A stretch of 64,000 bases of DNA from a bacterium. GTDB lineage: Bacteria > Bacillota > Clostridia > Lachnospirales > Lachnospiraceae. Each line of letters begins with the position of its first letter. Within the stretch, counting starts at the first letter, position 1. The position numbers were made by a program, and so were the translations under genes. The stretch is taken from NCBI GenBank assembly GCA_023663725.1, contig JAMPGX010000010.1, positions 1 to 64,000 of the forward strand, read 5' to 3'. Shown here piece by piece: positions 1 through 64,000 of this stretch. Under the pieces are notes generated by a model that saw only the letters and a program-made list of their open reading frames with translations, was not told the DNA's origin and made no database searches.

Positions 1-218
1 AAAACGGGGTGTGGAGATATTTAGGAGGATAGAAGTATTCATGCGTTTGTCGTGGCCTAAGGCATTTAGCTGTTGACATCACGGACAAAAACATTGATAA
101 TGTTAGTATGAATGTGTTATCCATGGGAATGACGGGAGATTACGAGGTAGCTGTTGAGGAAGGTGCCACCTGCGTGCGGGTGGGCACCGGCATTTTCGGT
201 GAGAGAACATATGATTAG
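1..218 (+). CDS. C-terminal end of YggS/YlmE-type PLP-binding protein (5' cut by window; frame broken)
   Basis: The last ~50 codons (about 66-218) read [15 protein letters not shown], then [18 protein letters not shown] and [14 protein letters not shown], the typical end of the YggS family (pyridoxal phosphate homeostasis protein, cytoplasmic). It sits directly before sepF, the usual Firmicute order. This frame meets a TAG at 30-32. The preceding family-like stretch (VEIFRRI, about 11-31) lies in another frame, so either the gene carries a frameshift near 30-65 or the read has an indel. Most of the gene is outside the window. Confidence 0.7.
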
Positions 219-317
219 GAAATTGTAGAATTGTTTAACCAGAAAAGCCTGTAGCTGGCACAGGTGGCTTAACACAGTATTGCAGGCACAGGAAAGTTGG
301 AAAAGGAGAGCAATATA

Positions 318-839
318 ATGGGTGTAATGGACAAGTTTCTGAATTATATGAGACTGAATGAAGATGATGACAGTTACTATGACGATGACTATTATGATGA
401 CGATATGGAGGAAGCTCCTGTCGCCAGGAAGAAGACCAACACCGCAAGGGAGAGCGATGATATTTCTGAGGAAAGGCCTGCAAAGAAAACTACGCCGGGC
501 AAGGTGACACAGATGCGTCAGCCGGCTACCCGCAAGCTACCCGGAGGCAACGGCATGGAGGTATGTGTGATCAAGCCGACTACGATTGAGGATGCCCGTG
601 AAATCACGGAGACGCTGTTGGCCAACCGGACTGTGGTATTGAATCTGGAAGGGCTGGATGTGGATATCGCCCAGCGAATTATTGATTTTACCTCCGGCTC
701 CTGTTTTGCCATCTCCGGCAATTTGCAGAAAATTTCACATTATATATTTATCATTACGCCGGCAAGCGTGGATATATCAGGTGATTTTCAGGATATATTC
801 GGAGGGGCATTTGACTCTCCCCTGAATACGGATCTATAA
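318..839 (+). CDS. sepF: Cell division protein SepF
   Basis: 173 aa. SepF is a cytoplasmic FtsZ-binding protein that anchors and bundles FtsZ at the septum. The start MGVMDKFLNYMRL is the classic membrane-binding amphipathic N terminus; it is followed by an acidic linker rich in D/Y/E and the C-terminal SepF fold (about residues 85-173) with 'CVIKPTTIEDAREIT' and 'VVLNLEGLDVDIAQRIIDF'. The ATG at 318 is chosen because AAGGAG lies about 9 bases upstream; a TTG at 297 in the same frame lacks such a site. It follows the yggS remnant; ylmG/ylmH do not follow here, and aroB comes next. Confidence 0.95.
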   Translation: MGVMDKFLNYMRLNEDDDSYYDDDYYDDDMEEAPVARKKTNTARESDDISEERPAKKTTPGKVTQMRQPATRKLPGGNGMEVCVIKPTTIEDAREITETLLANRTVVLNLEGLDVDIAQRIIDFTSGSCFAISGNLQKISHYIFIITPASVDISGDFQDIFGGAFDSPLNTDL

Positions 840-847
840 GAACAGCA

Positions 848-880
848 ATAACTGTTCGGCTTTTGACGCCGGGCAGTTAT
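848..880 (+). terminator. Stem-loop between sepF and aroB
   Basis: A 13-bp stem (848-860 with 868-880, two G-U type pairs) with a 7-base loop, followed by CATTTT. The T tract is short, so this may be a weak terminator or a processing hairpin rather than a full stop. Confidence 0.55.
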
Positions 881-900
881 CATTTTAGGAGGAATGCCTT

Positions 901-2004
901 ATGGCACAGAGACTTCCAATTCTCTATAAAAGCAAGCCCTGTTATGACATCTATATCACTAGAGATTTCGCTGATGTCCAGCAGGAATTTGCTCCGTTTA
1001 TTACCCCTGATACCAAGGTCTGCATCGTAACAGACTTCCATGTCAGGGATCTATATGCTAACGCCCTGAAGAAAGAGCTGAGTGGTATCACTGGCAAAGT
1101 AGATATCTATGCGGTTCCTGCGGGGGAGGAGCATAAAACTCTGGATACGATCAGGGGTATCTATACCTTCTTGATCCAAGAGAAGTATGGACGCAGGGAT
1201 TGTCTGGTAGCGCTGGGCGGAGGCGTGGTAGGGGACATGACAGGTTTTGCTGCGGCCACATACCAGCGAGGAGTGGATTATATTCAGGTGCCAACAACCC
1301 TGTTGGCGCAGTGTGACAGCAGCATCGGCGGTAAGACGGGAGTAGATTTCCACGGATATAAGAACATGGTGGGAGCCTTTAAAATGCCCCGACTGGTCTA
1401 TATGAATATGAGCACGCTGAACACCCTGGAGGAGCGTCAGTACTTTTCGGGGTTTGCGGAGGTTATGAAGCACGGACTGATCAAGGACGCGCGTTTTTAC
1501 ACCTGGCTCATTGATCAGATGTATGAGATCTGTGAGAGGAATATGGATGTACTGGAGGAGATGATACTGCGAAGCTGTACCGTCAAGAAGCATGTGGTAG
1601 AGAAGGATCCTACGGAGCAGGGGGACAGGATGCTACTCAATTACGGCCACACCATCGGCCATGCCATCGAAAAGGCTCGCAATTTTGAGCTGTTCCATGG
1701 AGAATGCGTCGCGCTGGGAGCCGTAGCCGCCGCCTATATCTCCTGGAAGAGGGAGATGATTTCCATGGAGGAATACTATGAGGTTCGGGATATGTTTGTA
1801 CCCTTTAATCTACCTATCTCTGTGGAAGACATACATCCAGAGGAAGTTCTGACGCTTATGAAATCAGATAAAAAGGCTCATGCCGGCACTGTCAGCTTTA
1901 TTTTGCTGGAGCGCATCGGCAGGGCCGTAATCGATGAGACCGTGTCGGACGGGGAGATCCTGGAGGCGATTCGGGAAATTCTTTTTGAAGAAAGCGGAGA
2001 CTGA
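901..2004 (+). CDS. aroB: 3-dehydroquinate synthase AroB
   Basis: 367 aa, normal length. It converts DAHP to 3-dehydroquinate in the shikimate pathway, using NAD+ and a divalent metal. Visible motifs are the NAD-binding GGGVVGD (106-112), PTTLLAQCDSSIGGKTGVD (131-149), and the metal ligands in FAEVMKHG (E187), NYGHTIGH (H250) and FHGE (H266). The ATG follows AGGAGGAATGCCTT. lspA begins 14 bases after the stop, so aroB, lspA and probably rluD are cotranscribed. No other aro gene is nearby. Confidence 0.96.
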   Translation: MAQRLPILYKSKPCYDIYITRDFADVQQEFAPFITPDTKVCIVTDFHVRDLYANALKKELSGITGKVDIYAVPAGEEHKTLDTIRGIYTFLIQEKYGRRDCLVALGGGVVGDMTGFAAATYQRGVDYIQVPTTLLAQCDSSIGGKTGVDFHGYKNMVGAFKMPRLVYMNMSTLNTLEERQYFSGFAEVMKHGLIKDARFYTWLIDQMYEICERNMDVLEEMILRSCTVKKHVVEKDPTEQGDRMLLNYGHTIGHAIEKARNFELFHGECVALGAVAAAYISWKREMISMEEYYEVRDMFVPFNLPISVEDIHPEEVLTLMKSDKKAHAGTVSFILLERIGRAVIDETVSDGEILEAIREILFEESGD

Positions 2005-2018
2005 GTGAGGGAATACGA

Positions 2019-2543
2019 GTGAATATGAAAAAAGCCATTATGTTGTGTATAGATATGCTGCTGGGATCTTTCCTGGTGTGGTTTGACCAGTATACCAAAA
2101 GCCTGGCCATCCGTCATCTAAAAGGACGTTCCGCCTTTTCTCTGATTGACGGTGTACTGGAGCTACAATATCTGGAAAACAGGGGAATGGCTTTTGGCAT
2201 GCTGCAGAATCAGAAGGTTTTTATTCTTTTCGTGGGGATTATCTTTATGCTGGTGCTTCTGTTTTTCCTGCTTAAGATGCCAATCAACGCCAAATTTCGG
2301 GTAATACATGTGCTGATGGTATTTATTATTTCAGGCGGTCTGGGCAATATGTTAGATCGACTACGCATGGATTATGTGGTTGATTTCATCTACTTTGTGC
2401 TGATAGATTATCCGATATTCAATGTGGCTGACATCTATGTCGTGTGCGCCACCATTGGCTTGTTTATCATGTTCTTATTTATTCTCAAGGAGAAAGATCT
2501 GGAATTTCTGAACTTCAAGCAAAACCGATACCGAGAAATGTAA
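2019..2543 (+). CDS. lspA: Lipoprotein signal peptidase (signal peptidase II)
   Basis: 174 aa inner membrane aspartyl protease that removes prolipoprotein signal peptides after diacylglyceryl transfer. Four hydrophobic segments (about 8-22, 67-85, 95-110, 135-155) fit the family. The catalytic aspartates are in VVDFI (about D122) and FNVADIY (about D138); the NRGMAFG and GGLGNMLDR motifs are also present. A GTG at 2019 has GAGGG 7 bases upstream; an ATG at 2025 is the alternative. The likely substrates include the lipoproteins at 16.2, 21.6 and 55.2 kb. Confidence 0.95.
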   Translation: MNMKKAIMLCIDMLLGSFLVWFDQYTKSLAIRHLKGRSAFSLIDGVLELQYLENRGMAFGMLQNQKVFILFVGIIFMLVLLFFLLKMPINAKFRVIHVLMVFIISGGLGNMLDRLRMDYVVDFIYFVLIDYPIFNVADIYVVCATIGLFIMFLFILKEKDLEFLNFKQNRYREM

Positions 2544-2592
2544 TCGACGCATAGACACAAGACATTAATCCTTATTATGCAGGTAGAAGAGT

Positions 2593-3507
2593 ATGGATGA
2601 GTTTCATTTTCAGATTACAGAGGAATATGAGGGAGAGAGGATCGACAAATGCATGGCCATGCTGCTGGATTCCCTCTCCCGCAATTATATTCAGCGATTA
2701 ATTAAAGAGGAACAGGTCCTGGTAAATGGCATGCCTGTCAAGAGCAGTTATCCAGTTTGCGTTGATGATGAGGTAGTCTTCTCTCTGCCGCCTTCACAGG
2801 AGCCGGATATCCTTCCGGAAGATATACCGCTTAATATTCTCTATGAGGACGAGGATCTGCTGGTAGTCAACAAGCCTAAGGGGATGGTAGTGCATCCGGC
2901 CGCCGGACATTACAGTGGCACCCTGGTCAACGGGATCATGTACCACTGTGGAGCGGATTTGTCCGGCATCAACGGAGTTCTTCGTCCTGGCATCGTCCAC
3001 CGAATTGACCGTGATACCACAGGTTCTCTGATTGTCTGTAAAAATGACAGGGCTCACAATCATATTGCGGCCCAGCTCAAGGAGCATTCCATCACTCGGC
3101 GGTACCGCGCTATATGTTATGGAGTGATAGAAGAGCGGGAGGGAACCGTGGACAAGCCTATAGGCAGGCATCCCACGGACCGTAAGAGAATGGCTATATG
3201 CGAGCGAGGAGGTAAAGCTGCGGTAACACATTATCAGGTGTTGCAGCGTTTTCGGGACTATAGCTATATCGAGTGCGAATTGGAGACAGGACGCACTCAC
3301 CAGATTCGGGTGCATATGGCCTCTATCGGCCATCCGCTACTCGGGGATGAGGTGTATGGCGCAGGCAGAAAATGCCCTTTTTCTCTGCAGGGACAGACGC
3401 TTCATGCCTTGACGATTGGCTTTATTCATCCCACCACTGGAAAGTATCTGCAGCTTGAAGCTCCAATGCCGGAATATTTCACACATTTGTTGGAAATTTT
3501 GCAATAA
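2593..3507 (+). CDS. rluD: RluD-type 23S rRNA pseudouridine synthase
   Basis: 304 aa. It isomerises specific uridines to pseudouridine in 23S rRNA. An N-terminal S4 RNA-binding domain (about 13-70) is followed by the RluA-family catalytic domain with HRIDRDTTG (136-144, catalytic D139), 'TGRTHQIRVHMASIGHPLLGD' in the second half, and the start of the catalytic fold at LYEDEDLLVVNKPKGMVVHP. A second RluA-family enzyme is encoded at 30.0 kb. It follows lspA, as in many Firmicutes. Confidence 0.92.
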   Translation: MDEFHFQITEEYEGERIDKCMAMLLDSLSRNYIQRLIKEEQVLVNGMPVKSSYPVCVDDEVVFSLPPSQEPDILPEDIPLNILYEDEDLLVVNKPKGMVVHPAAGHYSGTLVNGIMYHCGADLSGINGVLRPGIVHRIDRDTTGSLIVCKNDRAHNHIAAQLKEHSITRRYRAICYGVIEEREGTVDKPIGRHPTDRKRMAICERGGKAAVTHYQVLQRFRDYSYIECELETGRTHQIRVHMASIGHPLLGDEVYGAGRKCPFSLQGQTLHALTIGFIHPTTGKYLQLEAPMPEYFTHLLEILQ

Positions 3508-3511
3508 TTTA

Positions 3512-3540
3512 TTGTTTTTAGCTTCAATTTGATGTATAAT
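3512..3540 (+). promoter_or_regulatory. SigA-type promoter upstream of the cytidylate-kinase-like gene
   Basis: TTGTTT (3512-3517), 17-base spacer, TATAAT (3535-3540), starting just after the rluD stop. The leader to the ATG at 3597 is about 50 bases. Confidence 0.7.
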
Positions 3541-3596
3541 AGATACAGATAAATGGAATTGACATTTATACTTTTGCAGGAAATGAGGGTTAGCGT

Positions 3597-4223
3597 ATGA
3601 ATACTGTGATTACAATCGGACGTCAGTTTGGTTCCGCAGGACGAGAAATCGGTGAAAAGGTTGCGGAATATTTTGGCATCAAATGCTATGATAAGGAGCT
3701 GCTCAGCAGGGCGGCCCAGGAGAGCGGCTTCTGTGAGGAAATGATTCAGAATCATGACGAACGTCCCACCAATTCCTTCCTGTACAATCTGGTGATGGAC
3801 ACTTATTCTTTCGGCTATAATGCCTCCTCCTTTGTGGATATGCCCATCAGTCATAAAGTATTTCTGGCACAGTTTGATACGATTAAAAAGATTGCTGACG
3901 AGGGAGGCTGTGTAATCGTAGGGCGTTGCGCGGACTATGCTCTGGCTGATTATGAGAACTGTATCCATCTGTTTATCTATGCGGATGAGGATACCAAGGT
4001 GAAGCGAATTATGCAGAAATACAGCCTGACGGAACAGAAGGCCAGAGACATGATCATCAAAAAGGATAAGCAGCGTCAAAGCTATTACAATTATTACTCC
4101 TCAAAGAAATGGGGGCGCGCCGACAGCTATGATCTGTGTATCAACAGCAGTGTGTTGGGCGTCGAAGGTACGGTGAAGCTGATTATCCAGTATATTGAAG
4201 ATTTTGAGTCTAGAAAAAAATAA
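3597..4223 (+). CDS. Cytidylate kinase-like protein
   Basis: 208 aa P-loop protein of the cytidylate-kinase-like family common in Clostridia. The N terminus ITIGRQFGSAGREIGEKVAEYFG carries a GRxxGSxGR nucleotide-binding loop rather than a standard GxxxxGKS Walker A; CYDKELL follows, as in the family, and CVIVGRCADYAL lies mid-protein. True cytidylate kinase (Cmk) phosphorylates CMP, but the substrate of this subfamily is not established, so no symbol is given. It has its own promoter and precedes the rplU promoter. Confidence 0.85.
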   Translation: MNTVITIGRQFGSAGREIGEKVAEYFGIKCYDKELLSRAAQESGFCEEMIQNHDERPTNSFLYNLVMDTYSFGYNASSFVDMPISHKVFLAQFDTIKKIADEGGCVIVGRCADYALADYENCIHLFIYADEDTKVKRIMQKYSLTEQKARDMIIKKDKQRQSYYNYYSSKKWGRADSYDLCINSSVLGVEGTVKLIIQYIEDFESRKK

Positions 4224-4232
4224 GAATAGGGA

Positions 4233-4261
4233 TTGACAAACAAGGCACCTCATGCTATGAT
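4233..4261 (+). promoter_or_regulatory. Strong SigA promoter of rplU-prp-rpmA
   Basis: A consensus TTGACA (4233-4238), a 17-base spacer and TATGAT (4256-4261). This is the best candidate start for the L21 leader transcript. Confidence 0.85.
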
Positions 4262-4267
4262 TAACCA

Positions 4268-4375
4268 GTATGCCGCATAATTAGGTAGAAGTGTGTCGCT
4301 TTGACAGGACACCACCAAAATTAGCGAGTAAGGGCGAAGGCGTTCATGCCGGAGTTCATGAATAGGAGGTGCCTT
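4268..4375 (+). ncRNA. L21 leader (5' UTR of rplU)
   Basis: About 108 bases lie between the promoter and the rplU ATG, a long leader where Firmicutes carry the conserved L21 leader RNA thought to mediate autogenous control by a ribosomal protein. Short complementary arms are visible (TGTC/GACA around 4290-4312; GGC/GCC around 4340-4350). AGGAGGTGCC just before the ATG is the ribosome binding site. The assignment rests on position and length; no covariance model was run. Confidence 0.55.
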
Positions 4376-4681
4376 ATGTACGCAATTATTGCAACAGGTG
4401 GAAAGCAGTACAAGGTTTCTGAGGGAGATGTGATCAAGGTTGAGAAGCTCAATGCAGAAGCTGGTGATACTGTTACTTTTGACCAGGTGATCGCAGTAAG
4501 TGACGCTGCTCTCAAGGTTGGCGCAGATGTGGCTAATGCCACGGTAGCCGCTACTGTTATGGAGCAGGGCAGAGGTAAGAAGGTTATTGTATACAAGTAC
4601 AAGAGAAAAACCGGTTACCACAAGAAGAACGGTCATAGACAAGCATACACTCAGGTTAAGATTGACAAGATCAACGCTTAA
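4376..4681 (+). CDS. rplU: 50S ribosomal protein L21
   Basis: 101 aa, normal for L21 of the large subunit (binds 23S rRNA near L20). [20 protein letters not shown] and the C-terminal [15 protein letters not shown] signature are diagnostic. The start at 4376 follows AGGAGGTGCCTT; an in-frame upstream ATG at 4346 would add a non-family extension. First gene of the rplU-prp-rpmA operon. Confidence 0.98.
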
Positions 4682-4696
4682 TGTAAGTAGAAGGTT

Positions 4697-5029
4697 ATGA
4701 CGACAGTAGTAATTCGCAGGACAAGAGCACAGCGGTATACGGGGTTTACCTGCATGGGACATGCAGAGTACGCCAGACCCGGCCAGCCGGATATTTTGTG
4801 TGCTTCCATATCCATGCTGGTGATCAATACCATCAATTCATTAGAGGAGCTGGCCGGAGAGACTTTGCGAGTTTCCTCCGATGAAGAGAGCGGATATATT
4901 CAGTGTGCGATAGAGAGTGACCTGCAAGAAAAGTCCATCCTTCTGATGGACGCTATGGTATTTGGCTTGCAGCAGCTTGTCAAGACCTATGGCAAAAAGT
5001 ATCTTACAATAAAGTTTGAGGAGGTGTAA
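4697..5029 (+). CDS. prp: Ribosomal-processing cysteine protease Prp
   Basis: 110 aa. Prp removes the N-terminal extension of L27 in Firmicutes. The catalytic pair is visible in GHAEYARPG (H22) and DILCASIS (C35). It lies between rplU and rpmA, its universal position, and its substrate is encoded 3 bases downstream. The L27 here begins with the Prp target LQFFA, so enzyme and site are both present. Confidence 0.95.
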   Translation: MTTVVIRRTRAQRYTGFTCMGHAEYARPGQPDILCASISMLVINTINSLEELAGETLRVSSDEESGYIQCAIESDLQEKSILLMDAMVFGLQQLVKTYGKKYLTIKFEEV

Positions 5030-5032
5030 GCC

Positions 5033-5317
5033 ATGTTAAATATGAATCTTCAATTCTTCGCTCATAAAAAGGGTGTTGGTTCTACCAAGAACGGCAGAGA
5101 TTCCGAGTCCAAGAGACTGGGTGCGAAGAGAGCCGATGGACAGTTCGTCAAGGCTGGTAACATTCTGTACAGACAGCGTGGTACCAGGATTCATCCCGGT
5201 GTGAATGTGGGTATCGGCGGTGATGACACATTGTTTGCATTGGTTGATGGTGTTCTGAGATTCGAGAGAAAGGGCAGGGATAAGAAGCAGGCTTCTGTAT
5301 ATCCTGTAGAGCAGTAA
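5033..5317 (+). CDS. rpmA: 50S ribosomal protein L27
   Basis: 94 aa. L27 reaches the peptidyl transferase centre with its processed N terminus. The protein starts [18 protein letters not shown]: the extension ends at LQFF, where Prp should cut to expose AHKKG. The body is standard ([37 protein letters not shown]). A strong terminator follows, closing the operon. Confidence 0.98.
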
Positions 5318-5343
5318 TCCTGGTTATCGAACATAGTCACGAG

Positions 5344-5381
5344 GGCTTCAAACATATCCTGTTGTTTGAAGCCTTTTATTT
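5344..5381 (+). terminator. Rho-independent terminator after rpmA
   Basis: A perfect 10-bp stem (5344-5353 with 5364-5373), a 10-base loop, then TTTTATTTC. It separates rplU-prp-rpmA from obgE. Confidence 0.9.
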
Positions 5382-5388
5382 CTTGTGA

Positions 5389-6702
<1,314 letters not shown>

Positions 6703-6734
6703 CAGGGCGATTGAGGAAAGGGGAGGAAAGAGGA

Positions 6735-7022
6735 ATGACAAGCAAGCAAAGAGCATATTTAAAGAGTCTGGCCAATAGTCTGGATCCCAGCTTTCAGGTG
6801 GGTAAATCTTGCCTGACGCCACAGGTGACAGAGGCGATTAGCGAGGCCTTTAACACCAGGGAATTGATAAAGATAGCTGTGCTGAAGAATTGCATGGACG
6901 ATCCCCGAGAGATCGCGGAGATCGTGGCGGAACGCACTCACTCCCAGACTGTGCAAGTGATTGGGAAAAAGATTGTGTTGTATAAGCCGGACCAGGATAA
7001 CCCCAAGATTAAGCTGCCTTAG
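6735..7022 (+). CDS. yhbY: YhbY family RNA-binding (CRM domain) protein
   Basis: 95 aa CRM-domain protein associated with pre-50S particles. The start MTSKQRAYLKSLANSLDP and the loop FQVGKSCLTPQV match the family's GxxG-type RNA-binding loop. The ATG at 6735 follows GAAAGAGGA; a GTG at 6699 overlapping the obgE stop lacks support. It lies between obgE and nadD, its normal neighbours. Confidence 0.9.
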   Translation: MTSKQRAYLKSLANSLDPSFQVGKSCLTPQVTEAISEAFNTRELIKIAVLKNCMDDPREIAEIVAERTHSQTVQVIGKKIVLYKPDQDNPKIKLP

Positions 7023-7094
7023 TATGTGCTGGAATATTCTACACCAGTAGTTTAAACATGTCGGCACAACGATAATGGAAGAGGGATTCAGGGA

Positions 7095-7721
7095 ATGTGT
7101 ATCAACACAGACAAGTGGAACAAAATAGGCATTATGGGGGGAACCTTCAATCCTATTCATATCGGCCATCTGTTGTTGGCTCAATGGGCTATGGAGGAAG
7201 CAGGACTGGATGGCGTAATTTTCATGCCCACTGGCTGTTCCTATATGAAAAAAAGTACTGCGGTGCTGTCCGGAGCAGAAAGATTGGCTATGACAAGACT
7301 TGCTATCACAGGCCAGGATCGCTTTGCCTGTTCTGATCTGGAGGTGAACCGACAGGGCCGTACTTATACCTGTGAGACGCTGGAGGAGTTGCATGCTGTA
7401 TATCCCCATGCACAGCTGTTTTTTATTGTGGGAGCCGACTGTTTGTTCTCAATTGAGACTTGGTATCATCCGGAGAGAATTTTCCGCCATTGTGTTTTGC
7501 TGGCTGCTTCACGCGGCGGTATCCCCATGGACAGACTGGAGAACAAGAAGCGGGAATTGATGGCCGCGTATGATGCGGATATTCTGCTGACAGTCTTTCC
7601 TAATATTGAGATTTCTTCCACTGATATCAGGGAGCGCTGCCGGCAAGGACGTAGCATCCGGTATCTCGTGCCAGACATTGTGCGGGAATATATTGAGAGG
7701 AATCAGTATTACAGGGAATAA
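7095..7721 (+). CDS. nadD: Nicotinate-nucleotide adenylyltransferase NadD
   Basis: 208 aa. It adenylates nicotinic acid mononucleotide to deamido-NAD+. The nucleotidyltransferase motif is GGTFNPIHIGH (15-25), with N where many members have D. The C-terminal motif SSTDIRERCRQGRSIRYLVP is typical. It is followed 15 bases later by yqeK, as in Bacillus. Confidence 0.95.
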   Translation: MCINTDKWNKIGIMGGTFNPIHIGHLLLAQWAMEEAGLDGVIFMPTGCSYMKKSTAVLSGAERLAMTRLAITGQDRFACSDLEVNRQGRTYTCETLEELHAVYPHAQLFFIVGADCLFSIETWYHPERIFRHCVLLAASRGGIPMDRLENKKRELMAAYDADILLTVFPNIEISSTDIRERCRQGRSIRYLVPDIVREYIERNQYYRE

Positions 7722-7736
7722 GGAGTTGATTGGAAT

Positions 7737-8312
7737 TTGAAGGCAATTGCTTTGAGTAAATTGAGAAAGGAAATATCCAAGGTTCAGGATGAAAAGCGTT
7801 ATGAGCATACTCTGGGTGTGGCTTACACAGCCGCCAATCTCGCCGCATGTCATGGCGGAGATATTGAAAAGGCTCTGATTGCCGGCCTGCTCCACGACTG
7901 TGCCAAGGGTCTGTCCGAGCACAAGCTGCTTGACTTGTGTGAGAAACATCACTTGCAGCTCAGCAGGGAGGAACGGAAAAAGCCATCTCTGCTGCACGCG
8001 AAAGTCGGCAGTTATCTGGCACACAAAAAATACAAGGTGACCGATCCGGATATATTAAACGCAATTTGCTATCATACCACAGGAAGACCAGAGATGTCCC
8101 TTTTGGAGAAAATTGTTTTTGTGGCTGATTATATGGAACCGGGGCGCAGACAGGCTCCCAGGCTGGAGCAGATACGTCGAGCGTCCTACGCCGATCTGAA
8201 TCAGGCAGTGCTGATGATTCTGGAGGACACATTAGCCTATCTGAAAGAGTGTTCGGCTGTAGTCGACCAGACCACGCAGGCAACCTATGAGTATTATCTG
8301 AATATCCGCTAA
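7737..8312 (+). CDS. yqeK: HD-domain hydrolase YqeK (symmetrical Ap4A hydrolase)
   Basis: 191 aa HD-superfamily protein; family members cleave diadenosine tetraphosphate to ADP. HD residues are visible in YEHTLGV, LLHDCAKG (HD pair) and the later CYHTTGR and ADYMEPGR. The start is a TTG at 7737 with AAGGAG about 11 bases upstream. It lies between nadD and rsfS in the conserved cluster. Confidence 0.92.
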   Translation: MKAIALSKLRKEISKVQDEKRYEHTLGVAYTAANLAACHGGDIEKALIAGLLHDCAKGLSEHKLLDLCEKHHLQLSREERKKPSLLHAKVGSYLAHKKYKVTDPDILNAICYHTTGRPEMSLLEKIVFVADYMEPGRRQAPRLEQIRRASYADLNQAVLMILEDTLAYLKECSAVVDQTTQATYEYYLNIR

Positions 8313-8332
8313 AGCGGGAAAAGGAGGTCTAT

Positions 8333-8683
8333 ATGAATACTTCTAATGAAATCGCCAGAATCGTCATCGAGGCTCTGGAGGAGAAGAAAGCAGAGGACAT
8401 CAAGGTGATTGATATCAGCCAGCTTTCGATTATCGCAGATTACTTTATCATCGCAGGCGGCAGCAATCGCAGCCAGATTCAGGCACTCAGCGATAATGTC
8501 GCGGAAAAACTTGGACGAGCGGGGCATTCCCTAAAGCAAAAGGAAGGCTATGACACTGCCAATTGGGTACTGATGGACTTTGGAGATGTAATTGTGCATA
8601 TTTTTGACAAGGAAAACCGTCTACTGTACGATCTGGAGCGCATCTGGAGAGACGGTCGGCAGATCGCAAAAGAGGATTTATAA
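8333..8683 (+). CDS. rsfS: Ribosomal silencing factor RsfS
   Basis: 116 aa, normal length. RsfS binds L14 on the 50S subunit and blocks subunit joining when nutrients are low. Family features are DIKVIDISQLSIIADYFIIAGGSN and the GDVIVHIFDKENRLLYDLERIW stretch. Last gene of the plus-strand block; it ends at a strong hairpin. Confidence 0.95.
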   Translation: MNTSNEIARIVIEALEEKKAEDIKVIDISQLSIIADYFIIAGGSNRSQIQALSDNVAEKLGRAGHSLKQKEGYDTANWVLMDFGDVIVHIFDKENRLLYDLERIWRDGRQIAKEDL

Positions 8684-8692
8684 GCCTTTACT

Positions 8693-8732
8693 AAAAACAG
8701 TGGCTATTCTTTTTAGAATAACCACTGTTTTT
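8693..8732 (+). terminator. Terminator after rsfS
   Basis: An 18-bp stem (8693-8710 with 8715-8732, one G-U) with a TTTT loop. The arms begin with AAAAA and end with TTTTT, so it can act in both directions between rsfS and the convergent DUF378 gene. Confidence 0.9.
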
Positions 8733-8788
8733 CATAAATTTTCTTTTAAAGGATTCTGATGGCAAAGCTCAGCATACACATGTCGCCG

Positions 8789-9010
8789 CTATGAAGCATC
8801 TCCACGACCATTGTTCCCCAAATGCATATAAAATGTGATCAAGTACAATCCACAAAGCCCCACAATCACATAGACAATTCTGGACAACCAGGACATTTCT
8901 CCAAAAATGAAGGCAACCAGATCAAATCGAAACAGGCCGATCAGCCCCCAGTTAATGGCACCAATAATAGCAATGGTCAATGCGGTGCCATCCAAATATT
9001 TGTTTCCCAT
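8789..9010 (-). CDS. DUF378 family small membrane protein
   Basis: 73 aa with two hydrophobic segments (about 10-30 and 42-62). LTIAIIGAINWGLIGLF is the DUF378 signature (the YuzA type). Function is unknown. A good ribosome binding site (GGAGGAAACTCAT) precedes the ATG. It lies alone downstream of lexA on the same strand; about 110 bases separate them. Confidence 0.85.
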   Translation of the reverse strand: MGNKYLDGTALTIAIIGAINWGLIGLFRFDLVAFIFGEMSWLSRIVYVIVGLCGLYLITFYMHLGNNGRGDAS

Positions 9011-9121
9011 ATGAGTTTCCTCCTTTATTTCCTTACTATAGGCGGCCTTTTAACTCAGGCTTCAATATACATTCTTTGTTTCATAACTATTGTTGCCCGA
9101 CATAAGGAGGAATATACTAAC

Positions 9122-9739
9122 TCACCGATAAAAACGAAACACGCCAAACACTTTTCCCAAAATTTGACAATCGTCAACAATGATAGGCTCCATGGAATCA
9201 TTCTCCGGTTGGAGACGAACATGGCCATCCTCTCTGTAATAAGTCTTAACGGTGGCTGAATCGTCAATCAGCGCCACCACCATATCACCGTTGGAAGCCG
9301 TATTGCAGCAGTTGACAAAAATGCGGTCTCCACTGAATATTCCGGCATTGATCATAGAATCACCCTTAACCTTCAAAATAAAAGACTCTCCCTTGGGCAC
9401 CACGTCCGCGGGAACAGGAAAGTATTCCTCAATATTTTCCTGAGCAAGAATAGGCTGTCCCGCAGCCACCTGCCCTACTACGGGAATACTGACCATATCC
9501 GTACGGACCATCTGAAAACTATCGTCACAAATTTCAATCGCCCTCGGCTTAGTTGGATCGCGACGTATGTATCCGTTCTTCTCCAAAGTCTCCAGATGAG
9601 AGTGGACAGAGGAAGTGGACTTCAAATGGACTGTCTCACAGATCTCCCTGACAGTAGGTGGATATCCCTTTTTCAAAATCTCATCCTTAATATAGTCCAG
9701 TATCTCTTGCTGTTTAAGTGTAATCTTGCCGTAGCTCAT
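9122..9739 (-). CDS. lexA: SOS repressor LexA
   Basis: 205 aa. The winged-helix DNA-binding domain (about 1-65, with [20 protein letters not shown]) is followed by the S24 autoprotease: cleavage site AAG (A93-G94), catalytic S128 in KGDSMI and K165 in ATVKTYY. The start at 9739 follows GGAGGACTCTGCA; an ATG 15 bases upstream is less well placed. Its promoter overlaps a LexA box, indicating autoregulation, and it is divergent from the yneA-like gene. Confidence 0.96.
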
Positions 9740-9792
9740 TGCAGAGTCCTCCATTTCTCACGGAAAATAGCTATTTGTTTTCTAACAATTTC

Positions 9793-9821
9793 AGTATAGC
9801 ATAGTTTTGACAAAAAGGCAA
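9793..9821 (-). promoter_or_regulatory. lexA promoter
   Basis: On the minus strand TTGCCT (9816-9821), a 17-base spacer and TATACT (9793-9798). The -35 box overlaps the first LexA box at 9819-9832. Confidence 0.6.
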
Positions 9822-9914
9822 ACATATATTCCAAAAATATGTTCGATTGCGCTTGACAAGCGAATATATGTTCTGTATAATCAAATCAGAACAAATGTTC
9901 CGAACAAATATTTG
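9819..9914. promoter_or_regulatory. Cluster of five LexA (SOS) box-like sites
   Basis: Against the Gram-positive SOS box CGAACATATGTTCG, five 14-base sites are seen: 9819-9832 (11/14), 9832-9845 (12/14), 9861-9874 (12/14), 9888-9901 (perfect GAAC-N4-GTTC arms) and 9901-9914 (degenerate right half). The third lies inside the spacer of the yneA-like promoter, the first over the lexA -35. Confidence 0.8.
9853..9881 (+). promoter_or_regulatory. SOS-controlled promoter of the yneA-like gene
   Basis: TTGACA (9853-9858), 17-base spacer, TATAAT (9876-9881): a full consensus promoter. A LexA box fills the spacer (9861-9874) and two more lie just downstream, so strong expression is expected only after LexA cleavage. 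Confidence 0.85.
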
Positions 9915-9940
9915 TACTGATAGGTACGGAGGAGTGTAAG

Positions 9941-10324
9941 ATGAGCCAGACAGTATACAGATACGACAGAGAAGTGAGGAATTATCAGAAAAAGCTCAGA
10001 AGGCAGAGAGAAGTTCGGCGCACAATTATTTTGACCGGTATGGCGATTGTACTGGCGCTGGTCTTCGCGCTTTCCTACCATGTGATATTATCTCATGCCA
10101 ACAGCGAGATAGAAGATACCTCATATAAATATTTTACCAGCATTCAAATTGAACCAGGAGAAACCTTATGGGAGTTGGCTGATCAATATGCGGATCAGGA
10201 GCATTATGCCAGCAGAGAGCAGTATATTGCGGAGGTTATGGCTATGAATCATTTGGCCGATGAAGCTATTTCAGCGGGAAGCTACCTGATTCTTCCCTAT
10301 TACTCTCCAAATTTTGTCCAATAG
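9941..10324 (+). CDS. YneA-like SOS cell-division suppressor (LysM protein)
   Basis: 127 aa: a basic N-terminal cytoplasmic tail, one membrane segment (about 28-50) and an extracellular LysM domain (about 66-121: 'SIQIEPGETLWELADQYAD' to 'SAGSYLILPYY'). Size, architecture, position opposite lexA and promoter boxes match YneA, which delays septation during the SOS response in Bacillus. Sequence similarity outside LysM was not tested, so no symbol is given. Confidence 0.85.
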   Translation: MSQTVYRYDREVRNYQKKLRRQREVRRTIILTGMAIVLALVFALSYHVILSHANSEIEDTSYKYFTSIQIEPGETLWELADQYADQEHYASREQYIAEVMAMNHLADEAISAGSYLILPYYSPNFVQ

Positions 10325-10357
10325 CCGGATAAACATGTCAGACATATGTGTATGTTG

Positions 10358-11416
10358 TCATTCGCGCAACCGCACTGCATTTGCAGCCCTGCGCCTGCGT
10401 TCATCCTCCTGAGCAGCATAGTGCTTCCTGGTTGTATTGACATCGCTATGCCCCAGCACGTCAGCCACCAGATAGATATCTCCAGTTTCCCGATACAGAG
10501 CTGTGCCATAAGTGCTGCGGAGCTTGTGGGGGGTGATCTTTTTCAGCGTAGTAACTCTGGACGCGTATTTTTTTACCAGGTTTTCCACAGAGCGCACCGC
10601 CATACGTCGGTTCTGCAGAGAGAGAAACAGCGCATTTTCATGTCCCTCTGCCGGAATCATATGCTCGCGCTGTTCCAGATAATCCAGAAGAGCTGTTCCT
10701 ACTTCCTCACCGAAATAGATTATTGCTTCCTTGCCTCCCTTTCGCAGAATACGAATGCCATAGACATCAAAATCCACATCCTGAATGTCCAGCCCTACAC
10801 ATTCCGATACGCGAATACCAGTTCCCAGCAGCAGCGTGATCAGCGCAACATCCCGTATTTTTGTCTTTTTATGATATTCCAGCTCCTTCTTGGTGAGCTT
10901 GGCGCCATCCTCCACCTGATCCAAGAGAATTGCTACCTCGTTGGGCTCCAGACGTATTATCTCTTTTTCATGCTGTTTGGGAAGCGGCACCAGCGCTGCG
11001 GGATTTTTTTCAATCTTTTCATTCTCAAAGAAATAATTATAAAAGCTCCTGAGGGAAGCCAGCTTGCGGCTTCTTCCACGTTCCTCATTGATAATATTTT
11101 TGCCATCCTTTTCATAGAGGGAGAGGTATTCCAAATATTCCTCTATATCCTCACGGCCCAGCATATCCAGGAATTTTATCGGAATATCAGAGATATTCAT
11201 CTTGGCGCAGACACTGTTTTTTTCATGTAAGAACTCGAAGAACATCCGGAGGTCATAGGCGTAGGCCAGTCTGGTGCGAGCGGAGGTATATTGCTCAATT
11301 CCCCGAAAAAATTCCCTGCAAAAGGGAGGGAGTTCCTCCAAGACGGCTCGCATTTTCAGAATGTTCTGCATTTTTTGTTCCTCGTGATAGTTGCCGGTAT
11401 TTGTATTATTTGCCAT
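10358..11416 (-). CDS. Tyrosine recombinase (XerC/XerD type)
   Basis: 352 aa. N-terminal SAM-like core-binding domain (about 30-130), then the catalytic domain with R202 (GTGIRVSE), H297 and R300 (TPHKLRSTYG), H323 (LGHSDVNTT) and the nucleophile Y333 (RKHYAA); all active-site residues are present. The ATG at 11416 has GGAG 8 bases upstream; its start overlaps the ttcA stop by 11 bases. No att sites or cargo genes are visible, so a housekeeping or integron-like role cannot be decided. Confidence 0.88.
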   Translation of the reverse strand: MANNTNTGNYHEEQKMQNILKMRAVLEELPPFCREFFRGIEQYTSARTRLAYAYDLRMFFEFLHEKNSVCAKMNISDIPIKFLDMLGREDIEEYLEYLSLYEKDGKNIINEERGRSRKLASLRSFYNYFFENEKIEKNPAALVPLPKQHEKEIIRLEPNEVAILLDQVEDGAKLTKKELEYHKKTKIRDVALITLLLGTGIRVSECVGLDIQDVDFDVYGIRILRKGGKEAIIYFGEEVGTALLDYLEQREHMIPAEGHENALFLSLQNRRMAVRSVENLVKKYASRVTTLKKITPHKLRSTYGTALYRETGDIYLVADVLGHSDVNTTRKHYAAQEDERRRRAANAVRLRE

Positions 11417-12134
11417 AATATTCACTCCATCCCTTCAGGCAGCCGTTTTGTATGGCGGTAAACATACGCTCCTTCACGCCAGGATTCTCCTGGTTCAGCC
11501 GGCGAAGAAGCTCTTTCACATATTCTCTTCTGGTATGGCCGTCCGCAGGGCAGGGGCTCTTTACGACAGGCACATTGTGCTTGCGGACAAAACCAATGAC
11601 ATCAGCCTCATTTACATACATCAGAGGGCGTATAACTGTCAATTCTGTGCGGTCCAGATAGGTAACTGGCGCAAAGGTGTGAAAACGGCCTTCATAGATC
11701 AGAGACAGCAGCATCGTCTCCACAACATCATCCCTGTGGTGCGCATAAGCAACCTTATTACAGCCAGCGTCCTTGATGGCATTGTTGAGTGCTCCCTTGC
11801 GCATTTTGGCACAGAGGGCGCAGGGATTGGTCTCCTTGCGGTCCTCAAATATTATTTTGGCAATATCTGTTTTCACAATGGTGTATTCCACACAGAGCTC
11901 CTCACATAATGCCTTTATTCTATCCAAATTCAAATTCTCAAATCCCAGATCTACCGTTACCGCATGGATTGTAAACGGCTTTGGATAGAAACGCGTCAGA
12001 CCGTTAAGCGCATAGAGCAGTGCCAGAGAGTCCTTTCCTCCAGATATGCCCACGGCAATCCGATCTCCCGTATCAATCATTTGATAATCATCTATGGCTC
12101 GGCGCACATAGCTCAGCAATTGCTGTAATTTCAT
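11406..12134 (-). CDS. ttcA: tRNA 2-thiocytidine biosynthesis protein TtcA-like
   Basis: 242 aa PP-loop ATPase of the TtcA/TtuA group, which thiolates tRNA cytidine 32. The PP-loop GISGGKDSLALLYAL is at about 30-44, with the Fe-S related CALCAKMRKGAL in mid-protein and CPADGHTRR near the end. The ATG at 12134 has GGAGG 7 bases upstream. The family also includes enzymes acting on other tRNA positions, so the exact target is inferred. Confidence 0.8.
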   Translation of the reverse strand: MKLQQLLSYVRRAIDDYQMIDTGDRIAVGISGGKDSLALLYALNGLTRFYPKPFTIHAVTVDLGFENLNLDRIKALCEELCVEYTIVKTDIAKIIFEDRKETNPCALCAKMRKGALNNAIKDAGCNKVAYAHHRDDVVETMLLSLIYEGRFHTFAPVTYLDRTELTVIRPLMYVNEADVIGFVRKHNVPVVKSPCPADGHTRREYVKELLRRLNQENPGVKERMFTAIQNGCLKGWSEYYGK

Positions 12135-12159
12135 GTACATTCCTCCCGTATATGATGTT

Positions 12160-12188
12160 ATTTTACCTTTTTTTGACGTGGGAAACAA
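12160..12188 (-). promoter_or_regulatory. Promoter of ttcA-recombinase operon
   Basis: Minus strand TTGTTT (12183-12188), 17-base spacer, TAAAAT (12160-12165), about 25 bases from the ATG. Confidence 0.65.
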
Positions 12189-12269
12189 TGCTTTTTCTAA
12201 AAAAATACAAATCTGTCTGGATTAATTCAATCTTTCACTTTTCTTTTGAAATTTTTGAGAAAATTCATC

Positions 12270-12298
12270 TTGTTATCTATCAGAAATAAGTGTATGAT
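12270..12298 (+). promoter_or_regulatory. Promoter of the AI-2E family permease gene
   Basis: TTGTTA (12270-12275), 17-base spacer, TATGAT (12293-12298), about 55 bases before the ATG at 12354. Confidence 0.65.
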
Positions 12299-12353
12299 GA
12301 AATATACATAAGTACAAATATTTACCCTGACTGGGCAGAAAGAGGAAGACAAA

Positions 12354-13865
12354 ATGAAGCATAGATTGAAGAATCCCTGTATTAAATGGGGGCTGACAGC
12401 GTTGTTAGTGATCATGGGCGGCATTATGTTTTACTATCTGTTGTTCCATGCCTCTAATATTAAATCCGCTTTTAACATTATTGTCGGGATCATGATGCCG
12501 GTGGTATTTGGCTTTATTCTGGCCTATCTGCTGACTCCGGTTCTGAACAGTATAGAGCAAAGAATATTATACCCGCTCAGGAAGCGTCTCAAGCTGAAGG
12601 AGAGCCCTAAGACTTCCCAAAGAATCCGGATGCTGAGCGTCCTGGTTACTGCAGTTCTTTTCTATCTGATTATTCATCTTCTGATTAGCATGCTGGTGTC
12701 CCAGATTGTCCCCAGCATTCAGAATATCGTCTCTAATTTTGACACATATATGAACAATTTTACGGTCTGGATGAATCAGCTGTTGGCTGATAATCCTGAT
12801 ATTAAGGATTATGCCATTGATCTGGTAGACCGTTATTCTGAAGAATTGGAACGCTTTTTAAATGAGACTGTTCTGACCAAATCCAGTGAGCTGATCAAAA
12901 CAGTATCACTGAGTGTGCTGGGTATCTTTAAGACCATGTGGAACTTTATTATTGGCTTCATTATCTCCATCTATATCCTTGGCAGTAAGGAAAAGTTTGC
13001 AATACAGGCCAAGAAACTGATCTATGCCTGCTATAAACCGGACTCAGCGAATGTAATCATCAACAATTTCCGCTTTGCCCATAACACGTTTATCGGGTTT
13101 ATCAGCGGCAAGATCCTGGATTCGTTAATTATTGGAATGCTGTGCTTTATCGGGACTACCTTGTTGCATACTCCGTATGCGGCTCTGATCAGCGTAATAA
13201 TTGGTGTGACCAATATTATCCCCTTCTTTGGACCTTTTCTGGGAGCTATTCCCAGCGCTGTGCTGATCCTGGTGGTTGATCCCATGCATCCGTTGAATTG
13301 TGTGTATTTTATCATTTTCATTCTGATCCTTCAACAGGTGGATGGCAATCTGATCGGTCCAAAGATTCTGGGAGATTCCACTGGCTTATCCGGTTTCTGG
13401 GTGATCTTTGCCATTACACTGTTTGGGGGATTGTTCGATGTGCTGGGCATGATTGTAGGAGTGCCAATCTTTGCCATTATCTACGCCGCGGTGAGATCTC
13501 TTGTGAACTCAGCTCTGATCAAGCGGAATATGCCGATCCGAAGCACCTTCTATGAAAATATCGAGTGCGTGGATGCCGCGGGAATCCACACCATAGACAA
13601 TCTGGAGCGCCGAAAGATAATCAAGGCCAAAAATATGGCGAAAAAAGGAAAGAAGGACGACAACGAGCCTGTTACACATGATGATGAAATCATTTCGGGC
13701 ATGAAATTTATCAGTAATGCGCAGGAGTGGAAGAGAAGAGTGCCGGTGCGGTGGAATGATGAGAATGTGATAACCAGAGAAGCGTGTTCTGATATACAGG
13801 CAACTGATAAAAAACAATCCTCAGATGCAATGTCTGACAATGCCCCTGAATGCCCTCAGTCATGA
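12354..13865 (+). CDS. AI-2E family transporter (UPF0118/PerM type membrane protein)
   Basis: 503 aa with about eight membrane segments (for example 16-36, 42-62, 90-115, 180-200, 240-275, 285-330). GVTNIIPFFGPFLGAIPS and the glycine-rich ALFGG-like region (TLFGGLFDVLGMIVGVP) are typical of the family, whose members export varied substrates; AI-2 export is shown only for some. The C-terminal ~110 residues are hydrophilic, charged and longer than usual, probably cytoplasmic. Ribosome binding site AGAGGAAGACAAA. Confidence 0.88.
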   Translation: MKHRLKNPCIKWGLTALLVIMGGIMFYYLLFHASNIKSAFNIIVGIMMPVVFGFILAYLLTPVLNSIEQRILYPLRKRLKLKESPKTSQRIRMLSVLVTAVLFYLIIHLLISMLVSQIVPSIQNIVSNFDTYMNNFTVWMNQLLADNPDIKDYAIDLVDRYSEELERFLNETVLTKSSELIKTVSLSVLGIFKTMWNFIIGFIISIYILGSKEKFAIQAKKLIYACYKPDSANVIINNFRFAHNTFIGFISGKILDSLIIGMLCFIGTTLLHTPYAALISVIIGVTNIIPFFGPFLGAIPSAVLILVVDPMHPLNCVYFIIFILILQQVDGNLIGPKILGDSTGLSGFWVIFAITLFGGLFDVLGMIVGVPIFAIIYAAVRSLVNSALIKRNMPIRSTFYENIECVDAAGIHTIDNLERRKIIKAKNMAKKGKKDDNEPVTHDDEIISGMKFISNAQEWKRRVPVRWNDENVITREACSDIQATDKKQSSDAMSDNAPECPQS

Positions 13866-13948
13866 ATGGACTTGGCCGGACGCGTCTTAAAAGCATTACA
13901 GTGTGAATCCTGGAGATTGGAGAGTGTGAGAGGAGTACACATACTATT

Positions 13949-14410
13949 ATGAAATTTGTAATACAAAGAGTTACCGAAGCAAGCGTATCGGTAGACAATC
14001 AGTTGATAGGAGCTATTGGCAAGGGATTTATGGTACTCATTGGCATAGGTCAGACAGATACCCGAAAGGTTGCGGACAAAATGATAAAAAAGCTTCTGGG
14101 ACTGCGGATATTCGAAGATCAGAACGGTAAGACCAATCTTTCCCTGCAGGATGTGGATGGCAGCCTGCTTTTGATATCACAATTTACTCTATATGCTGAT
14201 TGTCGCAAGGGCAACAGACCGTCCTTCGTTGATGCCGGTGCGCCAGACTTGGCCGAGGAACTATATCAATACATCATCACAGAATGCCAGAATCAGTTTC
14301 CAGATAACAAAGTCCAGCATGGCAGCTTTGGAGCTGATATGAAGGTCTCTCTATTAAATGATGGACCATTCACAATCATATTAGACTCAAAAGAGCTGCC
14401 AACAGGATAA
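13949..14410 (+). CDS. dtd: D-aminoacyl-tRNA deacylase
   Basis: 153 aa, normal. It hydrolyses D-aminoacyl-tRNA (and Gly-tRNA-Ala), preventing D-amino acid entry into protein. The catalytic motifs are [17 protein letters not shown] (SQxTL, about 78-94) and [12 protein letters not shown] (GPxT, cis-proline motif, about 134-145). Transcribed convergently with the following minus-strand genes. Confidence 0.95.
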
Positions 14411-14498
14411 CAGATGATTAACTATTCGTTAAAGTTGTCTTTTGCGCATAGTTATAGATCGCTCATATCCGCTCCCGCAGACCAATTTTGCCAAAGAA

Positions 14499-14528
14499 AT
14501 CCCTCAGATTCTCAATTCTCTGAGGGAT
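14499..14528 (-). terminator. Terminator of the ThrH/79-aa gene unit
   Basis: A perfect 9-bp stem (14499-14507 with 14520-14528). On the minus strand it is followed by TTTCTTT, just after the stop at 14534. Confidence 0.8.
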
Positions 14529-14533
14529 GGTGA

Positions 14534-14773
14534 TTACATTTCCTGGCGCAAATTTTTCAACTTCTCTAACAATTCCAAATCATCCGCAGTAATCTTGATG
14601 TTCGTCTGAAGCTCCTGACCGTCCACCGTGATTACTTTGCATTCCATGACAGTGCCTTCCTGTATACCGGCCTTCGTAAACGCCTTAACAAATTGCAGGA
14701 ATTTTGGATGGTTGCCCTTAAAACGGGAAAAATCGTTCTTTAATCCTAACAAAGTCATAGGATTTATATTCAT
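14534..14773 (-). CDS. Conserved small hypothetical protein, 79 aa
   Basis: Not assigned to a family. No membrane segment or signal peptide; it begins MNINPMTLLGLKNDF, and the end (ITADDLELLEKLKNLRQEM) looks helical. The ATG has GAGGTG about 8 bases upstream and the gene ends just before a terminator, so it is likely to be expressed, downstream of the ThrH-like gene by a 36-base gap. Confidence 0.7.
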   Translation of the reverse strand: MNINPMTLLGLKNDFSRFKGNHPKFLQFVKAFTKAGIQEGTVMECKVITVDGQELQTNIKITADDLELLEKLKNLRQEM

Positions 14774-14809
14774 ATGTCAACACCTCGTAATTGCCACCCT
14801 TGAACGGGC

Positions 14810-15412
14810 TCACTGCATCGCCCTCTTAATGGCGGTCATCAGTTCCTCATAAGTTTCATAGGCAGGAAGCTGTGGATTGTCTCTTTTAATCGTATCGGTA
14901 CTCCGGAACAGAAAACCGGCTCTGCTGGCCTGAATCATCCCCAGATCATTGTAGCTGTCGCCGCTGGCAATGGTATCATATCCAATAGATTGCAAGGCTT
15001 TTACCGTAGCCAACTTGGAATTTTCTGTTCGCATCCTGAAGCCAACTATTTCGCCATTCTGAGCAACCTCCAACGAATTGCAGAAAATAGTTGGCCACCC
15101 CAGCTTCTGCATCAGCGGGCTGGCAAACTGGGTAAAAGTATCACTGATAATAATCACTTGTGTAATGGAACGGAGCTCGTCCAGAAATTCTTTCGCACCG
15201 GGCAGGGGTTCAATCTGCGCAATAGTTCTCTGAATTTCCTTTAATCCCAGATGATGCTCCCTCAAAATATCCAGACGCCATCTCATCAGCTTATCATAAT
15301 CCGGCTCGTCACGCGTGGTTCTCTTCAATTCCGGAATTCCGCTGGCCTCCGAAAACGCTATCCAGATCTCGGGCACCAATACCCCCTCCAAATCTAAACA
15401 GGTAATATACAT
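14810..15412 (-). CDS. thrH: ThrH-type phosphoserine phosphatase/homoserine phosphotransferase
   Basis: 200 aa HAD-superfamily enzyme. Motif I is LDLEGVLVPE (D-x-E rather than D-x-D, as in ThrH), motif II IIISDTF, and motif IV GDSYNDLGMI. ThrH removes phosphate from phosphoserine and can pass it to homoserine, linking serine and threonine synthesis. It has a good promoter of its own and no threonine or serine genes beside it. Confidence 0.88.
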   Translation of the reverse strand: MYITCLDLEGVLVPEIWIAFSEASGIPELKRTTRDEPDYDKLMRWRLDILREHHLGLKEIQRTIAQIEPLPGAKEFLDELRSITQVIIISDTFTQFASPLMQKLGWPTIFCNSLEVAQNGEIVGFRMRTENSKLATVKALQSIGYDTIASGDSYNDLGMIQASRAGFLFRSTDTIKRDNPQLPAYETYEELMTAIKRAMQ

Positions 15413-15459
15413 TTCATGTGTTTCCTCCCATTTCTATATAATATCCATCGCATGCTCTC

Positions 15460-15488
15460 AGTATAGCATATATGACGTCGATAAACAA
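15460..15488 (-). promoter_or_regulatory. Promoter of thrH
   Basis: Minus strand TTGTTT (15483-15488), 17-base spacer, TATACT (15460-15465); about 45 bases upstream of the thrH start. Confidence 0.7.
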
Positions 15489-15499
15489 TATCCAATCAT

Positions 15500-16102
15500 T
15501 TATTGTGCTTTTCTATGTATTTTATCTGCCTTATCCATAAAGGATAAAGCGGTTTGCATGAGATCATCAAAATGCTCATATTTTCTTTCACTGGTAGGAA
15601 TTTCCATGAAACTCGTATAAGGATAAGGAATGACCCTATGCGAGGCGGCTAAAAAGGTCTTATTATCCTTTTTACGAATTGCTATTATCTCTGGGATACG
15701 GCTAATAACAGATAATCTGGCCAGATCCAATAGAAGCTCCTCCGGACTCCTGCCCTCAATGTCTACCTTCAACTGGCCATGAAGATATGCGTCCAACTCG
15801 GTGTCTTTTTTGTTCAAAAAAATAATATAAAATTCTCCCCTGTCAAAATACAGGATTCCTCTGTCCAACTGTAACCATCTCTGTCGCAGAAAATGAATCC
15901 AGATTGCCAATATTATCAGCAATACGCACACCACCATAGCGGCGATGTGTCCCCATATCAACAGTATTCCTGTTGTTGCCAGTATTATGGATACAATTAC
16001 GCTGATGACCAACACCCTGTGGCTCTCACGCGCTGGAAACCATACCTTAGTTTGCTGTTGGTCGTTCTGCTCTTCCATTTTCCCCTGTAATGACTCTTCC
16101 AT
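15500..16102 (-). CDS. Hypothetical membrane protein, 200 aa
   Basis: Two membrane segments close together (about 30-50 and 53-72) after a short acidic N terminus, then a ~125-residue cytoplasmic domain with the pattern LDRGILYFDRGEFYIIFLNKKDTEL and a C-terminal basic helix. The layout resembles membrane-anchored PH-like or YcxB-type domains, but I cannot assign a family. Start supported by GGAGAATCGTT. Confidence 0.7.
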   Translation of the reverse strand: MEESLQGKMEEQNDQQQTKVWFPARESHRVLVISVIVSIILATTGILLIWGHIAAMVVCVLLIILAIWIHFLRQRWLQLDRGILYFDRGEFYIIFLNKKDTELDAYLHGQLKVDIEGRSPEELLLDLARLSVISRIPEIIAIRKKDNKTFLAASHRVIPYPYTSFMEIPTSERKYEHFDDLMQTALSFMDKADKIHRKAQ

Positions 16103-16186
16103 AACGATTCTCCTTTTTGTGTGATAACATTTATAGCCTTATCAATTTACAAACTATATATTACTATCATACGCAAAAAGGCAAAA

Positions 16187-16212
16187 GAATGCAACCCCTA
16201 AAGGCTGCATTC
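16187..16212 (-). terminator. Terminator after the 174-aa lipoprotein gene
   Basis: A stem of about 10 bp (16187-16196 with 16203-16212, one mismatch), followed on the minus strand by TTTTGCCTTTTT. Confidence 0.75.
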
Positions 16213-16236
16213 CTTGAGAATATTTGGTATTTTTAA

Positions 16237-16761
16237 TTATTTATTAAACGTAGTACAGAACATATCTCCCTCTGATTCATTTTCAAAATATTCCTGAAAC
16301 CAGATGGAAAACTCTTTTGCCTCCGCAGGCACTTCAAAGACGACATGGTAGTTACAGGTATCTCCATTAGCCAGAGTATATTCGGAAGGCATTACCGTGC
16401 TTGAGCTGTCCATTTCCACACCAAATGTATAATCTTCATCCCCATCACCCAGATCATGCCACTGCATCTGGAAATCACTGTTGAACATGGGAAGCGCATC
16501 GCCAAAGGTGTTTTTGATTGTAATTACAGCATCAACAAGCTGCATGCCCTCTTGCGCGACATAGCCTTCATACTCGGAAGGATATGCGACAGAATCCACA
16601 CTGTAGTCAAAAAATACGGTGCGGAAGGTTGTGCCGATGCCTCCCTCGGCATAGCCATCCTCTGCCGTTACCACCTTATTTGCAGCAGGTTCACCACAAG
16701 CGGTAAGCATCAGACAGAGCATCGCCATAACACAGACTACTAACCTTTTACAGATTCTCAT
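16237..16761 (-). CDS. Lipoprotein with DUF4352-like domain
   Basis: 174 aa. A lipoprotein signal peptide with lipobox LTAC (lipidated Cys about residue 22) precedes an immunoglobulin-like domain of the DUF4352 type: GTTFRTVFFDYSVDSV, LVDAVITIKNTFGD and CNYHVVFEVP. Such domains are found on surface lipoproteins of Gram-positive bacteria; the ligand is unknown. The ATG at 16761 follows GAGGAGAGATGTATT. Confidence 0.8.
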   Translation of the reverse strand: MRICKRLVVCVMAMLCLMLTACGEPAANKVVTAEDGYAEGGIGTTFRTVFFDYSVDSVAYPSEYEGYVAQEGMQLVDAVITIKNTFGDALPMFNSDFQMQWHDLGDGDEDYTFGVEMDSSSTVMPSEYTLANGDTCNYHVVFEVPAEAKEFSIWFQEYFENESEGDMFCTTFNK

Positions 16762-16822
16762 AATACATCTCTCCTCTTCATACAAGATATTTGCGATCGC
16801 CTACTAGCAACGACCAATTGAA

Positions 16823-16851
16823 ATTATAGTACTATTTTTTCCTTTTGTCTA
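16823..16851 (-). promoter_or_regulatory. Promoter of the DUF4352-like lipoprotein gene
   Basis: Minus strand TAGACA (16846-16851), 17-base spacer, TATAAT (16823-16828). Confidence 0.75.
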
Positions 16852-16865
16852 TAAGAAAAATGAAT

Positions 16866-17429
16866 TTATTCCTTAATTAAGGCTCCCTGTACAAAAAAAT
16901 ATGCCGCCAGTTGAGCCCTGGAGCTAAATTGTTCCGTTTGTATCAGCTCCCACACCTCCTCCCTGGAATAAAAACGGGAGTTGATCTGCTCGTTTTCCGA
17001 GGTGTGATCACGGATTTCCCCCTCCGCTTCCACAATAGCAATATAGGTGGTAACATCGGAAAATGCCACCGCCGCGAAGGAGGCGGGAAGTATGTCGCGT
17101 ATTCTTCGCACAGATAAGCCCGTTTCTTCATATAGCTCACGCTGAATGCAGTCCTCCACGGATTCTCCGTCCTCAAGCATGCCCGCGCATAGATTATAGA
17201 CGCTTCTATTGACTCCCATACGAAATTCATGGAGTAACAACAGCTTTCCCTGACAAACTGCAATGATAGATACTCCGCTGGGATTCTGCCCCAGGTCCTC
17301 CGGAGACATCAATTCTCTGCGGCTGACCATCTCATATTTCTTCTCTCTGCCCGCCTTGTTAAGATATGTCAACTCGTAGTTTTTGAGAAATCTGCCATCT
17401 CCAACCTTTTCCATTCTTAAAAGCTTCAT
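16866..17429 (-). CDS. NUDIX hydrolase (ADP-ribose pyrophosphatase type)
   Basis: 187 aa. The Nudix box G-x5-E-x7-REUxEExGU is present: GMLEDGESVEDCIQ followed by RELYEETGLS (about 93-116). N-terminal strands (MEKVGDGRFLKNYELTYLN) and the upstream region fit ADP-ribose/sugar-nucleotide pyrophosphatases. It starts 11 bases after the RNase E/G stop, so it is probably the last gene of that transcript. Confidence 0.85.
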   Translation of the reverse strand: MKLLRMEKVGDGRFLKNYELTYLNKAGREKKYEMVSRRELMSPEDLGQNPSGVSIIAVCQGKLLLLHEFRMGVNRSVYNLCAGMLEDGESVEDCIQRELYEETGLSVRRIRDILPASFAAVAFSDVTTYIAIVEAEGEIRDHTSENEQINSRFYSREEVWELIQTEQFSSRAQLAAYFFVQGALIKE

Positions 17430-17440
17430 AACTATATTCC

Positions 17441-18793
17441 CTAACCTCTCTTATATGATGCCTGTATCTGTTCCGCCAAAGAGGGGTGAAGCTTTTGGCG
17501 GGTAATCTCCACCAGGCCCAGTGGCGTCATATCTACCACTCGCACAGTCACAGGGTCCTCAGCCGTCAGCCTCCGCAGCTCCCGCAGAAGCTCCTTCTCC
17601 TGATCGAGAGTAGACAGATTGATGAAATCCACTATGATGATGCCGGAGAGATTGCGCAGTCTTAGCTGCCTGGCAACCTCTCTGGCCGCTTCCAGATTCA
17701 CCCGCCGATGAGTATCCTCCAGGGACTGATCACCAGGCAATCGAATACATTTTCCCGTGTTTACATCTATAGCAGTCAGACTCTCCGTCTGTTCTATCAC
17801 CAGATTTGCCCCTGATTTCAACCACACTGTCCGACATAACGCTTCCTCAAGTCTAGTCTGTATACTGTAAAGCTTTCCCAAAGAGAAGCTGTCATCCTGA
17901 TATAATCGCAGTCGCTTTGACTTCAAAGAAAATCGGTTTTTCTCACTAAGCTGTCTCAATTCCTCATAGATATGTGGCAAATCCGTGACAATCTCCTCGT
18001 ATTCCCCCTGCGGAAATACCTCCAGCACTTCCTCCAGAACCGATCCCGTCTCATACAGGCAGCTGTGGCAGCGGCGAAACTTTCCCTGTAAAAACAGTGT
18101 GGTAAAACGACATCGAAGCTCATCATATTCTCGGCGCATATCAAGAAGTGCCTCTTGTTCTACGGCTTCGCCTGCCTTGGTGCGCACCACCAGCCCAAAG
18201 GAAGGGACTCCCTCCTCCTGTCTCACTACTCCATCTGTATCCGTAATCTGCCAGTCCGCCAAAAGACATTGCAGACGCTCCCTCTGTGCGTCATCCAGCT
18301 TCCTGGAGATGCCCACATGGGGCTTGCCCATGGAAAAGACAAAATACTCTCCCTTAACTGCTATTCGGGTAGTTACAACCGCCTGCTTGGTTTTGATCGC
18401 ATCCCGCTCCAGCTGTACCAACAGCTCGTCTCCCTCCATCAGTCGACCGTCGTAAGTCCTGTTGGTCAGAAAAGGAAGCATATTCTGTGCCATCGGCAAA
18501 AAGCATTGTTCCCCATTTGCAATCTCCACAAAGCAGGCGTTGAGATTCTTAATAACACGTCTTATCTTTCCCAGGTACACGGCACCAATATGGCTCTGTT
18601 TGTGGGGGGAAAAAATCTGCGCCGCTGCTAGACGATCCTGCACAAGCAGAGCGGCCATCTCAAGAGGCTGAACGGCGGAACTGAACTGCGCTGGAGTAAA
18701 AAAAGCAAAGTCTGTGAGCAGAAGTCTGCCCTGAGCCTTCATCTGCTGCTCTGGTTCCGACTTGTTCATAATCTGTGGTATATTCCTACTCAT
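17441..18793 (-). CDS. rng: Ribonuclease E/G family endoribonuclease
   Basis: 450 aa. An S1-like RNA-binding region (about 60-110: GAVYLGKIRRVIKNLNACFVE) is followed by the RNase H-like catalytic core; the Mg2+-binding aspartates are in TAIDVNTGK and IIIVDFINL. It processes rRNA and mRNA 5' ends. The start at 18793 overlaps the stop of the DUF2344 gene by one base (TGATG), indicating translational coupling. In many Firmicutes this gene precedes rplU; here the two are 13 kb apart. Confidence 0.92.
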   Translation of the reverse strand: MSRNIPQIMNKSEPEQQMKAQGRLLLTDFAFFTPAQFSSAVQPLEMAALLVQDRLAAAQIFSPHKQSHIGAVYLGKIRRVIKNLNACFVEIANGEQCFLPMAQNMLPFLTNRTYDGRLMEGDELLVQLERDAIKTKQAVVTTRIAVKGEYFVFSMGKPHVGISRKLDDAQRERLQCLLADWQITDTDGVVRQEEGVPSFGLVVRTKAGEAVEQEALLDMRREYDELRCRFTTLFLQGKFRRCHSCLYETGSVLEEVLEVFPQGEYEEIVTDLPHIYEELRQLSEKNRFSLKSKRLRLYQDDSFSLGKLYSIQTRLEEALCRTVWLKSGANLVIEQTESLTAIDVNTGKCIRLPGDQSLEDTHRRVNLEAAREVARQLRLRNLSGIIIVDFINLSTLDQEKELLRELRRLTAEDPVTVRVVDMTPLGLVEITRQKLHPSLAEQIQASYKRG

Positions 18794-19632
18794 CACATTC
18801 TCACCTCTGTTGTCGCGGTCCGCTCTGTCTCGTCCCCTTGAGGCAGGCATCCGACTGTCTCCTGTTCTCTGCGCCGCAAAGCCTCCCTGGTGATCTGAAT
18901 TCTCTTTTCGTCCCTCATGGGCGCCAGAATCGGACTGCCGATGGCGTCCATAGGGGCCAGGCGCTGCGGACTTCCTGCTGGGGCCAGATTCAGATAAGTA
19001 TCCTTGCGGTGTACGACAAGCGCGTTCTCCTCAAGCGTCTCCCCCTGTAATGCCATATAAGCCCTCATGACCTGCGCAGGCTTGATATTACCACCGCTGG
19101 AGGCATCCACCAGCATATGAATAGCTCCGTCCTCCTCCGCCCACAACTCATAGAGGCCAGGACGGATATCCCATTGCAGCGTACTCTTCTTAGTCTCCTT
19201 GAGAATGGTGATCTCCGACATGGCATAAAATTCCGCAAGCCCCGCTCTATAGTCAAAGGCCGGCTCCCTGTCCTCCCGAAACCGCACCCTGTAGGCAGCG
19301 GCGGCAACGCTGGCCATAGCATTGCCGGCATCCTCCGGAAGCATCACCACACTCACAATCTCAATTCCAGGCACGCTGGCCCGGTTAAAGCGCTCTATCA
19401 TCTCCTCAGAGGTAGTGACGCTGTAGCACTCAATATCCATATATTCTCCGTCACTGGTCAGTCCCACCCCCAGAGGAGCCGCAAAGGTCATGATCTGATG
19501 AGGGCTGAAGCCCGTGGTATAGGCCACATCAATCTCGGCCCTCCGAATACATTTTTGAAAAAATCGCATCACGTCCAGGTGGCCAATAAAGCGCACCGGA
19601 CCGTATTTGCGAAATTTGACACGCACTTTCAT
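18793..19632 (-). CDS. TIGR03936/DUF2344 family protein
   Basis: 279 aa. The N terminus MKVRVKFRKYGPVRFIGHLD and the stretch 'RAEIDVAYTTGFSPHQIMTFA' with 'APLGVGLTSDGEYMDIE' are signatures of DUF2344. The family nearly always sits after the radical SAM protein found here just upstream, and is thought to act with it in RNA modification; that role is inferred. The ATG at 19632 follows AGGAGCAAACAGCCT. Confidence 0.88.
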   Translation of the reverse strand: MKVRVKFRKYGPVRFIGHLDVMRFFQKCIRRAEIDVAYTTGFSPHQIMTFAAPLGVGLTSDGEYMDIECYSVTTSEEMIERFNRASVPGIEIVSVVMLPEDAGNAMASVAAAAYRVRFREDREPAFDYRAGLAEFYAMSEITILKETKKSTLQWDIRPGLYELWAEEDGAIHMLVDASSGGNIKPAQVMRAYMALQGETLEENALVVHRKDTYLNLAPAGSPQRLAPMDAIGSPILAPMRDEKRIQITREALRRREQETVGCLPQGDETERTATTEVRM

Positions 19633-19672
19633 AGGCTGTTTGCTCCTGTCTTGATGATTGCGAGCCGTCGCT

Positions 19673-21571
19673 TCAGCAGCCGCCATAGCTGCCCACATCC
19701 CGTGGGCTAAAACAGATGCCGCCTCCAAAACGAGCTACGCCACAGCCCTGACACTTGACTCGGCAATTCTCCGATATCTGCTCCTGTTGGGCCTTCTGCC
19801 ACTCCCGCTGCAAGAATTCTCTGGTCACGCCGCAGTCGATGAAATCCCAGGGGAATATCTCATCGAGAGGGCGCTCTCTGTTGGCGTAGAACTCTGCAGT
19901 CAGACCACATTCCGCCATGGCCTCCTCCCACACCTCGTTCTTAAAGTACTCGCTCCAGGCGTCGTAGAAGCATCCCCTTTGATATACCTTGAGAATTACC
20001 TGCGACAAGCGCCTGTCCCCTCTGGCCAACACGCCTTCCCAGACACTGGCGTCAGCCTCGTGGTAATTGTACTTGATGCTCTTCTGATTGAGCTGTTCGG
20101 AGATGCATTTTCGGGTAAAATAAGCCTTTTCGATAAACTCCTCTCTGGTACACTGTCTGGCCCACTGAAAGGGAGTAAAGGGCTTGGGCACAAAAAAGGA
20201 GGTGCTGGTGACAATCTGCACCCGGCCGTTTACCCTGGCCTCCTTGGGCACTTCTTCAAAGAAAGTAGCGGCAATCCGGTTGGACAGCTCCGCGATTCCC
20301 CGTATATCCTCCTGAGTCTCCGTGGGCAGTCCCAGCATAAAATACAGCTTCACGCGGGTCCATCCCCCCCGAAAAGCCAGGGCAGCGCCCTGCAGGATAT
20401 CCTGCTCCGTCAAGCCCTTGTTGATCACATCGCGAAGCCGTTGGCTTCCCGCCTCCGGAGCAAAGGTCAGGGAGGACTTGCGCACATCCTGCACCTTGCG
20501 CATCACATCCAGGGAAAAGGCATCGATGCGCAGGGAGGGCAGGGAGATATTGATGCGCTTCTCACCGCACTCTTCGATCAGAAAATCAATCAGCTCCGGC
20601 AATTGACTGTAATCGCTGGAGCTCAGAGAACTCAGGGATATCTCCTCATGGCCGGTGTTTTTCAACATCTCCAGGGCATAGCGCTTCAATACCTCTACGT
20701 CCCTTTCCCGCACCGGCCGATAGAGTTGTCCCGCCTGACAGAAGCGACAGCCTCTGATGCAGCCCCGCTGAATCTCCAGCACTACTCTGTCCTGAGTCAC
20801 CTTGATATAGGGAACCACCGGTCTGAGGGGATAATAGGTGTCGGACACCTGCATTTCCACCTCTTTCAACACAGTTCGGGGAATTCCCTCCTCCGTGGGG
20901 GAAAACTCCGCTATCGTGCCATCCTCATGATAGCGCACCTGGTAGAATCGGGGCACATAGATTCCCGGCAGACGGGCGGCCCTGCGCAGGAATTCCACCC
21001 GCCCGCACTTTTCTTTCCTGCATGCCTTGTAGAGATCCAGCAGATTGCGGTACTGTGTCTCGCCCTCTCCGATGTAGAACAGATCAAAAAAGTCCGCAAT
21101 CGGCTCAGGATTGTAGGTGCAGGGACCGCCTCCTATGACGATGGGACAATCCTCCCCACGATCCTGAGAAAGCAGCGGAAGCTGAGACAGCTCCAGCACT
21201 TGCAGGATATTGGTGTAACACATCTCATACTGTATCGTAATGCCCAGGAAATCCATATCCTTTACCGGCTCCTGAGACTCGAGGCCAAAGAGGGGAATCT
21301 GTTGCCTGCGCATGATAGCGTCCAGATCTACCCAGGGAGAAAAGACCCTCTCGCACCACACATCCGGGAAGCTATTGAACATGTCATAGAGAATCTGCAT
21401 TCCCAGATGGGACATGCCAATCTCATACACATCCGGAAAGCACATGGCAAAGCGCACTTCTACCTGGGACTTGTCCTTCACTACTGCGTTAACTTCACTG
21501 CCAATATATCGGGCGGGCTTCTCAATCCGCATCAGAATATCGTCTGACAGGGCCAGCTTAACTGTCGCCAT
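19673..21571 (-). CDS. TIGR03960 family radical SAM protein
   Basis: 632 aa. N-terminal part resembles a B12-binding-type region (FPDVYEIGMSHLGMQILYD; IVIGGGPCTYNPEP); the radical SAM cluster motif C-x3-C-x2-C is CIRGCRFCQAGQ (about residue 237), and the C terminus is cysteine-rich (NCRVKCQGCGVARFGGG), probably a second metal site. The start at 21571 follows GAGGAAAGAGCCG. With DUF2344 and RNase E/G it forms a conserved three-gene unit. Confidence 0.9.
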   Translation of the reverse strand: MATVKLALSDDILMRIEKPARYIGSEVNAVVKDKSQVEVRFAMCFPDVYEIGMSHLGMQILYDMFNSFPDVWCERVFSPWVDLDAIMRRQQIPLFGLESQEPVKDMDFLGITIQYEMCYTNILQVLELSQLPLLSQDRGEDCPIVIGGGPCTYNPEPIADFFDLFYIGEGETQYRNLLDLYKACRKEKCGRVEFLRRAARLPGIYVPRFYQVRYHEDGTIAEFSPTEEGIPRTVLKEVEMQVSDTYYPLRPVVPYIKVTQDRVVLEIQRGCIRGCRFCQAGQLYRPVRERDVEVLKRYALEMLKNTGHEEISLSSLSSSDYSQLPELIDFLIEECGEKRINISLPSLRIDAFSLDVMRKVQDVRKSSLTFAPEAGSQRLRDVINKGLTEQDILQGAALAFRGGWTRVKLYFMLGLPTETQEDIRGIAELSNRIAATFFEEVPKEARVNGRVQIVTSTSFFVPKPFTPFQWARQCTREEFIEKAYFTRKCISEQLNQKSIKYNYHEADASVWEGVLARGDRRLSQVILKVYQRGCFYDAWSEYFKNEVWEEAMAECGLTAEFYANRERPLDEIFPWDFIDCGVTREFLQREWQKAQQEQISENCRVKCQGCGVARFGGGICFSPRDVGSYGGC

Positions 21572-21646
21572 CGGCTCTTTCCTCTCTTTGCTTAGACTCC
21601 CTATCAGTATACGGCATCTATCTGCCAAAAGCAAGTGATTGTCCCA

Positions 21647-24031
21647 TTATTTCTGTTCGTCCAGATATAACTGCACCCGATTCTGGATCAGAGCTGCCAC
21701 CGTCTCCGCATCCTTATCTCCGGAAAAATAACTGTCCAGCTCCTCCAAGACAATATTCTCCACTGCGGAAGCGCGATTCCGATAGGGCACGGCAGAATTG
21801 AGCAATTCCAGATATTCCTGGTCCCATGTGGAGCCGGGAGGCCCGTCCGGTTTCTCAGGAATGATATATGTCCCCCATTTGAGTGAGTGAAAAGGATCAT
21901 AATCATCATAGTGCAGTTGTCCTTTAAGCCCTGAATTAAATGCCTGAATCATATCGTTTCGGACAGCCCCCATATGGCCAAGCTGTCTCGAGTGATCAAA
22001 CAGAGAGATCAGATATGCTTTGATCTGCTCCCAGTAAGCTGTATTCCGATTGACAACCAGAAAGGAATCACATGTCCAATAGTTCCCCTGACTGTTTTGG
22101 GAGGGAAACCCTACCGGATGATGGCTCTTCTCATATTTGCTCATCATAAAGGCAAATTGTGGGAAGTCCCATATATCTTCCATAAATGCGACAGATTGCT
22201 GATTCGCTGCCGTCTCACTATAACTCTGATCATGCTCACGGTAAAGCTCAGGGTCCATATTCTGAATCATCTCCAACAGCCATATGAATTGTGGATTGTC
22301 AAAATCACAGGTCCCGGCCTCCAGATCTAAAAAGGGAGTCTCTGTCAGATATCGAAGATACATCTCGCGGATAGCTGTTTCCCCGTATCCGCTCAAACGG
22401 GTCAAAGAACGCAGGACAAGCAGTTGATTGCGGTCAGGATGCGCCTCCTTTACGGCCATCGCCTCCTCCCAGCTCCAGCGATCCTCAGCCCAGAGGGAGC
22501 TGTCAGCCATCACGACAGTGACATACCCATCCGGGGCAAGTCCCATCTGTTTCCCGTCTATCACTCCGCATCCCAGCGCGCCGGGGAATATGGCATCCAC
22601 GTATTCTTGCGGCAGCACATCGGACAGATCAGCCAGAATCCCTTTCTCGTATAGCATCTCCATATCTTCCGCCGTCACATAATAAATGTCCGCGCCATTT
22701 CCCGCTACCAACTCCGCCAGGGCCCGCGTCCGATAATCCTCCATGGTCTGAAGAGCTTCGATATATGTCAGCCCTTCCATATTCGGTTTGTCTACTCGGA
22801 TGCTATAGTCCGGATTATTTCTCGAATAGTCAATGGCACAGTCGAATACATACTGACAATCCCTGACAAGACTCACCATGCGGATGGTATCCTTCGCTTT
22901 TTCAGGGTCTGCTCCCAACTGACAGATTTCAGAGGTGCCCAGGCTTCCCTCCAAGAGCGCCAGTTGCCCGCCTCCTCCAACAGTCATGATCACCTCCGCT
23001 GTATTGGAATCAATCCCCAGATCGTGATAATTGATACAGAACTCCCTGAGCCCTGTATATAGATCCCAGCGATATATCTTACCTTCTCCCGTGGCATAGT
23101 ACAGATACCCATCCTCCGTCATAGCCTTGGGAGTACGGGGCTCCAGAGGCGCCTGTGCAAAGAGCTTTTGCCCAATCGTCGGACGATACCCCACTAGCTG
23201 TATCTCATTTCCTTCGGGAAGATCAATCTCAAAAACGGCATTGCCGTCAGGGTCCTTCATCACATACCCCGCGACAGCATTTATATCCTCAGAGCCGATG
23301 ACGTCAACTGGATTGCCCTCAGCATCCAGAACCATGATCCTGCCTTGATCCAGACCGGTCAGGCAGTGCTGGTCCGCGAGCAGATAATAATATCCCTGCC
23401 GATCGGTGTATACACAGGTATAGAAATAGCCTGCCTGAATCTCTATCCCGCTGCCCTGCATGGCCGGATAGAGATCAGTGACGGACAGTTGCTCCCCATC
23501 CAGATTGATATGCACGGCGGGATAGGCGACCACCTTCTGGTCTGAGTCATATACACATAAGAACAGGACATACTCTTTCTCACTGACCATATCCGCCTTC
23601 ATAGGAATCACCTGATTCTCATCGTATTCCTCCAAAACTGGCAGCGGCACCTTCTCATGCCAAGTCTTTCCTGTCTCCGTATCGCAGCAACTCAGATTAC
23701 ACTCGACTTCATCAAACTCCGGCATAAAGCTCTGTTCAAGCCTGTCCAAGCGATAAAATTTATCCTCCAGACAGAAAAAGGAACTCCCCACTATGTCGTA
23801 AAATCCAGTATCATAGTCCAAATCCTGCATATATCCTGTGATGTAGAGATCATGATTTGTACCGGAAAGGGTATCAAACTTCCACGAGTCAGTCCTCCAG
23901 TCCAGATCAGGCCGAGCCGCCTGCATCTCCGCAGAGACTACAGACGGCTCAGAAGGCTCTGTCCCAGGAGCACTGCAACCGGTCAAAATACATATGAATA
24001 CCATTAAGAGTAGAAATGGCTTATGCTTCAT
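21647..24031 (-). CDS. Large lipoprotein with C-terminal extracellular solute-binding domain
   Basis: 794 aa. Lipobox LTGC near residue 20 with a typical signal peptide. Residues ~60-370 contain repeats reminiscent of a beta-propeller (GRIMVLDAEGNPVDVIG; DGYLYYATGEGKIYRWD). Residues ~400-790 look like an ABC-type solute-binding protein (ADIYYVTAEDMEMLYEKGILADLSDVLP; PVGFPSQNSQGNYW). No permease or ATPase gene is next to it, so it may be a sensor or an orphan binding protein. The ATG at 24031 follows GGGAGGATTGTTTTG. Confidence 0.78.
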   Translation of the reverse strand: MKHKPFLLLMVFICILTGCSAPGTEPSEPSVVSAEMQAARPDLDWRTDSWKFDTLSGTNHDLYITGYMQDLDYDTGFYDIVGSSFFCLEDKFYRLDRLEQSFMPEFDEVECNLSCCDTETGKTWHEKVPLPVLEEYDENQVIPMKADMVSEKEYVLFLCVYDSDQKVVAYPAVHINLDGEQLSVTDLYPAMQGSGIEIQAGYFYTCVYTDRQGYYYLLADQHCLTGLDQGRIMVLDAEGNPVDVIGSEDINAVAGYVMKDPDGNAVFEIDLPEGNEIQLVGYRPTIGQKLFAQAPLEPRTPKAMTEDGYLYYATGEGKIYRWDLYTGLREFCINYHDLGIDSNTAEVIMTVGGGGQLALLEGSLGTSEICQLGADPEKAKDTIRMVSLVRDCQYVFDCAIDYSRNNPDYSIRVDKPNMEGLTYIEALQTMEDYRTRALAELVAGNGADIYYVTAEDMEMLYEKGILADLSDVLPQEYVDAIFPGALGCGVIDGKQMGLAPDGYVTVVMADSSLWAEDRWSWEEAMAVKEAHPDRNQLLVLRSLTRLSGYGETAIREMYLRYLTETPFLDLEAGTCDFDNPQFIWLLEMIQNMDPELYREHDQSYSETAANQQSVAFMEDIWDFPQFAFMMSKYEKSHHPVGFPSQNSQGNYWTCDSFLVVNRNTAYWEQIKAYLISLFDHSRQLGHMGAVRNDMIQAFNSGLKGQLHYDDYDPFHSLKWGTYIIPEKPDGPPGSTWDQEYLELLNSAVPYRNRASAVENIVLEELDSYFSGDKDAETVAALIQNRVQLYLDEQK

Positions 24032-24120
24032 CAAAACAATCCTCCCATTAACCAATTTCTGAAGGGTATAGTTCAATACCCTTCAGAAATCTTAGTTCAC
24101 AATCCTAGATAAAGAAAAAT

Positions 24121-24423
24121 CTACCATGTATTGTGGGATTTAACAGAATGATTTTCACGAAATACATTTTGGGATTCAAGTATTGTTCCTTGACCGCAAG
24201 GACAGGGTTTATATACATATAACTGTTCAATATTGACATCACACCCTGCTGATATGTTTTCCGCGACTAAATAAGCATGTGCATACCCTCGTCCAGTAGC
24301 AATCCAAACTGTGGAAAATGCAGTCCCATGCGAATGTTTACAGGTTTCATCTGCGACAACAGGATTAGTAAATAAAGTTACTAAAAGCGCAGTCGATAGA
24401 ATGATTAATATTATTTTCTTCAT
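24121..24423 (-). CDS. Small secreted protein, 100 aa, unknown
   Basis: A signal peptide (MKKIILIILSTALLVTLF, cleavage probably near VVA-DE) precedes a ~75-residue mature part with four cysteines (CKHSHG, AGCDV, PCPCG). HGTAFSTVWIATGRGYAHAYLV looks like a folded core. I do not recognise the family. The ATG at 24423 has AAAGGGG upstream; its own promoter lies at 24508-24536 in AT-rich DNA. A bacteriocin or a cell-surface factor are possible; neither is shown. Confidence 0.65.
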   Translation of the reverse strand: MKKIILIILSTALLVTLFTNPVVADETCKHSHGTAFSTVWIATGRGYAHAYLVAENISAGCDVNIEQLYVYKPCPCGQGTILESQNVFRENHSVKSHNTW

Positions 24424-24507
24424 TGTCAATCCCCTTTCGATTTAAATAGTATGTTTGTTGTGTGCAGCAACCGGTCAAAAATATAAGTAATATGTCATGA
24501 CGTTTAA

Positions 24508-24536
24508 ATCATATATTATAACAGAAAATTTGTCAA
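24508..24536 (-). promoter_or_regulatory. Promoter of the small secreted protein gene
   Basis: Minus strand TTGACA (24531-24536), 17-base spacer, TATGAT (24508-24513). The 24430-24735 gap otherwise holds AT-rich DNA and the terminator at 24625-24665. Confidence 0.7.
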
Positions 24537-24624
24537 TCAATAATATTTTATTAGACAATATATTTTAACTTATACCTATTTCTAGCCTAAATATAGGAAA
24601 TTTTTTATAGATATGTAAAAATAT

Positions 24625-24665
24625 GAATGCCGTTCAGACTGTATTCCACAGTCCGTGCGGCATTC
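24625..24665 (-). terminator. Terminator downstream of the his operon/123-aa gene
   Basis: An outer 8-bp stem (24625-24632 with 24658-24665) and an inner 6-bp stem (24637-24642 with 24648-24653); on the minus strand ATATTTTTAC follows. Confidence 0.75.
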
Positions 24666-24735
24666 TCTCAGATACACTTTTCGCAGCCTATTCAATCTTA
24701 AAGCATAAAGTTCCAAGGGACAAATCACAATGTTT

Positions 24736-25107
24736 TCAAAACTTTGGCATATAGTCCAGACGGATATATTCTCCGATCTGGCTGCCGGTCAGTCCGAACA
24801 GAGTATCCCCGCGGCGGTTCGCCAGAGCCAGCAGACAGACCAACACTGCTGCAAGCAGAATGCGCAGGCCAAGAGTTCCAGATTTTCCGGCCCCACTGCC
24901 TGTCATCTCGCCGTATTCGTCCCCGTAGTCCGCCATACTGTCATAAGCGGGATCGTCCTCAAAGTATCCGGAGGTGTCGCCGTAGAGCAATTGTCTGCGC
25001 TGGAACAGATCCCGCCTGTCCTGCTGATAGCGCTCTCTCACCTGTCTTGTCAATTGTAGCTTCTGCTGCGTGGATATATCGCCCATCTCTCCCATTCCTT
25101 TCCTCAT
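24736..25107 (-). CDS. Hypothetical membrane protein, 123 aa
   Basis: A polar, Q/R-rich N terminus (~1-45), an acidic tyrosine-rich stretch (DDPAYDSMADYGDEYGEMTG) and one membrane segment (about 77-95), then a short tail. No family recognised. It follows hisI by 44 bases on the same strand, before the terminator, so it is probably the last gene of the his transcript. Several in-frame ATGs (25107, 25095, 25086) make the start uncertain. Confidence 0.6.
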   Translation of the reverse strand: MRKGMGEMGDISTQQKLQLTRQVRERYQQDRRDLFQRRQLLYGDTSGYFEDDPAYDSMADYGDEYGEMTGSGAGKSGTLGLRILLAAVLVCLLALANRRGDTLFGLTGSQIGEYIRLDYMPKF

Positions 25108-25151
25108 AGCTGATGCCTGGCTACTTCATTGTATGAGAAATACAGGGAAGC

Positions 25152-25529
25152 TTATTCCTGTTCCACAATCTTTTGGAAAAAGCAGCTTCGAGAGCCGGTG
25201 TGACAGGCCGCACCGACCTGGTTGATACGGGCCAGCAGGGTGTCTCTGTCACAGTCTGCCGTCAGGGAGATCAGATGCTGATAGTGTCCGCTGCTCTCCC
25301 CCTTCAGCCATTGCTCTCTGCGGCTGCGGCTGTAGTAATGCATCAGGCCGGTGCGCAGGGTATCCTCGTAGGCCTGCTCATTCATATAGGCCATCATCAA
25401 CACTTCCCCGTTCTCCGCATCCTGCGCAATCACCGGAACCAGCCCCTGCTCGTCTTGCTTTAACTCCTCCCAGGAGAGGGCGGGCGTCCAACTGGGCTGC
25501 CCCTGAGACATATCATAACTGTTCTGCAT
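25152..25529 (-). CDS. hisI: Phosphoribosyl-AMP cyclohydrolase HisI
   Basis: 125 aa. It opens the purine ring of PR-AMP (third step of histidine synthesis). [35 protein letters not shown] and the zinc-binding [21 protein letters not shown]-type C terminus are typical. There is no HisE (pyrophosphohydrolase) domain fused. The ATG at 25529 is chosen over the GTG 3 bases earlier, with GGAG 10 bases upstream. Confidence 0.95.
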
Positions 25530-25548
25530 CACTTCAAATCTCCTTATC

Positions 25549-26136
25549 TTACAGACTTCCCTTCGTGCTCAGCACATCCGTGAGGCGGGGCTCCAGGGCT
25601 ATGGCCTCATCCAACGCCTTGGCAAAGGCTTTAAACATGGCTTCAATCATATGATGGTTGTTGCCGGACTGCAGCATCCGCAGATGCAGATTCATACCCG
25701 CACTGTAGGAGACGGCATAGAAGAATTCCCGCACCAGCTCCGTCTCCAGTTCTCCCACTCGCTCCGCGGTAAATGCACAGTCGAACTGCAGATAGGGTCT
25801 GCCGCACAGATCCACGGCGCACAGCGCCAGGGCCTCGTCCATGGGCAGGATAAAATAACCGTAACGACGTATGCCCTTCTTGTCCCCCACGGCCTCACGG
25901 ATGGCCTTCCCCAGCACAATGCCGATATCCTCGACGGTGTGGTGCCCGTCCACCTGCAGATCGCCGACCGCCTTGCAGGTCAGATCAAAAAATCCATGTC
26001 GGGCAAAGCCCTCCAGCATGTGGTCCAGAAATCCGATACCCGTATTTATCTCCGCCTGTCCGCTGCCGTCCAGCTCCAGCGTGATCTCGATATCTGTCTC
26101 CTTAGTCTTACGGCTGATTGTACTGCTGCGTGCCAT
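25549..26136 (-). CDS. hisB: Imidazoleglycerol-phosphate dehydratase HisB
   Basis: 195 aa, monofunctional (no phosphatase domain). Mn2+-binding motifs [24 protein letters not shown] and the C-terminal [19 protein letters not shown] are all visible. It removes water from imidazole glycerol phosphate. Spacing to hisD (17 bases) and hisI (about 20) indicates one operon. Confidence 0.96.
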
Positions 26137-26153
26137 ATTCTCTCCTCCTCGGC

Positions 26154-27452
26154 TTAACCCTCATTTTCAAAACGCACCCGTATGCTTCCCGCGTGGGCTG
26201 TCAGTCCCTCGCTCTCCGCGAAGCGCTCTATATCCGTATGCACTGCCTTCAGCGCCTCCCTCGAATACGAGATGATACTGGTCTTTTTCAGGAAGTCATC
26301 CACATTGACCGGAGAAAAGAACTTGGCGGTGCCGTTGGTGGGCAGGATGTGATTAGGTCCTGCGTAATAGTCCCCCAGAGGCTCGCTGCTGTACTCTCCC
26401 AGAAAGATAGCTCCGGCATTTTTGATGCGGGTCATGACGTCAAAAGGATTCCGCGTCAGGATTTCCAGATGCTCGGAGGCGATATCATTCACCGTCTCAA
26501 TGGCATCCTCCATATTCTCCGCCAACAGGATATAGCCGTAATTCTCCAGCGATTTCTCTATGATCGATCTGCGGGAGAGCTGGACTGTGAGGGTGTCCAC
26601 CTCGGCGGATACCCGCCGTGCCAGCTCCTCGGAGGTGGTGATCAGGATAGCGCTTGCCAGCTCGTCATGCTCCGCCTGGCTCAGGAGATCAGCCGCCACA
26701 TAGCGAGGATTGGCCGTCTCGTCCGCCAGCAATAATATTTCGCTGGGACCAGCGATGGAATCGATGCTCACATAGCCATAGACGGCTTTTTTAGCCAGGG
26801 CGACAAAAATATTGCCGGGGCCGGTGATCTTGTCCACTTTGGGAATGGAATCAGTGCCGTAGGCCATGGCAGCGATGGCCTGAGCTCCGCCCGCCTTATA
26901 TATGGCGCTCACGCCCGCAATATCCGCGGCCACCAGAGTTCCGGGATTCACTCTCCCGTCAGCCCCGGGCGGTGTAGTCATAATAATGTCCGCAACTCCC
27001 GCTACCCTGGCCGGTATCACATTCATCAGCACGCTGGAGGGATACGCAGCCTTGCCGCCGGGCACATACACGCCCACTCTGCCGATGGGAGTGATCTTCA
27101 TGCCCAGTATCGTGCCGTCCTCTCTGGCGTCAAACCAGCTATTTCGCAGCTGTTTTTCGTGAAAAGCGCGGATATTGGCGGCCGACCGCCTGATGACCTC
27201 CACCAATTCGGGATCCATCTGCTCGTAAGCCGCCTGAATCTCCTCGCGGGTCACCCGAATATTCTCTGCGGTCAACTGATATTTGTCGAATTTCAGTGTG
27301 TATGCAAACAGAGCCGCATCACCCTTCTCCCGCACATCGCGCAGGATTTTGTTTACCGTCTCCTCATACTCTGAATAATTATTTGGACTTCTCTTCAACA
27401 GGTCATTCAGCACATTGTTGCGAGTGCTCTCTGTCAATTGTACGATTCTCAT
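26154..27452 (-). CDS. hisD: Histidinol dehydrogenase HisD
   Basis: 432 aa. It oxidises histidinol to histidine in two NAD+-linked steps. Motifs include GRVGVYVPGGKAAYPSSVLM, the KITGPGNIFVALAKK segment, IDSIAGPSEILLLAD, LLSQAEHDELA and PLGDYYAGPNHILPT. The ATG at 27452 follows GAGGAGAATAAAT. In the operon between hisG and hisB. Confidence 0.97.
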   Translation of the reverse strand: MRIVQLTESTRNNVLNDLLKRSPNNYSEYEETVNKILRDVREKGDAALFAYTLKFDKYQLTAENIRVTREEIQAAYEQMDPELVEVIRRSAANIRAFHEKQLRNSWFDAREDGTILGMKITPIGRVGVYVPGGKAAYPSSVLMNVIPARVAGVADIIMTTPPGADGRVNPGTLVAADIAGVSAIYKAGGAQAIAAMAYGTDSIPKVDKITGPGNIFVALAKKAVYGYVSIDSIAGPSEILLLADETANPRYVAADLLSQAEHDELASAILITTSEELARRVSAEVDTLTVQLSRRSIIEKSLENYGYILLAENMEDAIETVNDIASEHLEILTRNPFDVMTRIKNAGAIFLGEYSSEPLGDYYAGPNHILPTNGTAKFFSPVNVDDFLKKTSIISYSREALKAVHTDIERFAESEGLTAHAGSIRVRFENEG

Positions 27453-27476
27453 ATTTATTCTCCTCACTGTTTTACC

Positions 27477-28121
27477 TTATAGCTTCTCCCTCAGTCTGTA
27501 GATCAGCTCTCTGATACGTTCCGTCTCCATCTGCATACTCACCGGATTCACAATCATGCGGGCGGACAGGGGACAGATCTCCTCCAGCACATCCAACCCA
27601 TTTTCCCGCAGCGTGCCGCCGGTCTCCACGATATCCACGATCACGTCCGACAGCTCCACCAGAGGTCCCAGCTCCACAGAGCCATTCAGCTTGATGATAT
27701 CTACCGTCTGATGCTTTTTGTTGTAGAAATACTCTCTCGCAATATTGGGATATTTGCTGGCTACACGGATTCTCTCGTGGTGCCTCAACAACTCCTGCGC
27801 CGACTGGGGGCCGCAGACACACATGCGGCATTTGCCAAAGCCCAGATCGAGCACCTCGTAGACATTGCGGTTCTCCTCCAGTATGGTATCCCGTCCTACC
27901 ACGCCGATATCGGCGGCGCCGTACTCCACATAAGTAGGAACGTCCGGCCCTTTAGCCAGGAAAAAGCGCAATCGCAGCTCCTCATTGACAAAGATCAGCT
28001 TTCGGGAGTCTTTGTCCTTCAACTCCTCACAGGTGATGCCAATCTGATCCAGCAAATCCATGGTTTTGCTGGCCAGACGGCCCTTCCCCAGCGCAAATGT
28101 CAAATATCTGTCGTCACTCAT
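27477..28121 (-). CDS. hisG: ATP phosphoribosyltransferase, short form HisG
   Basis: 214 aa, the short form lacking the C-terminal regulatory domain and therefore needing HisZ, which is encoded just upstream. Motifs: FALGKGRLASKTMDLL, YGAADIGVVGRDTILE, DIVETGGTLRENGL. It joins ATP and PRPP in the first step of histidine synthesis and would be the feedback-controlled point together with HisZ. Confidence 0.96.
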   Translation of the reverse strand: MSDDRYLTFALGKGRLASKTMDLLDQIGITCEELKDKDSRKLIFVNEELRLRFFLAKGPDVPTYVEYGAADIGVVGRDTILEENRNVYEVLDLGFGKCRMCVCGPQSAQELLRHHERIRVASKYPNIAREYFYNKKHQTVDIIKLNGSVELGPLVELSDVIVDIVETGGTLRENGLDVLEEICPLSARMIVNPVSMQMETERIRELIYRLREKL

Positions 28122-28164
28122 ATTTTGTAATGTTCTCCCTTGATCAAAATTTCACAGGTTTCCC

Positions 28165-29274
28165 TCATTTTCGTATCAATAAGGTGGGAATCCCCTGTCT
28201 GCGGCTCTCTCTGGCCTCCCGAAGCTTCTCCGTATAATCCTCCTCCGTGTAAGTCAGCACCTTCTTTTCCACACCCTGAGGCAGCGGAGCCTTCTGGTAT
28301 TGAACCGCCTCCAGGACGTCGTCTGTCACCATGGCAAAACCAATAGCCGGAGCATCCTTGCCAAACTGTCCCAGCAACGTGTCGTAGCGTCCTCCCTTGA
28401 CGATGGGCGCTCCCACACCGTAGGTAAAGGCCTTGAAAATGATCCCCGTATAATAGTGGTATTTGCTGAGCATTCCCAGATCAAAGGACACATACTCCTC
28501 CACTCCATAGAGCTTCAGGATCTCATATATGGACTCCAGACGCTGGATCGCAGCCAGAGAACGGCTATTGTGCACGGATTCTCTTGCCGTTTTCAGAGAA
28601 TCGATGGAGCCAAACAGGTCTGCCGCTTTCAGCAATGTACGATGGAAGGGCTCAGGAACCTCCCGCTGCTGCAACAATTCTTCTGCCGCAAAATAATTCT
28701 TGCCGGAGATGTACTCCCGCAACTGCTCCTCCGTCTCCACATCCAGTCCGGCCTCCTGGCATATACCCTTAAAATATTCCACCTGGCCCACACTGATCTG
28801 GAAGCGCGTAAGGCCCGTATTTTTCAAAGCCTCAATGACCAGACTGATCATCTCCGCATCCGCCTGTACGCTGTCGTCCCCGATCAGCTCCGCCCCGATT
28901 TGGGTGACTTCCTTGAGCTTGCCCTGCAGATTGGACGTATTCGTGAACGTATTGCCCAGATAACAGAACCTTATGGGTTCTTTGGCCTCCAGAAAATACT
29001 TGGCGGCGCAGCGGGCGATAGACGGTGTAAAATCAGGTCGCAGCGCCAATGTGTTTCCCTCCTTGTCAAAGAACTTGTAGAGTTCCTTGGAGGGCGTGGT
29101 GCCGATCTCTCGGGAAAACACGTCAAAATACTCAAACGTGGGCGTCTGGATGTCCTCATAACCATAGCTGGTGATGATGTCGTGGAGTTTGTTCTCCACA
29201 TACAGCTTGCCAGTATATTCTTTTCCATAGATGTCCCGCACCCCCTCGGGGGTGTGCAGCAGTCTTTTGCTCAT
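28165..29274 (-). CDS. hisZ: ATP phosphoribosyltransferase regulatory subunit HisZ
   Basis: 369 aa, a HisRS paralogue without aminoacylation activity that activates short HisG. HisRS-like motif 2 (PIRFCYLGNTFTNTSNLQG) and TPEGVRDIYG at the N terminus are seen; the anticodon-binding domain is absent, and the C-terminal extension is short. First gene of hisZ-G-D-B-I, with a strong promoter upstream. Confidence 0.93.
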   Translation of the reverse strand: MSKRLLHTPEGVRDIYGKEYTGKLYVENKLHDIITSYGYEDIQTPTFEYFDVFSREIGTTPSKELYKFFDKEGNTLALRPDFTPSIARCAAKYFLEAKEPIRFCYLGNTFTNTSNLQGKLKEVTQIGAELIGDDSVQADAEMISLVIEALKNTGLTRFQISVGQVEYFKGICQEAGLDVETEEQLREYISGKNYFAAEELLQQREVPEPFHRTLLKAADLFGSIDSLKTARESVHNSRSLAAIQRLESIYEILKLYGVEEYVSFDLGMLSKYHYYTGIIFKAFTYGVGAPIVKGGRYDTLLGQFGKDAPAIGFAMVTDDVLEAVQYQKAPLPQGVEKKVLTYTEEDYTEKLREARESRRQGIPTLLIRK

Positions 29275-29362
29275 AGGATATGTAACCTTTCCTTGATGGT
29301 ATTTTCACTTTATCACTTCACAGTGCTAATTGGGTAGCATGTGAAAGAGATTAACTTCTTGT

Positions 29363-29391
29363 AGTATACATAAATTCGGTATGTCTGTCAA
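29363..29391 (-). promoter_or_regulatory. Promoter of the hisZGDBI operon
   Basis: Minus strand TTGACA (29386-29391), 17-base spacer, TATACT (29363-29368). The ~85-base leader contains a small hairpin (29317-29326 with 29336-29345, one bulge) but no T-box or His-codon leader peptide that I can see. Confidence 0.8.
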
Positions 29392-29394
29392 GCC

Positions 29395-29949
29395 CTAAGT
29401 TTCTCCGCTCTCCTGTTCCTCCCTCTGTTGCAGATCCAACTGTAGGATATCCAGGTAGGGAACCAGTATACCGTGCTTTTTAGGCAGAAAAAATCTCTCA
29501 TCCAGCTCCTCATACCGAAAGCTTTTACGGCCGCCCTCCCTGGCCCGATTCCAGAACCGCTGCATATGCGCAAAGGGCAGATAGTAGAGCTGGTCTCTGT
29601 GCGTATAATAGATCAGAAAAAATGCCACGCCTCCCTGCTGTTCAAAGCGCTCCATGAACAGTACCTGGTGGTCATGGATATTTTGCAGAGAAAAGGTATC
29701 CACCGCGCATTCCTTGGCGTCAAAACAGACCGGAATACCCTGGACGGCCCCGATATAGTCCACAGTACTCTTCTGCTCAAAATAGGCCAGCGTAATATGT
29801 CTGGTCTGCTGGTCCATCTTGATCGGTGTGATGGGGGTGGGAATCTTCTGGATCAGCGCCAGCTTCCCCTCCGCATAGCGCTCGTTGGTGCGGTTGATCA
29901 TATCCTCCAGTGTGGAACCGCGAAGCCCACGGGAATTCCATGTTGCCAT
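29395..29949 (-). CDS. recU: Holliday junction resolvase RecU
   Basis: 184 aa. It cleaves four-way junctions in recombinational repair. WNSRGLRGSTLEDMINRTNERY, STVDYIGAVQGIPVCFDAKEC (catalytic D and D-x-K motif) and YYLPFAHM are typical of RecU. The ATG at 29949 has AGAGG 5 bases upstream; an earlier ATG at 29970 is possible. In Bacillus recU adjoins pbpF/ponA; here a pseudouridine synthase gene precedes it. Confidence 0.93.
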   Translation of the reverse strand: MATWNSRGLRGSTLEDMINRTNERYAEGKLALIQKIPTPITPIKMDQQTRHITLAYFEQKSTVDYIGAVQGIPVCFDAKECAVDTFSLQNIHDHQVLFMERFEQQGGVAFFLIYYTHRDQLYYLPFAHMQRFWNRAREGGRKSFRYEELDERFFLPKKHGILVPYLDILQLDLQQREEQESGET

Positions 29950-30028
29950 AGTTGCCTCTTTTCCGGTCATTTATAATCGCCTGATCATACCTCTTTCCTG
30001 AATCAGACGTTCCTCTTCCGTCTCATCA

Positions 30029-31192
30029 TCATATGTTATCAAGTCGTCTAAGCCCTGCCTGAACAGACCTGTAGCTATCGGGCAGCGGCGCCTGTATCGT
30101 TTTGCCGCTAAGCGGCGCCAGAGTTCCTTCGAGAACAGGGAATTCCAGCCTGTAGGCGTGAAGCAGTTGCCAGTGCAGACCAAGCCGCTGTTGCAATATA
30201 CGGTTCACCTGGACATTGCCGTATTTGCCATCTCCCACCAGAGGATGTCCTATGGATGCCAGATGAGCCCGTATCTGATGGGTCTTGCCTGTGATTAGTT
30301 CCACCTCCAGCTCTGTGAAGTAAAGGGGCTCTGCTGCACTATCCGCTGACAGGGAATAATACCGCAGTGGCTGGCAGACAGTGTCAATATATTTTCCAGG
30401 CCCCTGGCTGTTGACAGTGACCTGGTTGGTATGTGCATCCTTTTGCAGATAACCTCTTATCTGCAGATAACCCTTTATCTGCATACAGTCTGGCGTCTGT
30501 GCTCCGTTCAAGAACTGTAATGACTCCTGCGCCGCAGTCCCATGGTACTCTACGGTCAGCTTTCCTACACATATCGTCCTGTAGAATTTGCGCACACTCC
30601 GACTGCGTATCAGTTCACTCAGAGCCTGGCTGCCGGGCAGAGATTTGCCGCACAGCACCAGTCCGCTGGTATTGCGGTCCAGCCGATTACAGACCGAGGG
30701 GCGAAACAATTGTAGCTCTCTGGCGTCTATGGCGTTGGTATTCAACAGATAACCGATCATCCACTCATTGAGACTCCTATCTCCTGCTTTTGCCTGCTGG
30801 GTCAGCATGCCCGCTGGCTTGTCCAGGATCAGCACATGATCGTCTTCATAAAGTACAGATACCCCTGATAATTGACGGTATGCCTGCCGGTATATTTCGA
30901 TTCTGCTCCGGTCTCCTGGACGGTTGGGCTGTATCTGACCTTTTTTTACCTGTTCAGTTGTTCCTGGCACATATCCACCAAATTTCAGAATCGTCTCATC
31001 CGCCAGCCATAAGGTCACCTGGTCTCTTAACTTCAGAATTTCCCTGCCCTCCGCTTTTTTGCCATTCAGCATTATATTTTTTTTGCGAAGCATTTTATAA
31101 TAGAAGCTCGACGGCGCTTCGGGCAGATACTTTCCCAGAAACTTATCCAGCCGCTGTCCGGCCTGATTGGATTCAATCTCCAAGGCTACCAT
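30029..31192 (-). CDS. RluA family pseudouridine synthase (second copy)
   Basis: 387 aa. N-terminal S4 domain (RLDKFLGKYLPEAPSSFYYKMLRKKNI) and catalytic domain with CNRLDRNTSGLVLCGKS (catalytic D about 170) and TGKTHQIRAHLASIGHPLVGD. Longer than the rluD product at 2.6 kb because of an insert of about 50 residues around 235-285 that includes the repeat GYLQIRGYLQ. Ribosome binding site AAGGAGGCCAAGA. RNA target unknown. Confidence 0.88.
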   Translation of the reverse strand: MVALEIESNQAGQRLDKFLGKYLPEAPSSFYYKMLRKKNIMLNGKKAEGREILKLRDQVTLWLADETILKFGGYVPGTTEQVKKGQIQPNRPGDRSRIEIYRQAYRQLSGVSVLYEDDHVLILDKPAGMLTQQAKAGDRSLNEWMIGYLLNTNAIDARELQLFRPSVCNRLDRNTSGLVLCGKSLPGSQALSELIRSRSVRKFYRTICVGKLTVEYHGTAAQESLQFLNGAQTPDCMQIKGYLQIRGYLQKDAHTNQVTVNSQGPGKYIDTVCQPLRYYSLSADSAAEPLYFTELEVELITGKTHQIRAHLASIGHPLVGDGKYGNVQVNRILQQRLGLHWQLLHAYRLEFPVLEGTLAPLSGKTIQAPLPDSYRSVQAGLRRLDNI

Positions 31193-31214
31193 TCTTGGCC
31201 TCCTTAAGCTGTTC

Positions 31215-31820
31215 CTACAATACCACTGATTTCAGGGTTCTTGCGATGCTCTCCGCATTGTCCTGCTCTAGCTCTAATGCCTGAAGCTGCCGCAACCGTT
31301 CCTTATATTTCTCCAGATCGGTAAAAATCTTGACAGTCACATTATTGTGGCTGTCCGCCTTCAGAATGGGCTCAAGATGGGCCTGAAAATCTCTCTCAGG
31401 GAACTCCTTATTTTCGCTGTAGCCGCAGATCACATTCCCCTTTACCGCCATATGTCCCACCTCAAACGTCCTGGCATATGAAGTAAATACCATATCATAC
31501 AGGCATATCAGTTCTCCCTCGCAGGGCTCAAGCTGCCGCGCCACCTCCCTGTCAAGGCCCTTGCAGCGCAGAAACATGATCATGTTTACCGCGCTCTTGC
31601 TGGCGGGCAGACACCCAAGCACCGCCACTATGGTGAGCAGATTCAGCCTGCTTCCCGTGGTGAAAACACCCATCGCGAACAGGCTTAGCGAGATGCCAAA
31701 ATACAGTACTGTCCGCAAGATCTCATAGATTTTCTGTGTGCGGATATAGTCCCTGCTCCCCTTATAGCTCTCCGCCGAGAACAGACGGAAAATACTCCTG
31801 ATACCACTCTTTTTTTTCAT
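31215..31820 (-). CDS. Hypothetical membrane protein, 201 aa
   Basis: Basic N terminus, two membrane segments (about 36-56 and 60-80) and a ~115-residue cytoplasmic part (EGELICLYDMVFTSYARTFEVGHM; HLEPILKADSHNNVTVKIF). No family recognised. The ATG at 31820 has GAGG 8 bases upstream. It precedes the RluA-family gene by 22 bases and is probably cotranscribed with it. Confidence 0.7.
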   Translation of the reverse strand: MKKKSGIRSIFRLFSAESYKGSRDYIRTQKIYEILRTVLYFGISLSLFAMGVFTTGSRLNLLTIVAVLGCLPASKSAVNMIMFLRCKGLDREVARQLEPCEGELICLYDMVFTSYARTFEVGHMAVKGNVICGYSENKEFPERDFQAHLEPILKADSHNNVTVKIFTDLEKYKERLRQLQALELEQDNAESIARTLKSVVL

Positions 31821-31868
31821 TCGCATTTCCTCTCATTTAATGCATTACCCTCTACATACGCCTCTTTT

Positions 31869-32639
31869 TCAGCCCTTTAGCGTCCTGATCGCCGCTGTGA
31901 TAAGGGTGTGGGGTACAACCTTGCACAGAACTTCAAATGCCTGTATGGGCAGACTGCAGACGGAGCGCGCCCGCTTTTGACAGGCATCCCGCAGTGCCTT
32001 AGTCACCACCCTCTCCGGCGTCACCAGCGTCAGCTTTTTGACAGACAGGGTGCTTCCGTGCCGCTCCGCGATCGCAAAGAATGGCGTATCCACCGGACCG
32101 GGACATACGCTGGTCACATAGATTTCCCGCTTTTTCAGCTCTTCGCGCAGCGCCAGAGAAAAGCTGTCCACATAGGCCTTGGTAGCCGCATAGACCGCGA
32201 ACCCCGGCTGGGCCACAAAGGAGGCGCTGGAGGCCATCTGAATGATGCGGGCGCCCCTGCTCATATAGGGCAGACAGCAGCGGGTGACTGCGGTGAGCGC
32301 CTCACAGTTGAGACGCACCATGCCGGTCTGTTCCTGAAGCTTTAACTCCGCCACATCTCCGATCATACCGTATCCGGCGCTGTTTACCAGCATTCTGATA
32401 TGGCAGCGCTGCTCCAGCAGCATATCCCGCAGCCGGTCAATCTGGGCCGGAACGGTGATATCCATGGATAATATACGGATATTGTTGCGCAACTGCCCCG
32501 CCAACATCTTCAGCTTCTGCCTGTCTCTGGCGATCAGCCATATCTCATCCGTCTTGCGCAAATGCGCGTCGATCTGCAGAGCGAACTCCATGCCGATACC
32601 CGAGGAAGCCCCTGTAATAATTACAATATTTTTCGCCAT
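31869..32639 (-). CDS. SDR family oxidoreductase
   Basis: 256 aa. Rossmann NAD(P) motif TGASSGIGMEFA (8-19), LVNSAGYG, and the active-site YAATKAY (Y-x3-K, about 155-161) with upstream serine (MASSASF). The C-terminal half fits the DltE/YqjQ-like subgroup. Substrate unknown. It stands alone; the 32640-32893 gap after it holds a large palindromic element. Confidence 0.85.
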   Translation of the reverse strand: MAKNIVIITGASSGIGMEFALQIDAHLRKTDEIWLIARDRQKLKMLAGQLRNNIRILSMDITVPAQIDRLRDMLLEQRCHIRMLVNSAGYGMIGDVAELKLQEQTGMVRLNCEALTAVTRCCLPYMSRGARIIQMASSASFVAQPGFAVYAATKAYVDSFSLALREELKKREIYVTSVCPGPVDTPFFAIAERHGSTLSVKKLTLVTPERVVTKALRDACQKRARSVCSLPIQAFEVLCKVVPHTLITAAIRTLKG

Positions 32640-32704
32640 AATCCGTTTCCCTTTCCTGATTCTTATTTTTTGGTATTTTCAAAACTGTTTTTTGTCAGTA
32701 CCGA

Positions 32705-32854
32705 ATTGTGTATATTGTATATTCCATAAGCAGCGCTCTTTCGAGCCGTCGGTACTTAGCGAGGTCTGCCGAATTTATTCGGCACGAGCTTAGTACCATT
32801 ACGGTGAGAACGAAGCGAGAGCGTGCCTGCGTTGGAGTATACAATGTACACAAT
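32705..32854. repeat. Structured dispersed repeat, copy A
   Basis: 150 bases. Outer arms of 22 bp (32705-32726 with 32833-32854, two G-U type pairs) enclose a core with CCGTCGGTACTTAGCG (32746-32761), a local hairpin (TGCCGAAT/ATTCGGCA), a returning arm GTACC...ACGG that can pair with CCGT and GGTAC, and AGCGAGAGCGTGCC (32814-32827). The same core occurs at 59.8 kb inside arms of different sequence. No coding potential or T tract; it lies between the SDR gene and the ygiQ stop. Confidence 0.85.
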
Positions 32855-32893
32855 GACACTCGCAAAGTAACTAAGTTTCGCAAACGCCTATTC

Positions 32894-34825
32894 TTACTTT
32901 TTCTTGTGGATATTGCGGATCGTCTTCTTTTTCCTTTCCTGCTTCGGTTTCACGCCGTTCACAGGCCGAGCCGTCCCAGCTTTTGGATTCTCCGTCCGCC
33001 TTGGACGGATCAGGCACTTCCTGTCATAGCCGATCAGATCCGTCCGCCCCGCCTTAATCAACGCCTCATACACCAGCTCATAGTTCCTGGGATTGCGATA
33101 CTGGATCAACGCCCGCTGCATGGCCTTTTCGTGGGGATCGCGGCACACATACACAGGCTTTAGCTCCGCCGTCTGGCCCCTTTGAGGGTCATAGCCTCTG
33201 GGGTCCAGTCCCGTGTAATACATGACTGTGGATACAGTGGAGGGCGTGGGATAAAAATCCTGTACCTGCTCCGGCATATACCCCAGATCCCGCAGGTATT
33301 CCGCCAGTTCTATGGCCTCCTTCAAGGTGGAGCCCGGGTGGGAGGACATCAGATAAGGCACCAGAAATTGCTTCCTGCCAAGCTCCTGATTCAGCCTTTT
33401 GTACTTGGCCACAAAGCGCTCATATACGGCGTTTTCCGGCTTGCCCATCCGCCGCAGCACCTTGTCGGAGATGTGCTCCGGCGCCACCTTTAACTGACCG
33501 CTGATATGATGCTCCACCAACTCTCGGAAAAAGGTGTCGTCCGCATCGGCCATCAGATAATCAAAGCGGATTCCGGAACGCACGAAGACCTTTTTCACCC
33601 CGTCGAGGCTGCGGAGCTTTCGCAGCAGCTCCAGATAGTCGCTGTGATCTACCAGGAGATTGGGGCAGGGACTTGGAGAGAGACACTGCCTCTGCTGACA
33701 TACCCCCTGCGTCAGTTGCTTTTGACAGGAGGGATGCCGGAAATTGGCAGTGGGTCCGCCCACATCATGAATATATCCCTTGAAATCCGGCTCTCCGGTC
33801 AAAAGCCTTGCCTCCTCGATGATGGATTCATGGCTTCTGACCTGTACGGTTCTTCCCTGGTGAAAGGTGAGCGCACAGAAGCTACAGCCCCCAAAGCACC
33901 CTCTGTTGCTGATCAGGGAGAATTTGATCTCCGCAATGGCCGGCACTCCGCCCGCCTCCTCGTAGGAGGGATGATAGGTGCGGGCATAGGGCAGCGCGTA
34001 CACGTCATCCATCTCCTGCGTCGTCAGAGGCGGCTGGGGAGGATTCTGCACCACGAAGCTGCCGCCGGGATAAGACTCGACCAGAATTTGTCCATTGATA
34101 AAATCTGTATTCTGATATTGTATGCCAAAGCTGCGCGCATATGCAGTCTTATCGGCCTTCATCTCCTCGAAGGTGGGGAGCAGGATGGCGTCGGTGAGCC
34201 CGCTGATGTCTTTGGTCTTATACACGGTTCCGTTGATAAAGGTGATATCTCTCACCGCGATGCCGCTGTCTAAGGCATCTGCGATCTCCACTATGGATTT
34301 CTCTCCCATGCCGTAGGAGATCAGATCAGCCTGGCTGTCCAACAGGATGGAGCGCTTAAAGCTGTCTGTCCAATAATCGTAGTGCGCCATGCGCCGCAGA
34401 CTGGCCTCGATCCCTCCGATGATGATGGGGACATCCCGATAGCTCCTGCGGATCAGGTTGCCATAGACCACCGTGGCGTGATCCGGACGTCTTCCAATGA
34501 CTCCGCCAGGCGTGTAGGCATCCGCGCTTCGCCTTTTCTTCGACACAGAGTAATGATTCACACAGCTGTCCATATTGCCTGCGGAGATCAGAAAGGCCAG
34601 CCTGGGCCGGCCCAGAATACGGATGCTGTCCTCCGATTTCCAATCGGGCTGGGAGATGATGCCCACAGTATACCCATGCGCCTCCAGCACTCTGCTGATG
34701 ATGGCATGTCCAAAAGAGGGATGGTCCACATAAGCATCCCCGATTACATAGACGAAGTCCAGCTGGTCAATCCCTCGATCCTCCATATCCTGTCTGCAGA
34801 TCGGTAAAAAGGTCTCACTCCACAT
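32894..34825 (-). CDS. ygiQ: YgiQ family radical SAM protein
   Basis: 643 aa. The cluster-binding C-x3-C-x2-C is [16 protein letters not shown] (about 310), after an N-terminal UPF0313 region ([19 protein letters not shown]). [19 protein letters not shown] and [19 protein letters not shown] are typical. Function is unknown. The ATG at 34825 follows GGGGAGACAAAGC and overlaps the HAD gene by 11 bases, so the RsuA, HAD and YgiQ genes are coupled. Confidence 0.9.
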
Positions 34826-35516
34826 GCTTTGTCTCCCCACATTCCTGCGGCAGCAATGTCCTGTAATCGGTGATATACAGGTCTGCCAGCTCCCGCTTCT
34901 GCTCCTCCAGATGCTTGGAATATTCGTCCTCCACCGCTGCCACTGTCATACCCGCATTCCGGCCGGACAGGATGCCGGGAATCACATCCTCAAACACCAG
35001 ACATTCCTCCGGCCGCACATCCAACCGCCTGGCCGCCTCCAGATAGATATCCGGCGAAGGCTTGCCGTGAGCTACATCACAGCCGGTAATGATGGTGTCA
35101 AATAGGTCTGCCAGGCCATGAACTCCGACTACCGCCTCCACAAGCTCCCGCGAATTGCTGGTAGCTATGGCCATCTTCACTCCCCTCCCACAGTGGTATG
35201 CCAGAAACTCTCTGACGCCGGACTTCAGCTTGACTTCATGCAGGTATTTGTCCCATGCCATGCGGTTCCAGTCCGCCTTCATCTGCTCGAGTGAATCAGG
35301 GATGGAAAAGCGTTCCTTAAAATACTGCGCGGTCTCTGTAAAGCTCATCCCCTCGATACTGTTCTGGAGATCTGCCGGCAATTCCAGCCCGAAGCGCCCC
35401 AGATACTTGATATCAATATCTCTCCATATCCACATGGAATCCACTAAAGTGCCGTCCAGATCGAAGAGAAATGCCTGTTTGTCCTGTATCGCATCTCGCA
35501 ATTTATCTTGCATCAT
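34815..35516 (-). CDS. HAD superfamily phosphatase (beta-phosphoglucomutase-like)
   Basis: 233 aa. Motif [15 protein letters not shown] (D19/D21), a helical cap, motif II IATSNS, and motif [18 protein letters not shown]. Members act on sugar phosphates or nucleotides; the substrate cannot be read from sequence. Its start overlaps the end of the rsuA-like gene by 14 bases. Confidence 0.85.
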
Positions 35517-36210
35517 GTCGTAAGCTCTCCTGTTCCTCCGGCGTCAGGGCTCGGAATTCACCGGCTTTCATGTCTTCGGGAAGCGCAAGACTCCCCATGG
35601 ACAGGCGCTTTAGATAGAGCACCCTGTTGCCCACGGCCTGCAGCATGCGCTTTACCTGATGATAGCGCCCCTCCTGAATGGTGAGCAGCAATTCTCCTGT
35701 CTCATTGAGGAGGGCTTTTGCAGGCAGGGTGGGCCTGTCATCCCCGATATCCACACCCTTCTCCAGAGCATGCAGCTCCTCCATAGTCAAGGGCCTCTGT
35801 GTGCGCACCAGATAGCATTTGTCCACATGTCGTCTGGGCGATAGGAGCCGGTGCGCCAATTCTCCGTCGTTGGTCAGGAGGAGCAGCCCCTCGGTATCCT
35901 TATCCAGTCTTCCCACCGGAGATAGATGAGCGGTGTTCACACCGGTGAGCAGATCGAGCACCGTCTTCTCCCGCGCATCCTCGGTGGCCGTGACGACCCC
36001 CTGAGGCTTATAGAGCAGATAATAACGAAAACGGGCATATTCCACCGACTGACCGTCCAGGAGAAGCTGATCCTGCCCCTCCTGTATCTTCTGCTCCGGC
36101 TTTCGACAGATTTGTCCGTTTACCGTAACCCGTCCCTGGCGTATATATTCCTTCACCTCACTGCGGGTCCCGATTCCGGCATCCGCCAACAGCTTATCCA
36201 ATCTCAACAT
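35503..36210 (-). CDS. RsuA/RluB-type pseudouridine synthase
   Basis: 235 aa. N-terminal S4 domain (MLRLDKLLADAGIGTRSEVKEY) and catalytic domain with PVGRLDKDTEGLLLLTNDG (catalytic D in GRLDKDT) and EGRYHQVKRMLQAVGNRV. Family members modify U516 of 16S or sites in 23S rRNA. The ATG at 36210 matches the family N terminus; an open extension to 36306 does not. Confidence 0.9.
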   Translation of the reverse strand: MLRLDKLLADAGIGTRSEVKEYIRQGRVTVNGQICRKPEQKIQEGQDQLLLDGQSVEYARFRYYLLYKPQGVVTATEDAREKTVLDLLTGVNTAHLSPVGRLDKDTEGLLLLTNDGELAHRLLSPRRHVDKCYLVRTQRPLTMEELHALEKGVDIGDDRPTLPAKALLNETGELLLTIQEGRYHQVKRMLQAVGNRVLYLKRLSMGSLALPEDMKAGEFRALTPEEQESLRHDAR

Positions 36211-36334
36211 CGTATCTATACTTCCCCTGTCTCCTTCCCTGGTCGCAATATTGTGTTCCTCAGAATGATAGAACATCATATCCCAACATATACTTTTATC
36301 AATCATCTATATTTTTGAGGGAAAGAATTCTCAT

Positions 36335-37300
36335 ATGCTATATACTCTGTGTTTCCTGCTCCTGTTTCTCATGATTCTGACCCATTCTCAGGAGGCCGCC
36401 TCCTACGCGGCGGAGGGCTTTCTGTTATGGTATTCCAAGATGATCCCATCTCTGCTCCCCTTCATGATTCTGTCGGGCCTGATGATTCGCATGGGATTGT
36501 CGCGTCAGCTTGGCAAATGGTTTCAGCCCATTCTGCGCCCTCTGCTGAAATGTAGCTCGGAGGTAAACTATGGGGTGCTGATGGGATTCCTGTGCGGCTT
36601 TCCCATGGGGGCAAGGGTTGCGGCCCAGCTATATCAGGAAAACCGAATCAATCGGGATGAAGCTCGCTTTCTGTTGGCCTTTTGCAACAATATCGGACCC
36701 GTGTATTTCTGTAGCTTTGTACTGCCCCTGTTGAGGCGCAGATTGACGCTCCCCTATCTGCTGGGCATGTATGGAATGCCTCTTCTCTATGGCATGCTCC
36801 TGCGCAGAACCCTGTTCAAAAATCTGACGGGAAATATGCTGCCGCTCCCTTCCGCTGATCATTCCCTCCAGGCGGCTTCCCTGAGCGCAGCAGCCGCTCC
36901 AAAGCCAGCCGGTGGAAGACGCTTTTCCGATCTGCTGCTGCATCTGGATGACGCCGTACAGACCGGACTGAAGAGCATCATCAGCCTGTGTGGATATATG
37001 ATTCTTTTCAATCTGCTGATTCTGGTTCCCCAGCTCCTGATGCCCTCGCTCAGCAACTGGCTCGCTCCTCTGTTCGAGATCACGGGGGGACTGAACCAGC
37101 TTGGGCAGCGCTGTCCGCTGTACTCCCTGCTGCTCCTCCCCTTCGGCGGTCTCTCCTGCATCGCCCAGACCTATGGCATGATCCATGAGACAGATCTGCC
37201 TCTGGGGGAATATGTGATACATAAACTCATTCTGACTGCAATGACCGGCCTGTATTATCTGATCTGGCGCATTCTGGCCCCGCAGTGCTTCCTGCTGTGA
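36335..37300 (+). CDS. YlbJ-type membrane protein (sporulation-associated family)
   Basis: 321 aa with about seven membrane segments. FLLWYSKMIPSLLPFMILSGLM, GFLCGFPMGARVAAQLY and FCNNIGPVYFCSFVLP match the nucleoside-recognition/YlbJ family; ylbJ lies near coaD and rsmD in Bacillus, as here (3 kb away). YlbJ is required for spore formation there; that this strain sporulates is inference. Transcribed opposite to its neighbours. Confidence 0.8.
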   Translation: MLYTLCFLLLFLMILTHSQEAASYAAEGFLLWYSKMIPSLLPFMILSGLMIRMGLSRQLGKWFQPILRPLLKCSSEVNYGVLMGFLCGFPMGARVAAQLYQENRINRDEARFLLAFCNNIGPVYFCSFVLPLLRRRLTLPYLLGMYGMPLLYGMLLRRTLFKNLTGNMLPLPSADHSLQAASLSAAAAPKPAGGRRFSDLLLHLDDAVQTGLKSIISLCGYMILFNLLILVPQLLMPSLSNWLAPLFEITGGLNQLGQRCPLYSLLLLPFGGLSCIAQTYGMIHETDLPLGEYVIHKLILTAMTGLYYLIWRILAPQCFLL

Positions 37301-37323
37301 GCCGATTGCTCCCCTCTGTCGTC

Positions 37324-38694
37324 CTATTTTCCTCTGCGGGTACGGTTGCGATGCCTTTTGGCAGACCGTATGATCTGTAACACCATCATCAGTGCCAGCA
37401 ATGCCAGTGCCGCCAACAGGCTTACCAACAGAAAATCCTGAATGCGGATACGGTATCCAGAGTCTTCCTCCTGCCCTGTCTCACTCCTGCCATCCAGCCA
37501 GCCGACGGATACAGACTGACTCTCCGACTCCTGGTCGGTAACACTGGCACTGTCCACTGCGGTTCCCATGACTTCGAGGCTCTCAGGCTCCTCCCTTCGG
37601 GGCTTTTGAAAGACGGAATATCCCTCCAGCACATTGCTTTCCGTGGTCAGTTCAAACTGATTATACGCTTTGATACGGATGCGGGGGCTGATGCCCTCGG
37701 GAATGTCCAGCACTATCTGACATACATCCTGATATTCCCCCGTCAGCGTATTGCTGCCGGGCCAGACCTGTCTGGGGGAATAGGTAAGCCCTCCATCCAC
37801 ACTGTAGGCATAGTAAATAAGTGGACTGTCATAGTCGGCCGCCGACACTTGAACCGTTGCCTGCAGGGAGTCCGTATAATCCTCCGAAATGCGTTCAATG
37901 CTGCATATCTCCGGCGGCGTGGAATCCTGCAGGGTGGATGGCACTACCCTGTCGGTCGCCATGGCATACACTTCCCGCAAAAAAGGCTCCTGTGGCTCAC
38001 CGCTGTTATCTACGCCCAGACTACTGCTGGACAGGCCCAGGAAACGGGCGATGGCGTCCGCATCTTCATAGCCAAACGCCTCCTGCTTCTCCTTGCTGTC
38101 GCAAAAGGGATAGTCTCTCACCTCGTCCACATGACAGTGCTCAATGAGAACCGCAGGGATTTGTCGTGCCACCGATTCCCGCAGAATTCCATAGTAGTCC
38201 CCCTTAGTACCTCTGCGGGTCTTGACTCCCCGAATAAAAAGCCCCTTCTCCTGAAACTGCGCAAGCAATGTACAACCGAATTGGTAACCGTAGGCGTTGT
38301 AGGGCGCTTCCAGAGGCACCCACACCTCGGAGCCAAACAGCTCGTGCTCCTCCGAGGCATTGTAATGAATACTGAACAAAATGTCCGCTCCCACACTCTT
38401 GGCATACTCTGCCCGATCCGCAAGGCTGGATTTCACATCGTCCGTGCGAGTCAGATACACTGTGACGCCATCGTACTGGGTCAGCCGCTCATACAGCGCC
38501 AGCGCAGTGGTCAGTGTCATCTCCTTTTCGCAGAAGCCATTCTCTGTGGTTCCTTCATTATCCCCGCCGTGCCCTGGATCAATCACCACGACAATATCGC
38601 GCCCCGACTGGCTCTGCCAGGGGGAGGCGGCGACAGACAGCGGCGTCACGGAGAACAAAACTCCCACCAGCAGCGTCAGAACCGCCCGTCTCAT
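37324..38694 (-). CDS. N-acetylmuramoyl-L-alanine amidase (Amidase_3), membrane-anchored
   Basis: 456 aa from the ATG at 38694: signal peptide (MRRAVLTLLVGVLFSVTPLSVAA), Amidase_3 zinc domain (IDPGHGGDNEG with the first His, EKEMT with the Glu, SIHYNAS with the second His, IEHCHV with the catalytic Glu), then an Ig-like region (~260-370), a low-complexity S/E stretch, a C-terminal membrane segment (about 425-447) and a basic tail. An alternative ATG at 38748 has a better ribosome binding site but would place a terminator hairpin inside the gene. Confidence 0.88.
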   Translation of the reverse strand: MRRAVLTLLVGVLFSVTPLSVAASPWQSQSGRDIVVVIDPGHGGDNEGTTENGFCEKEMTLTTALALYERLTQYDGVTVYLTRTDDVKSSLADRAEYAKSVGADILFSIHYNASEEHELFGSEVWVPLEAPYNAYGYQFGCTLLAQFQEKGLFIRGVKTRRGTKGDYYGILRESVARQIPAVLIEHCHVDEVRDYPFCDSKEKQEAFGYEDADAIARFLGLSSSSLGVDNSGEPQEPFLREVYAMATDRVVPSTLQDSTPPEICSIERISEDYTDSLQATVQVSAADYDSPLIYYAYSVDGGLTYSPRQVWPGSNTLTGEYQDVCQIVLDIPEGISPRIRIKAYNQFELTTESNVLEGYSVFQKPRREEPESLEVMGTAVDSASVTDQESESQSVSVGWLDGRSETGQEEDSGYRIRIQDFLLVSLLAALALLALMMVLQIIRSAKRHRNRTRRGK

Positions 38695-38699
38695 AGAAA

Positions 38700-38724
38700 A
38701 ACCGGTTTCTCCATGAAACCGGTT
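38700..38724 (-). terminator. Terminator between the coiled-coil gene and the amidase gene
   Basis: A perfect 9-bp stem (38700-38708 with 38716-38724), 7-base loop; on the minus strand TTTTTCT follows and the amidase ATG comes at once. It may attenuate amidase expression. Confidence 0.75.
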
Positions 38725-38734
38725 GTATTTTCTG

Positions 38735-39328
38735 TTAAAGTTCCTCATCTGCATCCTCAACATTCTCAAGCACCACATCCTCATACTCCTCCGCGGGGTG
38801 AAGTTCGCTTCTATTGGACTGGATAATATCCCTATAATGGTTCATGGAACCGATCAGGTTCTCATATCCTGTTCTGGCGGACTGGCTGGCCGAGGATATA
38901 ATGTTCTCCAGATGCGCCAGCATATCATCCATATACTGCATGGCGGCAGCCCGAACATTGTTGGCCTCTATGGTGGCGTTATCCAATATCTCCTGCGCCT
39001 GTTGGGAAGCCATGGTCACTACCTCATTGGCCTGAGAATAGGCCTGCTGCATGATCTCGTGCTCATTGATCAGCTCGTTGGTATGTACAGTCGCCTCGTT
39101 GATCAGCGCCTCCGCCTTGGCTCTGGCATCATTTAAGATCGCCTCCTTATTGCTGATGATCTTCTGATACCGCTTGATCTCATCCGGCGTTCGCATCCGC
39201 AGATCGCGGAGCAGCTCGTCGATCTCTTCCTTGTTGACGATAATCTTGGTGCTGGATAAGGGCTGATATTTACAGCTGTCAATGTATTCTTCGATCTCAT
39301 CAATTAACTGTTCAATCCTGCTACTCAT
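38735..39328 (-). CDS. Coiled-coil protein (V-ATPase subunit H/DivIVA-like)
   Basis: 197 aa, no signal peptide. Residues ~55-150 are a long alanine/glutamate-rich coiled coil (NDARAKAEALINEATVHTNELI; SQQAQEILDNATIEANNVRAA), the type often labelled ATP synthase subunit B/H-like; it ends in an acidic tail. This family commonly follows coaD in Lachnospiraceae; a role in cell division or envelope scaffolding is a guess. The ATG at 39328 follows GGAGGATTAC. Confidence 0.75.
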   Translation of the reverse strand: MSSRIEQLIDEIEEYIDSCKYQPLSSTKIIVNKEEIDELLRDLRMRTPDEIKRYQKIISNKEAILNDARAKAEALINEATVHTNELINEHEIMQQAYSQANEVVTMASQQAQEILDNATIEANNVRAAAMQYMDDMLAHLENIISSASQSARTGYENLIGSMNHYRDIIQSNRSELHPAEEYEDVVLENVEDADEEL

Positions 39329-39373
39329 GTAATCCTCCATACCTGCTTGATTACCCTGGGCTGCATCCCCCTG

Positions 39374-39859
39374 TTAGCGGTAACCATATTTTTGGTAGAT
39401 CATTTCCGCCTCCCAATCAGGAACACATTTGGCAATGTCCCCGTTAAAGCTTGCAAATTCCTTGACGCTGGTGGAACTTAAGTAGGCATATTCCAGACTG
39501 GTAGTCAGAAATACCGTGTCCAGCGCATCTTTGGACATCTGGCGGTTGGCCTGCGCGATCTGCAGCTCATACTCAAAGTCTGTGATAGCCCGCAATCCTC
39601 TGACCGCAATGTGAAATCCCTTGTCCCGACAATAGTCAATCAAAAGCCCGCTGAAGCTGTCAATCTTGACATTGGAAAGCTCCTCTGTGGCTTTCTCCAA
39701 TATTTTAACACGTTCTTCCACAGAAAACAATGGTGTCTTTTGCGTATTATTCAAAACGGCCACTGTCAACTCGTCAAACATGGGAGCTGCGCGCTTGATG
39801 ATGTCCAGATGGCCCAGCGTCATGGGATCAAAGCTTCCCGGATATACTGCCTTTTTCAT
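39374..39859 (-). CDS. coaD: Phosphopantetheine adenylyltransferase CoaD
   Basis: 161 aa, normal. It makes dephospho-CoA from 4'-phosphopantetheine and ATP. Nucleotidyltransferase motif YPGSFDPMTLGHLDII (6-21) and the ISSTSVKE-like LSSTSVKEFAS near the end. The ATG at 39859 follows GGAGGTATAGAT. Follows rsmD, as across Firmicutes. Confidence 0.97.
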   Translation of the reverse strand: MKKAVYPGSFDPMTLGHLDIIKRAAPMFDELTVAVLNNTQKTPLFSVEERVKILEKATEELSNVKIDSFSGLLIDYCRDKGFHIAVRGLRAITDFEYELQIAQANRQMSKDALDTVFLTTSLEYAYLSSTSVKEFASFNGDIAKCVPDWEAEMIYQKYGYR

Positions 39860-39927
39860 ATCTATACCTCCGCATATCGCAAGCCTGCCAGCGATACTGC
39901 ACACTTTCTTTTTCCGCGGCTCACGAT

Positions 39928-40494
39928 CTATCTGTCAATCTGCTCCGCTATTTTTTTGATAAATATATGCTTATTTGTTTTATATTTCTTTTCCCTCATA
40001 ACGGAAAAACCCATTTCTTCCACATAATCCATCTGGGTGTCAAGTGCCGCCTCCACGATGATCAGGGTGTTGTCCGTCACATAGCGCATCCCTGAAAGCG
40101 CTTCCAGAACACGCTTTTCATGTTCCAGTCCATAGGGCGGGTCCATAAAAAGGATGTCCACCTCTTTTTCCGAGATGCCAGCAAGAGCGGCTACCGCATC
40201 CTGCTTTAGAATCACCGCCCGATCTTCAAAACGTGTGAACTTCAGATTATCCGCCAGGCAACTTAATGGTTCCTTGGCATTCTCGGCAAAATATGCTTTT
40301 CTGGCTCCTCTGCTCAAAGCCTCAATCCCAATGCCGCCGCTGCCGCAGAACAAATCCACAAACACGCAGCCGGGAATGTCTCCCTGCAGGATATTGAATA
40401 GAGTCTCCTTGATTCTGTCCGAGGTAGGTCTGGTATCCAATCCCGAAGGAGTCTTCAATGGCAGACTCCTGGCCGTACCCGCTATCACTCTCAT
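39928..40494 (-). CDS. rsmD: 16S rRNA (guanine966-N2)-methyltransferase RsmD
   Basis: 188 aa class I methyltransferase. MRVIAGTARSLPLKTP is the family N terminus; SAM motif VDLFCGSGGIGIEALSRGA and the catalytic DPPYGLE (N/D-PPY) are clear. The ATG at 40494 follows AAGGAGAAGCGAT. It starts 16 bases after gyrA. Confidence 0.95.
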   Translation of the reverse strand: MRVIAGTARSLPLKTPSGLDTRPTSDRIKETLFNILQGDIPGCVFVDLFCGSGGIGIEALSRGARKAYFAENAKEPLSCLADNLKFTRFEDRAVILKQDAVAALAGISEKEVDILFMDPPYGLEHEKRVLEALSGMRYVTDNTLIIVEAALDTQMDYVEEMGFSVMREKKYKTNKHIFIKKIAEQIDR

Positions 40495-40510
40495 ATCGCT
40501 TCTCCTTGTA

Positions 40511-42754
40511 TTAAGCACGCACTTTTACGCCCTTGGAATCCCTCCGGCCCAGCTTCAAGCTGTTTAGAACCAGGTTTCTGCTCTTGTACTGGATGGACGC
40601 TTCCATGGCATTCTGCGTATAGTATACACCCTCCACCAAGTCTTTGTCACCTAATTTCATACCTCGAACGCCCACAGCGCCTTTTTTCTTTTCCGGAATC
40701 TCCTCGATGGCGAACCGCAGGAAGTACCCCTCCTGTGTCTGAAGTACAATATGCTTCTGCTCGTGGAGGCAGACGATGCTGACCACGCGGTCTCCTTCCT
40801 GGAGCTTGGTCGCCGCCACAGTGCGCTTGCTCACATCGAACTCGCCGCCGTCCACGACCTTCATCATGGACTGGGCCGTGACAAACAGCATCTGGCAGAG
40901 ATTTAACTCCGTCTGGCTGGTCAGGAAGACAATCTGCTCTTTGTCGGAGCTGTAGTTGCTCACGTTGTCGATAGGGATGCCCTTATCTCGAAATTTGCCG
41001 AAGGGCAGATCCATGACCTTGATGGTATGCAGCTGGCCGATATCTGTAAACAGGCATACCTTGCCGGTATTTTTGCATTTGAATATATACTTGTTCTCGG
41101 CGTCCGCGGCGTCCTTGTTGCGCTCGTAGGTGGCCATGTCGATGGTCTTGGCATAGCCGAAACGGTCCATCAGGAACATGATCTCCGTCTCTTCGATCTC
41201 TTTTTCCTTATAGACAGCCTCCTCAACATTCTCTATAGCGGTGCGGCGCTTGCGGCCATACTCCCGCTTGATCTCCTCCAGCTCGTTCATAATCACCTGG
41301 GCCATGGAGTCCCGACGGGCCAGAATATCCTCATAGCGGTAGATGTTCGCCATGGTCTCCTCGTGTTCATTGATCAGAGCCTCGATCTCCAGGCCGATCA
41401 GCTTGTACAGGCGCATCTCCAGTATGGCGTTGGCCTGCTTTTCGGAGAACATGAGCTGAGTGGCCATGATCTTGGACTCCTTGGACTTGAACTTGATGCC
41501 GTCCACCTTGCCGTTTACCAGGCACTCCTTCGCCATGTTTCGATCCTTGGAGCCCCGCAGGATCTCGATGATCAGATCGATCACATTGCAGGCCTTGATC
41601 AGACCCTCCTGTACCTCCTTGCGGTCCATCTCTCTGGCCAGCAGATTGGTGTATTTGCGGGTGGCTACCTCATATTGAAAATCAACCACCGCCTTCAGAA
41701 CTGCCTTTAAGCCCAGAGTCTCCGGCCTGCCGTTATAGATCGCCAGCATATTGACACCGAAGGTATCCTCCAGGCGGGTCTTCTTGTATAGCAGATTCAC
41801 AAAGTTCTCCGGGTCCGCGTCCTTGCGCAGCTCGATGACGATGCGGATGCCTTCCTTGGAGGACTGATTGGAGATATCCACGATATCCTGCGTCTTCTTG
41901 CTCTCCGACAGCGCCGCCACGTCCATCAGGAACTTGGAGATGTTCATACCGATCATGGGATAGGGAATCTCAGTGATGACCACGTTGGTCTTGCCGCCCT
42001 TGGACTTCTCAAATTCCACTTTACCCCTGATCTTGATCTTGCCTGAACCCGTCTCATAGATTTCCAACAGCTCGTCCTTGTTGGTCACGATACCGCCGGT
42101 GGGAAAATCCGGCCCCTTGATGTAGCGCATCAGCTCCCTGGTGGTGATGTTCTCATCCAGCATATAGGCCTTCATAGCGTCTATGACTTCACCCAGATTG
42201 TGAGGGGGAGTGCTGGTCGCCATACCTACGGCGATGCCCTCGGAGCCGTTTACCAGGAAGTTGGGGATTTTCACTGGTAGAACTGTGGGCTCCTTCTCGG
42301 TCTCGTCAAAGTTGGGCATGAAGTCCACCACGTCCTTGTCCAGATCGGCCAGAAACGCCTCCTGGGTGATCTTCTGGAGCCTGGCCTCGGTATAACGCAT
42401 GGCAGCCGCGCCGTCCCCCTCGATATTGCCGAAGTTGCCGTGGCCGTCGATCAGGGGCATCCCCTTCTTGAAGTCCTGGCTCATGACCACCAGGGAATCG
42501 TAGATGGAGCTGTCTCCGTGGGGATGATATTTACCCATGGTATCGCCGACGATACGGGCGCTCTTGCGGTAGGGCTTGTCGTAGCGTATGCCCAGCTCGT
42601 GCATATCGTAGAGTGTCCTGCGCTGCACGGGCTTGAGCCCGTCCCGCACGTCCGGCAGCGCTCTGGCTATGATGACGCTCATGGCGTAGTCGATAAAGGA
42701 CTTCTGCATCTCCTCCGAGTATTCTGTTCTGATGATTCTGCTGTTGTCTTCCAT
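40511..42754 (-). CDS. gyrA: DNA gyrase/topoisomerase IV subunit A
   Basis: 747 aa. The breakage-reunion domain has [17 protein letters not shown], the quinolone-resistance region [14 protein letters not shown] and the catalytic tyrosine in [11 protein letters not shown]. The C-terminal domain (about 500-747) is short and shows no QRRGGKG-type GyrA box, so this may be the decatenating (ParC-like) or second-copy enzyme rather than the replication-origin gyrase. Its B-subunit partner is at 60.0 kb. Ribosome binding site GAGGACAGA; only 22 bases separate it from the membrane-protein gene upstream. Confidence 0.88.
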
Positions 42755-42776
42755 TCTGTCCTCTTTTCAAATATAT

Positions 42777-43502
42777 TTATTGTTTCTTTTCTTTTTCATA
42801 AAACTGCACGAAAGCAGCCTTGTCCTTTTCAAAAAGCGCCTCCAGCTCATAGGACAGCACAAAGGGATCGTAGGCCGCAAAGACATTGGGTATGTACTGA
42901 TACAGCTTATCGGCTATCTTCTGCATATGCGCGACGTTAGCTCCCTCCACATAGAATGTCTCCAGCTCGGTGAAGATCAGCAGACGGACGATAAAGGAGG
43001 AACGCCCCTTGCGGCCCACCTGGGCGCAGAGCCAGTATATCTTTTCCCGCGGAATCGCCAGGACTTGTCCCAGCGAATTGCGGTACAGCAGGTAGGAAGG
43101 CAGCAGCATAATTCGCTCTCCGCGGGGCGCCTTTCCTGGAGGAAATTCCTCGGTATATTCGTCTACCAGAACTTTTCCCTCCGCGACCTCACGGTCAATG
43201 ATCGCCGCCACTTCCTCTCTCGTTCTGCCCGGAAACAGAAAGCGCAGGCTTTTGCTGCCGTCCGCTGCCGCCCGGCCGGAGAGGAACAGCATCAACACCG
43301 CACAAACCAACATCAGACCCACGAGAATGGCTCCGCAGAGCACGATCTTTTTCGTCTGGGGGTCGCTTAAGTCTATTTCATCCTTGACCATAAAACCGAT
43401 AAACGCGATCAGAGATACAAATACCAGTAACAAAATAAGAATCATCTTTTTGTTTTTCCCGTTCGCCCGTTTCGCCTCACGCTCTAAAAATCCCTGTTCC
43501 AT
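42777..43502 (-). CDS. Hypothetical membrane protein, 241 aa
   Basis: N-terminal polar 20 residues, two membrane segments (about 22-40 and 55-77), then a ~160-residue cytoplasmic part (RTREEVAAIIDREVAEGKVLVDEY; LFIFTELETFYVEGANV-like core). No family recognised. The ATG at 43502 follows AAGGAGAAAAT. It lies 22 bases before gyrA with no terminator between, so gyrA may be read from the same transcript. Confidence 0.7.
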   Translation of the reverse strand: MEQGFLEREAKRANGKNKKMILILLLVFVSLIAFIGFMVKDEIDLSDPQTKKIVLCGAILVGLMLVCAVLMLFLSGRAAADGSKSLRFLFPGRTREEVAAIIDREVAEGKVLVDEYTEEFPPGKAPRGERIMLLPSYLLYRNSLGQVLAIPREKIYWLCAQVGRKGRSSFIVRLLIFTELETFYVEGANVAHMQKIADKLYQYIPNVFAAYDPFVLSYELEALFEKDKAAFVQFYEKEKKQ

Positions 43503-43551
43503 ATTTTCTCCTTTTCTGAATTGTTTTATATAAATACAGTTTCGCAGTTGG

Positions 43552-44445
43552 CTAACTGAATTTCCGTAAAAAAGAATCCATACTGTCCGCCAGAATACCG
43601 TGCGGATTTTCCTCGAAGATATCATACTGTCCGTATTCACAGTCCACCCATTCGACTGCTCCGGTTTGATTGTTTATCACAAGGGATATAGCGCCTATTC
43701 CGGTGAACAAATCCCCGATCAGCACACGCTCCCCAAAGTCGTTCCCCCCTGTCCACTCGGTAAAGCTGGTACAGATAAATCTGGCGCTGCCCTTGGCATT
43801 GTCACACGGAAACAGCCGAAACTCCGCCTTTCCCTTGATCTTATTGAATGAAAACCATGTGTCAAAGCGCGCGTTTCCAATCGGCAGGGTAAATCCCTTT
43901 GCCGGAATATCCACCTGACCCTCCACTTTCTTTGCGAAGGCTCTGGAGTAAAAATTTCGGACACTCTCATGCAGCGGAAAACCAAGCTGTGTTTCCGCCT
44001 TTTGAAAGTCTGGCGCAACGCTACCCGGACGGGCCGATATAAACTCCCCCATAGGGATCGTCCTGTCAAAGCTGTCCAGATAGTCCTGAAACATCTCGCG
44101 GTAAATGCCGTCCGTCCGCTCCAGATTCTTTTTCACCGCCAGGGGCAGGAGCTGCCAGAGCCGGTCGAGGCATGACTCAAACTCTTCCGGCCCGGAGCTG
44201 TCGCGGACTTTCTGCAACAGCTCACAGAGGATGGGAGCAATCTGATTTATTCTGAAGTCTATTTCACATTTCGTTCTCAGCATATGCAGAGACTTGTTCC
44301 TGGCGGAAGTGGCAAACTCCAGTTCCAGAAGAAATTCATCCTCCGGATTCTCTAAAAAATATTCATTTAAAGTATCTTCATAACCGCGTTCCGCCTCAAA
44401 ACCCGCCTGTTCCAACAATAAGGCAGAATACAACTGTTCCCACAT
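43552..44445 (-). CDS. SMI1/KNR4 (SUKH)-like protein
   Basis: 297 aa. The C-terminal half (about 150-297) has a SUKH/SMI1-KNR4 pattern: APDFQKAETQLGFPLHESVRNFYSRA, FDTWFSFNKI, CDNAKGSARFICTSF and the final hydrophobic/acidic turn. The N-terminal ~140 residues are helical and unassigned. SUKH proteins are often immunity partners of contact-dependent nuclease toxins, but no toxin gene is visible nearby. The ATG at 44445 follows GGAGGAGCGGTT. Confidence 0.7.
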   Translation of the reverse strand: MWEQLYSALLLEQAGFEAERGYEDTLNEYFLENPEDEFLLELEFATSARNKSLHMLRTKCEIDFRINQIAPILCELLQKVRDSSGPEEFESCLDRLWQLLPLAVKKNLERTDGIYREMFQDYLDSFDRTIPMGEFISARPGSVAPDFQKAETQLGFPLHESVRNFYSRAFAKKVEGQVDIPAKGFTLPIGNARFDTWFSFNKIKGKAEFRLFPCDNAKGSARFICTSFTEWTGGNDFGERVLIGDLFTGIGAISLVINNQTGAVEWVDCEYGQYDIFEENPHGILADSMDSFLRKFS

Positions 44446-44698
44446 AACCGCTCCTCCACTGATTTTCAACATAACGACTATTCACTGCGGCAACAGCTAA
44501 GGTACGCCAGGCCACGCTATTCCTAAGCGAATTGCAACCGGATATTCCGCCAACAGGCTTTCTTCAGAATATCCCTCTCTGAATTTAAGAGTGAAATCTC
44601 CGCTGCTTCCCGTACAAAAGCCTACTACTCTGCTCGCTCAAGTAGCCACTTAATTAAGATGCGAAACTGTGTTTCACACTTCTTAAATACTTTTCAAG
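44446..44698. other. Non-coding gap with several hairpins
   Basis: 253 bases without a gene. Stems seen: 44540-44547 with 44567-44574 (8 bp, perfect), 44660-44667 with 44671-44678 (8 bp, one mismatch class pair), and a short one around 44622-44645. None has a clear T tract. It could hold a small RNA or repeat remnant. Confidence 0.4.
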
Positions 44699-44965
44699 TC
44701 ATTGTTTCAGCTTGCTATGACACTTGGCAGTTTCTAATCGATAAACCATAATAGGAAACTCCCCATTATCTCCATAAACAAATACTGTTTTGCATATAGG
44801 GCATCTCCACACATCATATTTTGTTTCAGGTATCATCCAAGGCTGAATACTGTCACAATTAAAAATTTCATCCCACTCTCTGTCTGTATATACTCTTAAT
44901 TGAATATCATTTGGAGCCTCATGATTACTCAATTCAGCTCCACAGGTACATATCATCCTAGCCAT
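44699..44965 (-). CDS. Hypothetical protein with zinc-ribbon-like cysteines, 88 aa
   Basis: Two CxC/CxxC pairs (CTCG at 6-9 and CPIC at about 55-58) suggest a small zinc ribbon; the protein is otherwise polar with no signal peptide. MARMICTCGAELSNHEAPNDIQ is the N terminus. Ribosome binding site GAGGAGAAAATAGA is strong. The base composition is more AT-rich than the housekeeping genes. Function unknown; an immunity-type role would fit the region but is not shown. Confidence 0.65.
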   Translation of the reverse strand: MARMICTCGAELSNHEAPNDIQLRVYTDREWDEIFNCDSIQPWMIPETKYDVWRCPICKTVFVYGDNGEFPIMVYRLETAKCHSKLKQ

Positions 44966-45101
44966 TCTATTTTCTCCTCATGTGTGTTATCTAAAGTACA
45001 TGGCCTATGAATCCGATACGGTGTCAATCATATGGCTTTCGCTGCAGCGACCGCATTGTTTGCCTATGCGGTTAATGTGCGCGACGTATGTATAGTTTTT
45101 T

Positions 45102-45569
45102 TTAACAAAAATATACTTCAAAAAAGAGTTTTTCCTTTTTTAATTGTCCTAATTCCTTTGGTATTCTATCTCTAACTTTAGGACTATTTAGAAGATATTC
45201 TATATATCTTTTCATTTGTATTGTAGTTTCCGGATTCCCTTTTTCCATAATTTCAATATAACATAAATTAAGTTTTTCGAGTATTTCTTTATCAATTTCC
45301 TCCAGTGATGTTTTACCTGTCTTGGTCATAAAATACTTTATCTTATTACTTTGCTTGACAATACAAATATTTAATTCATAATCATATATTTCATATGTGC
45401 CGCCAGATGTTAAATAAAAAGGAATCAATATTATATCTTGAGAAATTTCGAGAGTATAAATATCATCCAAGCAATGTTTTAAATCAATTACGCTATAGTA
45501 TTCCGTACCATTCTTTTCTAACTTGTCTAAACCAATAATCATACTTTTAAGATTAGTCATCTTTATCAT
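45102..45569 (-). CDS. Hypothetical AT-rich protein, 155 aa
   Basis: No family recognised: alternating strands (YYSVIDLKHCLDDIYTLEIS; GTYEIYDYELNICIV) then helices, no signal peptide. The DNA is much more AT-rich than its neighbours, pointing to acquisition. The chosen ATG (45569) and its GGGAG site fall inside a 36-base duplicate of the AAA-ATPase gene's 3' end (45559-45594), so the gene seems to have been joined to that fragment; an in-frame extension to 45683 runs through the fragment and is unlikely to be translated. Confidence 0.55.
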   Translation of the reverse strand: MIKMTNLKSMIIGLDKLEKNGTEYYSVIDLKHCLDDIYTLEISQDIILIPFYLTSGGTYEIYDYELNICIVKQSNKIKYFMTKTGKTSLEEIDKEILEKLNLCYIEIMEKGNPETTIQMKRYIEYLLNSPKVRDRIPKELGQLKKEKLFFEVYFC

Positions 45570-45594
45570 AGCCCACTCCCACCAGCAGGACTTC
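45559..45594. repeat. Duplicated fragment of the AAA-ATPase gene (other copy 46129-46164)
   Basis: 35 of 36 bases match 46129-46164. On the minus strand it encodes VLLVGVGYDKD, the end of the ATPase/nuclease protein, followed here by a stop. It looks like a recombination scar or the relic of a second ATPase copy. Confidence 0.85.
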
Positions 45595-45609
45595 TTCAAA
45601 ACAGTGTAT

Positions 45610-46041
45610 TTAGTAACAAAGATTTCTGTTCCAGTATTCCCATATGTAGACACAGTCAGGCAAACTGTCCGGTAATTCCTCACAGAATTCCAGGAAAGCC
45701 AGAATATTCTCTCCCCGAAGTTCCATATCCTCCGGCGTATAGTCCCGCTCTTTTTGACAGCCCAGATAGCAGCAGCAAATCAGGATACAGGTTTCCAGAA
45801 CCCACATGGTTCTCTGTTTTTCTGTAAAATTCCCTACCCCCTCACTGTATTGCGAGATTCCGCCGTCTCCAAGGATAACTTCATACATGTCTCCCCAGTT
45901 ACCCACACCCTGTTGGTATGTTTCGCAGATGCGGATAGCCTCATCCAGTTGACTGGCATACTTCGACTCCAACTGGCTTTGATACTTTGCGAAAATTCGA
46001 CGAGCAAAACGAATCAGGCGTGCTTCTATATGTTTTTCCAT
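45610..46041 (-). CDS. Hypothetical protein, 143 aa
   Basis: Helical, with HIEARLIRFARRIFAKYQSQLESKYASQLDEAI at the N terminus and an unusual ILICCCYLGC run in the middle. No family recognised, no signal peptide. The ATG at 46041 has AAGGA 8 bases upstream; open frame extends to 46071. It lies 33 bases after the AAA-ATPase stop, same strand. Confidence 0.6.
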   Translation of the reverse strand: MEKHIEARLIRFARRIFAKYQSQLESKYASQLDEAIRICETYQQGVGNWGDMYEVILGDGGISQYSEGVGNFTEKQRTMWVLETCILICCCYLGCQKERDYTPEDMELRGENILAFLEFCEELPDSLPDCVYIWEYWNRNLCY

Positions 46042-46074
46042 TTCGTATTTCCTTACCGCTGTATTTATCAATGG

Positions 46075-47655
46075 TCAACGTTGCCAGACAATTTTCTCAA
46101 TCACACAGTTATGGGGCTTGCTCCTGCTATCTTTATCGTAGCCCACTCCCACCAGCAGGACTTCCCCAGCATAGCCCTCCAATGCCTGCGTGTAGCGTCT
46201 GTCCTTGATCTGCTTAAGCGCCGTGTCAGCGGAGCTGTCATATTTCAACTCTACGACTAAGGCGGGCTTGTTACTAAAAGGCAATGGCAGGAACACCACA
46301 TCCGCAAAGCCCCGTCCTGTGGGCAATTCCCGTATCATCTTATAGTCTTTTCTAGCGCTGTAATAGGCCAGGCCAATAGCACAGCAAAGGCAGTTTTCGT
46401 CATTATAGGTCAAAATCGAGGCCACCTCCGTGTGCGCCAGATCCAGGCCCTGGGCCACACTCTCCCCGTCACAGCGCAGGGTATCCTCCAGCAGTTTCTC
46501 AGATGCCTTCAGAACCCGCATGACCTCTGACCAACCGCCTACGCTCATCGCATTTTCAAATTCCCCGATGATCTCCTTGTTGGGGATAAAACTCTCCTTT
46601 GTCACAGCGTCATAGCCCAGATACCCCAAGTGGATCAGCAGGGTCAGCACGTCATCTCTGGTCTTGAAGGTGCGCATATCGTTCTGAAAGCTCTGGGTGT
46701 TGACTTTGACCCGCTGTCCGCCCAGCATCGTGACAATGGCGGAGCGCAATCCGTCGTAGTCCATATCCATATAGAGCTTCAGCGCCTCATAGGTCTCGGT
46801 GGATGTCCAGTAATTGGAAAAGTTACGGCGATGCATGGCCTCCACAACAGATTTAGGGTTGTAGATATGCTGATACTCCATAAATTGATAGCCGTCATAC
46901 CAACTTCCGATCTTTGCGAAATCCAGTTCGTAACGCTGGCATAACTCTTCCACCTCCGCCTCCGTAAAGCCGGTGTATTTTTCAAAAACGCCCTGATCTG
47001 TCATGGAGTATTCCCAAAACATATTCAGCGCGGAGTGCTGCCCATATTTTTTCACGGGGAGAATCCCTGTCATATAAGCCAGCGCCACATAGGGTTGATC
47101 CTTTAAGAGATTTCGCAGGAAATCAAGGTATTGCTTTTGCAGATTTTCCGACTCCTGACATTCCCGCATGATGCAATCCCACTCGTCAAACAGGAAGACA
47201 AACTTTTTCCCTGTCTTGGCATAGATCCTTCGGAGCGCATCAGCAAGGCTAATATTTGGTCTATTGATACAGGTTCCATATTCTCCCAGCAATTCCTCAA
47301 GAACCTCCTGCTCCAGATATGCTGTCACTTCCTGGTTTTTAGCGCCGAGCAAGAACTGCTGCATATTCAAAAAGATCACATCATACCGGTTCAGATATTC
47401 CGCAAAAGACGGATTGCCCGCTATCTGCAGTCCCGCGAAGAGTTCCCTGGAGTCGCACCCCAGGCTGTAGTAGGCGGACAGCATTTTCAGCGCCATGGAT
47501 TTTCCAAAACGTCGGGGTCTGCTGACACAGATATATTTTTGCTCCGTATCAAGATATTTGTTTGTACACGCGATCAATCCAGTTTTGTCCACATAGATCT
47601 CTGAGCGGATCGACTCTTTGAAACCGTCGTTTCTCGGATTCAGATATATTCCCAT
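46075..47655 (-). CDS. AAA-ATPase-like/PD-(D/E)XK nuclease family protein
   Basis: 526 aa. The N-terminal AAA-ATPase_like domain has a modified Walker A (VSRPRRFGKSMAL, about 44-56) and Walker B FVFLFDEWD (about 150). The C-terminal PD-(D/E)XK-like domain ends FADVVFLPLP...ALVVELKYDSSADTALKQI, with D and E-x-K catalytic residues present. This multi-copy family is frequent in Lachnospiraceae and Bacteroidetes; its role is unknown, and mobility or defence have been suggested. Part of its 3' end is duplicated at 45559-45594. Confidence 0.85.
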   Translation of the reverse strand: MGIYLNPRNDGFKESIRSEIYVDKTGLIACTNKYLDTEQKYICVSRPRRFGKSMALKMLSAYYSLGCDSRELFAGLQIAGNPSFAEYLNRYDVIFLNMQQFLLGAKNQEVTAYLEQEVLEELLGEYGTCINRPNISLADALRRIYAKTGKKFVFLFDEWDCIMRECQESENLQKQYLDFLRNLLKDQPYVALAYMTGILPVKKYGQHSALNMFWEYSMTDQGVFEKYTGFTEAEVEELCQRYELDFAKIGSWYDGYQFMEYQHIYNPKSVVEAMHRRNFSNYWTSTETYEALKLYMDMDYDGLRSAIVTMLGGQRVKVNTQSFQNDMRTFKTRDDVLTLLIHLGYLGYDAVTKESFIPNKEIIGEFENAMSVGGWSEVMRVLKASEKLLEDTLRCDGESVAQGLDLAHTEVASILTYNDENCLCCAIGLAYYSARKDYKMIRELPTGRGFADVVFLPLPFSNKPALVVELKYDSSADTALKQIKDRRYTQALEGYAGEVLLVGVGYDKDSRSKPHNCVIEKIVWQR

Positions 47656-47694
47656 CTGGCACCTCCCATCCTTCTGACTGACAATAAGCGTATT

Positions 47695-48348
47695 CTACTG
47701 TATTCCGAAATAGGTAGACGCATTTTTATAGTCTTCAAACCTAAAAATATACTCCTGTGGATTGCCATCCCCAAAAAACACTACATGGTCTCTCCAGAAT
47801 ACTACTTCAAATCCATCATCATATCCGTATCTACTGCTGTCAAGCTGATAGGTCAAAGAGTAAAACACCATATTGTCTTTTTGATATTGACAGTTTAACT
47901 GGAGATTGGTAATACAGCCTGACTCCATTCCGGCAATCACTGTTGAATTATGGGCATCGTGAAGTTGTTGAACGGAAATCACCGGTTCATAGGTTTTAAA
48001 ATTCTGCATTTTCCATTCTATCAGGGTTGGCAGCAAAGCCTCTAACATCACTTGATAGATATGGTCAAAATTTTCCTTGATATAGGAGATCGTATTGATT
48101 ACCGCCTGCCTATCTTCCAGCCTAAGCTTCGTGGCAGGAATGCAATTGACTATACTTCCCTCCCAAATACAAAGCTTTGAGACTATATCCTTATCAAACC
48201 ATTGGCCACCTGTCCCTAAGATAATCACATCACAGCCGTACCAACGCATACCATTCCATTCCCAATCACCGTCTATCTCCTGTTCTTTTACGCATCTCTC
48301 ATTTAATAGTATTTCCAAATCCTGCGTGTTTCTGATCACATATTTCAT
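47695..48348 (-). CDS. Hypothetical protein, 217 aa
   Basis: No family recognised. The N-terminal part has WEWNGMRWYGCDVIILGTGG; the C-terminal part LTYQLDSSRYGYDDGFEVVFWRDHVVFFGDG looks like a beta-rich domain such as those in immunity proteins. No signal peptide. It lies between the AAA-ATPase and isochorismatase-like genes on the same strand. Confidence 0.6.
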   Translation of the reverse strand: MKYVIRNTQDLEILLNERCVKEQEIDGDWEWNGMRWYGCDVIILGTGGQWFDKDIVSKLCIWEGSIVNCIPATKLRLEDRQAVINTISYIKENFDHIYQVMLEALLPTLIEWKMQNFKTYEPVISVQQLHDAHNSTVIAGMESGCITNLQLNCQYQKDNMVFYSLTYQLDSSRYGYDDGFEVVFWRDHVVFFGDGNPQEYIFRFEDYKNASTYFGIQ

Positions 48349-48394
48349 AGACTGCCTTCTCCCTCCTGTCCTGCTGTCCCACCAGCAAGATCAC

Positions 48395-48925
48395 TTATCC
48401 CCTTCTAAGCTTATCTACGGCCTCCGCCACGGTAATACACTGCGCGTATCTCTGAGGCCAGATAAAATCATTGTAGTAGCGATAGCAGACATCGTTTTTC
48501 ATATAATCGTTGTCAAAGGTAGAGTTGGCATACTCCGGCACAAATATTTCATAGCCAAGATCGAATCCGCTCTTGACCGTGGCGTCTATGCAGAAATTGG
48601 TCTGCAAGCCCACGATCATAAGCTGCCTCTCGCTCTTGGCCGCCAGATAGTCCGCCAAACCCGTGGAGCGGTGAAGGGCGCTGTTTACCGTCTTGTCAAA
48701 AATACGTTCGTCTCCCGTGGGCGCGAACTCCTCGAATATCTCAAACTCCTCATCCCCCACAGAAAAACCGGTACCGGGACCGTCGTCATGCCTGACATAA
48801 ATCACTTCCACACCGTTTGCCCTGGCCTCGGAGATCAGAAGCCTGATATTATCCTTAAGCCTTTCAAACGCATATAAGCGCTCATCTGTTATTCCCTTTT
48901 GCGTATCGATTACCAGCAAAACCAT
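48395..48925 (-). CDS. Isochorismatase-like cysteine hydrolase
   Basis: 176 aa. The catalytic triad of the cysteine hydrolase family is visible: D in LLVIDTQKG (about 7), K in FDKTVNSALH (about 84) and C in GLQTNFCIDAT (about 117). Such enzymes split nicotinamide, N-carbamoyl compounds or isochorismate; the substrate here is unknown. The ATG at 48925 follows GGAGGGACGTAGT. Confidence 0.85.
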   Translation of the reverse strand: MVLLVIDTQKGITDERLYAFERLKDNIRLLISEARANGVEVIYVRHDDGPGTGFSVGDEEFEIFEEFAPTGDERIFDKTVNSALHRSTGLADYLAAKSERQLMIVGLQTNFCIDATVKSGFDLGYEIFVPEYANSTFDNDYMKNDVCYRYYNDFIWPQRYAQCITVAEAVDKLRRG

Positions 48926-49004
48926 ACTACGTCCCTCCAACACACACACTATTCAACTCATTATAGCACAGGAAACAACCATTCACAAACATAAAAACTA
49001 AATT

Positions 49005-49550
49005 TCACGCCTGCACCGTCTGATAGATCCTTTCCACCGCGTCAGGTAAACGGATGTCCTCCGTCAGAATCTCCTCCGGTATGATGCCTAGATAATCCTT
49101 TTCCTTCCACCATCCGCGCATGGCCTCCTCTCCGAACTCAAATCTGTTCGGTTTTGTGGCGTGTCTGCGCAGGGTTTCCTCAAAGGGCAGATCATAGTAA
49201 TAGGCGTATATGTTTGCCAGACCGTATTCCTCCAGCGCCCGCTGGAACAACGGCCTGTACCATTCGGCGTACAATATCCCCTCCAGGATCGTGACCTCGC
49301 AGTGCTTTTTCCCGTATTCCAGCAGATCGATCAGCAGGGGAAGCGCCTTGGTATCCGCGCCGTCCCTGGCATACAGCATCTCCCTGCGCACCGTATCCTG
49401 GGGGATGATCAATGTCCCCCTGCCAAACTTATGTTGTAACTCTCTGGCAACAGTGCTCTTGCCGCTACCGGAATTGCCCCGCAGGATAATCAGTTTTCTG
49501 CTGACACCTGCACATTTCTGCTTCAATTTAGTCATTTTAACTGTCCGCAT
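49005..49550 (-). CDS. P-loop kinase (AAA_33/zeta-toxin-like)
   Basis: 181 aa. Walker A is LRGNSGSGKST (about 23-33); IIPQDTVRREML and CEVTILEGILYAEWY match the nucleotide/small-molecule kinase fold of AAA_33 proteins, and the lid R residues lie in TLRRHATKP. Substrate unknown. Its start overlaps the stop of the J-like gene by 14 bases (an ATG at 49535 is the alternative), so it belongs to the same operon. Confidence 0.75.
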   Translation of the reverse strand: MRTVKMTKLKQKCAGVSRKLIILRGNSGSGKSTVARELQHKFGRGTLIIPQDTVRREMLYARDGADTKALPLLIDLLEYGKKHCEVTILEGILYAEWYRPLFQRALEEYGLANIYAYYYDLPFEETLRRHATKPNRFEFGEEAMRGWWKEKDYLGIIPEEILTEDIRLPDAVERIYQTVQA

Positions 49551-52500
49551 CCTCTCTCAGTACCGATCCTGTCCGCAGATACAACTCAACCGAATATTCC
49601 TCGCCGCATTCCTTCAGTTTCCCGCCGCAGGCTCCACAATCTACATACCAGCGCAACTGCCCGTGGAGCTCCTGTATCACATCCTCCCTTGAGAGGTCTG
49701 TCCCACGCAGCTTCCAGATCAGACGGGGCGATTCTCCCATCAGGCTTACTTTCCCCGACGAAGTGCGGTTCCAGAGAGATAGCGCGTACACATTCTCCCG
49801 CAATTCATCCAGCCGAAACAGCGGCTGCTCTATGTCCGCACCGGCGAGAATGCCATCCAGCCAGCGGGTGAGTTCCATCATCCGCTCCGTCCTGGTAAAA
49901 CGGACAAAAATATCGGTGTCGGTAACGTCAGGGCTGTACATGGACTTTCTCAGCTCCTCCTCGTCAAAGCAGTACTCCATCTGTCCGCTTAGCTCGGAAA
50001 AGCCCAGAGCGCCCTGATAGATTTCCACCTCTGTGGCCAGCGTGAGATCAAAGCTCTTGGCAAGCAGTGTGGCAAGCTTGTCCGCGCGGTAAGTGTGGAA
50101 GACGTCAAAGACATAGTAGGTTCCGCTGTCTCCTATGGCAAAAGGCAGCAAGACAAACCTCTCCGCCGCAGTATAGCCATTCCCCCATCCAAAATTCCCC
50201 AGAATCTGATGCTTTTCCTTGATCTTTCGCTTCAAATCCTCCAGATTGGAGCGATAATTTCTCTGGAACTCTCCGCTTTGCTCCTCGGCCGGAAATGCAT
50301 AGGGAAGGAATCCACAGTAGAAAAGCCGCTGCTTGTCCTGGCCAAAATGAATCACACAGTAGCTCTCGGTCTGAGCCTTCTCCTCCCCGCCCCTTCTCCG
50401 GTAGCTCTCATATCGCCTCAGGGCGTCGAGAATCCTCTCCGCCTTCTCCTCATTTTTGAGTCCCTCCAGAGAAGTGATACCGAGAGAAACCGGCTGCGGC
50501 TTGCATAGCCGCTCCAGGAACAGCCTGGCCTGCCGCTCTGTATCACCCGCAAACTCCGGCATCATGAGCTCATGCCATCCAAAGTCCCTTTGGTGGAACA
50601 GACGGGCAGCCGTCTTGGTCACAAGCACGCGAAAACAATGATCTTCCTGCTCCTGATAGTAAATGGCCTCTATATCCGCAAAGCAGATATCCGGAGAAAC
50701 AGGTTTCTCCTCAGAAGGATAGATAAACTGGCGGGAGGCTGAGGCTCCGTCCTGATAGGAGGACCTTCCCCCACATTCTGAGGTCTGCAGCAATTCCTCC
50801 TCTCCGGCCAGAAGCCGGCAGAGCACACGGACCGTAGCCGGAAATAGCCAAAGCTTCTCCAGCCGTTCTTTGACCAGCTCCTCAGCACGCGTTCTGTCCT
50901 CTGGCCGTATTTCGGTGATGGCGAGAAGAAAGAAGAACTGTTCCGTTCGAGTGAGCTTTTCCGCCATATCCACAAAGGCTCCAAAGGGATACGTCGGCCG
51001 ATATACCGTCCCTCCATCCAAAAGATACAGGCAGTAATGCAGATGAAACTCCACCTCCAGGCGCTTTCCGTCGGGCAGGGCAAAGGAATACACAGGAGGC
51101 TTTCCCGTGCCTTCCACGAAGCTTTTTATCCATTGGCGAGCTGGATAATAGTTGTATCGCATATACAGGGGAAGATAGCAAACTGCCCCCATCGTATACA
51201 GGTAGGACATATATGTCGCGCTCAAATCCACCTCCGCCTTGCGGAATCCAAACCCAACCGCGAGATAATAGTACCAGAAATCTCGGTTATCATCACGGAT
51301 ATCCTCTATCCCGGTTCCCTCCAGGCCTTGGGACCGCGCATCGCCGGCGCTCCGGATATCCCGTATCCTCCGGCTAAAGGCCAGAGACATCACCAATGTC
51401 TCCACCATCAGCGAGGCCTTCCCCGCATCCTCCCATCTGCCCTCCTCTATTCCCTGTGAAAAATGGGCGATCAGCTCCCTTGCCAGAGATTCCGGCACCA
51501 CCATCCGATTGTTGAACTGCAGGGACAGACGCTCAAACAATTCGTTGGAAAACCGTTGCTTCTGCCAATCGGGGCGCGAAAACAATGCGCGAATGCGCTC
51601 CCTGGTCTTCGCGGTCTCCTGATATATCCCCCTGTCATAATCCGCATGGTTGACTGCGACGATCTCCATTATCTCCCTGTAGATGTCGCTCTCTGTCTGC
51701 GCCCGACTCGCGGCCCCGAACAGCGCATCCTCGATATTCGGATATTTGCTGAGAATCTCCTGCTTCAGAGGCGCATAGAGCCCCCTACTGCTGCTGTGCT
51801 CCAGATCCTTCAGCGCATATTGCTTATACATATGTTCCAGCACACAGTTCGGGACATCCTTCTCCCGCACCCAAAAGGTATACAGACGAATCAGACAGAC
51901 ACTTCTGGTCTCCGAATAGATATCCCTACTCCCCTTGCCCCAGCGTTCAAACATATGATTGACAGCGCCATGCATCAGCAGGTTCTCCCAGCTATCTTTG
52001 TTTTTCCTGGTCAAACGGCCTTTTTTTAGCAGATCGCACAGGCGGATATAATCGTCAAAAGAGCGGAGCCGCACCAGATTCTCCGGCTTGTCCAGTTCTC
52101 GGGCAGGGAGAGCGCCCTGCATACATTCACGCACATAGGGAATGTCCTGCGCGGCCCGCTCCGATGACAGGGCATAGGCGATGGCGAGTTCTACCCGAAA
52201 GGCAATGGAACAGCCTTCGCCGCGCTCAGAAAGGCAATAAAGCATCCCCCTCATGAACCCTTCGTCAAACTGTTCCCTGAGAAAGTCATCCGACAGAAAG
52301 AATTCCTTCCAGACCTCCGAGCATTGCCTTTTCCCCAGTCCTTTTTCTCTCTCCAAAGTGTCCGCGAACGCCTTTAGAGCGCCTCCGACAAGGCTTTCCT
52401 CCACCCTGCTCTCCTCCGCCTGCTGCATTCGGCGCAGCAGAGATACGGGTTCCTCCATAGGCTCCGGCTGTTCGGAGACGATCTCTGACTCCAGGTCGTC

Positions 52501-52767
52501 CTGTATCGGTAGGGTCTCCGGCTCACGACTTTCCTGTTGCGGTATCGTCTCCGGCTCACGACTTTCCTGTTGCGGCATTGCCTCCGCCCCGCGGCTTTGC
52601 CGCACCGATACAGACTTCAGCGCCTCCTGGTAGGCCTGGTGCAGCCTGGCAAACGCCTCCGGATTTTCCTCCATATGGCACAGCTTGGATTGCGCGGCAT
52701 AGGCAGAGCGGATCGCCCGTTTGTCATTAGTTCTCTCGATACCGAGAATCTTCCAGCAGTCACTCAT
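49537..52767 (-). CDS. Large J-domain-like protein, 1076 aa
   Basis: Residues 1-50 form a J-like domain (CWKILGIERTNDKRAIRSAY; AFARLHQAYQEAL) in which the HPD tripeptide is HME (31-33), although HPD is normally essential to stimulate Hsp70 ATPase. A repeat region (~62-85) and acidic linker follow, then ~950 residues with no family I can name, including mixed helices and ILDALRRYESYRR. The neighbouring Hsp70 gene overlaps it by 8 bases. ATG at 52767 has GGAGGAGAGACGG. Confidence 0.7.
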   Translation of the reverse strand: MSDCWKILGIERTNDKRAIRSAYAAQSKLCHMEENPEAFARLHQAYQEALKSVSVRQSRGAEAMPQQESREPETIPQQESREPETLPIQDDLESEIVSEQPEPMEEPVSLLRRMQQAEESRVEESLVGGALKAFADTLEREKGLGKRQCSEVWKEFFLSDDFLREQFDEGFMRGMLYCLSERGEGCSIAFRVELAIAYALSSERAAQDIPYVRECMQGALPARELDKPENLVRLRSFDDYIRLCDLLKKGRLTRKNKDSWENLLMHGAVNHMFERWGKGSRDIYSETRSVCLIRLYTFWVREKDVPNCVLEHMYKQYALKDLEHSSSRGLYAPLKQEILSKYPNIEDALFGAASRAQTESDIYREIMEIVAVNHADYDRGIYQETAKTRERIRALFSRPDWQKQRFSNELFERLSLQFNNRMVVPESLARELIAHFSQGIEEGRWEDAGKASLMVETLVMSLAFSRRIRDIRSAGDARSQGLEGTGIEDIRDDNRDFWYYYLAVGFGFRKAEVDLSATYMSYLYTMGAVCYLPLYMRYNYYPARQWIKSFVEGTGKPPVYSFALPDGKRLEVEFHLHYCLYLLDGGTVYRPTYPFGAFVDMAEKLTRTEQFFFLLAITEIRPEDRTRAEELVKERLEKLWLFPATVRVLCRLLAGEEELLQTSECGGRSSYQDGASASRQFIYPSEEKPVSPDICFADIEAIYYQEQEDHCFRVLVTKTAARLFHQRDFGWHELMMPEFAGDTERQARLFLERLCKPQPVSLGITSLEGLKNEEKAERILDALRRYESYRRRGGEEKAQTESYCVIHFGQDKQRLFYCGFLPYAFPAEEQSGEFQRNYRSNLEDLKRKIKEKHQILGNFGWGNGYTAAERFVLLPFAIGDSGTYYVFDVFHTYRADKLATLLAKSFDLTLATEVEIYQGALGFSELSGQMEYCFDEEELRKSMYSPDVTDTDIFVRFTRTERMMELTRWLDGILAGADIEQPLFRLDELRENVYALSLWNRTSSGKVSLMGESPRLIWKLRGTDLSREDVIQELHGQLRWYVDCGACGGKLKECGEEYSVELYLRTGSVLREDADS
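52520..52585. repeat. Tandem 33-bp repeat in the J-like gene
   Basis: Two adjacent 33-base units (52520-52552, 52553-52585) differ at four or so positions and encode the 11-residue unit PQQESREPET, part of a polar linker after the J-like domain. The unit number may vary between strains. Confidence 0.85.
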
Positions 52768-54568
52768 CCGTCTCTCCTCCGCCCTGCTCATCCTCCGAGT
52801 CGTACTCTATATCCTCGTAGAAATATTCGTCCTCCTCCGAATCATCATACTCCCCGCTATATTTTAGTTCCCCGTCAAACAGCAAATCCTCCTCCGAATT
52901 CTTCAGCATCTCCAGTCTTGCAAGGAATTTTTTCGTCTCCTCCACCACCTGTTTTTCCACACGTTTTCTGCCGCTCTGCAGCCCTTCGGTAAACCGGTCT
53001 ATCCAGAATCCGATCTGATAACGCCGCTGTCCCAGGCTCCCCTCAAAACAGGCGAAAAGACGCGCCAACAGCTCCTGATTCTCCGCCCTTTGAATCGGCG
53101 GTATCATAAGCTCCTCCATCTGTTTCTGATACCGCTCAAGCTCCGCTTCACTGAGACTCTGATTGGCGAGCAGAATATGATTGCGAACCTTCTGGGAATT
53201 CACCACCTCCACAAACAGTATCCCATTGATATCATAGGAAAAATAGACGTCGATCCCCTCCTGTCCGGCCGGAGCAGGCTTAACAGGGATTCGCACCTCT
53301 CCCAGATACAGATTGTCTCTGGCATAATACTCCTCTCCCTGATAGATACGGACCGCGATCTCTCTCTGATAGTCCGCCAATGTGTACAACCGTTGACAAT
53401 GCATGGAGGGGAGGGTGGAATTGCGCTCGATCATGGGGAGCAAATAACCCTGTTCATGCGTATTTTTGTGCCAGGACTCCACGCCCAGTGTAAACGGACA
53501 CACATCAGTCATCATCATGTCCCGAATATCCTCGTTCCGGCTGCGGATGCCAGAATAGGCACCGGCCCCCATCGCCACCACCTTGTCCGTCTCCCCCAGC
53601 ACTACGGGCTCTTTGCCTAAAAGCTCCGTCAAAAACCGTTGCACAATGACCATCCGCGAGGAGCCTCCCACCATCACCAGATCATCCACATCGGACACCC
53701 TGGAATTGGCGTCATGCAATAGGCGTACAAAGATCTTTTTTATCTTTTCAAACAGAGGCATGCAGATATCAAATAAGATATCCTGGTCCAATACGACACA
53801 GTACTGTGCGCCGTCCAGCTCTAACGTGACTTCCGCCTCCGTTTCCAGCCGTATCTTTGCGCGCTCCGCGCCCTCCTTGAGCGCCGCCTTTTCCTGCGGC
53901 GGAAGTTCTTCCCAGACCAGGCCGTTTTCCCGACAAAAATAGTCCGCGATCAGGCGGTCGATATCGTCTCCGCCCAGATAGTTATCCCCCGCCACGGCAA
54001 CAATCTCGATGATATTGTCAAAGCACTCGACGTAGGAAAGATCCAGTGTGCCGCCGCCAAAGTCAAAGACCAGAAGCGTCCTGTCCTCCTCCCCATGCTC
54101 CAGACGGTATGCCAGAGCAGCCGAGGATGGCTCGTTGATCAGGCGTTCCACATGAAGTCCGGCGATCTTGGCCGCCTTCTTGGTGTCGCTGCGCTGCTTG
54201 TCGTTAAAGTAGGCTGGAACCGTGATGATCGCCTCTTCAATCTCTTCCTTCAGGGAATACTCTGCATTTTTACGGATTCTCTCCAGGACCATGGCGGAGA
54301 GCTCCATCGGCGTATACATTTTACCGCCCAGACTGTACTTTTTATCCGTTCCCATAAAGCGCTTGAAGGAACCCACCGTCTCCTCGCCATGGGTCAGGAG
54401 ACGTTCTCTTGCCGGCCAGCCCACAAGCAGACCTTCGTCCTTTACATAGCTCACCACGCTGGGAAACAGCACCCGCCCGCCCTCATCCTGGAGCAGACAG
54501 ACCTCCCCATCCCTCCAATAAGCTGCCAGACTGTTCGTCGTACCAAGATCAATGCCTATGATCGCCAT
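52760..54568 (-). CDS. Hsp70 (DnaK) family protein
   Basis: 602 aa, cytoplasmic. Nucleotide-binding domain (~1-375): IGIDLGTTNS (3-12), FDFGGGTLDLS, VGGSSRMVIVQ and AVAMGAGAYSG-like motif. Substrate-binding domain (~385-505) is present but diverged, and the C terminus is an acidic D/E/Y-rich tail instead of the DnaK lid ending. A housekeeping dnaK is expected elsewhere; this is a paralogue. It overlaps the kinase gene upstream by 20 bases and the J-like gene downstream by 8. Confidence 0.88.
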   Translation of the reverse strand: MAIIGIDLGTTNSLAAYWRDGEVCLLQDEGGRVLFPSVVSYVKDEGLLVGWPARERLLTHGEETVGSFKRFMGTDKKYSLGGKMYTPMELSAMVLERIRKNAEYSLKEEIEEAIITVPAYFNDKQRSDTKKAAKIAGLHVERLINEPSSAALAYRLEHGEEDRTLLVFDFGGGTLDLSYVECFDNIIEIVAVAGDNYLGGDDIDRLIADYFCRENGLVWEELPPQEKAALKEGAERAKIRLETEAEVTLELDGAQYCVVLDQDILFDICMPLFEKIKKIFVRLLHDANSRVSDVDDLVMVGGSSRMVIVQRFLTELLGKEPVVLGETDKVVAMGAGAYSGIRSRNEDIRDMMMTDVCPFTLGVESWHKNTHEQGYLLPMIERNSTLPSMHCQRLYTLADYQREIAVRIYQGEEYYARDNLYLGEVRIPVKPAPAGQEGIDVYFSYDINGILFVEVVNSQKVRNHILLANQSLSEAELERYQKQMEELMIPPIQRAENQELLARLFACFEGSLGQRRYQIGFWIDRFTEGLQSGRKRVEKQVVEETKKFLARLEMLKNSEEDLLFDGELKYSGEYDDSEEDEYFYEDIEYDSEDEQGGGETDE

Positions 54569-55160
54569 GATATTCCTCCGTTTGATCTATATCGTTTTCA
54601 TGATGCTCTTGCGCGTATTGCAACAATTCTGGCGTTCTGGACCAATATTTGACGCCCCAGTTCTCAAAGTTCCACTCTTCCATATAATCGTTGCACTCAT
54701 AGTCGATATAATAAAGCCTGTCTTTCTGCCACACAAAATTAGTGGGGAAATAATCAATATTGATATTGGCAGGATATAGCTTGCGACACATCTCCTCAAC
54801 CTGTTCCATGCAGGCGGCTGGCAACTCCCCTGTCAGCACCATCTCATACGCAGTTTTTCCATCAATGTATTCCTTGACAATGCGCTCCGCCTGCCGGTCA
54901 ACAGCCAAGAGCTTCGGCAGAGGGATGCCAATGGTCTGTAATCGCTCATAATCTCTCAGCTCCGATGCAAGCTTATCGCCAAATTGATAGTAAGCACAGG
55001 GTTCGTGATGAATCTGTTTCAGCACCACCTTTTTATCTCCATCAAAGACCAGATAGGAATATCCGCCCTTTCCCTTCCCCAAAAGCTTTATGACGGGATA
55101 CTCTTTGCCGTCTACCGTGAGAACATCCGGTAGTTTCTGATAGAATCCACTAGCTTTCAT
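54549..55160 (-). CDS. Protein-kinase-like protein, 203 aa
   Basis: Short kinase fold: glycine loop LLGKGKGGYSY (27-37), VVLKQI with the ATP-binding Lys (48), and a C-lobe NINIDYFPTNFVW...LYYIDYEC, where N-I-D and the later D may take the catalytic/metal roles in place of HxD and DFG. It is similar to RIO/BUD32-size kinases. Target unknown; the adjacent Hsp70 is a candidate. ATG at 55160 follows GGAGGATTTT. Confidence 0.7.
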   Translation of the reverse strand: MKASGFYQKLPDVLTVDGKEYPVIKLLGKGKGGYSYLVFDGDKKVVLKQIHHEPCAYYQFGDKLASELRDYERLQTIGIPLPKLLAVDRQAERIVKEYIDGKTAYEMVLTGELPAACMEQVEEMCRKLYPANINIDYFPTNFVWQKDRLYYIDYECNDYMEEWNFENWGVKYWSRTPELLQYAQEHHENDIDQTEEYHGDHRH

Positions 55161-55205
55161 AAAATCCTCCATATAACATAAAATAAATGCTACCTGACTC
55201 TCCAC

Positions 55206-57485
55206 TTATATGCTGCCGCCATATCCGGCATTTTGCCAACAGGTAACGCCCCTCTCCTCTTTTCGCCAATAATCCTGTTCCACACAGTCCCAGACAATGT
55301 TTTCATAAGTGATGGCCCCATATTCATCCGGTGGAATTGTATAGTTGACAGTCACAATATCGCTGGGCTTCCACCTGACGATCTCCGTCACCTCGTACCC
55401 CTCCGCCTCCACTTTTCCGACCAAATCAAAGCCGCAGAGCTCCTGCAATTCTTCCCTTGAGATGTGCTCTCCCACATCCGGCTTGAGTTCTCCGGCTCCT
55501 GTTTCTCCAGGCTTTCTTTCATAATGGTAAAAATAGGGTCTCCAGGTATGTCCCGTCCACAGATCGTCCGCCGGTTCATAGTAATGATCATAGCCATTTG
55601 CCCATACCTCAAAATCCCATCGGCTCTCCGGACGATAAAGCACCTCCCCAATCTGCGGCAAATGTACCTGCACCGGTTCCCCGTTTTCCACCGTCCAGAC
55701 ACGGCTTAGATTGGCAGTAAGGACTATGGCAGAATGGCAATAGAGATATTTCTGCCTGTGATCTGCTGTCTCAAATATCATCTGTCCGTCAATCATGCGA
55801 TAACTTTCCTTTATAGAGCTATCCGACAGGCAAACGCAACAGTCTGCTCCCGCAAACCAATAGTCGCCGCTGTATTCGACGCTGCCAAAATCACCATCGC
55901 CTTTTTCCCCAAAGAACAGAAACGCCTCGTACCTGCCGTCCCCGTCAAAGTCGTCATAATCCATATGCAGCAGAGAGTCCTCCCCCATGCCGGACTTGAG
56001 CAGCGCATTTCTCTTTAATGTGTCATACTGGGTCAGAATCAACGTCTGCAACTGCTCCCGCAATGTCTCTTTCGTATCCATATCTTTCTGTAAGAGCGTA
56101 CAGGTATTCTCCCTCAGTATCTTATTGGCGGCATTGTCTTTCCATTCCTGCAAAGCCTCGTCATACTGCGCCTCGGATACTTCTTTATCATCTATTTCAT
56201 ACAGCGAAATCGGGACATCGTCTTCCCTGCCGTCGGCGTAGCGCCATCCAGACATAAATTCCTGAAGAACCGTATCCTCTGCTGCGTTTACCTGATGTAT
56301 GCGCAATACAGTGCCGCTGCTCCGATAATCACTGAAAATAATCCCCTCTTTTTCCCGATAAACGGTAGTTCCCTCCGGCGATATGCCGTAATTTCCCACC
56401 AAGACTGCTTTGCCACGTTCACAGGTATAGATCTCCGCCTCGTAAACGTTGATGACTGCCAGCTCCGGGATATCGTCTCCGTCTAGATAGAGCAGCGTAA
56501 AAGGCACTGTCTTCCGTTCATTGGCAAGCTCTCTCAACAACAGTCCGTAGGCATCCAATGCCTCCTCCTGTCGGGCAACCAGATCCAAAATCGGCTGAGA
56601 GTCTCTTTTCCACAGTAAACTATCTATCTGCTGTGTAAGCGCAGGCAACAGATTGTCTTCACTCAGGGCAATACCGTCCTCATAGCCGATCAGCACATAG
56701 CTCTGGCTGTCATACAACTCCTCCCATTTGGCCTCATATATTTCCTCTGTTGTGGACTTATCATCTATCTCATAATATTCTGCATATATGAGTTCCTGCT
56801 CTTTCCACAAATACTCTGGCCAGGAATGCATACGGCAGATAACGTTTATCTCTCCGTCCGTCAACTGGTGAAAATATGTAAGGGCCTCCCCCTGTCCCAT
56901 AAAATGGTCGAAGATCATACCATCTCCTTCCACATACTGCATTTTCCCGAAGGAACCGAACTCCCCCAGCTCCACTACCTCGCCCTGCGCATAGGTACAG
57001 ACATTTACCCCAGCCGCATGGCAATCATTCCGAAACAGCAGCAGTTCAGGAACCGCGTCCCCGTCGATCAATACCAGCCGAAAGCGGTATTCCATATCTG
57101 TATCAGATCTTTGGGCAAGGCATTCCAATAAAAACTGACAGTACGCTCTGGCGTAGGGAGCTTCCAGTGAACATTGTATCTCCTTCGAAATCCCCTTCCC
57201 ATCCAGAGCAGTCTCCTGCGCTGCCTCGATTGCCTGTGATTGCTCTACGGTTGCCTGTGGCTCCGCCGATTCTTCCAGTTGCGACGGATGCGCACTGTTT
57301 TCCTGTTCTATACTCCTGTCCTCTGGCGATGTGCACACATTATCTTCCTGCTCCGCAGATTTGGCTATCAACAGCCCTTCCATGTTTTCTTTATGTTCCG
57401 GCGTCCCGCATCCATTGGTCAATAGCAAGATGACACAGCTAAGTAGCATGACCGCAGTTTTCCACCTTTTTGTGTTTTTAGCCAT
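55206..57485 (-). CDS. Large lipoprotein, 759 aa, unknown
   Basis: Signal peptide with lipobox LTNGC (Cys about residue 27) and a Q/E/S-rich linker (~40-105). Two repeated blocks (about 110-240 and 290-430) share the pattern LLLFRND...VCTYAQGEVVELGEFG and LAVINVYEAEIYTCERGKAVLVGNYG, suggesting VCBS/EF-hand-free beta-propeller-like repeats; a third related region has DDFDGDGRYEAFLFFGEKGDGD. No known family assigned. Within the operon of intracellular proteins it is the only surface component. ATG at 57485, 2 bases after the methyltransferase stop. Confidence 0.7.
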   Translation of the reverse strand: MAKNTKRWKTAVMLLSCVILLLTNGCGTPEHKENMEGLLIAKSAEQEDNVCTSPEDRSIEQENSAHPSQLEESAEPQATVEQSQAIEAAQETALDGKGISKEIQCSLEAPYARAYCQFLLECLAQRSDTDMEYRFRLVLIDGDAVPELLLFRNDCHAAGVNVCTYAQGEVVELGEFGSFGKMQYVEGDGMIFDHFMGQGEALTYFHQLTDGEINVICRMHSWPEYLWKEQELIYAEYYEIDDKSTTEEIYEAKWEELYDSQSYVLIGYEDGIALSEDNLLPALTQQIDSLLWKRDSQPILDLVARQEEALDAYGLLLRELANERKTVPFTLLYLDGDDIPELAVINVYEAEIYTCERGKAVLVGNYGISPEGTTVYREKEGIIFSDYRSSGTVLRIHQVNAAEDTVLQEFMSGWRYADGREDDVPISLYEIDDKEVSEAQYDEALQEWKDNAANKILRENTCTLLQKDMDTKETLREQLQTLILTQYDTLKRNALLKSGMGEDSLLHMDYDDFDGDGRYEAFLFFGEKGDGDFGSVEYSGDYWFAGADCCVCLSDSSIKESYRMIDGQMIFETADHRQKYLYCHSAIVLTANLSRVWTVENGEPVQVHLPQIGEVLYRPESRWDFEVWANGYDHYYEPADDLWTGHTWRPYFYHYERKPGETGAGELKPDVGEHISREELQELCGFDLVGKVEAEGYEVTEIVRWKPSDIVTVNYTIPPDEYGAITYENIVWDCVEQDYWRKEERGVTCWQNAGYGGSI

Positions 57486-57486
57486 A

Positions 57487-58119
57487 TCAGCCTTCCTCAA
57501 TCACCTCAAAATCAATATGCAACAATTTTTTCCTATTGGGCAGGGGATACTCTTTTGTTCCCAGATGAGTATATCCGGCCGCACACACAGTTCTGCCCAG
57601 TTCTGCAGCATTTATCTGGCTGTGGATACCGCCGAGTCCGTCAAAGGCATGAAGATAGGGAGAGTCAGAGACAAACTCCTCCCCGGTATCCAGCTGAATG
57701 CCACAGGAGACAACTTTCGGTCTTACCCTTTCAACAATCCTCTGAAAGCAGTCACACCCGATATATTCCACCAGCAGATTCGCGATCAACAGCTCAGCCG
57801 CTGGCAATCCATCGCTTTCCGTCCGCAGATCAAGGCAAAGACAGTGTAAAATATCCGCAAGCCCCTGATATCTTTTCTGAACCTCACGCAGATACTCCCC
57901 ATTCACATCCACACCATAAACCGCCCTGTATTTTTGCGGGTTGATATGCTCCAGACCGTTGCCGCCCGCAACTCCCAGAATCATGACGCTTTGTACCGGA
58001 TAGGCAGACAACTGCTCCTTCATCATCTCGTTAAGCGCCTGGAGCTGCATCACCGTATGCAGCTTCATATGGTTTTCATAGTCAGAAAGCTTTATCGATT
58101 CCCACGGATTGTTTGTCAT
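57487..58119 (-). CDS. Class I SAM-dependent methyltransferase
   Basis: 210 aa. SAM motif I is MILGVAGGNGLEHI (about 46-59) and motif II GVDVNGEYL; the rest follows the seven-strand fold (LLIANLLVEYIGCDCF). Substrate unknown. It overlaps the phosphatase stop by 4 bases (ATGA), so translation is coupled. Confidence 0.8.
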   Translation of the reverse strand: MTNNPWESIKLSDYENHMKLHTVMQLQALNEMMKEQLSAYPVQSVMILGVAGGNGLEHINPQKYRAVYGVDVNGEYLREVQKRYQGLADILHCLCLDLRTESDGLPAAELLIANLLVEYIGCDCFQRIVERVRPKVVSCGIQLDTGEEFVSDSPYLHAFDGLGGIHSQINAAELGRTVCAAGYTHLGTKEYPLPNRKKLLHIDFEVIEEG

Positions 58120-59132
58120 CCCAACAGCTTCCTCCTGATCAGCGCCGTCTCTTCCCGCGTCACGCCCCGCGCCTCAAGATAATCCTCCACCGTATCAAAG
58201 CGCTCCTGAAAGAGCCTTAGAAACTCCCTCATATAGCTCTCATCCGGTATCACAATGCCCATATCCACCTCCGGATAATTCTGATGGATCAATTCAAAGC
58301 GTTTCTGATTGCACTCGCGGGTCAACAGATAGTCATACACGATATCCTCGTCGCTGACGCCGCACAGCTTCAGCAAAAGAGCGCTGACCACGCCCGTACG
58401 GTCCTTACCCGCCGTACAGTTGATCATCACACCAGCGGGGGCGGCGGCTATCCTCTGAAAGACCAGCGGCATGTTCTTCGCCATGGCAATATCCATATAA
58501 CTGCCAGGAACTGCCTCCCGACTCTCCGGTATGCCGCTCCCCTCGTCGATAGGTACATGGCAGTACGCAAAGCCCGCCGCGTTCTCAAATCCGCTGGGCG
58601 CCCTCAGAATATCCTCCCCTCCCCGCATATCTATGATCGTGGTGATATGGTGACTTTTCAGCAGGGCAATATCCTCCTCGTCAGGGTATTTCTGCACATC
58701 GCTTCGCCAGACAGCGTTCATGCGGGTGTACCGCCCTCTTTCTATGGTCCTGTAACCTCCCAACTCTCTGGTATTCAATGTGGTATGTAAAAGGGTATGA
58801 GGAACGGCATTCCAGGCCAGTTTCCATCCCCACTGATACTCGTCCAGACCAGCCTGTCCCCGCGAAAACGCATCCAGCTCCTTCAGACAGAATGTCACAG
58901 CCATCTCAATAAATTCATCCGCCTTCTGCTCCGTGAAAAAGAACAGACTCCCGTCCTGACAGGAATTATAATCCTCCTTCAGTTCTTCATAAAAATTCTC
59001 ATATCCAAAGGGATAGAGCTTATGAATCGCCTCATCCGCAAAATCCTGCGGGAGCGTGATATCATCCTGCAACTGATATTTCCTGACCACATAAGTATTG
59101 ATCAGCGCATAATCAATGTGAAGCCGGTCCAC
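58116..59132 (-). CDS. Tyrosine/dual-specificity phosphatase (Y_phosphatase3-like)
   Basis: 338 aa. The signature C-x5-R is INCTAGKDRTGVV (C239, R245), and NTRELGGYRTIERGRYTR and IIDMRGGEDI match bacterial PTPs of the PF13350 type. Residues 1-115 are an extra N-terminal domain (YALINTYVVRKYQLQDDI; FYEELKEDYNSCQDGS) not seen in small PTPs. The first usable start in this frame is a GTG at 59132 with a poor ribosome binding site; a good site at ~59185 feeds an ATG (59176) in another frame that stops after 24 codons, so a frameshift or unusual start is possible. Confidence 0.78.
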   Translation of the reverse strand: MDRLHIDYALINTYVVRKYQLQDDITLPQDFADEAIHKLYPFGYENFYEELKEDYNSCQDGSLFFFTEQKADEFIEMAVTFCLKELDAFSRGQAGLDEYQWGWKLAWNAVPHTLLHTTLNTRELGGYRTIERGRYTRMNAVWRSDVQKYPDEEDIALLKSHHITTIIDMRGGEDILRAPSGFENAAGFAYCHVPIDEGSGIPESREAVPGSYMDIAMAKNMPLVFQRIAAAPAGVMINCTAGKDRTGVVSALLLKLCGVSDEDIVYDYLLTRECNQKRFELIHQNYPEVDMGIVIPDESYMREFLRLFQERFDTVEDYLEARGVTREETALIRRKLLG

Positions 59133-59198
59133 ATCAGAATATCCGTTATCGCCAAATGTATGATCCTGGACGCCATAGTTCCCTTTTCCTCCTCCAAA

Positions 59199-59738
59199 CT
59201 AGGAGATCTGTTCAATCCGGCACTTTTGACACAGTGGATACTGCTCGATAAAGGGCATTATCCTGTCTTTCATCTCAGCATAGGAGGTCCCATAGAAATA
59301 CAGCGCCGTATGCGTTTTCCCCTCCCAATAGCTGTACATTCTGCCGACTCCCTCCATAGCCTTCTCCATCTGTTCGATCACATAATTGATATCACAGCTC
59401 TGATATACCTCTGGCGGCAGATCGACACCGTTCGAATAATAGGCCAATCCCTCCAATGTGCCTACCTCGATTTCCGGATCTACACCCTGTAAGAGAGACC
59501 CCTTGGGAATCCCGATTCTGTTGAGCAAACGCACCAGCCATTCCACCTGCTCCGAGTCATCATCAGACAACGCAATCTCAATGTCACAGTAAGTAACTTC
59601 CCCGTCGGGCCTTTGCGCCGTTCCCCCTCCGGTTATTTCTCCTATCCCCTTTTCTTTCAATATCTCCTCCAAAGCATCTTCCAGCTCAAATCTATGAATG
59701 GGCTGAAACTTCGCATTCAATTTTAATGTCAAATACAT
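59199..59738 (-). CDS. Hypothetical protein, 179 aa
   Basis: No signal peptide. MYLTLKLNAKFQPIHRFELEDALEEIL at the N terminus resembles proteins of immunity or stress modules; the middle DGEVTYCDIEIALSDDD and the end GKTHTALYFYGTSYAEMKDRIMPFIEQYP form a beta-rich fold. No family assigned. The ATG at 59738 follows AGGAGGGATTGGA. It is the first gene of the Hsp70/J/kinase operon. Confidence 0.65.
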   Translation of the reverse strand: MYLTLKLNAKFQPIHRFELEDALEEILKEKGIGEITGGGTAQRPDGEVTYCDIEIALSDDDSEQVEWLVRLLNRIGIPKGSLLQGVDPEIEVGTLEGLAYYSNGVDLPPEVYQSCDINYVIEQMEKAMEGVGRMYSYWEGKTHTALYFYGTSYAEMKDRIMPFIEQYPLCQKCRIEQIS

Positions 59739-59835
59739 TCCAATCCCTCCTATTTGTAATCGCTGCGCGATGGCACTAAAGGGTAAAGTCCCTTCGGCGC
59801 GCACCAGACGCAATCTCCCCCTGCGATAGTCCCGA

Positions 59836-59976
59836 GTCCTGGGCGGGGTATATGCCCTTGCAGCGGTCGTTGTGAACCGTCGGTACTTAGCGGGCGTACT
59901 GTGCCCGCTTATGTACCGCTACGGCGAACACCGAGCGGGAGCGTGCCGCAACAAGGGCATATACCCCGCCCAGGAC
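59836..59976. repeat. Structured dispersed repeat, copy B
   Basis: 141 bases. Outer arms of 25 bp match perfectly (59836-59860 with 59952-59976). The core has CCGTCGGTACTTAGCG (59877-59892, identical to copy A), an inner hairpin (GCGGGC/GCCCGC), the returning GTACC...ACGG and AGCGGGAGCGTGCC (59934-59947, one difference from copy A). It lies 33 bases beyond the gyrB stop. The rest of the gap (59739-60009) shows nothing else. Confidence 0.85.
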
Positions 59977-60009
59977 GAGACTTCCACATCCCAAGGGTAG
60001 TATTCCACA

Positions 60010-61938
60010 CTATGCGTTATAATCCAACTCCGCATCCGTGGCATGCTCATAAATAAACGCCTTCCGCGGCGGAACATCCGTTCCCATCAGCGTGCTGGTG
60101 AGATCTGTCGCCAGCCTTGCATCCTCGATCTCCACCCGCTTCATCATCCGCGTGGCCGGATCCAGCGTAGTCTCCCACAGCTGCTGTGCGTCCATCTCTC
60201 CCAGACCCTTGTACCTCTGCAGCGTAAAAGGCCCCTTGTGACTCTTGCGATACCTTTCCAGAGCCTTGTCATCATACAGATACTCCTCCTTGCCTTTGGA
60301 GGGCATGGCCTTGTACAGCGGCGGCATGGCCAGATATACATGCCCCTCATAGATCAGCTCCGGCATAAAACGGTAGAACAGCGTCAACAGCAGCATAGAA
60401 ATATGAGAACCGTCCACATCCGCATCTGTCATGATGATGATCTTGTCATAGCGCAGCTTGGAGATATCAAAATCGTTGCCATACCCCTCCGAAAATCCGC
60501 AGCCAAACGCGTTGATCATCGTCTTGATCTCCGCGTTGGCAAGCACCTTGTCGATACTGGCCTTCTCTACATTCAGGATCTTGCCCCTTATCGGCAGGAT
60601 CGCCTGGAAGCTGCGGTCCCTGGCTGTCTTGGCGCTGCCGCCGGCGGAATCGCCCTCCACAATGAATATCTCGCAACGCGAAGGGTCCTTGGACTCACAG
60701 TTGGCCAATTTCCCATTGGAATCAAAGGAAAATTTCTGTTTGGTCAGCATATTGGTCCTGGCCTTCTCCTCCGTCTTACGAATCTTGGCCGCCTTCTCCG
60801 CACAGCCGATAATGTTCTTGAGCACCTCCAGATTGCGGTCAAAATAGCGGACGATCTCCTCTCCGGTAATCTTGGCCACCACCTTGGCAGCGTCCTGATT
60901 GTCCAGCTTGGTCTTGGTCTGCCCCTCAAAACGGGGATCGGGATGCTTGATGGACACCACCGCCGTCATGCCGTTGCGCACGTCCGCACCGGTAAAATTC
61001 ACATCTTTTTCCTTGAGGATACCCAACTCCCGCGCATAGGTATTGATCACATTGGTGAACTGAGTCTTAAAGCCTGTCAGATGGGTGCCGCCCTCGGAAT
61101 TATAAATATTATTGCAGAATCCCAGCACATTCTCATGAAACTCATTCACATACTGAAAAGCAACCTCCACCACAATGCCTTCAGATTCCCCTTTAAAGTA
61201 AATACATTCATGGACAGGCTCATCCCCTCTGTTCATATCCTTGATAAAGCCTGTGATACCTTCCGGCTCATGAAAAGTGACCTGCTCCGGCTCCTCCCTG
61301 CGCTTGTCCTCAAAGATAATCGTCAGCTGAGGGTTCAGGTAAGCTGTCTCATGAAGACGACTCTTAACCTCATCCTCCTTGAAACGGGTCTTGTCAAAGA
61401 TCGTGTCATCCGGCAGGAAATTGATCGTAGTGCCCGTCTCTCTGGTCTTGCCAATGATGGGAAGAAGGCCATTCTCCAGCTCTATCACCGGCAGTCCTCG
61501 CTCATATTGATCCTGATAGACGCATCCCCCAACCTTGACTGTAACAGTCAACCGATTGGACAACGCATTGACCACTGAGGAGCCCACTCCGTGCAGTCCC
61601 CCGCTGGTCTTGTAGGCATTGTTGTCAAATTTCCCCCCCGCATGCAGCGTGGTAAACACCAGGCGCTCAGCGCTGATGCCCTTCTCATGCATCCCCACGG
61701 GAATGCCCCTGCCGTTGTCGCTGACAGTGGCGGAGCCGTCCGCCTCCAGAGTCACCCGAATGGTGTCGCAATACCCCGCCAGATGCTCGTCTACAGAGTT
61801 ATCGACAATCTCATAAATCAAATGGTTCAGCCCTTTGGTTGAAACGCTGCCAATATACATGCCCGGACGTTTGCGCACCGCCTCCAGACCTTCCAACACT
61901 GTGATGCTGGAAGCGTCATAATTCGTTGTTTTTGCCAT
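60010..61938 (-). CDS. gyrB: DNA gyrase/topoisomerase IV subunit B
   Basis: 642 aa. GHKL ATPase domain (EIVDNSVDEHLAGYC, DNGRGIPVG, TSGGLHGVGSSVVNALS), TOPRIM domain with EGDSAGGSA and DADVDGSHI, and a normal GyrB C terminus. YDASSITVLEGLEAVRKRPGMYIGSVSTKGLNHLI is like the second-copy type of Clostridia; with the A subunit at 40.5 kb it may be the topo IV-like pair. The ATG follows AAGGGGTAATCT. Confidence 0.92.
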   Translation of the reverse strand: MAKTTNYDASSITVLEGLEAVRKRPGMYIGSVSTKGLNHLIYEIVDNSVDEHLAGYCDTIRVTLEADGSATVSDNGRGIPVGMHEKGISAERLVFTTLHAGGKFDNNAYKTSGGLHGVGSSVVNALSNRLTVTVKVGGCVYQDQYERGLPVIELENGLLPIIGKTRETGTTINFLPDDTIFDKTRFKEDEVKSRLHETAYLNPQLTIIFEDKRREEPEQVTFHEPEGITGFIKDMNRGDEPVHECIYFKGESEGIVVEVAFQYVNEFHENVLGFCNNIYNSEGGTHLTGFKTQFTNVINTYARELGILKEKDVNFTGADVRNGMTAVVSIKHPDPRFEGQTKTKLDNQDAAKVVAKITGEEIVRYFDRNLEVLKNIIGCAEKAAKIRKTEEKARTNMLTKQKFSFDSNGKLANCESKDPSRCEIFIVEGDSAGGSAKTARDRSFQAILPIRGKILNVEKASIDKVLANAEIKTMINAFGCGFSEGYGNDFDISKLRYDKIIIMTDADVDGSHISMLLLTLFYRFMPELIYEGHVYLAMPPLYKAMPSKGKEEYLYDDKALERYRKSHKGPFTLQRYKGLGEMDAQQLWETTLDPATRMMKRVEIEDARLATDLTSTLMGTDVPPRKAFIYEHATDAELDYNA

Positions 61939-62005
61939 AGATTACCCCTTATTCTGTGATTTATTTATGCAGTTATTCCTTCATTTGCATTTTTTACCCA
62001 AATGC

Positions 62006-62011
62006 ATTATA
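62006..62011 (-). promoter_or_regulatory. Probable -10 box of gyrB
   Basis: TATAAT on the minus strand about 70 bases before the gyrB ATG, preceded by TGTATGT (extended -10 like). A convincing -35 was not found. Confidence 0.5.
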
Positions 62012-62093
62012 ACATACATTTTGTGGAGAGAAAAGAATAAAACTACTATATTTGCCTGCAATATTTTACTTTTGCAGGAAATCCTGCAGTCGC

Positions 62094-62130
62094 AAAACGG
62101 CGGACCTCTTTTCGAGGCATCCGCCGTTTT
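62094..62130 (-). terminator. Terminator after degV
   Basis: An 11-bp stem (62094-62104 with 62120-62130) extended by CCTC/GAGG, ending in TTTT on the minus strand. A small perfect palindrome (62073-62088) lies just beyond it. Confidence 0.85.
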
Positions 62131-62219
62131 ATTCGAACTCTATTTTTGCCCATCTCTCGGCATTCTCTCTGTAGAATAATTCTTTGACATATGGCTGCTC
62201 AGGCAATCAGCGACTCCGC

Positions 62220-63089
62220 CTAAACCTCTATCTTCTTACAGCAGGCGAACGCCAGCGCGCCGGGACCGATATGGCAGGCCACGCTCAGAGACAACGGGTC
62301 GATGTGTATGTCGTAGCCTGGGAACTGCTCCAGAATCTCATTCCGATAAGCCTCCGCAGCCTCCTCATTGGCAGTATGCGCAATCTGTAACCAGATATGT
62401 TTATCCTCCGTCATGCCGCCAAAACGATTCTCAATGTCGTTCTTGATTGCATTGATCATAATGGACTTCCCTTGATTCGTAGTGCGAGCCTTGGCGAAAG
62501 CGTCAAGCTTCTCCCCCTGAATCTGTAGCACGGGTTTTAGTTTCAGCAGTGTGCCGAGAGCCGCCGCCGCGGGAGTGATGCGACCGCCCTTCTTGAGATA
62601 ATACAGGGTATCCAACATTATATAGATGCTGCTGTTGAATTTATCCTCCTCCAGAAAATTCTTGATCTCCAGAGCGGACATTCCCTTTGAGGCAAGAAGC
62701 TTGGCATCCAGAGCCGACTGTCTCTGTGTCACGGAAATTCGCTGATTGTTTACTACCTGCACTCTGCCCTCATAGTCCTGAGCCAGCATGATGGCGCTCT
62801 GGCAGGAACCGGACAGACCGCTGCTCATAGGAATGTGTACGATCTCGTCATAGTCCTTCAGCACCTCATTCCACAACTGCATCACCGACTCAGGGGACGG
62901 CTGACTGGTGTGGATATCGGCCCCTCCCTGCAGCTTCTCATAGAACTGGTCCTGAGTCAGACTAATATCCTCATAATAGGTCTCCTCATTGATAAAGAAC
63001 GGCATGGGCAACACGAAAATGCCCATCTCCTTCCCCTGTGACTGGGTAATTCCGCTATTGCTATCCGTGATAATAGCTACCTTTGACAT
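62220..63089 (-). CDS. DegV family protein (fatty-acid-binding)
   Basis: 289 aa. IITDSNSGIT at the N terminus, SQPSPESVMQLW, PMSSGLSGSCQSA, the central KKGGRITPAAAALGTLLKLKPVL and the C-terminal HIGPGALAFAC are diagnostic. DegV/FakB proteins bind fatty acids for the FakA kinase; no fakA gene is nearby. The gene lies after recG, with a promoter at 63169-63197. Confidence 0.93.
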   Translation of the reverse strand: MSKVAIITDSNSGITQSQGKEMGIFVLPMPFFINEETYYEDISLTQDQFYEKLQGGADIHTSQPSPESVMQLWNEVLKDYDEIVHIPMSSGLSGSCQSAIMLAQDYEGRVQVVNNQRISVTQRQSALDAKLLASKGMSALEIKNFLEEDKFNSSIYIMLDTLYYLKKGGRITPAAAALGTLLKLKPVLQIQGEKLDAFAKARTTNQGKSIMINAIKNDIENRFGGMTEDKHIWLQIAHTANEEAAEAYRNEILEQFPGYDIHIDPLSLSVACHIGPGALAFACCKKIEV

Positions 63090-63168
63090 AGTATATTCCT
63101 CTCCCGAACCGCTCTTAACTGCATGTCGACACTCTTTTCTGATACTCGCGAACGGTTTCCGCTAGTAT

Positions 63169-63197
63169 AGTATACCCTTAAATCGTCCTAAAGTCAA
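63169..63197 (-). promoter_or_regulatory. Promoter of degV inside the recG 3' end
   Basis: Minus strand TTGACT (63192-63197), 17-base spacer, TATACT (63169-63174). The -35 box lies in the last codons of recG. Confidence 0.75.
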
Positions 63198-64000
63198 CCT
63201 GCAGCCGCTTTTCACGGTGCAGATATTCAAGGAGTTGCCGGTATTCCCCGTCCTGCGCGGCTGACACCTCCTCCACCGCTTGACTGGCCTGTTTTAAGAT
63301 CTCCGCATCCGTGTAGATATCGCCCATCTGAAAGGTCAGCGCTCCGCTCTGACGGATGCCGAACAGGTCCCCCGGTCCCCGAAGCTTCAAATCCTCCGAG
63401 GCGATGAAAAAACCGTCGTTAGATCGGTTCAAGATCTCCAGCCGCTCCATGGTCTCCCTGTTATCCTGCGCGCTCACAAAGATGCAGTAGCTCTGATGCT
63501 CTCCTCTGCCTACCCTTCCTCTGAGCTGATGGAGCTGGGCCAAGCCAAAACGTTCCGCGTTCTCGACCATCATCACTGTGGCGTTGGGCACATTGATCCC
63601 CACCTCGATGACGGTGGTGGATACCAGCACATCTATGTTGTGGGTCCCATACTCCTCCATGATCCGGTTCTTGTCCGCGGGCCGCATCTTGCCGTGCAGA
63701 GTGGCCACCCGAATATCGGCAGGCAGAGCCGCACGCAGCTTGTCCGCATAGTCTGCCACATTTTCCAGCTCGTCCATCTCTCCCTCCTCCACCATCGGAC
63801 AGATCACATAGGCCTGGCGTCCGGCCCGCACCTCTTTCTCGATAAAGCGGTAGGCGCTGGGACGGTAGGAGGTCCCCACCACACAGTTTTTGATCGGGAG
63901 ACGACCTGTGGGCAGCTCGTCGATGACAGACACCTTCAGATCCCCATAGAGAATAATGGCAAGTGTGCGGGGGATGGGCGTGGCGCTCATGACCAACACA
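63178..64000 (-). CDS. recG: ATP-dependent DNA helicase RecG (3' part; 5' end outside window)
   Basis: At least 273 C-terminal residues. Helicase C motifs: MSATPIPRTLAIILYGDL (motif III), VSTTVIEVGINVPNATVMMVENAERFGLAQLHQLRGRVGRGEHQSYCIF (motifs V-VI) and LKLRGPGDLFGIRQSG. RecG remodels stalled forks and Holliday junctions. In many Firmicutes recG lies near rsmD-coaD; here the topoisomerase genes and accessory block lie between. Confidence 0.97.
   Translation of the reverse strand, partial: VLVMSATPIPRTLAIILYGDLKVSVIDELPTGRLPIKNCVVGTSYRPSAYRFIEKEVRAGRQAYVICPMVEEGEMDELENVADYADKLRAALPADIRVATLHGKMRPADKNRIMEEYGTHNIDVLVSTTVIEVGINVPNATVMMVENAERFGLAQLHQLRGRVGRGEHQSYCIFVSAQDNRETMERLEILNRSNDGFFIASEDLKLRGPGDLFGIRQSGALTFQMGDIYTDAEILKQASQAVEEVSAAQDGEYRQLLEYLHREKRLQVDFRTI

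Follow-up and report, generated by a model that had tools for sequence, protein, structure and literature searches.

A structured repeat core of Lachnospiraceae, one copy of which lies in a small transposable element next to a Shine-Dalgarno site

ERIC, BOX, Correia/NEMIS and RUP are known structured intergenic repeats. The repeat family analysed here resembles these and bacterial MITEs in being short, non-coding, high-copy and intergenic and in often lying beside genes. Two of its members, copies A and B, are located in the window, a 64,000-nucleotide stretch of contig JAMPGX010000010.1 from a bacterium of the Lachnospiraceae, at the positions given by an earlier sequence-only reading, which had proposed that selection acts on their base pairing, as in a palindromic repeat or structured RNA family of the lineage.

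The structured core of copy A (32730..32833; covariance model R1, 84.2 bits) is enclosed by outer-stem arms at 32705..32726 (5′) and 32833..32854 (3′), as defined by fold and shuffle analysis, and that of copy B (59860..59953; R1, 88.0 bits) by arms at 59836..59860 (5′) and 59952..59976 (3′), all on the plus strand. A GNRA mini-hairpin, identified from the window sequence and motif counts, is present on the same strand in each core (GC-GAGA-GC at 32815..32822 in A and GC-GGGA-GC at 59935..59942 in B). The 16-mer common to both copies is exact at 32746-32761 and 59877-59892, and with up to three mismatches it has 3 matches in the window versus a mean of 0.16 and a maximum of 1 in dinucleotide shuffles. 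The second, near-identical shared sequence was likewise found in A and B as AGCGRGAGCGTGCC. The outer stems pair as described, with 25 of 25 positions in B (25 bp, zero mismatches) and 22 of 22 in A, of which two are G.U. Folding z scores against shuffles were −8.9 (plus strand) and −7.7 (minus strand) for copy A and −10.0 and −11.3 for copy B. That the two outer stems have no sequence in common was slightly overstated, because a short GTATAT-CC is visible by eye in the inner stems of both copies; nor is the stem of A unique (similar in 91 of the 103 copies in its own genome). Visual inspection shows no run of T after the stem of B, nor directly after that of A. Two copies are too few to interpret.

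The core has 103 homologous copies in its own genome (model R1, E ≤ 0.005), which rules out an element unique to two loci. Further copies in relatives, which the sequence-only reading had suggested looking for, were found widely within the own family, evidently Lachnospiraceae: the core is present in 29 of the 48 listed members, own genome included, and the number of copies in one genome reaches about a hundred. It was detected in none of 247 genomes from the rest of the order, and the four matching genomes in a phylum sample of 348 all belong to the own family; the searches spanning more than 40 genomes used stricter filters, by which weak matches are lost. The core is thus restricted to its own family in the samples searched. 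The suggested comparison with Rfam recovered no known family; nothing passed the gathering threshold, and the matches seen when E was allowed to reach 10 were no better than chance. Our literature search found no account of the element; the supplementary motif lists of PMC8040213 may contain an earlier computer prediction. No plasmid matches were found. A phage origin via record MT839589.1 was rejected: the record is unannotated, and its ORFs, inspected by eye, resemble NUDIX- and HTH-like genes of bacterial chromosomes.

The predicted fold of the core is a three-way junction of the outer stem, a P2-P3-P4 arm and the GNRA-capped mini-hairpin. An 83-copy set was reduced to 50 non-redundant copies, at least five of which bear MITE ends, and copy A was aligned with 44 of these 50 (alignment A4), the six others being dropped for long inserts or redundant or odd cores. 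In these 45 diverse cores, 81.7% of the cells at 29 pairs are paired versus 65.5% in shuffles, and 263 cells versus 105.9 are changed on both sides. The covariation score was 0.420, versus 0.158 (sd 0.010) for shuffles and 0.084-0.130 for slid controls, over which the counted structure has a bias in its favour because it was drawn up from the same sequences. Three of five covariation measures exceed all 500 shuffles, which do not correct for relatedness, and all slid versions; two of the five do not exceed shuffles in the 45-core alignment. The pattern used to choose the 83 copies covered the GNRA part, so GNRA loops were counted afresh in 113 copies chosen without regard to that part. Among these, 103 contain the mini-hairpin AGY-NNNN-RC, with GNRA loops in 96 and closing pairs of C-G in 89, T-A in 12, C-A in 1 and T-G in 1. 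Mini-hairpins of the type d(GCGNRAGC) are also very stable as DNA, and the GNRA loop alone is therefore no proof of RNA. Unpaired positions are conserved in the core alignment as well.

The outer stems are mostly unrelated across lineages, yet paired inside each copy. In the 50 non-redundant copies, the own-arm pairing score is 23.5 versus 6.9 between copies, and it exceeds the 99th percentile of the cross scores in 49 copies and their maximum in 25. Covariation, the GNRA junction and this within-copy pairing support the structural inference, and together with the family-wide copies they bear out the proposal that selection acts on base pairing. Within the own genome, 91 of the 103 copies entered the stem count; these have the stem layout of A with mostly the same bases. 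The median stem similarity rises from 0.16 at 60-65% core identity to 0.82 at 95-100%, indicating that stems are normally copied along with the core. We rejected the idea that stems are replaced at every insertion: two of three candidates share, by eye, a diverged stem with copies from the same genome, which leaves one, L395.

Copy B is a stand-alone family member, the sequence of its outer stem being its own and recognizable transposon ends being absent, and the sequence-only reading fits this copy better than A. It is not among the 73 own-genome copies with recognizable ends (end match of at least 11/16), and no target duplication was found for it by a strict test that also missed many true MITEs; no empty site was found among the relatives inspected. 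A GyrB/ParE-type gene (60010..61938, minus strand; PF00204, PF00986) lies upstream, 33 bp from the stem. A REP-like repeat adjoins copy B, and its matches elsewhere differ from those of the core. Locus-specific inverted repeats are seen by eye outside some elements of the family. These repeats, stems unique to each locus and copy L277 (=L395), whose core differs from the L302 core only in the apical loop and whose paired stem is unrelated, would suit target-derived stems, formed when the core enters an existing palindrome such as a terminator or makes an inverted copy of its flank. This origin is highly improbable, because stem similarity tracks core similarity, conversion of the core between old copies would also account for L277, and the parE-type loci inspected in relatives hold no palindrome like that of B (by eye; the neighbouring gene differs in most).

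With copy A, a small transposable element has inserted immediately in front of the ribosome-binding site of a gene. The whole MITE (219 bp, 32671..32889, plus strand) was delimited by end similarity and target duplication. Its right terminal inverted repeat (TAGGCGTTTGCGAAAC, 32875..32890, minus strand) overlaps the duplication by one base, and its left end, starting at 32671, is degenerate. The 12-bp target duplication, with one mismatch, consists of ATTCTTATTTTT (32659..32670) and ATTCTTACTTTT (32890..32901), both given on the plus strand, and the right copy contains the stop codon of the upstream radical SAM gene (32894..34840, minus strand; PF08497), which lies 39 bp from the outer stem. 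Both copies are thus downstream of minus-strand genes, as had been noted; for A, however, the more telling position is that directly upstream of the Shine-Dalgarno (SD) site of the next gene, a short-chain dehydrogenase (SDR) gene (31869..32639, minus strand; PF00106) whose 5′ leader holds the element and whose SD, AGGAAAGGG, is one base away from the target duplication. The locus is empty in five syntenic relatives (L446, L448, L450, L452 and L464), where the radical SAM and SDR genes are adjacent with the SD in place; another relative, L445, has a different spacer of ~130 nt. The transposon ends and the duplication lie outside the interval 32705-32854 taken as copy A in the sequence-only reading, and its statement that these repeats, unlike transposon-type ones, lack fixed terminal sequences fails for A, whose MITE family has terminal repeats and duplications of 9-14 bp. 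The arms of A are also near-identical in many copies, which that reading had regarded as the mark of an ordinary MITE.

Both ends match TAGRCRATTGCRAAAC at 11/16 or better in 73 of the 103 own-genome copies, including A. Target duplications flank 34 of these 73 versus 0.8 expected from swapped flanks, and none was seen for the other 39; of 17 copies from other genomes that share these ends, 13 are flanked by duplications. In 47 of the 73 MITE copies, an SD motif lies 13-21 nt outside an end, typically at ~17 nt, and 26 have none at the expected distance; other 8-nt windows contain 0-6 SD motifs per side, the 30-37 nt window none. The nearly fixed distance suggests a target rule. By strand, 36 of the 47 are sense, 10 antisense and 1 both (sense excess, p 0.00016). 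No cognate transposase with these ends was found among 20 end-like regions of the own genome, of which the most promising were inspected; several contigs of this genome terminate at such end-like repeats. The end-like hits L411, L412 and L414 did not lead to an autonomous partner; they resembled pieces of MITEs or the end of an unrelated IS. In 17 copies of the complete genome G006, no target duplications were found within a search range that barely reached the left end.

Terminal repeats and duplications would equally be carried by ordinary DNA palindrome MITEs without any RNA role, in which pairing is kept through quasi-palindrome correction at replication or because the transposase needs it. 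The absence of an orientation preference also agrees with this account and weakens a cis-acting RNA role: a crude longest-ORF script called both neighbours for 39 of the 50 non-redundant copies, most of which lack MITE ends; tandem genes flank 16 sense and 18 antisense copies, convergent genes 3 and divergent genes 2. Very long near-perfect stems, such as that of L331 with 47 Watson-Crick pairs, point the same way. Nevertheless, we regard a pure DNA palindrome as fairly unlikely, given the covarying closing pair of the GNRA loop, the conserved unpaired positions, the sense excess in leaders, the occurrence of one core in scaffolds with differing ends (by eye) and a strand-asymmetric G.U excess. 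The last amounts to G.U 129 versus A.C 21 in the 91 MITE copies, which favours the sense strand; 60 of the 129 occur at a single stem position (distinct position-states, 12 versus 7), so that the single copies do not count as independent evidence for this excess. In the 50 non-redundant copies, the counts are 78 versus 46 (p 0.005). Such a sense-strand preference would also be expected if the sense strand matters as DNA, forming a single-stranded hairpin for a strand-specific enzyme, as in REP/RAYT or attC systems; the conserved unpaired bases beside variable apical and outer stems and the DNA stability of the mini-hairpin fit as well. This is very unlikely, however, because those systems are not expected to have terminal repeats or to duplicate 9-14 bp, and the 31 copies of G006 show no replication-strand bias (14 versus 17 by eye, with the origin assumed at 0 and the terminus at the midpoint).

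The best explanation, to which we assign a probability of roughly two in three, is that the core is a structured, probably RNA-level module that has spread in Lachnospiraceae as the body of several non-autonomous mobile scaffolds. The module would consist of the outer stem, the P2-P3-P4 arm and the GNRA mini-hairpin, and most of the ~100 copies in the own genome would be MITEs whose insertion points lie some 17 nt upstream of SD sites, with duplication of 9-14 bp, a putative transposase acting in trans. Judging from the sequences, the module may act as RNA within transcripts, in leaders or between cistrons, where the outer arms could have any sequence that pairs; its likeliest role would be a stable fold that insulates the mRNA or sets its processing, or one that is recognized by a protein of the host or the element. 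An unlikely extension is that the transposable unit is defined by its RNA fold, not by DNA ends, with the transcript taking part in the spread and an SD-directed scaffold delivering it to transcribed 5′ leaders. Ends may then have been acquired repeatedly (TAG-CAATTGCGAAA, AAATGGAAAGTTAG, CTCGAGGGG) or be lacking, and a transposase or reverse-transcription machinery, for example, may use the transcript as its recognition RNA. Overall, the observation made from the sequence is confirmed and its interpretation is supported in part.

A structured element that can reach about 100 copies in a genome of a dominant gut family was thus not found in Rfam or in the literature searched, and its natural variants offer a ready collection of compensated stems surrounding one conserved core. 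An SD target rule would place a folded module in many leaders together, a plausible route to rewired expression. Like REP/BIME, the family consists of intergenic hairpin repeats, but unlike REP/BIME-RAYT systems it has classical-transposon ends and duplications. A further system for comparison is TwoAYGGAY RNA (RF01731), a structured RNA of human-gut Clostridiales, which lies on the opposite strand ~90 nt from the core in L104, L193, L203 and L205 (four G006 copies scanned) and in L098; the core itself, however, matches neither RF01731 nor another Rfam family, and the G006 copies L198, L202 and L211 are, by eye, without the flank that holds RF01731. With bacterial MITEs, whose general features were taken for comparison from PMC10969869, and with other intergenic repeats, the family shares terminal inverted repeats, target duplications and probably hairpin-folding transcripts. 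Set apart by descriptions rather than by sequence, it differs from all of these, ERIC, BOX and Correia included, in the RNA-type covariation and GNRA junction of its core. Moreover, this core occurs family-wide in scaffolds whose ends differ or are lacking, and its MITEs keep a nearly fixed distance to SD motifs.

Inspection of the sequences and folds bore out the sequence-only reading's description of copies A (32705-32854) and B (59836-59976), and the 16-mer common to both is above chance expectation within the window. With up to two mismatches, this 16-mer occurs at 67 sites in the own genome (GCA_023663725.1) versus 2 for a reversed control. A covariance model of the core built from 13 sequences (R1) detected 107 sites at E ≤ 1 and 103 at E ≤ 0.005, and the latter 103 copies were used for the own-genome analyses. 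Comparison of the core with Rfam matched no family.

Copy A is a transposable element. It had been argued that these repeats, unlike those of transposons, keep no fixed terminal sequences; this fails for A, which lies in a 219-bp MITE (32671-32889) with MITE ends and a flanking duplication (ATTCTTATTTTT and ATTCTTACTTTT). In 73 of the 103 copies, both ends match TAGRCRATTGCRAAAC at 11 or more of its 16 positions. Direct repeats of 9-14 bp (mode 12) are present at the ends of 34 of these 73 copies, compared with 0.8 expected from swapped flanks, and the other 39 show no end duplication. The A locus is empty in five relatives (L446, L448, L450, L452 and L464): the SDR gene, with its Shine-Dalgarno (SD) motif, comes no more than a few tens of bases after the radical SAM gene. 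The spacer of approximately 130 nt at L445 also lacks the element. In addition, the own genome contains paired end-like matches in opposite orientation, 143 bp apart (C29:17834, C44:212180, C48:34921, C9:9394, C15:28933 and C13:34816). These represent a shorter MITE family that has its terminal repeats in common with this one but apparently lacks the core. Some MITEs are apparently inserted beside other MITEs, and copies are clustered 250-550 bp apart at C1:91710-92619 and C44:108708-109276.

A strict SD motif (AGGAG, GGAGG or AAGGA) starts 13-21 nt outside one end in 47 of the 73 copies (36 on the sense side, 10 on the antisense side and 1 on both), with the sense side preferred (p = 0.00016). 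Elsewhere between 5 and 77 nt, the 8-nt windows examined contain 0-6 such motifs per side, and that at 30-37 nt contains none. The motif is present on neither side in 26 copies, including A, where AGGAAAGGG starts 13 nt from the end, though it does not qualify as a strict SD motif. Purine tracts (7 nt with at least three G) start at a distance of 12-17 nt in 48 of the 73 copies and of 18-23 nt in 28; the remaining 6-nt windows up to 83 nt have 2-13 each. Among 94 copies examined in other genomes, 17 have the MITE's own ends; 13 of these show the duplication and 8 the strict SD motif (none in a window further out), and most of the remainder have, by eye, a purine tract at the SD position. Because some core-less ends of the MITE type also face a purine tract (others do not, by eye), this SD-proximity rule probably belongs to the transposon and not to the core.

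The outer stem of A is not peculiar to that copy: its arms and further flanks are common to 66 of the 67 printed 16-mer contexts (by eye), with B the sole exception. Among eight weaker matches printed, at least two (C15:15851 and C14:10637, by eye) also have stems of their own. Within 50 non-redundant copies, the arm-to-arm alignment score averages 23.5 within one copy versus 6.9 (sd 1.9) between copies, and the own-arm score exceeds the 99th percentile of cross-copy scores in 49 and the cross-copy maximum in 25. Stem similarity falls as core similarity falls, and therefore the stems are mostly inherited, diverging with compensation. An exception is L395, which has an unrelated yet paired stem and a core identical to that of a relative outside the apical loop. 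The inner hairpin, together with an extra hairpin in some copies, distinguishes sub-families; a hairpin, TCGTGTTACGGTTTGCAACCGTAACACCACGA or a variant, is inserted on the core's 5' side in some own-genome copies (e.g. L008, L021 and L065). Copy B is separated by 33 bp from the 3' end of a GyrB/ParE-type gene, and no palindrome like that of B was seen by eye at the printed corresponding loci of relatives. A separate REP-like hairpin repeat (TCGCTGCGCGATGGCACTAAAGGGTAAAGTCCCTTCGGCGCGC, 59746-59805) adjoins B and recurs at 30 or more other places in the own genome, some of which are 100-130 bp apart.

Covariation was assessed for 29 pairs in 45 cores, with 500 shuffles and slid versions as controls. 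Paired cells amount to 81.7% (65.5% in shuffles), double changes to 263 (105.9 in shuffles) and the covariation score to 0.420, compared with 0.158 (sd 0.010) in shuffled and 0.084-0.130 in slid versions. The pairs with a double change (20 versus 18.4; 29 of 500 shuffles reach 20) and the pair types (63 versus 63.4; 309 of 500 reach 63) are not clearly above the shuffles. Among 113 copies selected independently of it, 103 have the mini-hairpin AGY-NNNN-RC, with a GNRA loop in 96 and a closing pair of C-G in 89, T-A in 12, C-A in 1 and T-G in 1; in the own genome, all 103 mini-hairpin loops are GNRA. On the sense strand, the outer-stem mismatches of 91 MITE copies comprise 129 G.U, 21 A.C and 105 others, with 60 of the 129 G.U at one stem position and distinct position-states numbering 12 versus 7; in the 50 non-redundant copies, the G.U comparison is 78 versus 46 (p = 0.005). 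These observations favour an RNA form of the sense strand, although single-stranded DNA may be the acting form. Among the 39 non-redundant copies with both neighbours called, the flanking genes are both on the opposite strand in 18, both on the same strand in 16, convergent in 3 and divergent in 2. This speaks against a simple cis-regulatory role of these copies, which show no preferred orientation.

Further copies in related genomes, for which the sequence-only reading had proposed a search, were found. R1 has matches in 26 of 61 genomes, all labelled as the own genus, the sole representative of its family in that sample. For R2, a model of 45 diverse cores, the 29 matching genomes among 295 of the order belong without exception to the own family (48 members listed); in the phylum sample it matches 4 of 348 genomes, again in the own family only. 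A pattern scan of named contigs yielded at least 115 matching stretches; Lachnospiraceae, Acetatifactor or Roseburia appears in 53 of the 80 titles shown, and the rest name Clostridium, Clostridiales, Clostridiaceae or Bacillota, plus nine Gastranaerophilales or Muribaculum contigs that may be mis-binned. The core is also present in two records deposited as 'Bacteriophage sp.' (L098, MT839589.1; L099, MT838426.1), of which L098 resembles a bacterial chromosome scaffold.

Taken together, a structured mobile family is well supported and an RNA-level role of the core is likely; its function we infer. Other scaffolds also carry the core, with putative ends recognized by eye. CTCGAGGGG-type ends enclose it with variable, paired stems in G018 and G011; at five loci of these genomes (L183, L189, L213, L215 and L217), locus-specific inverted repeats of approximately 15-23 bp lie further out (by eye), one beginning right behind an apparent stop codon. 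In G006, the core often lies within a composite repeat of approximately 470 bp that bears AAATGGAAAGTTAG-type ends and has a TwoAYGGAY RNA on the other strand. Core copies elsewhere showed no recognizable ends. The TwoAYGGAY RNA (RF01731) lies beside the core on the opposite strand at L203, L205, L104, L193 and L098, and because it does so within the composite repeat, this known RNA is apparently part of a mobile repeat in GAM79-type genomes.
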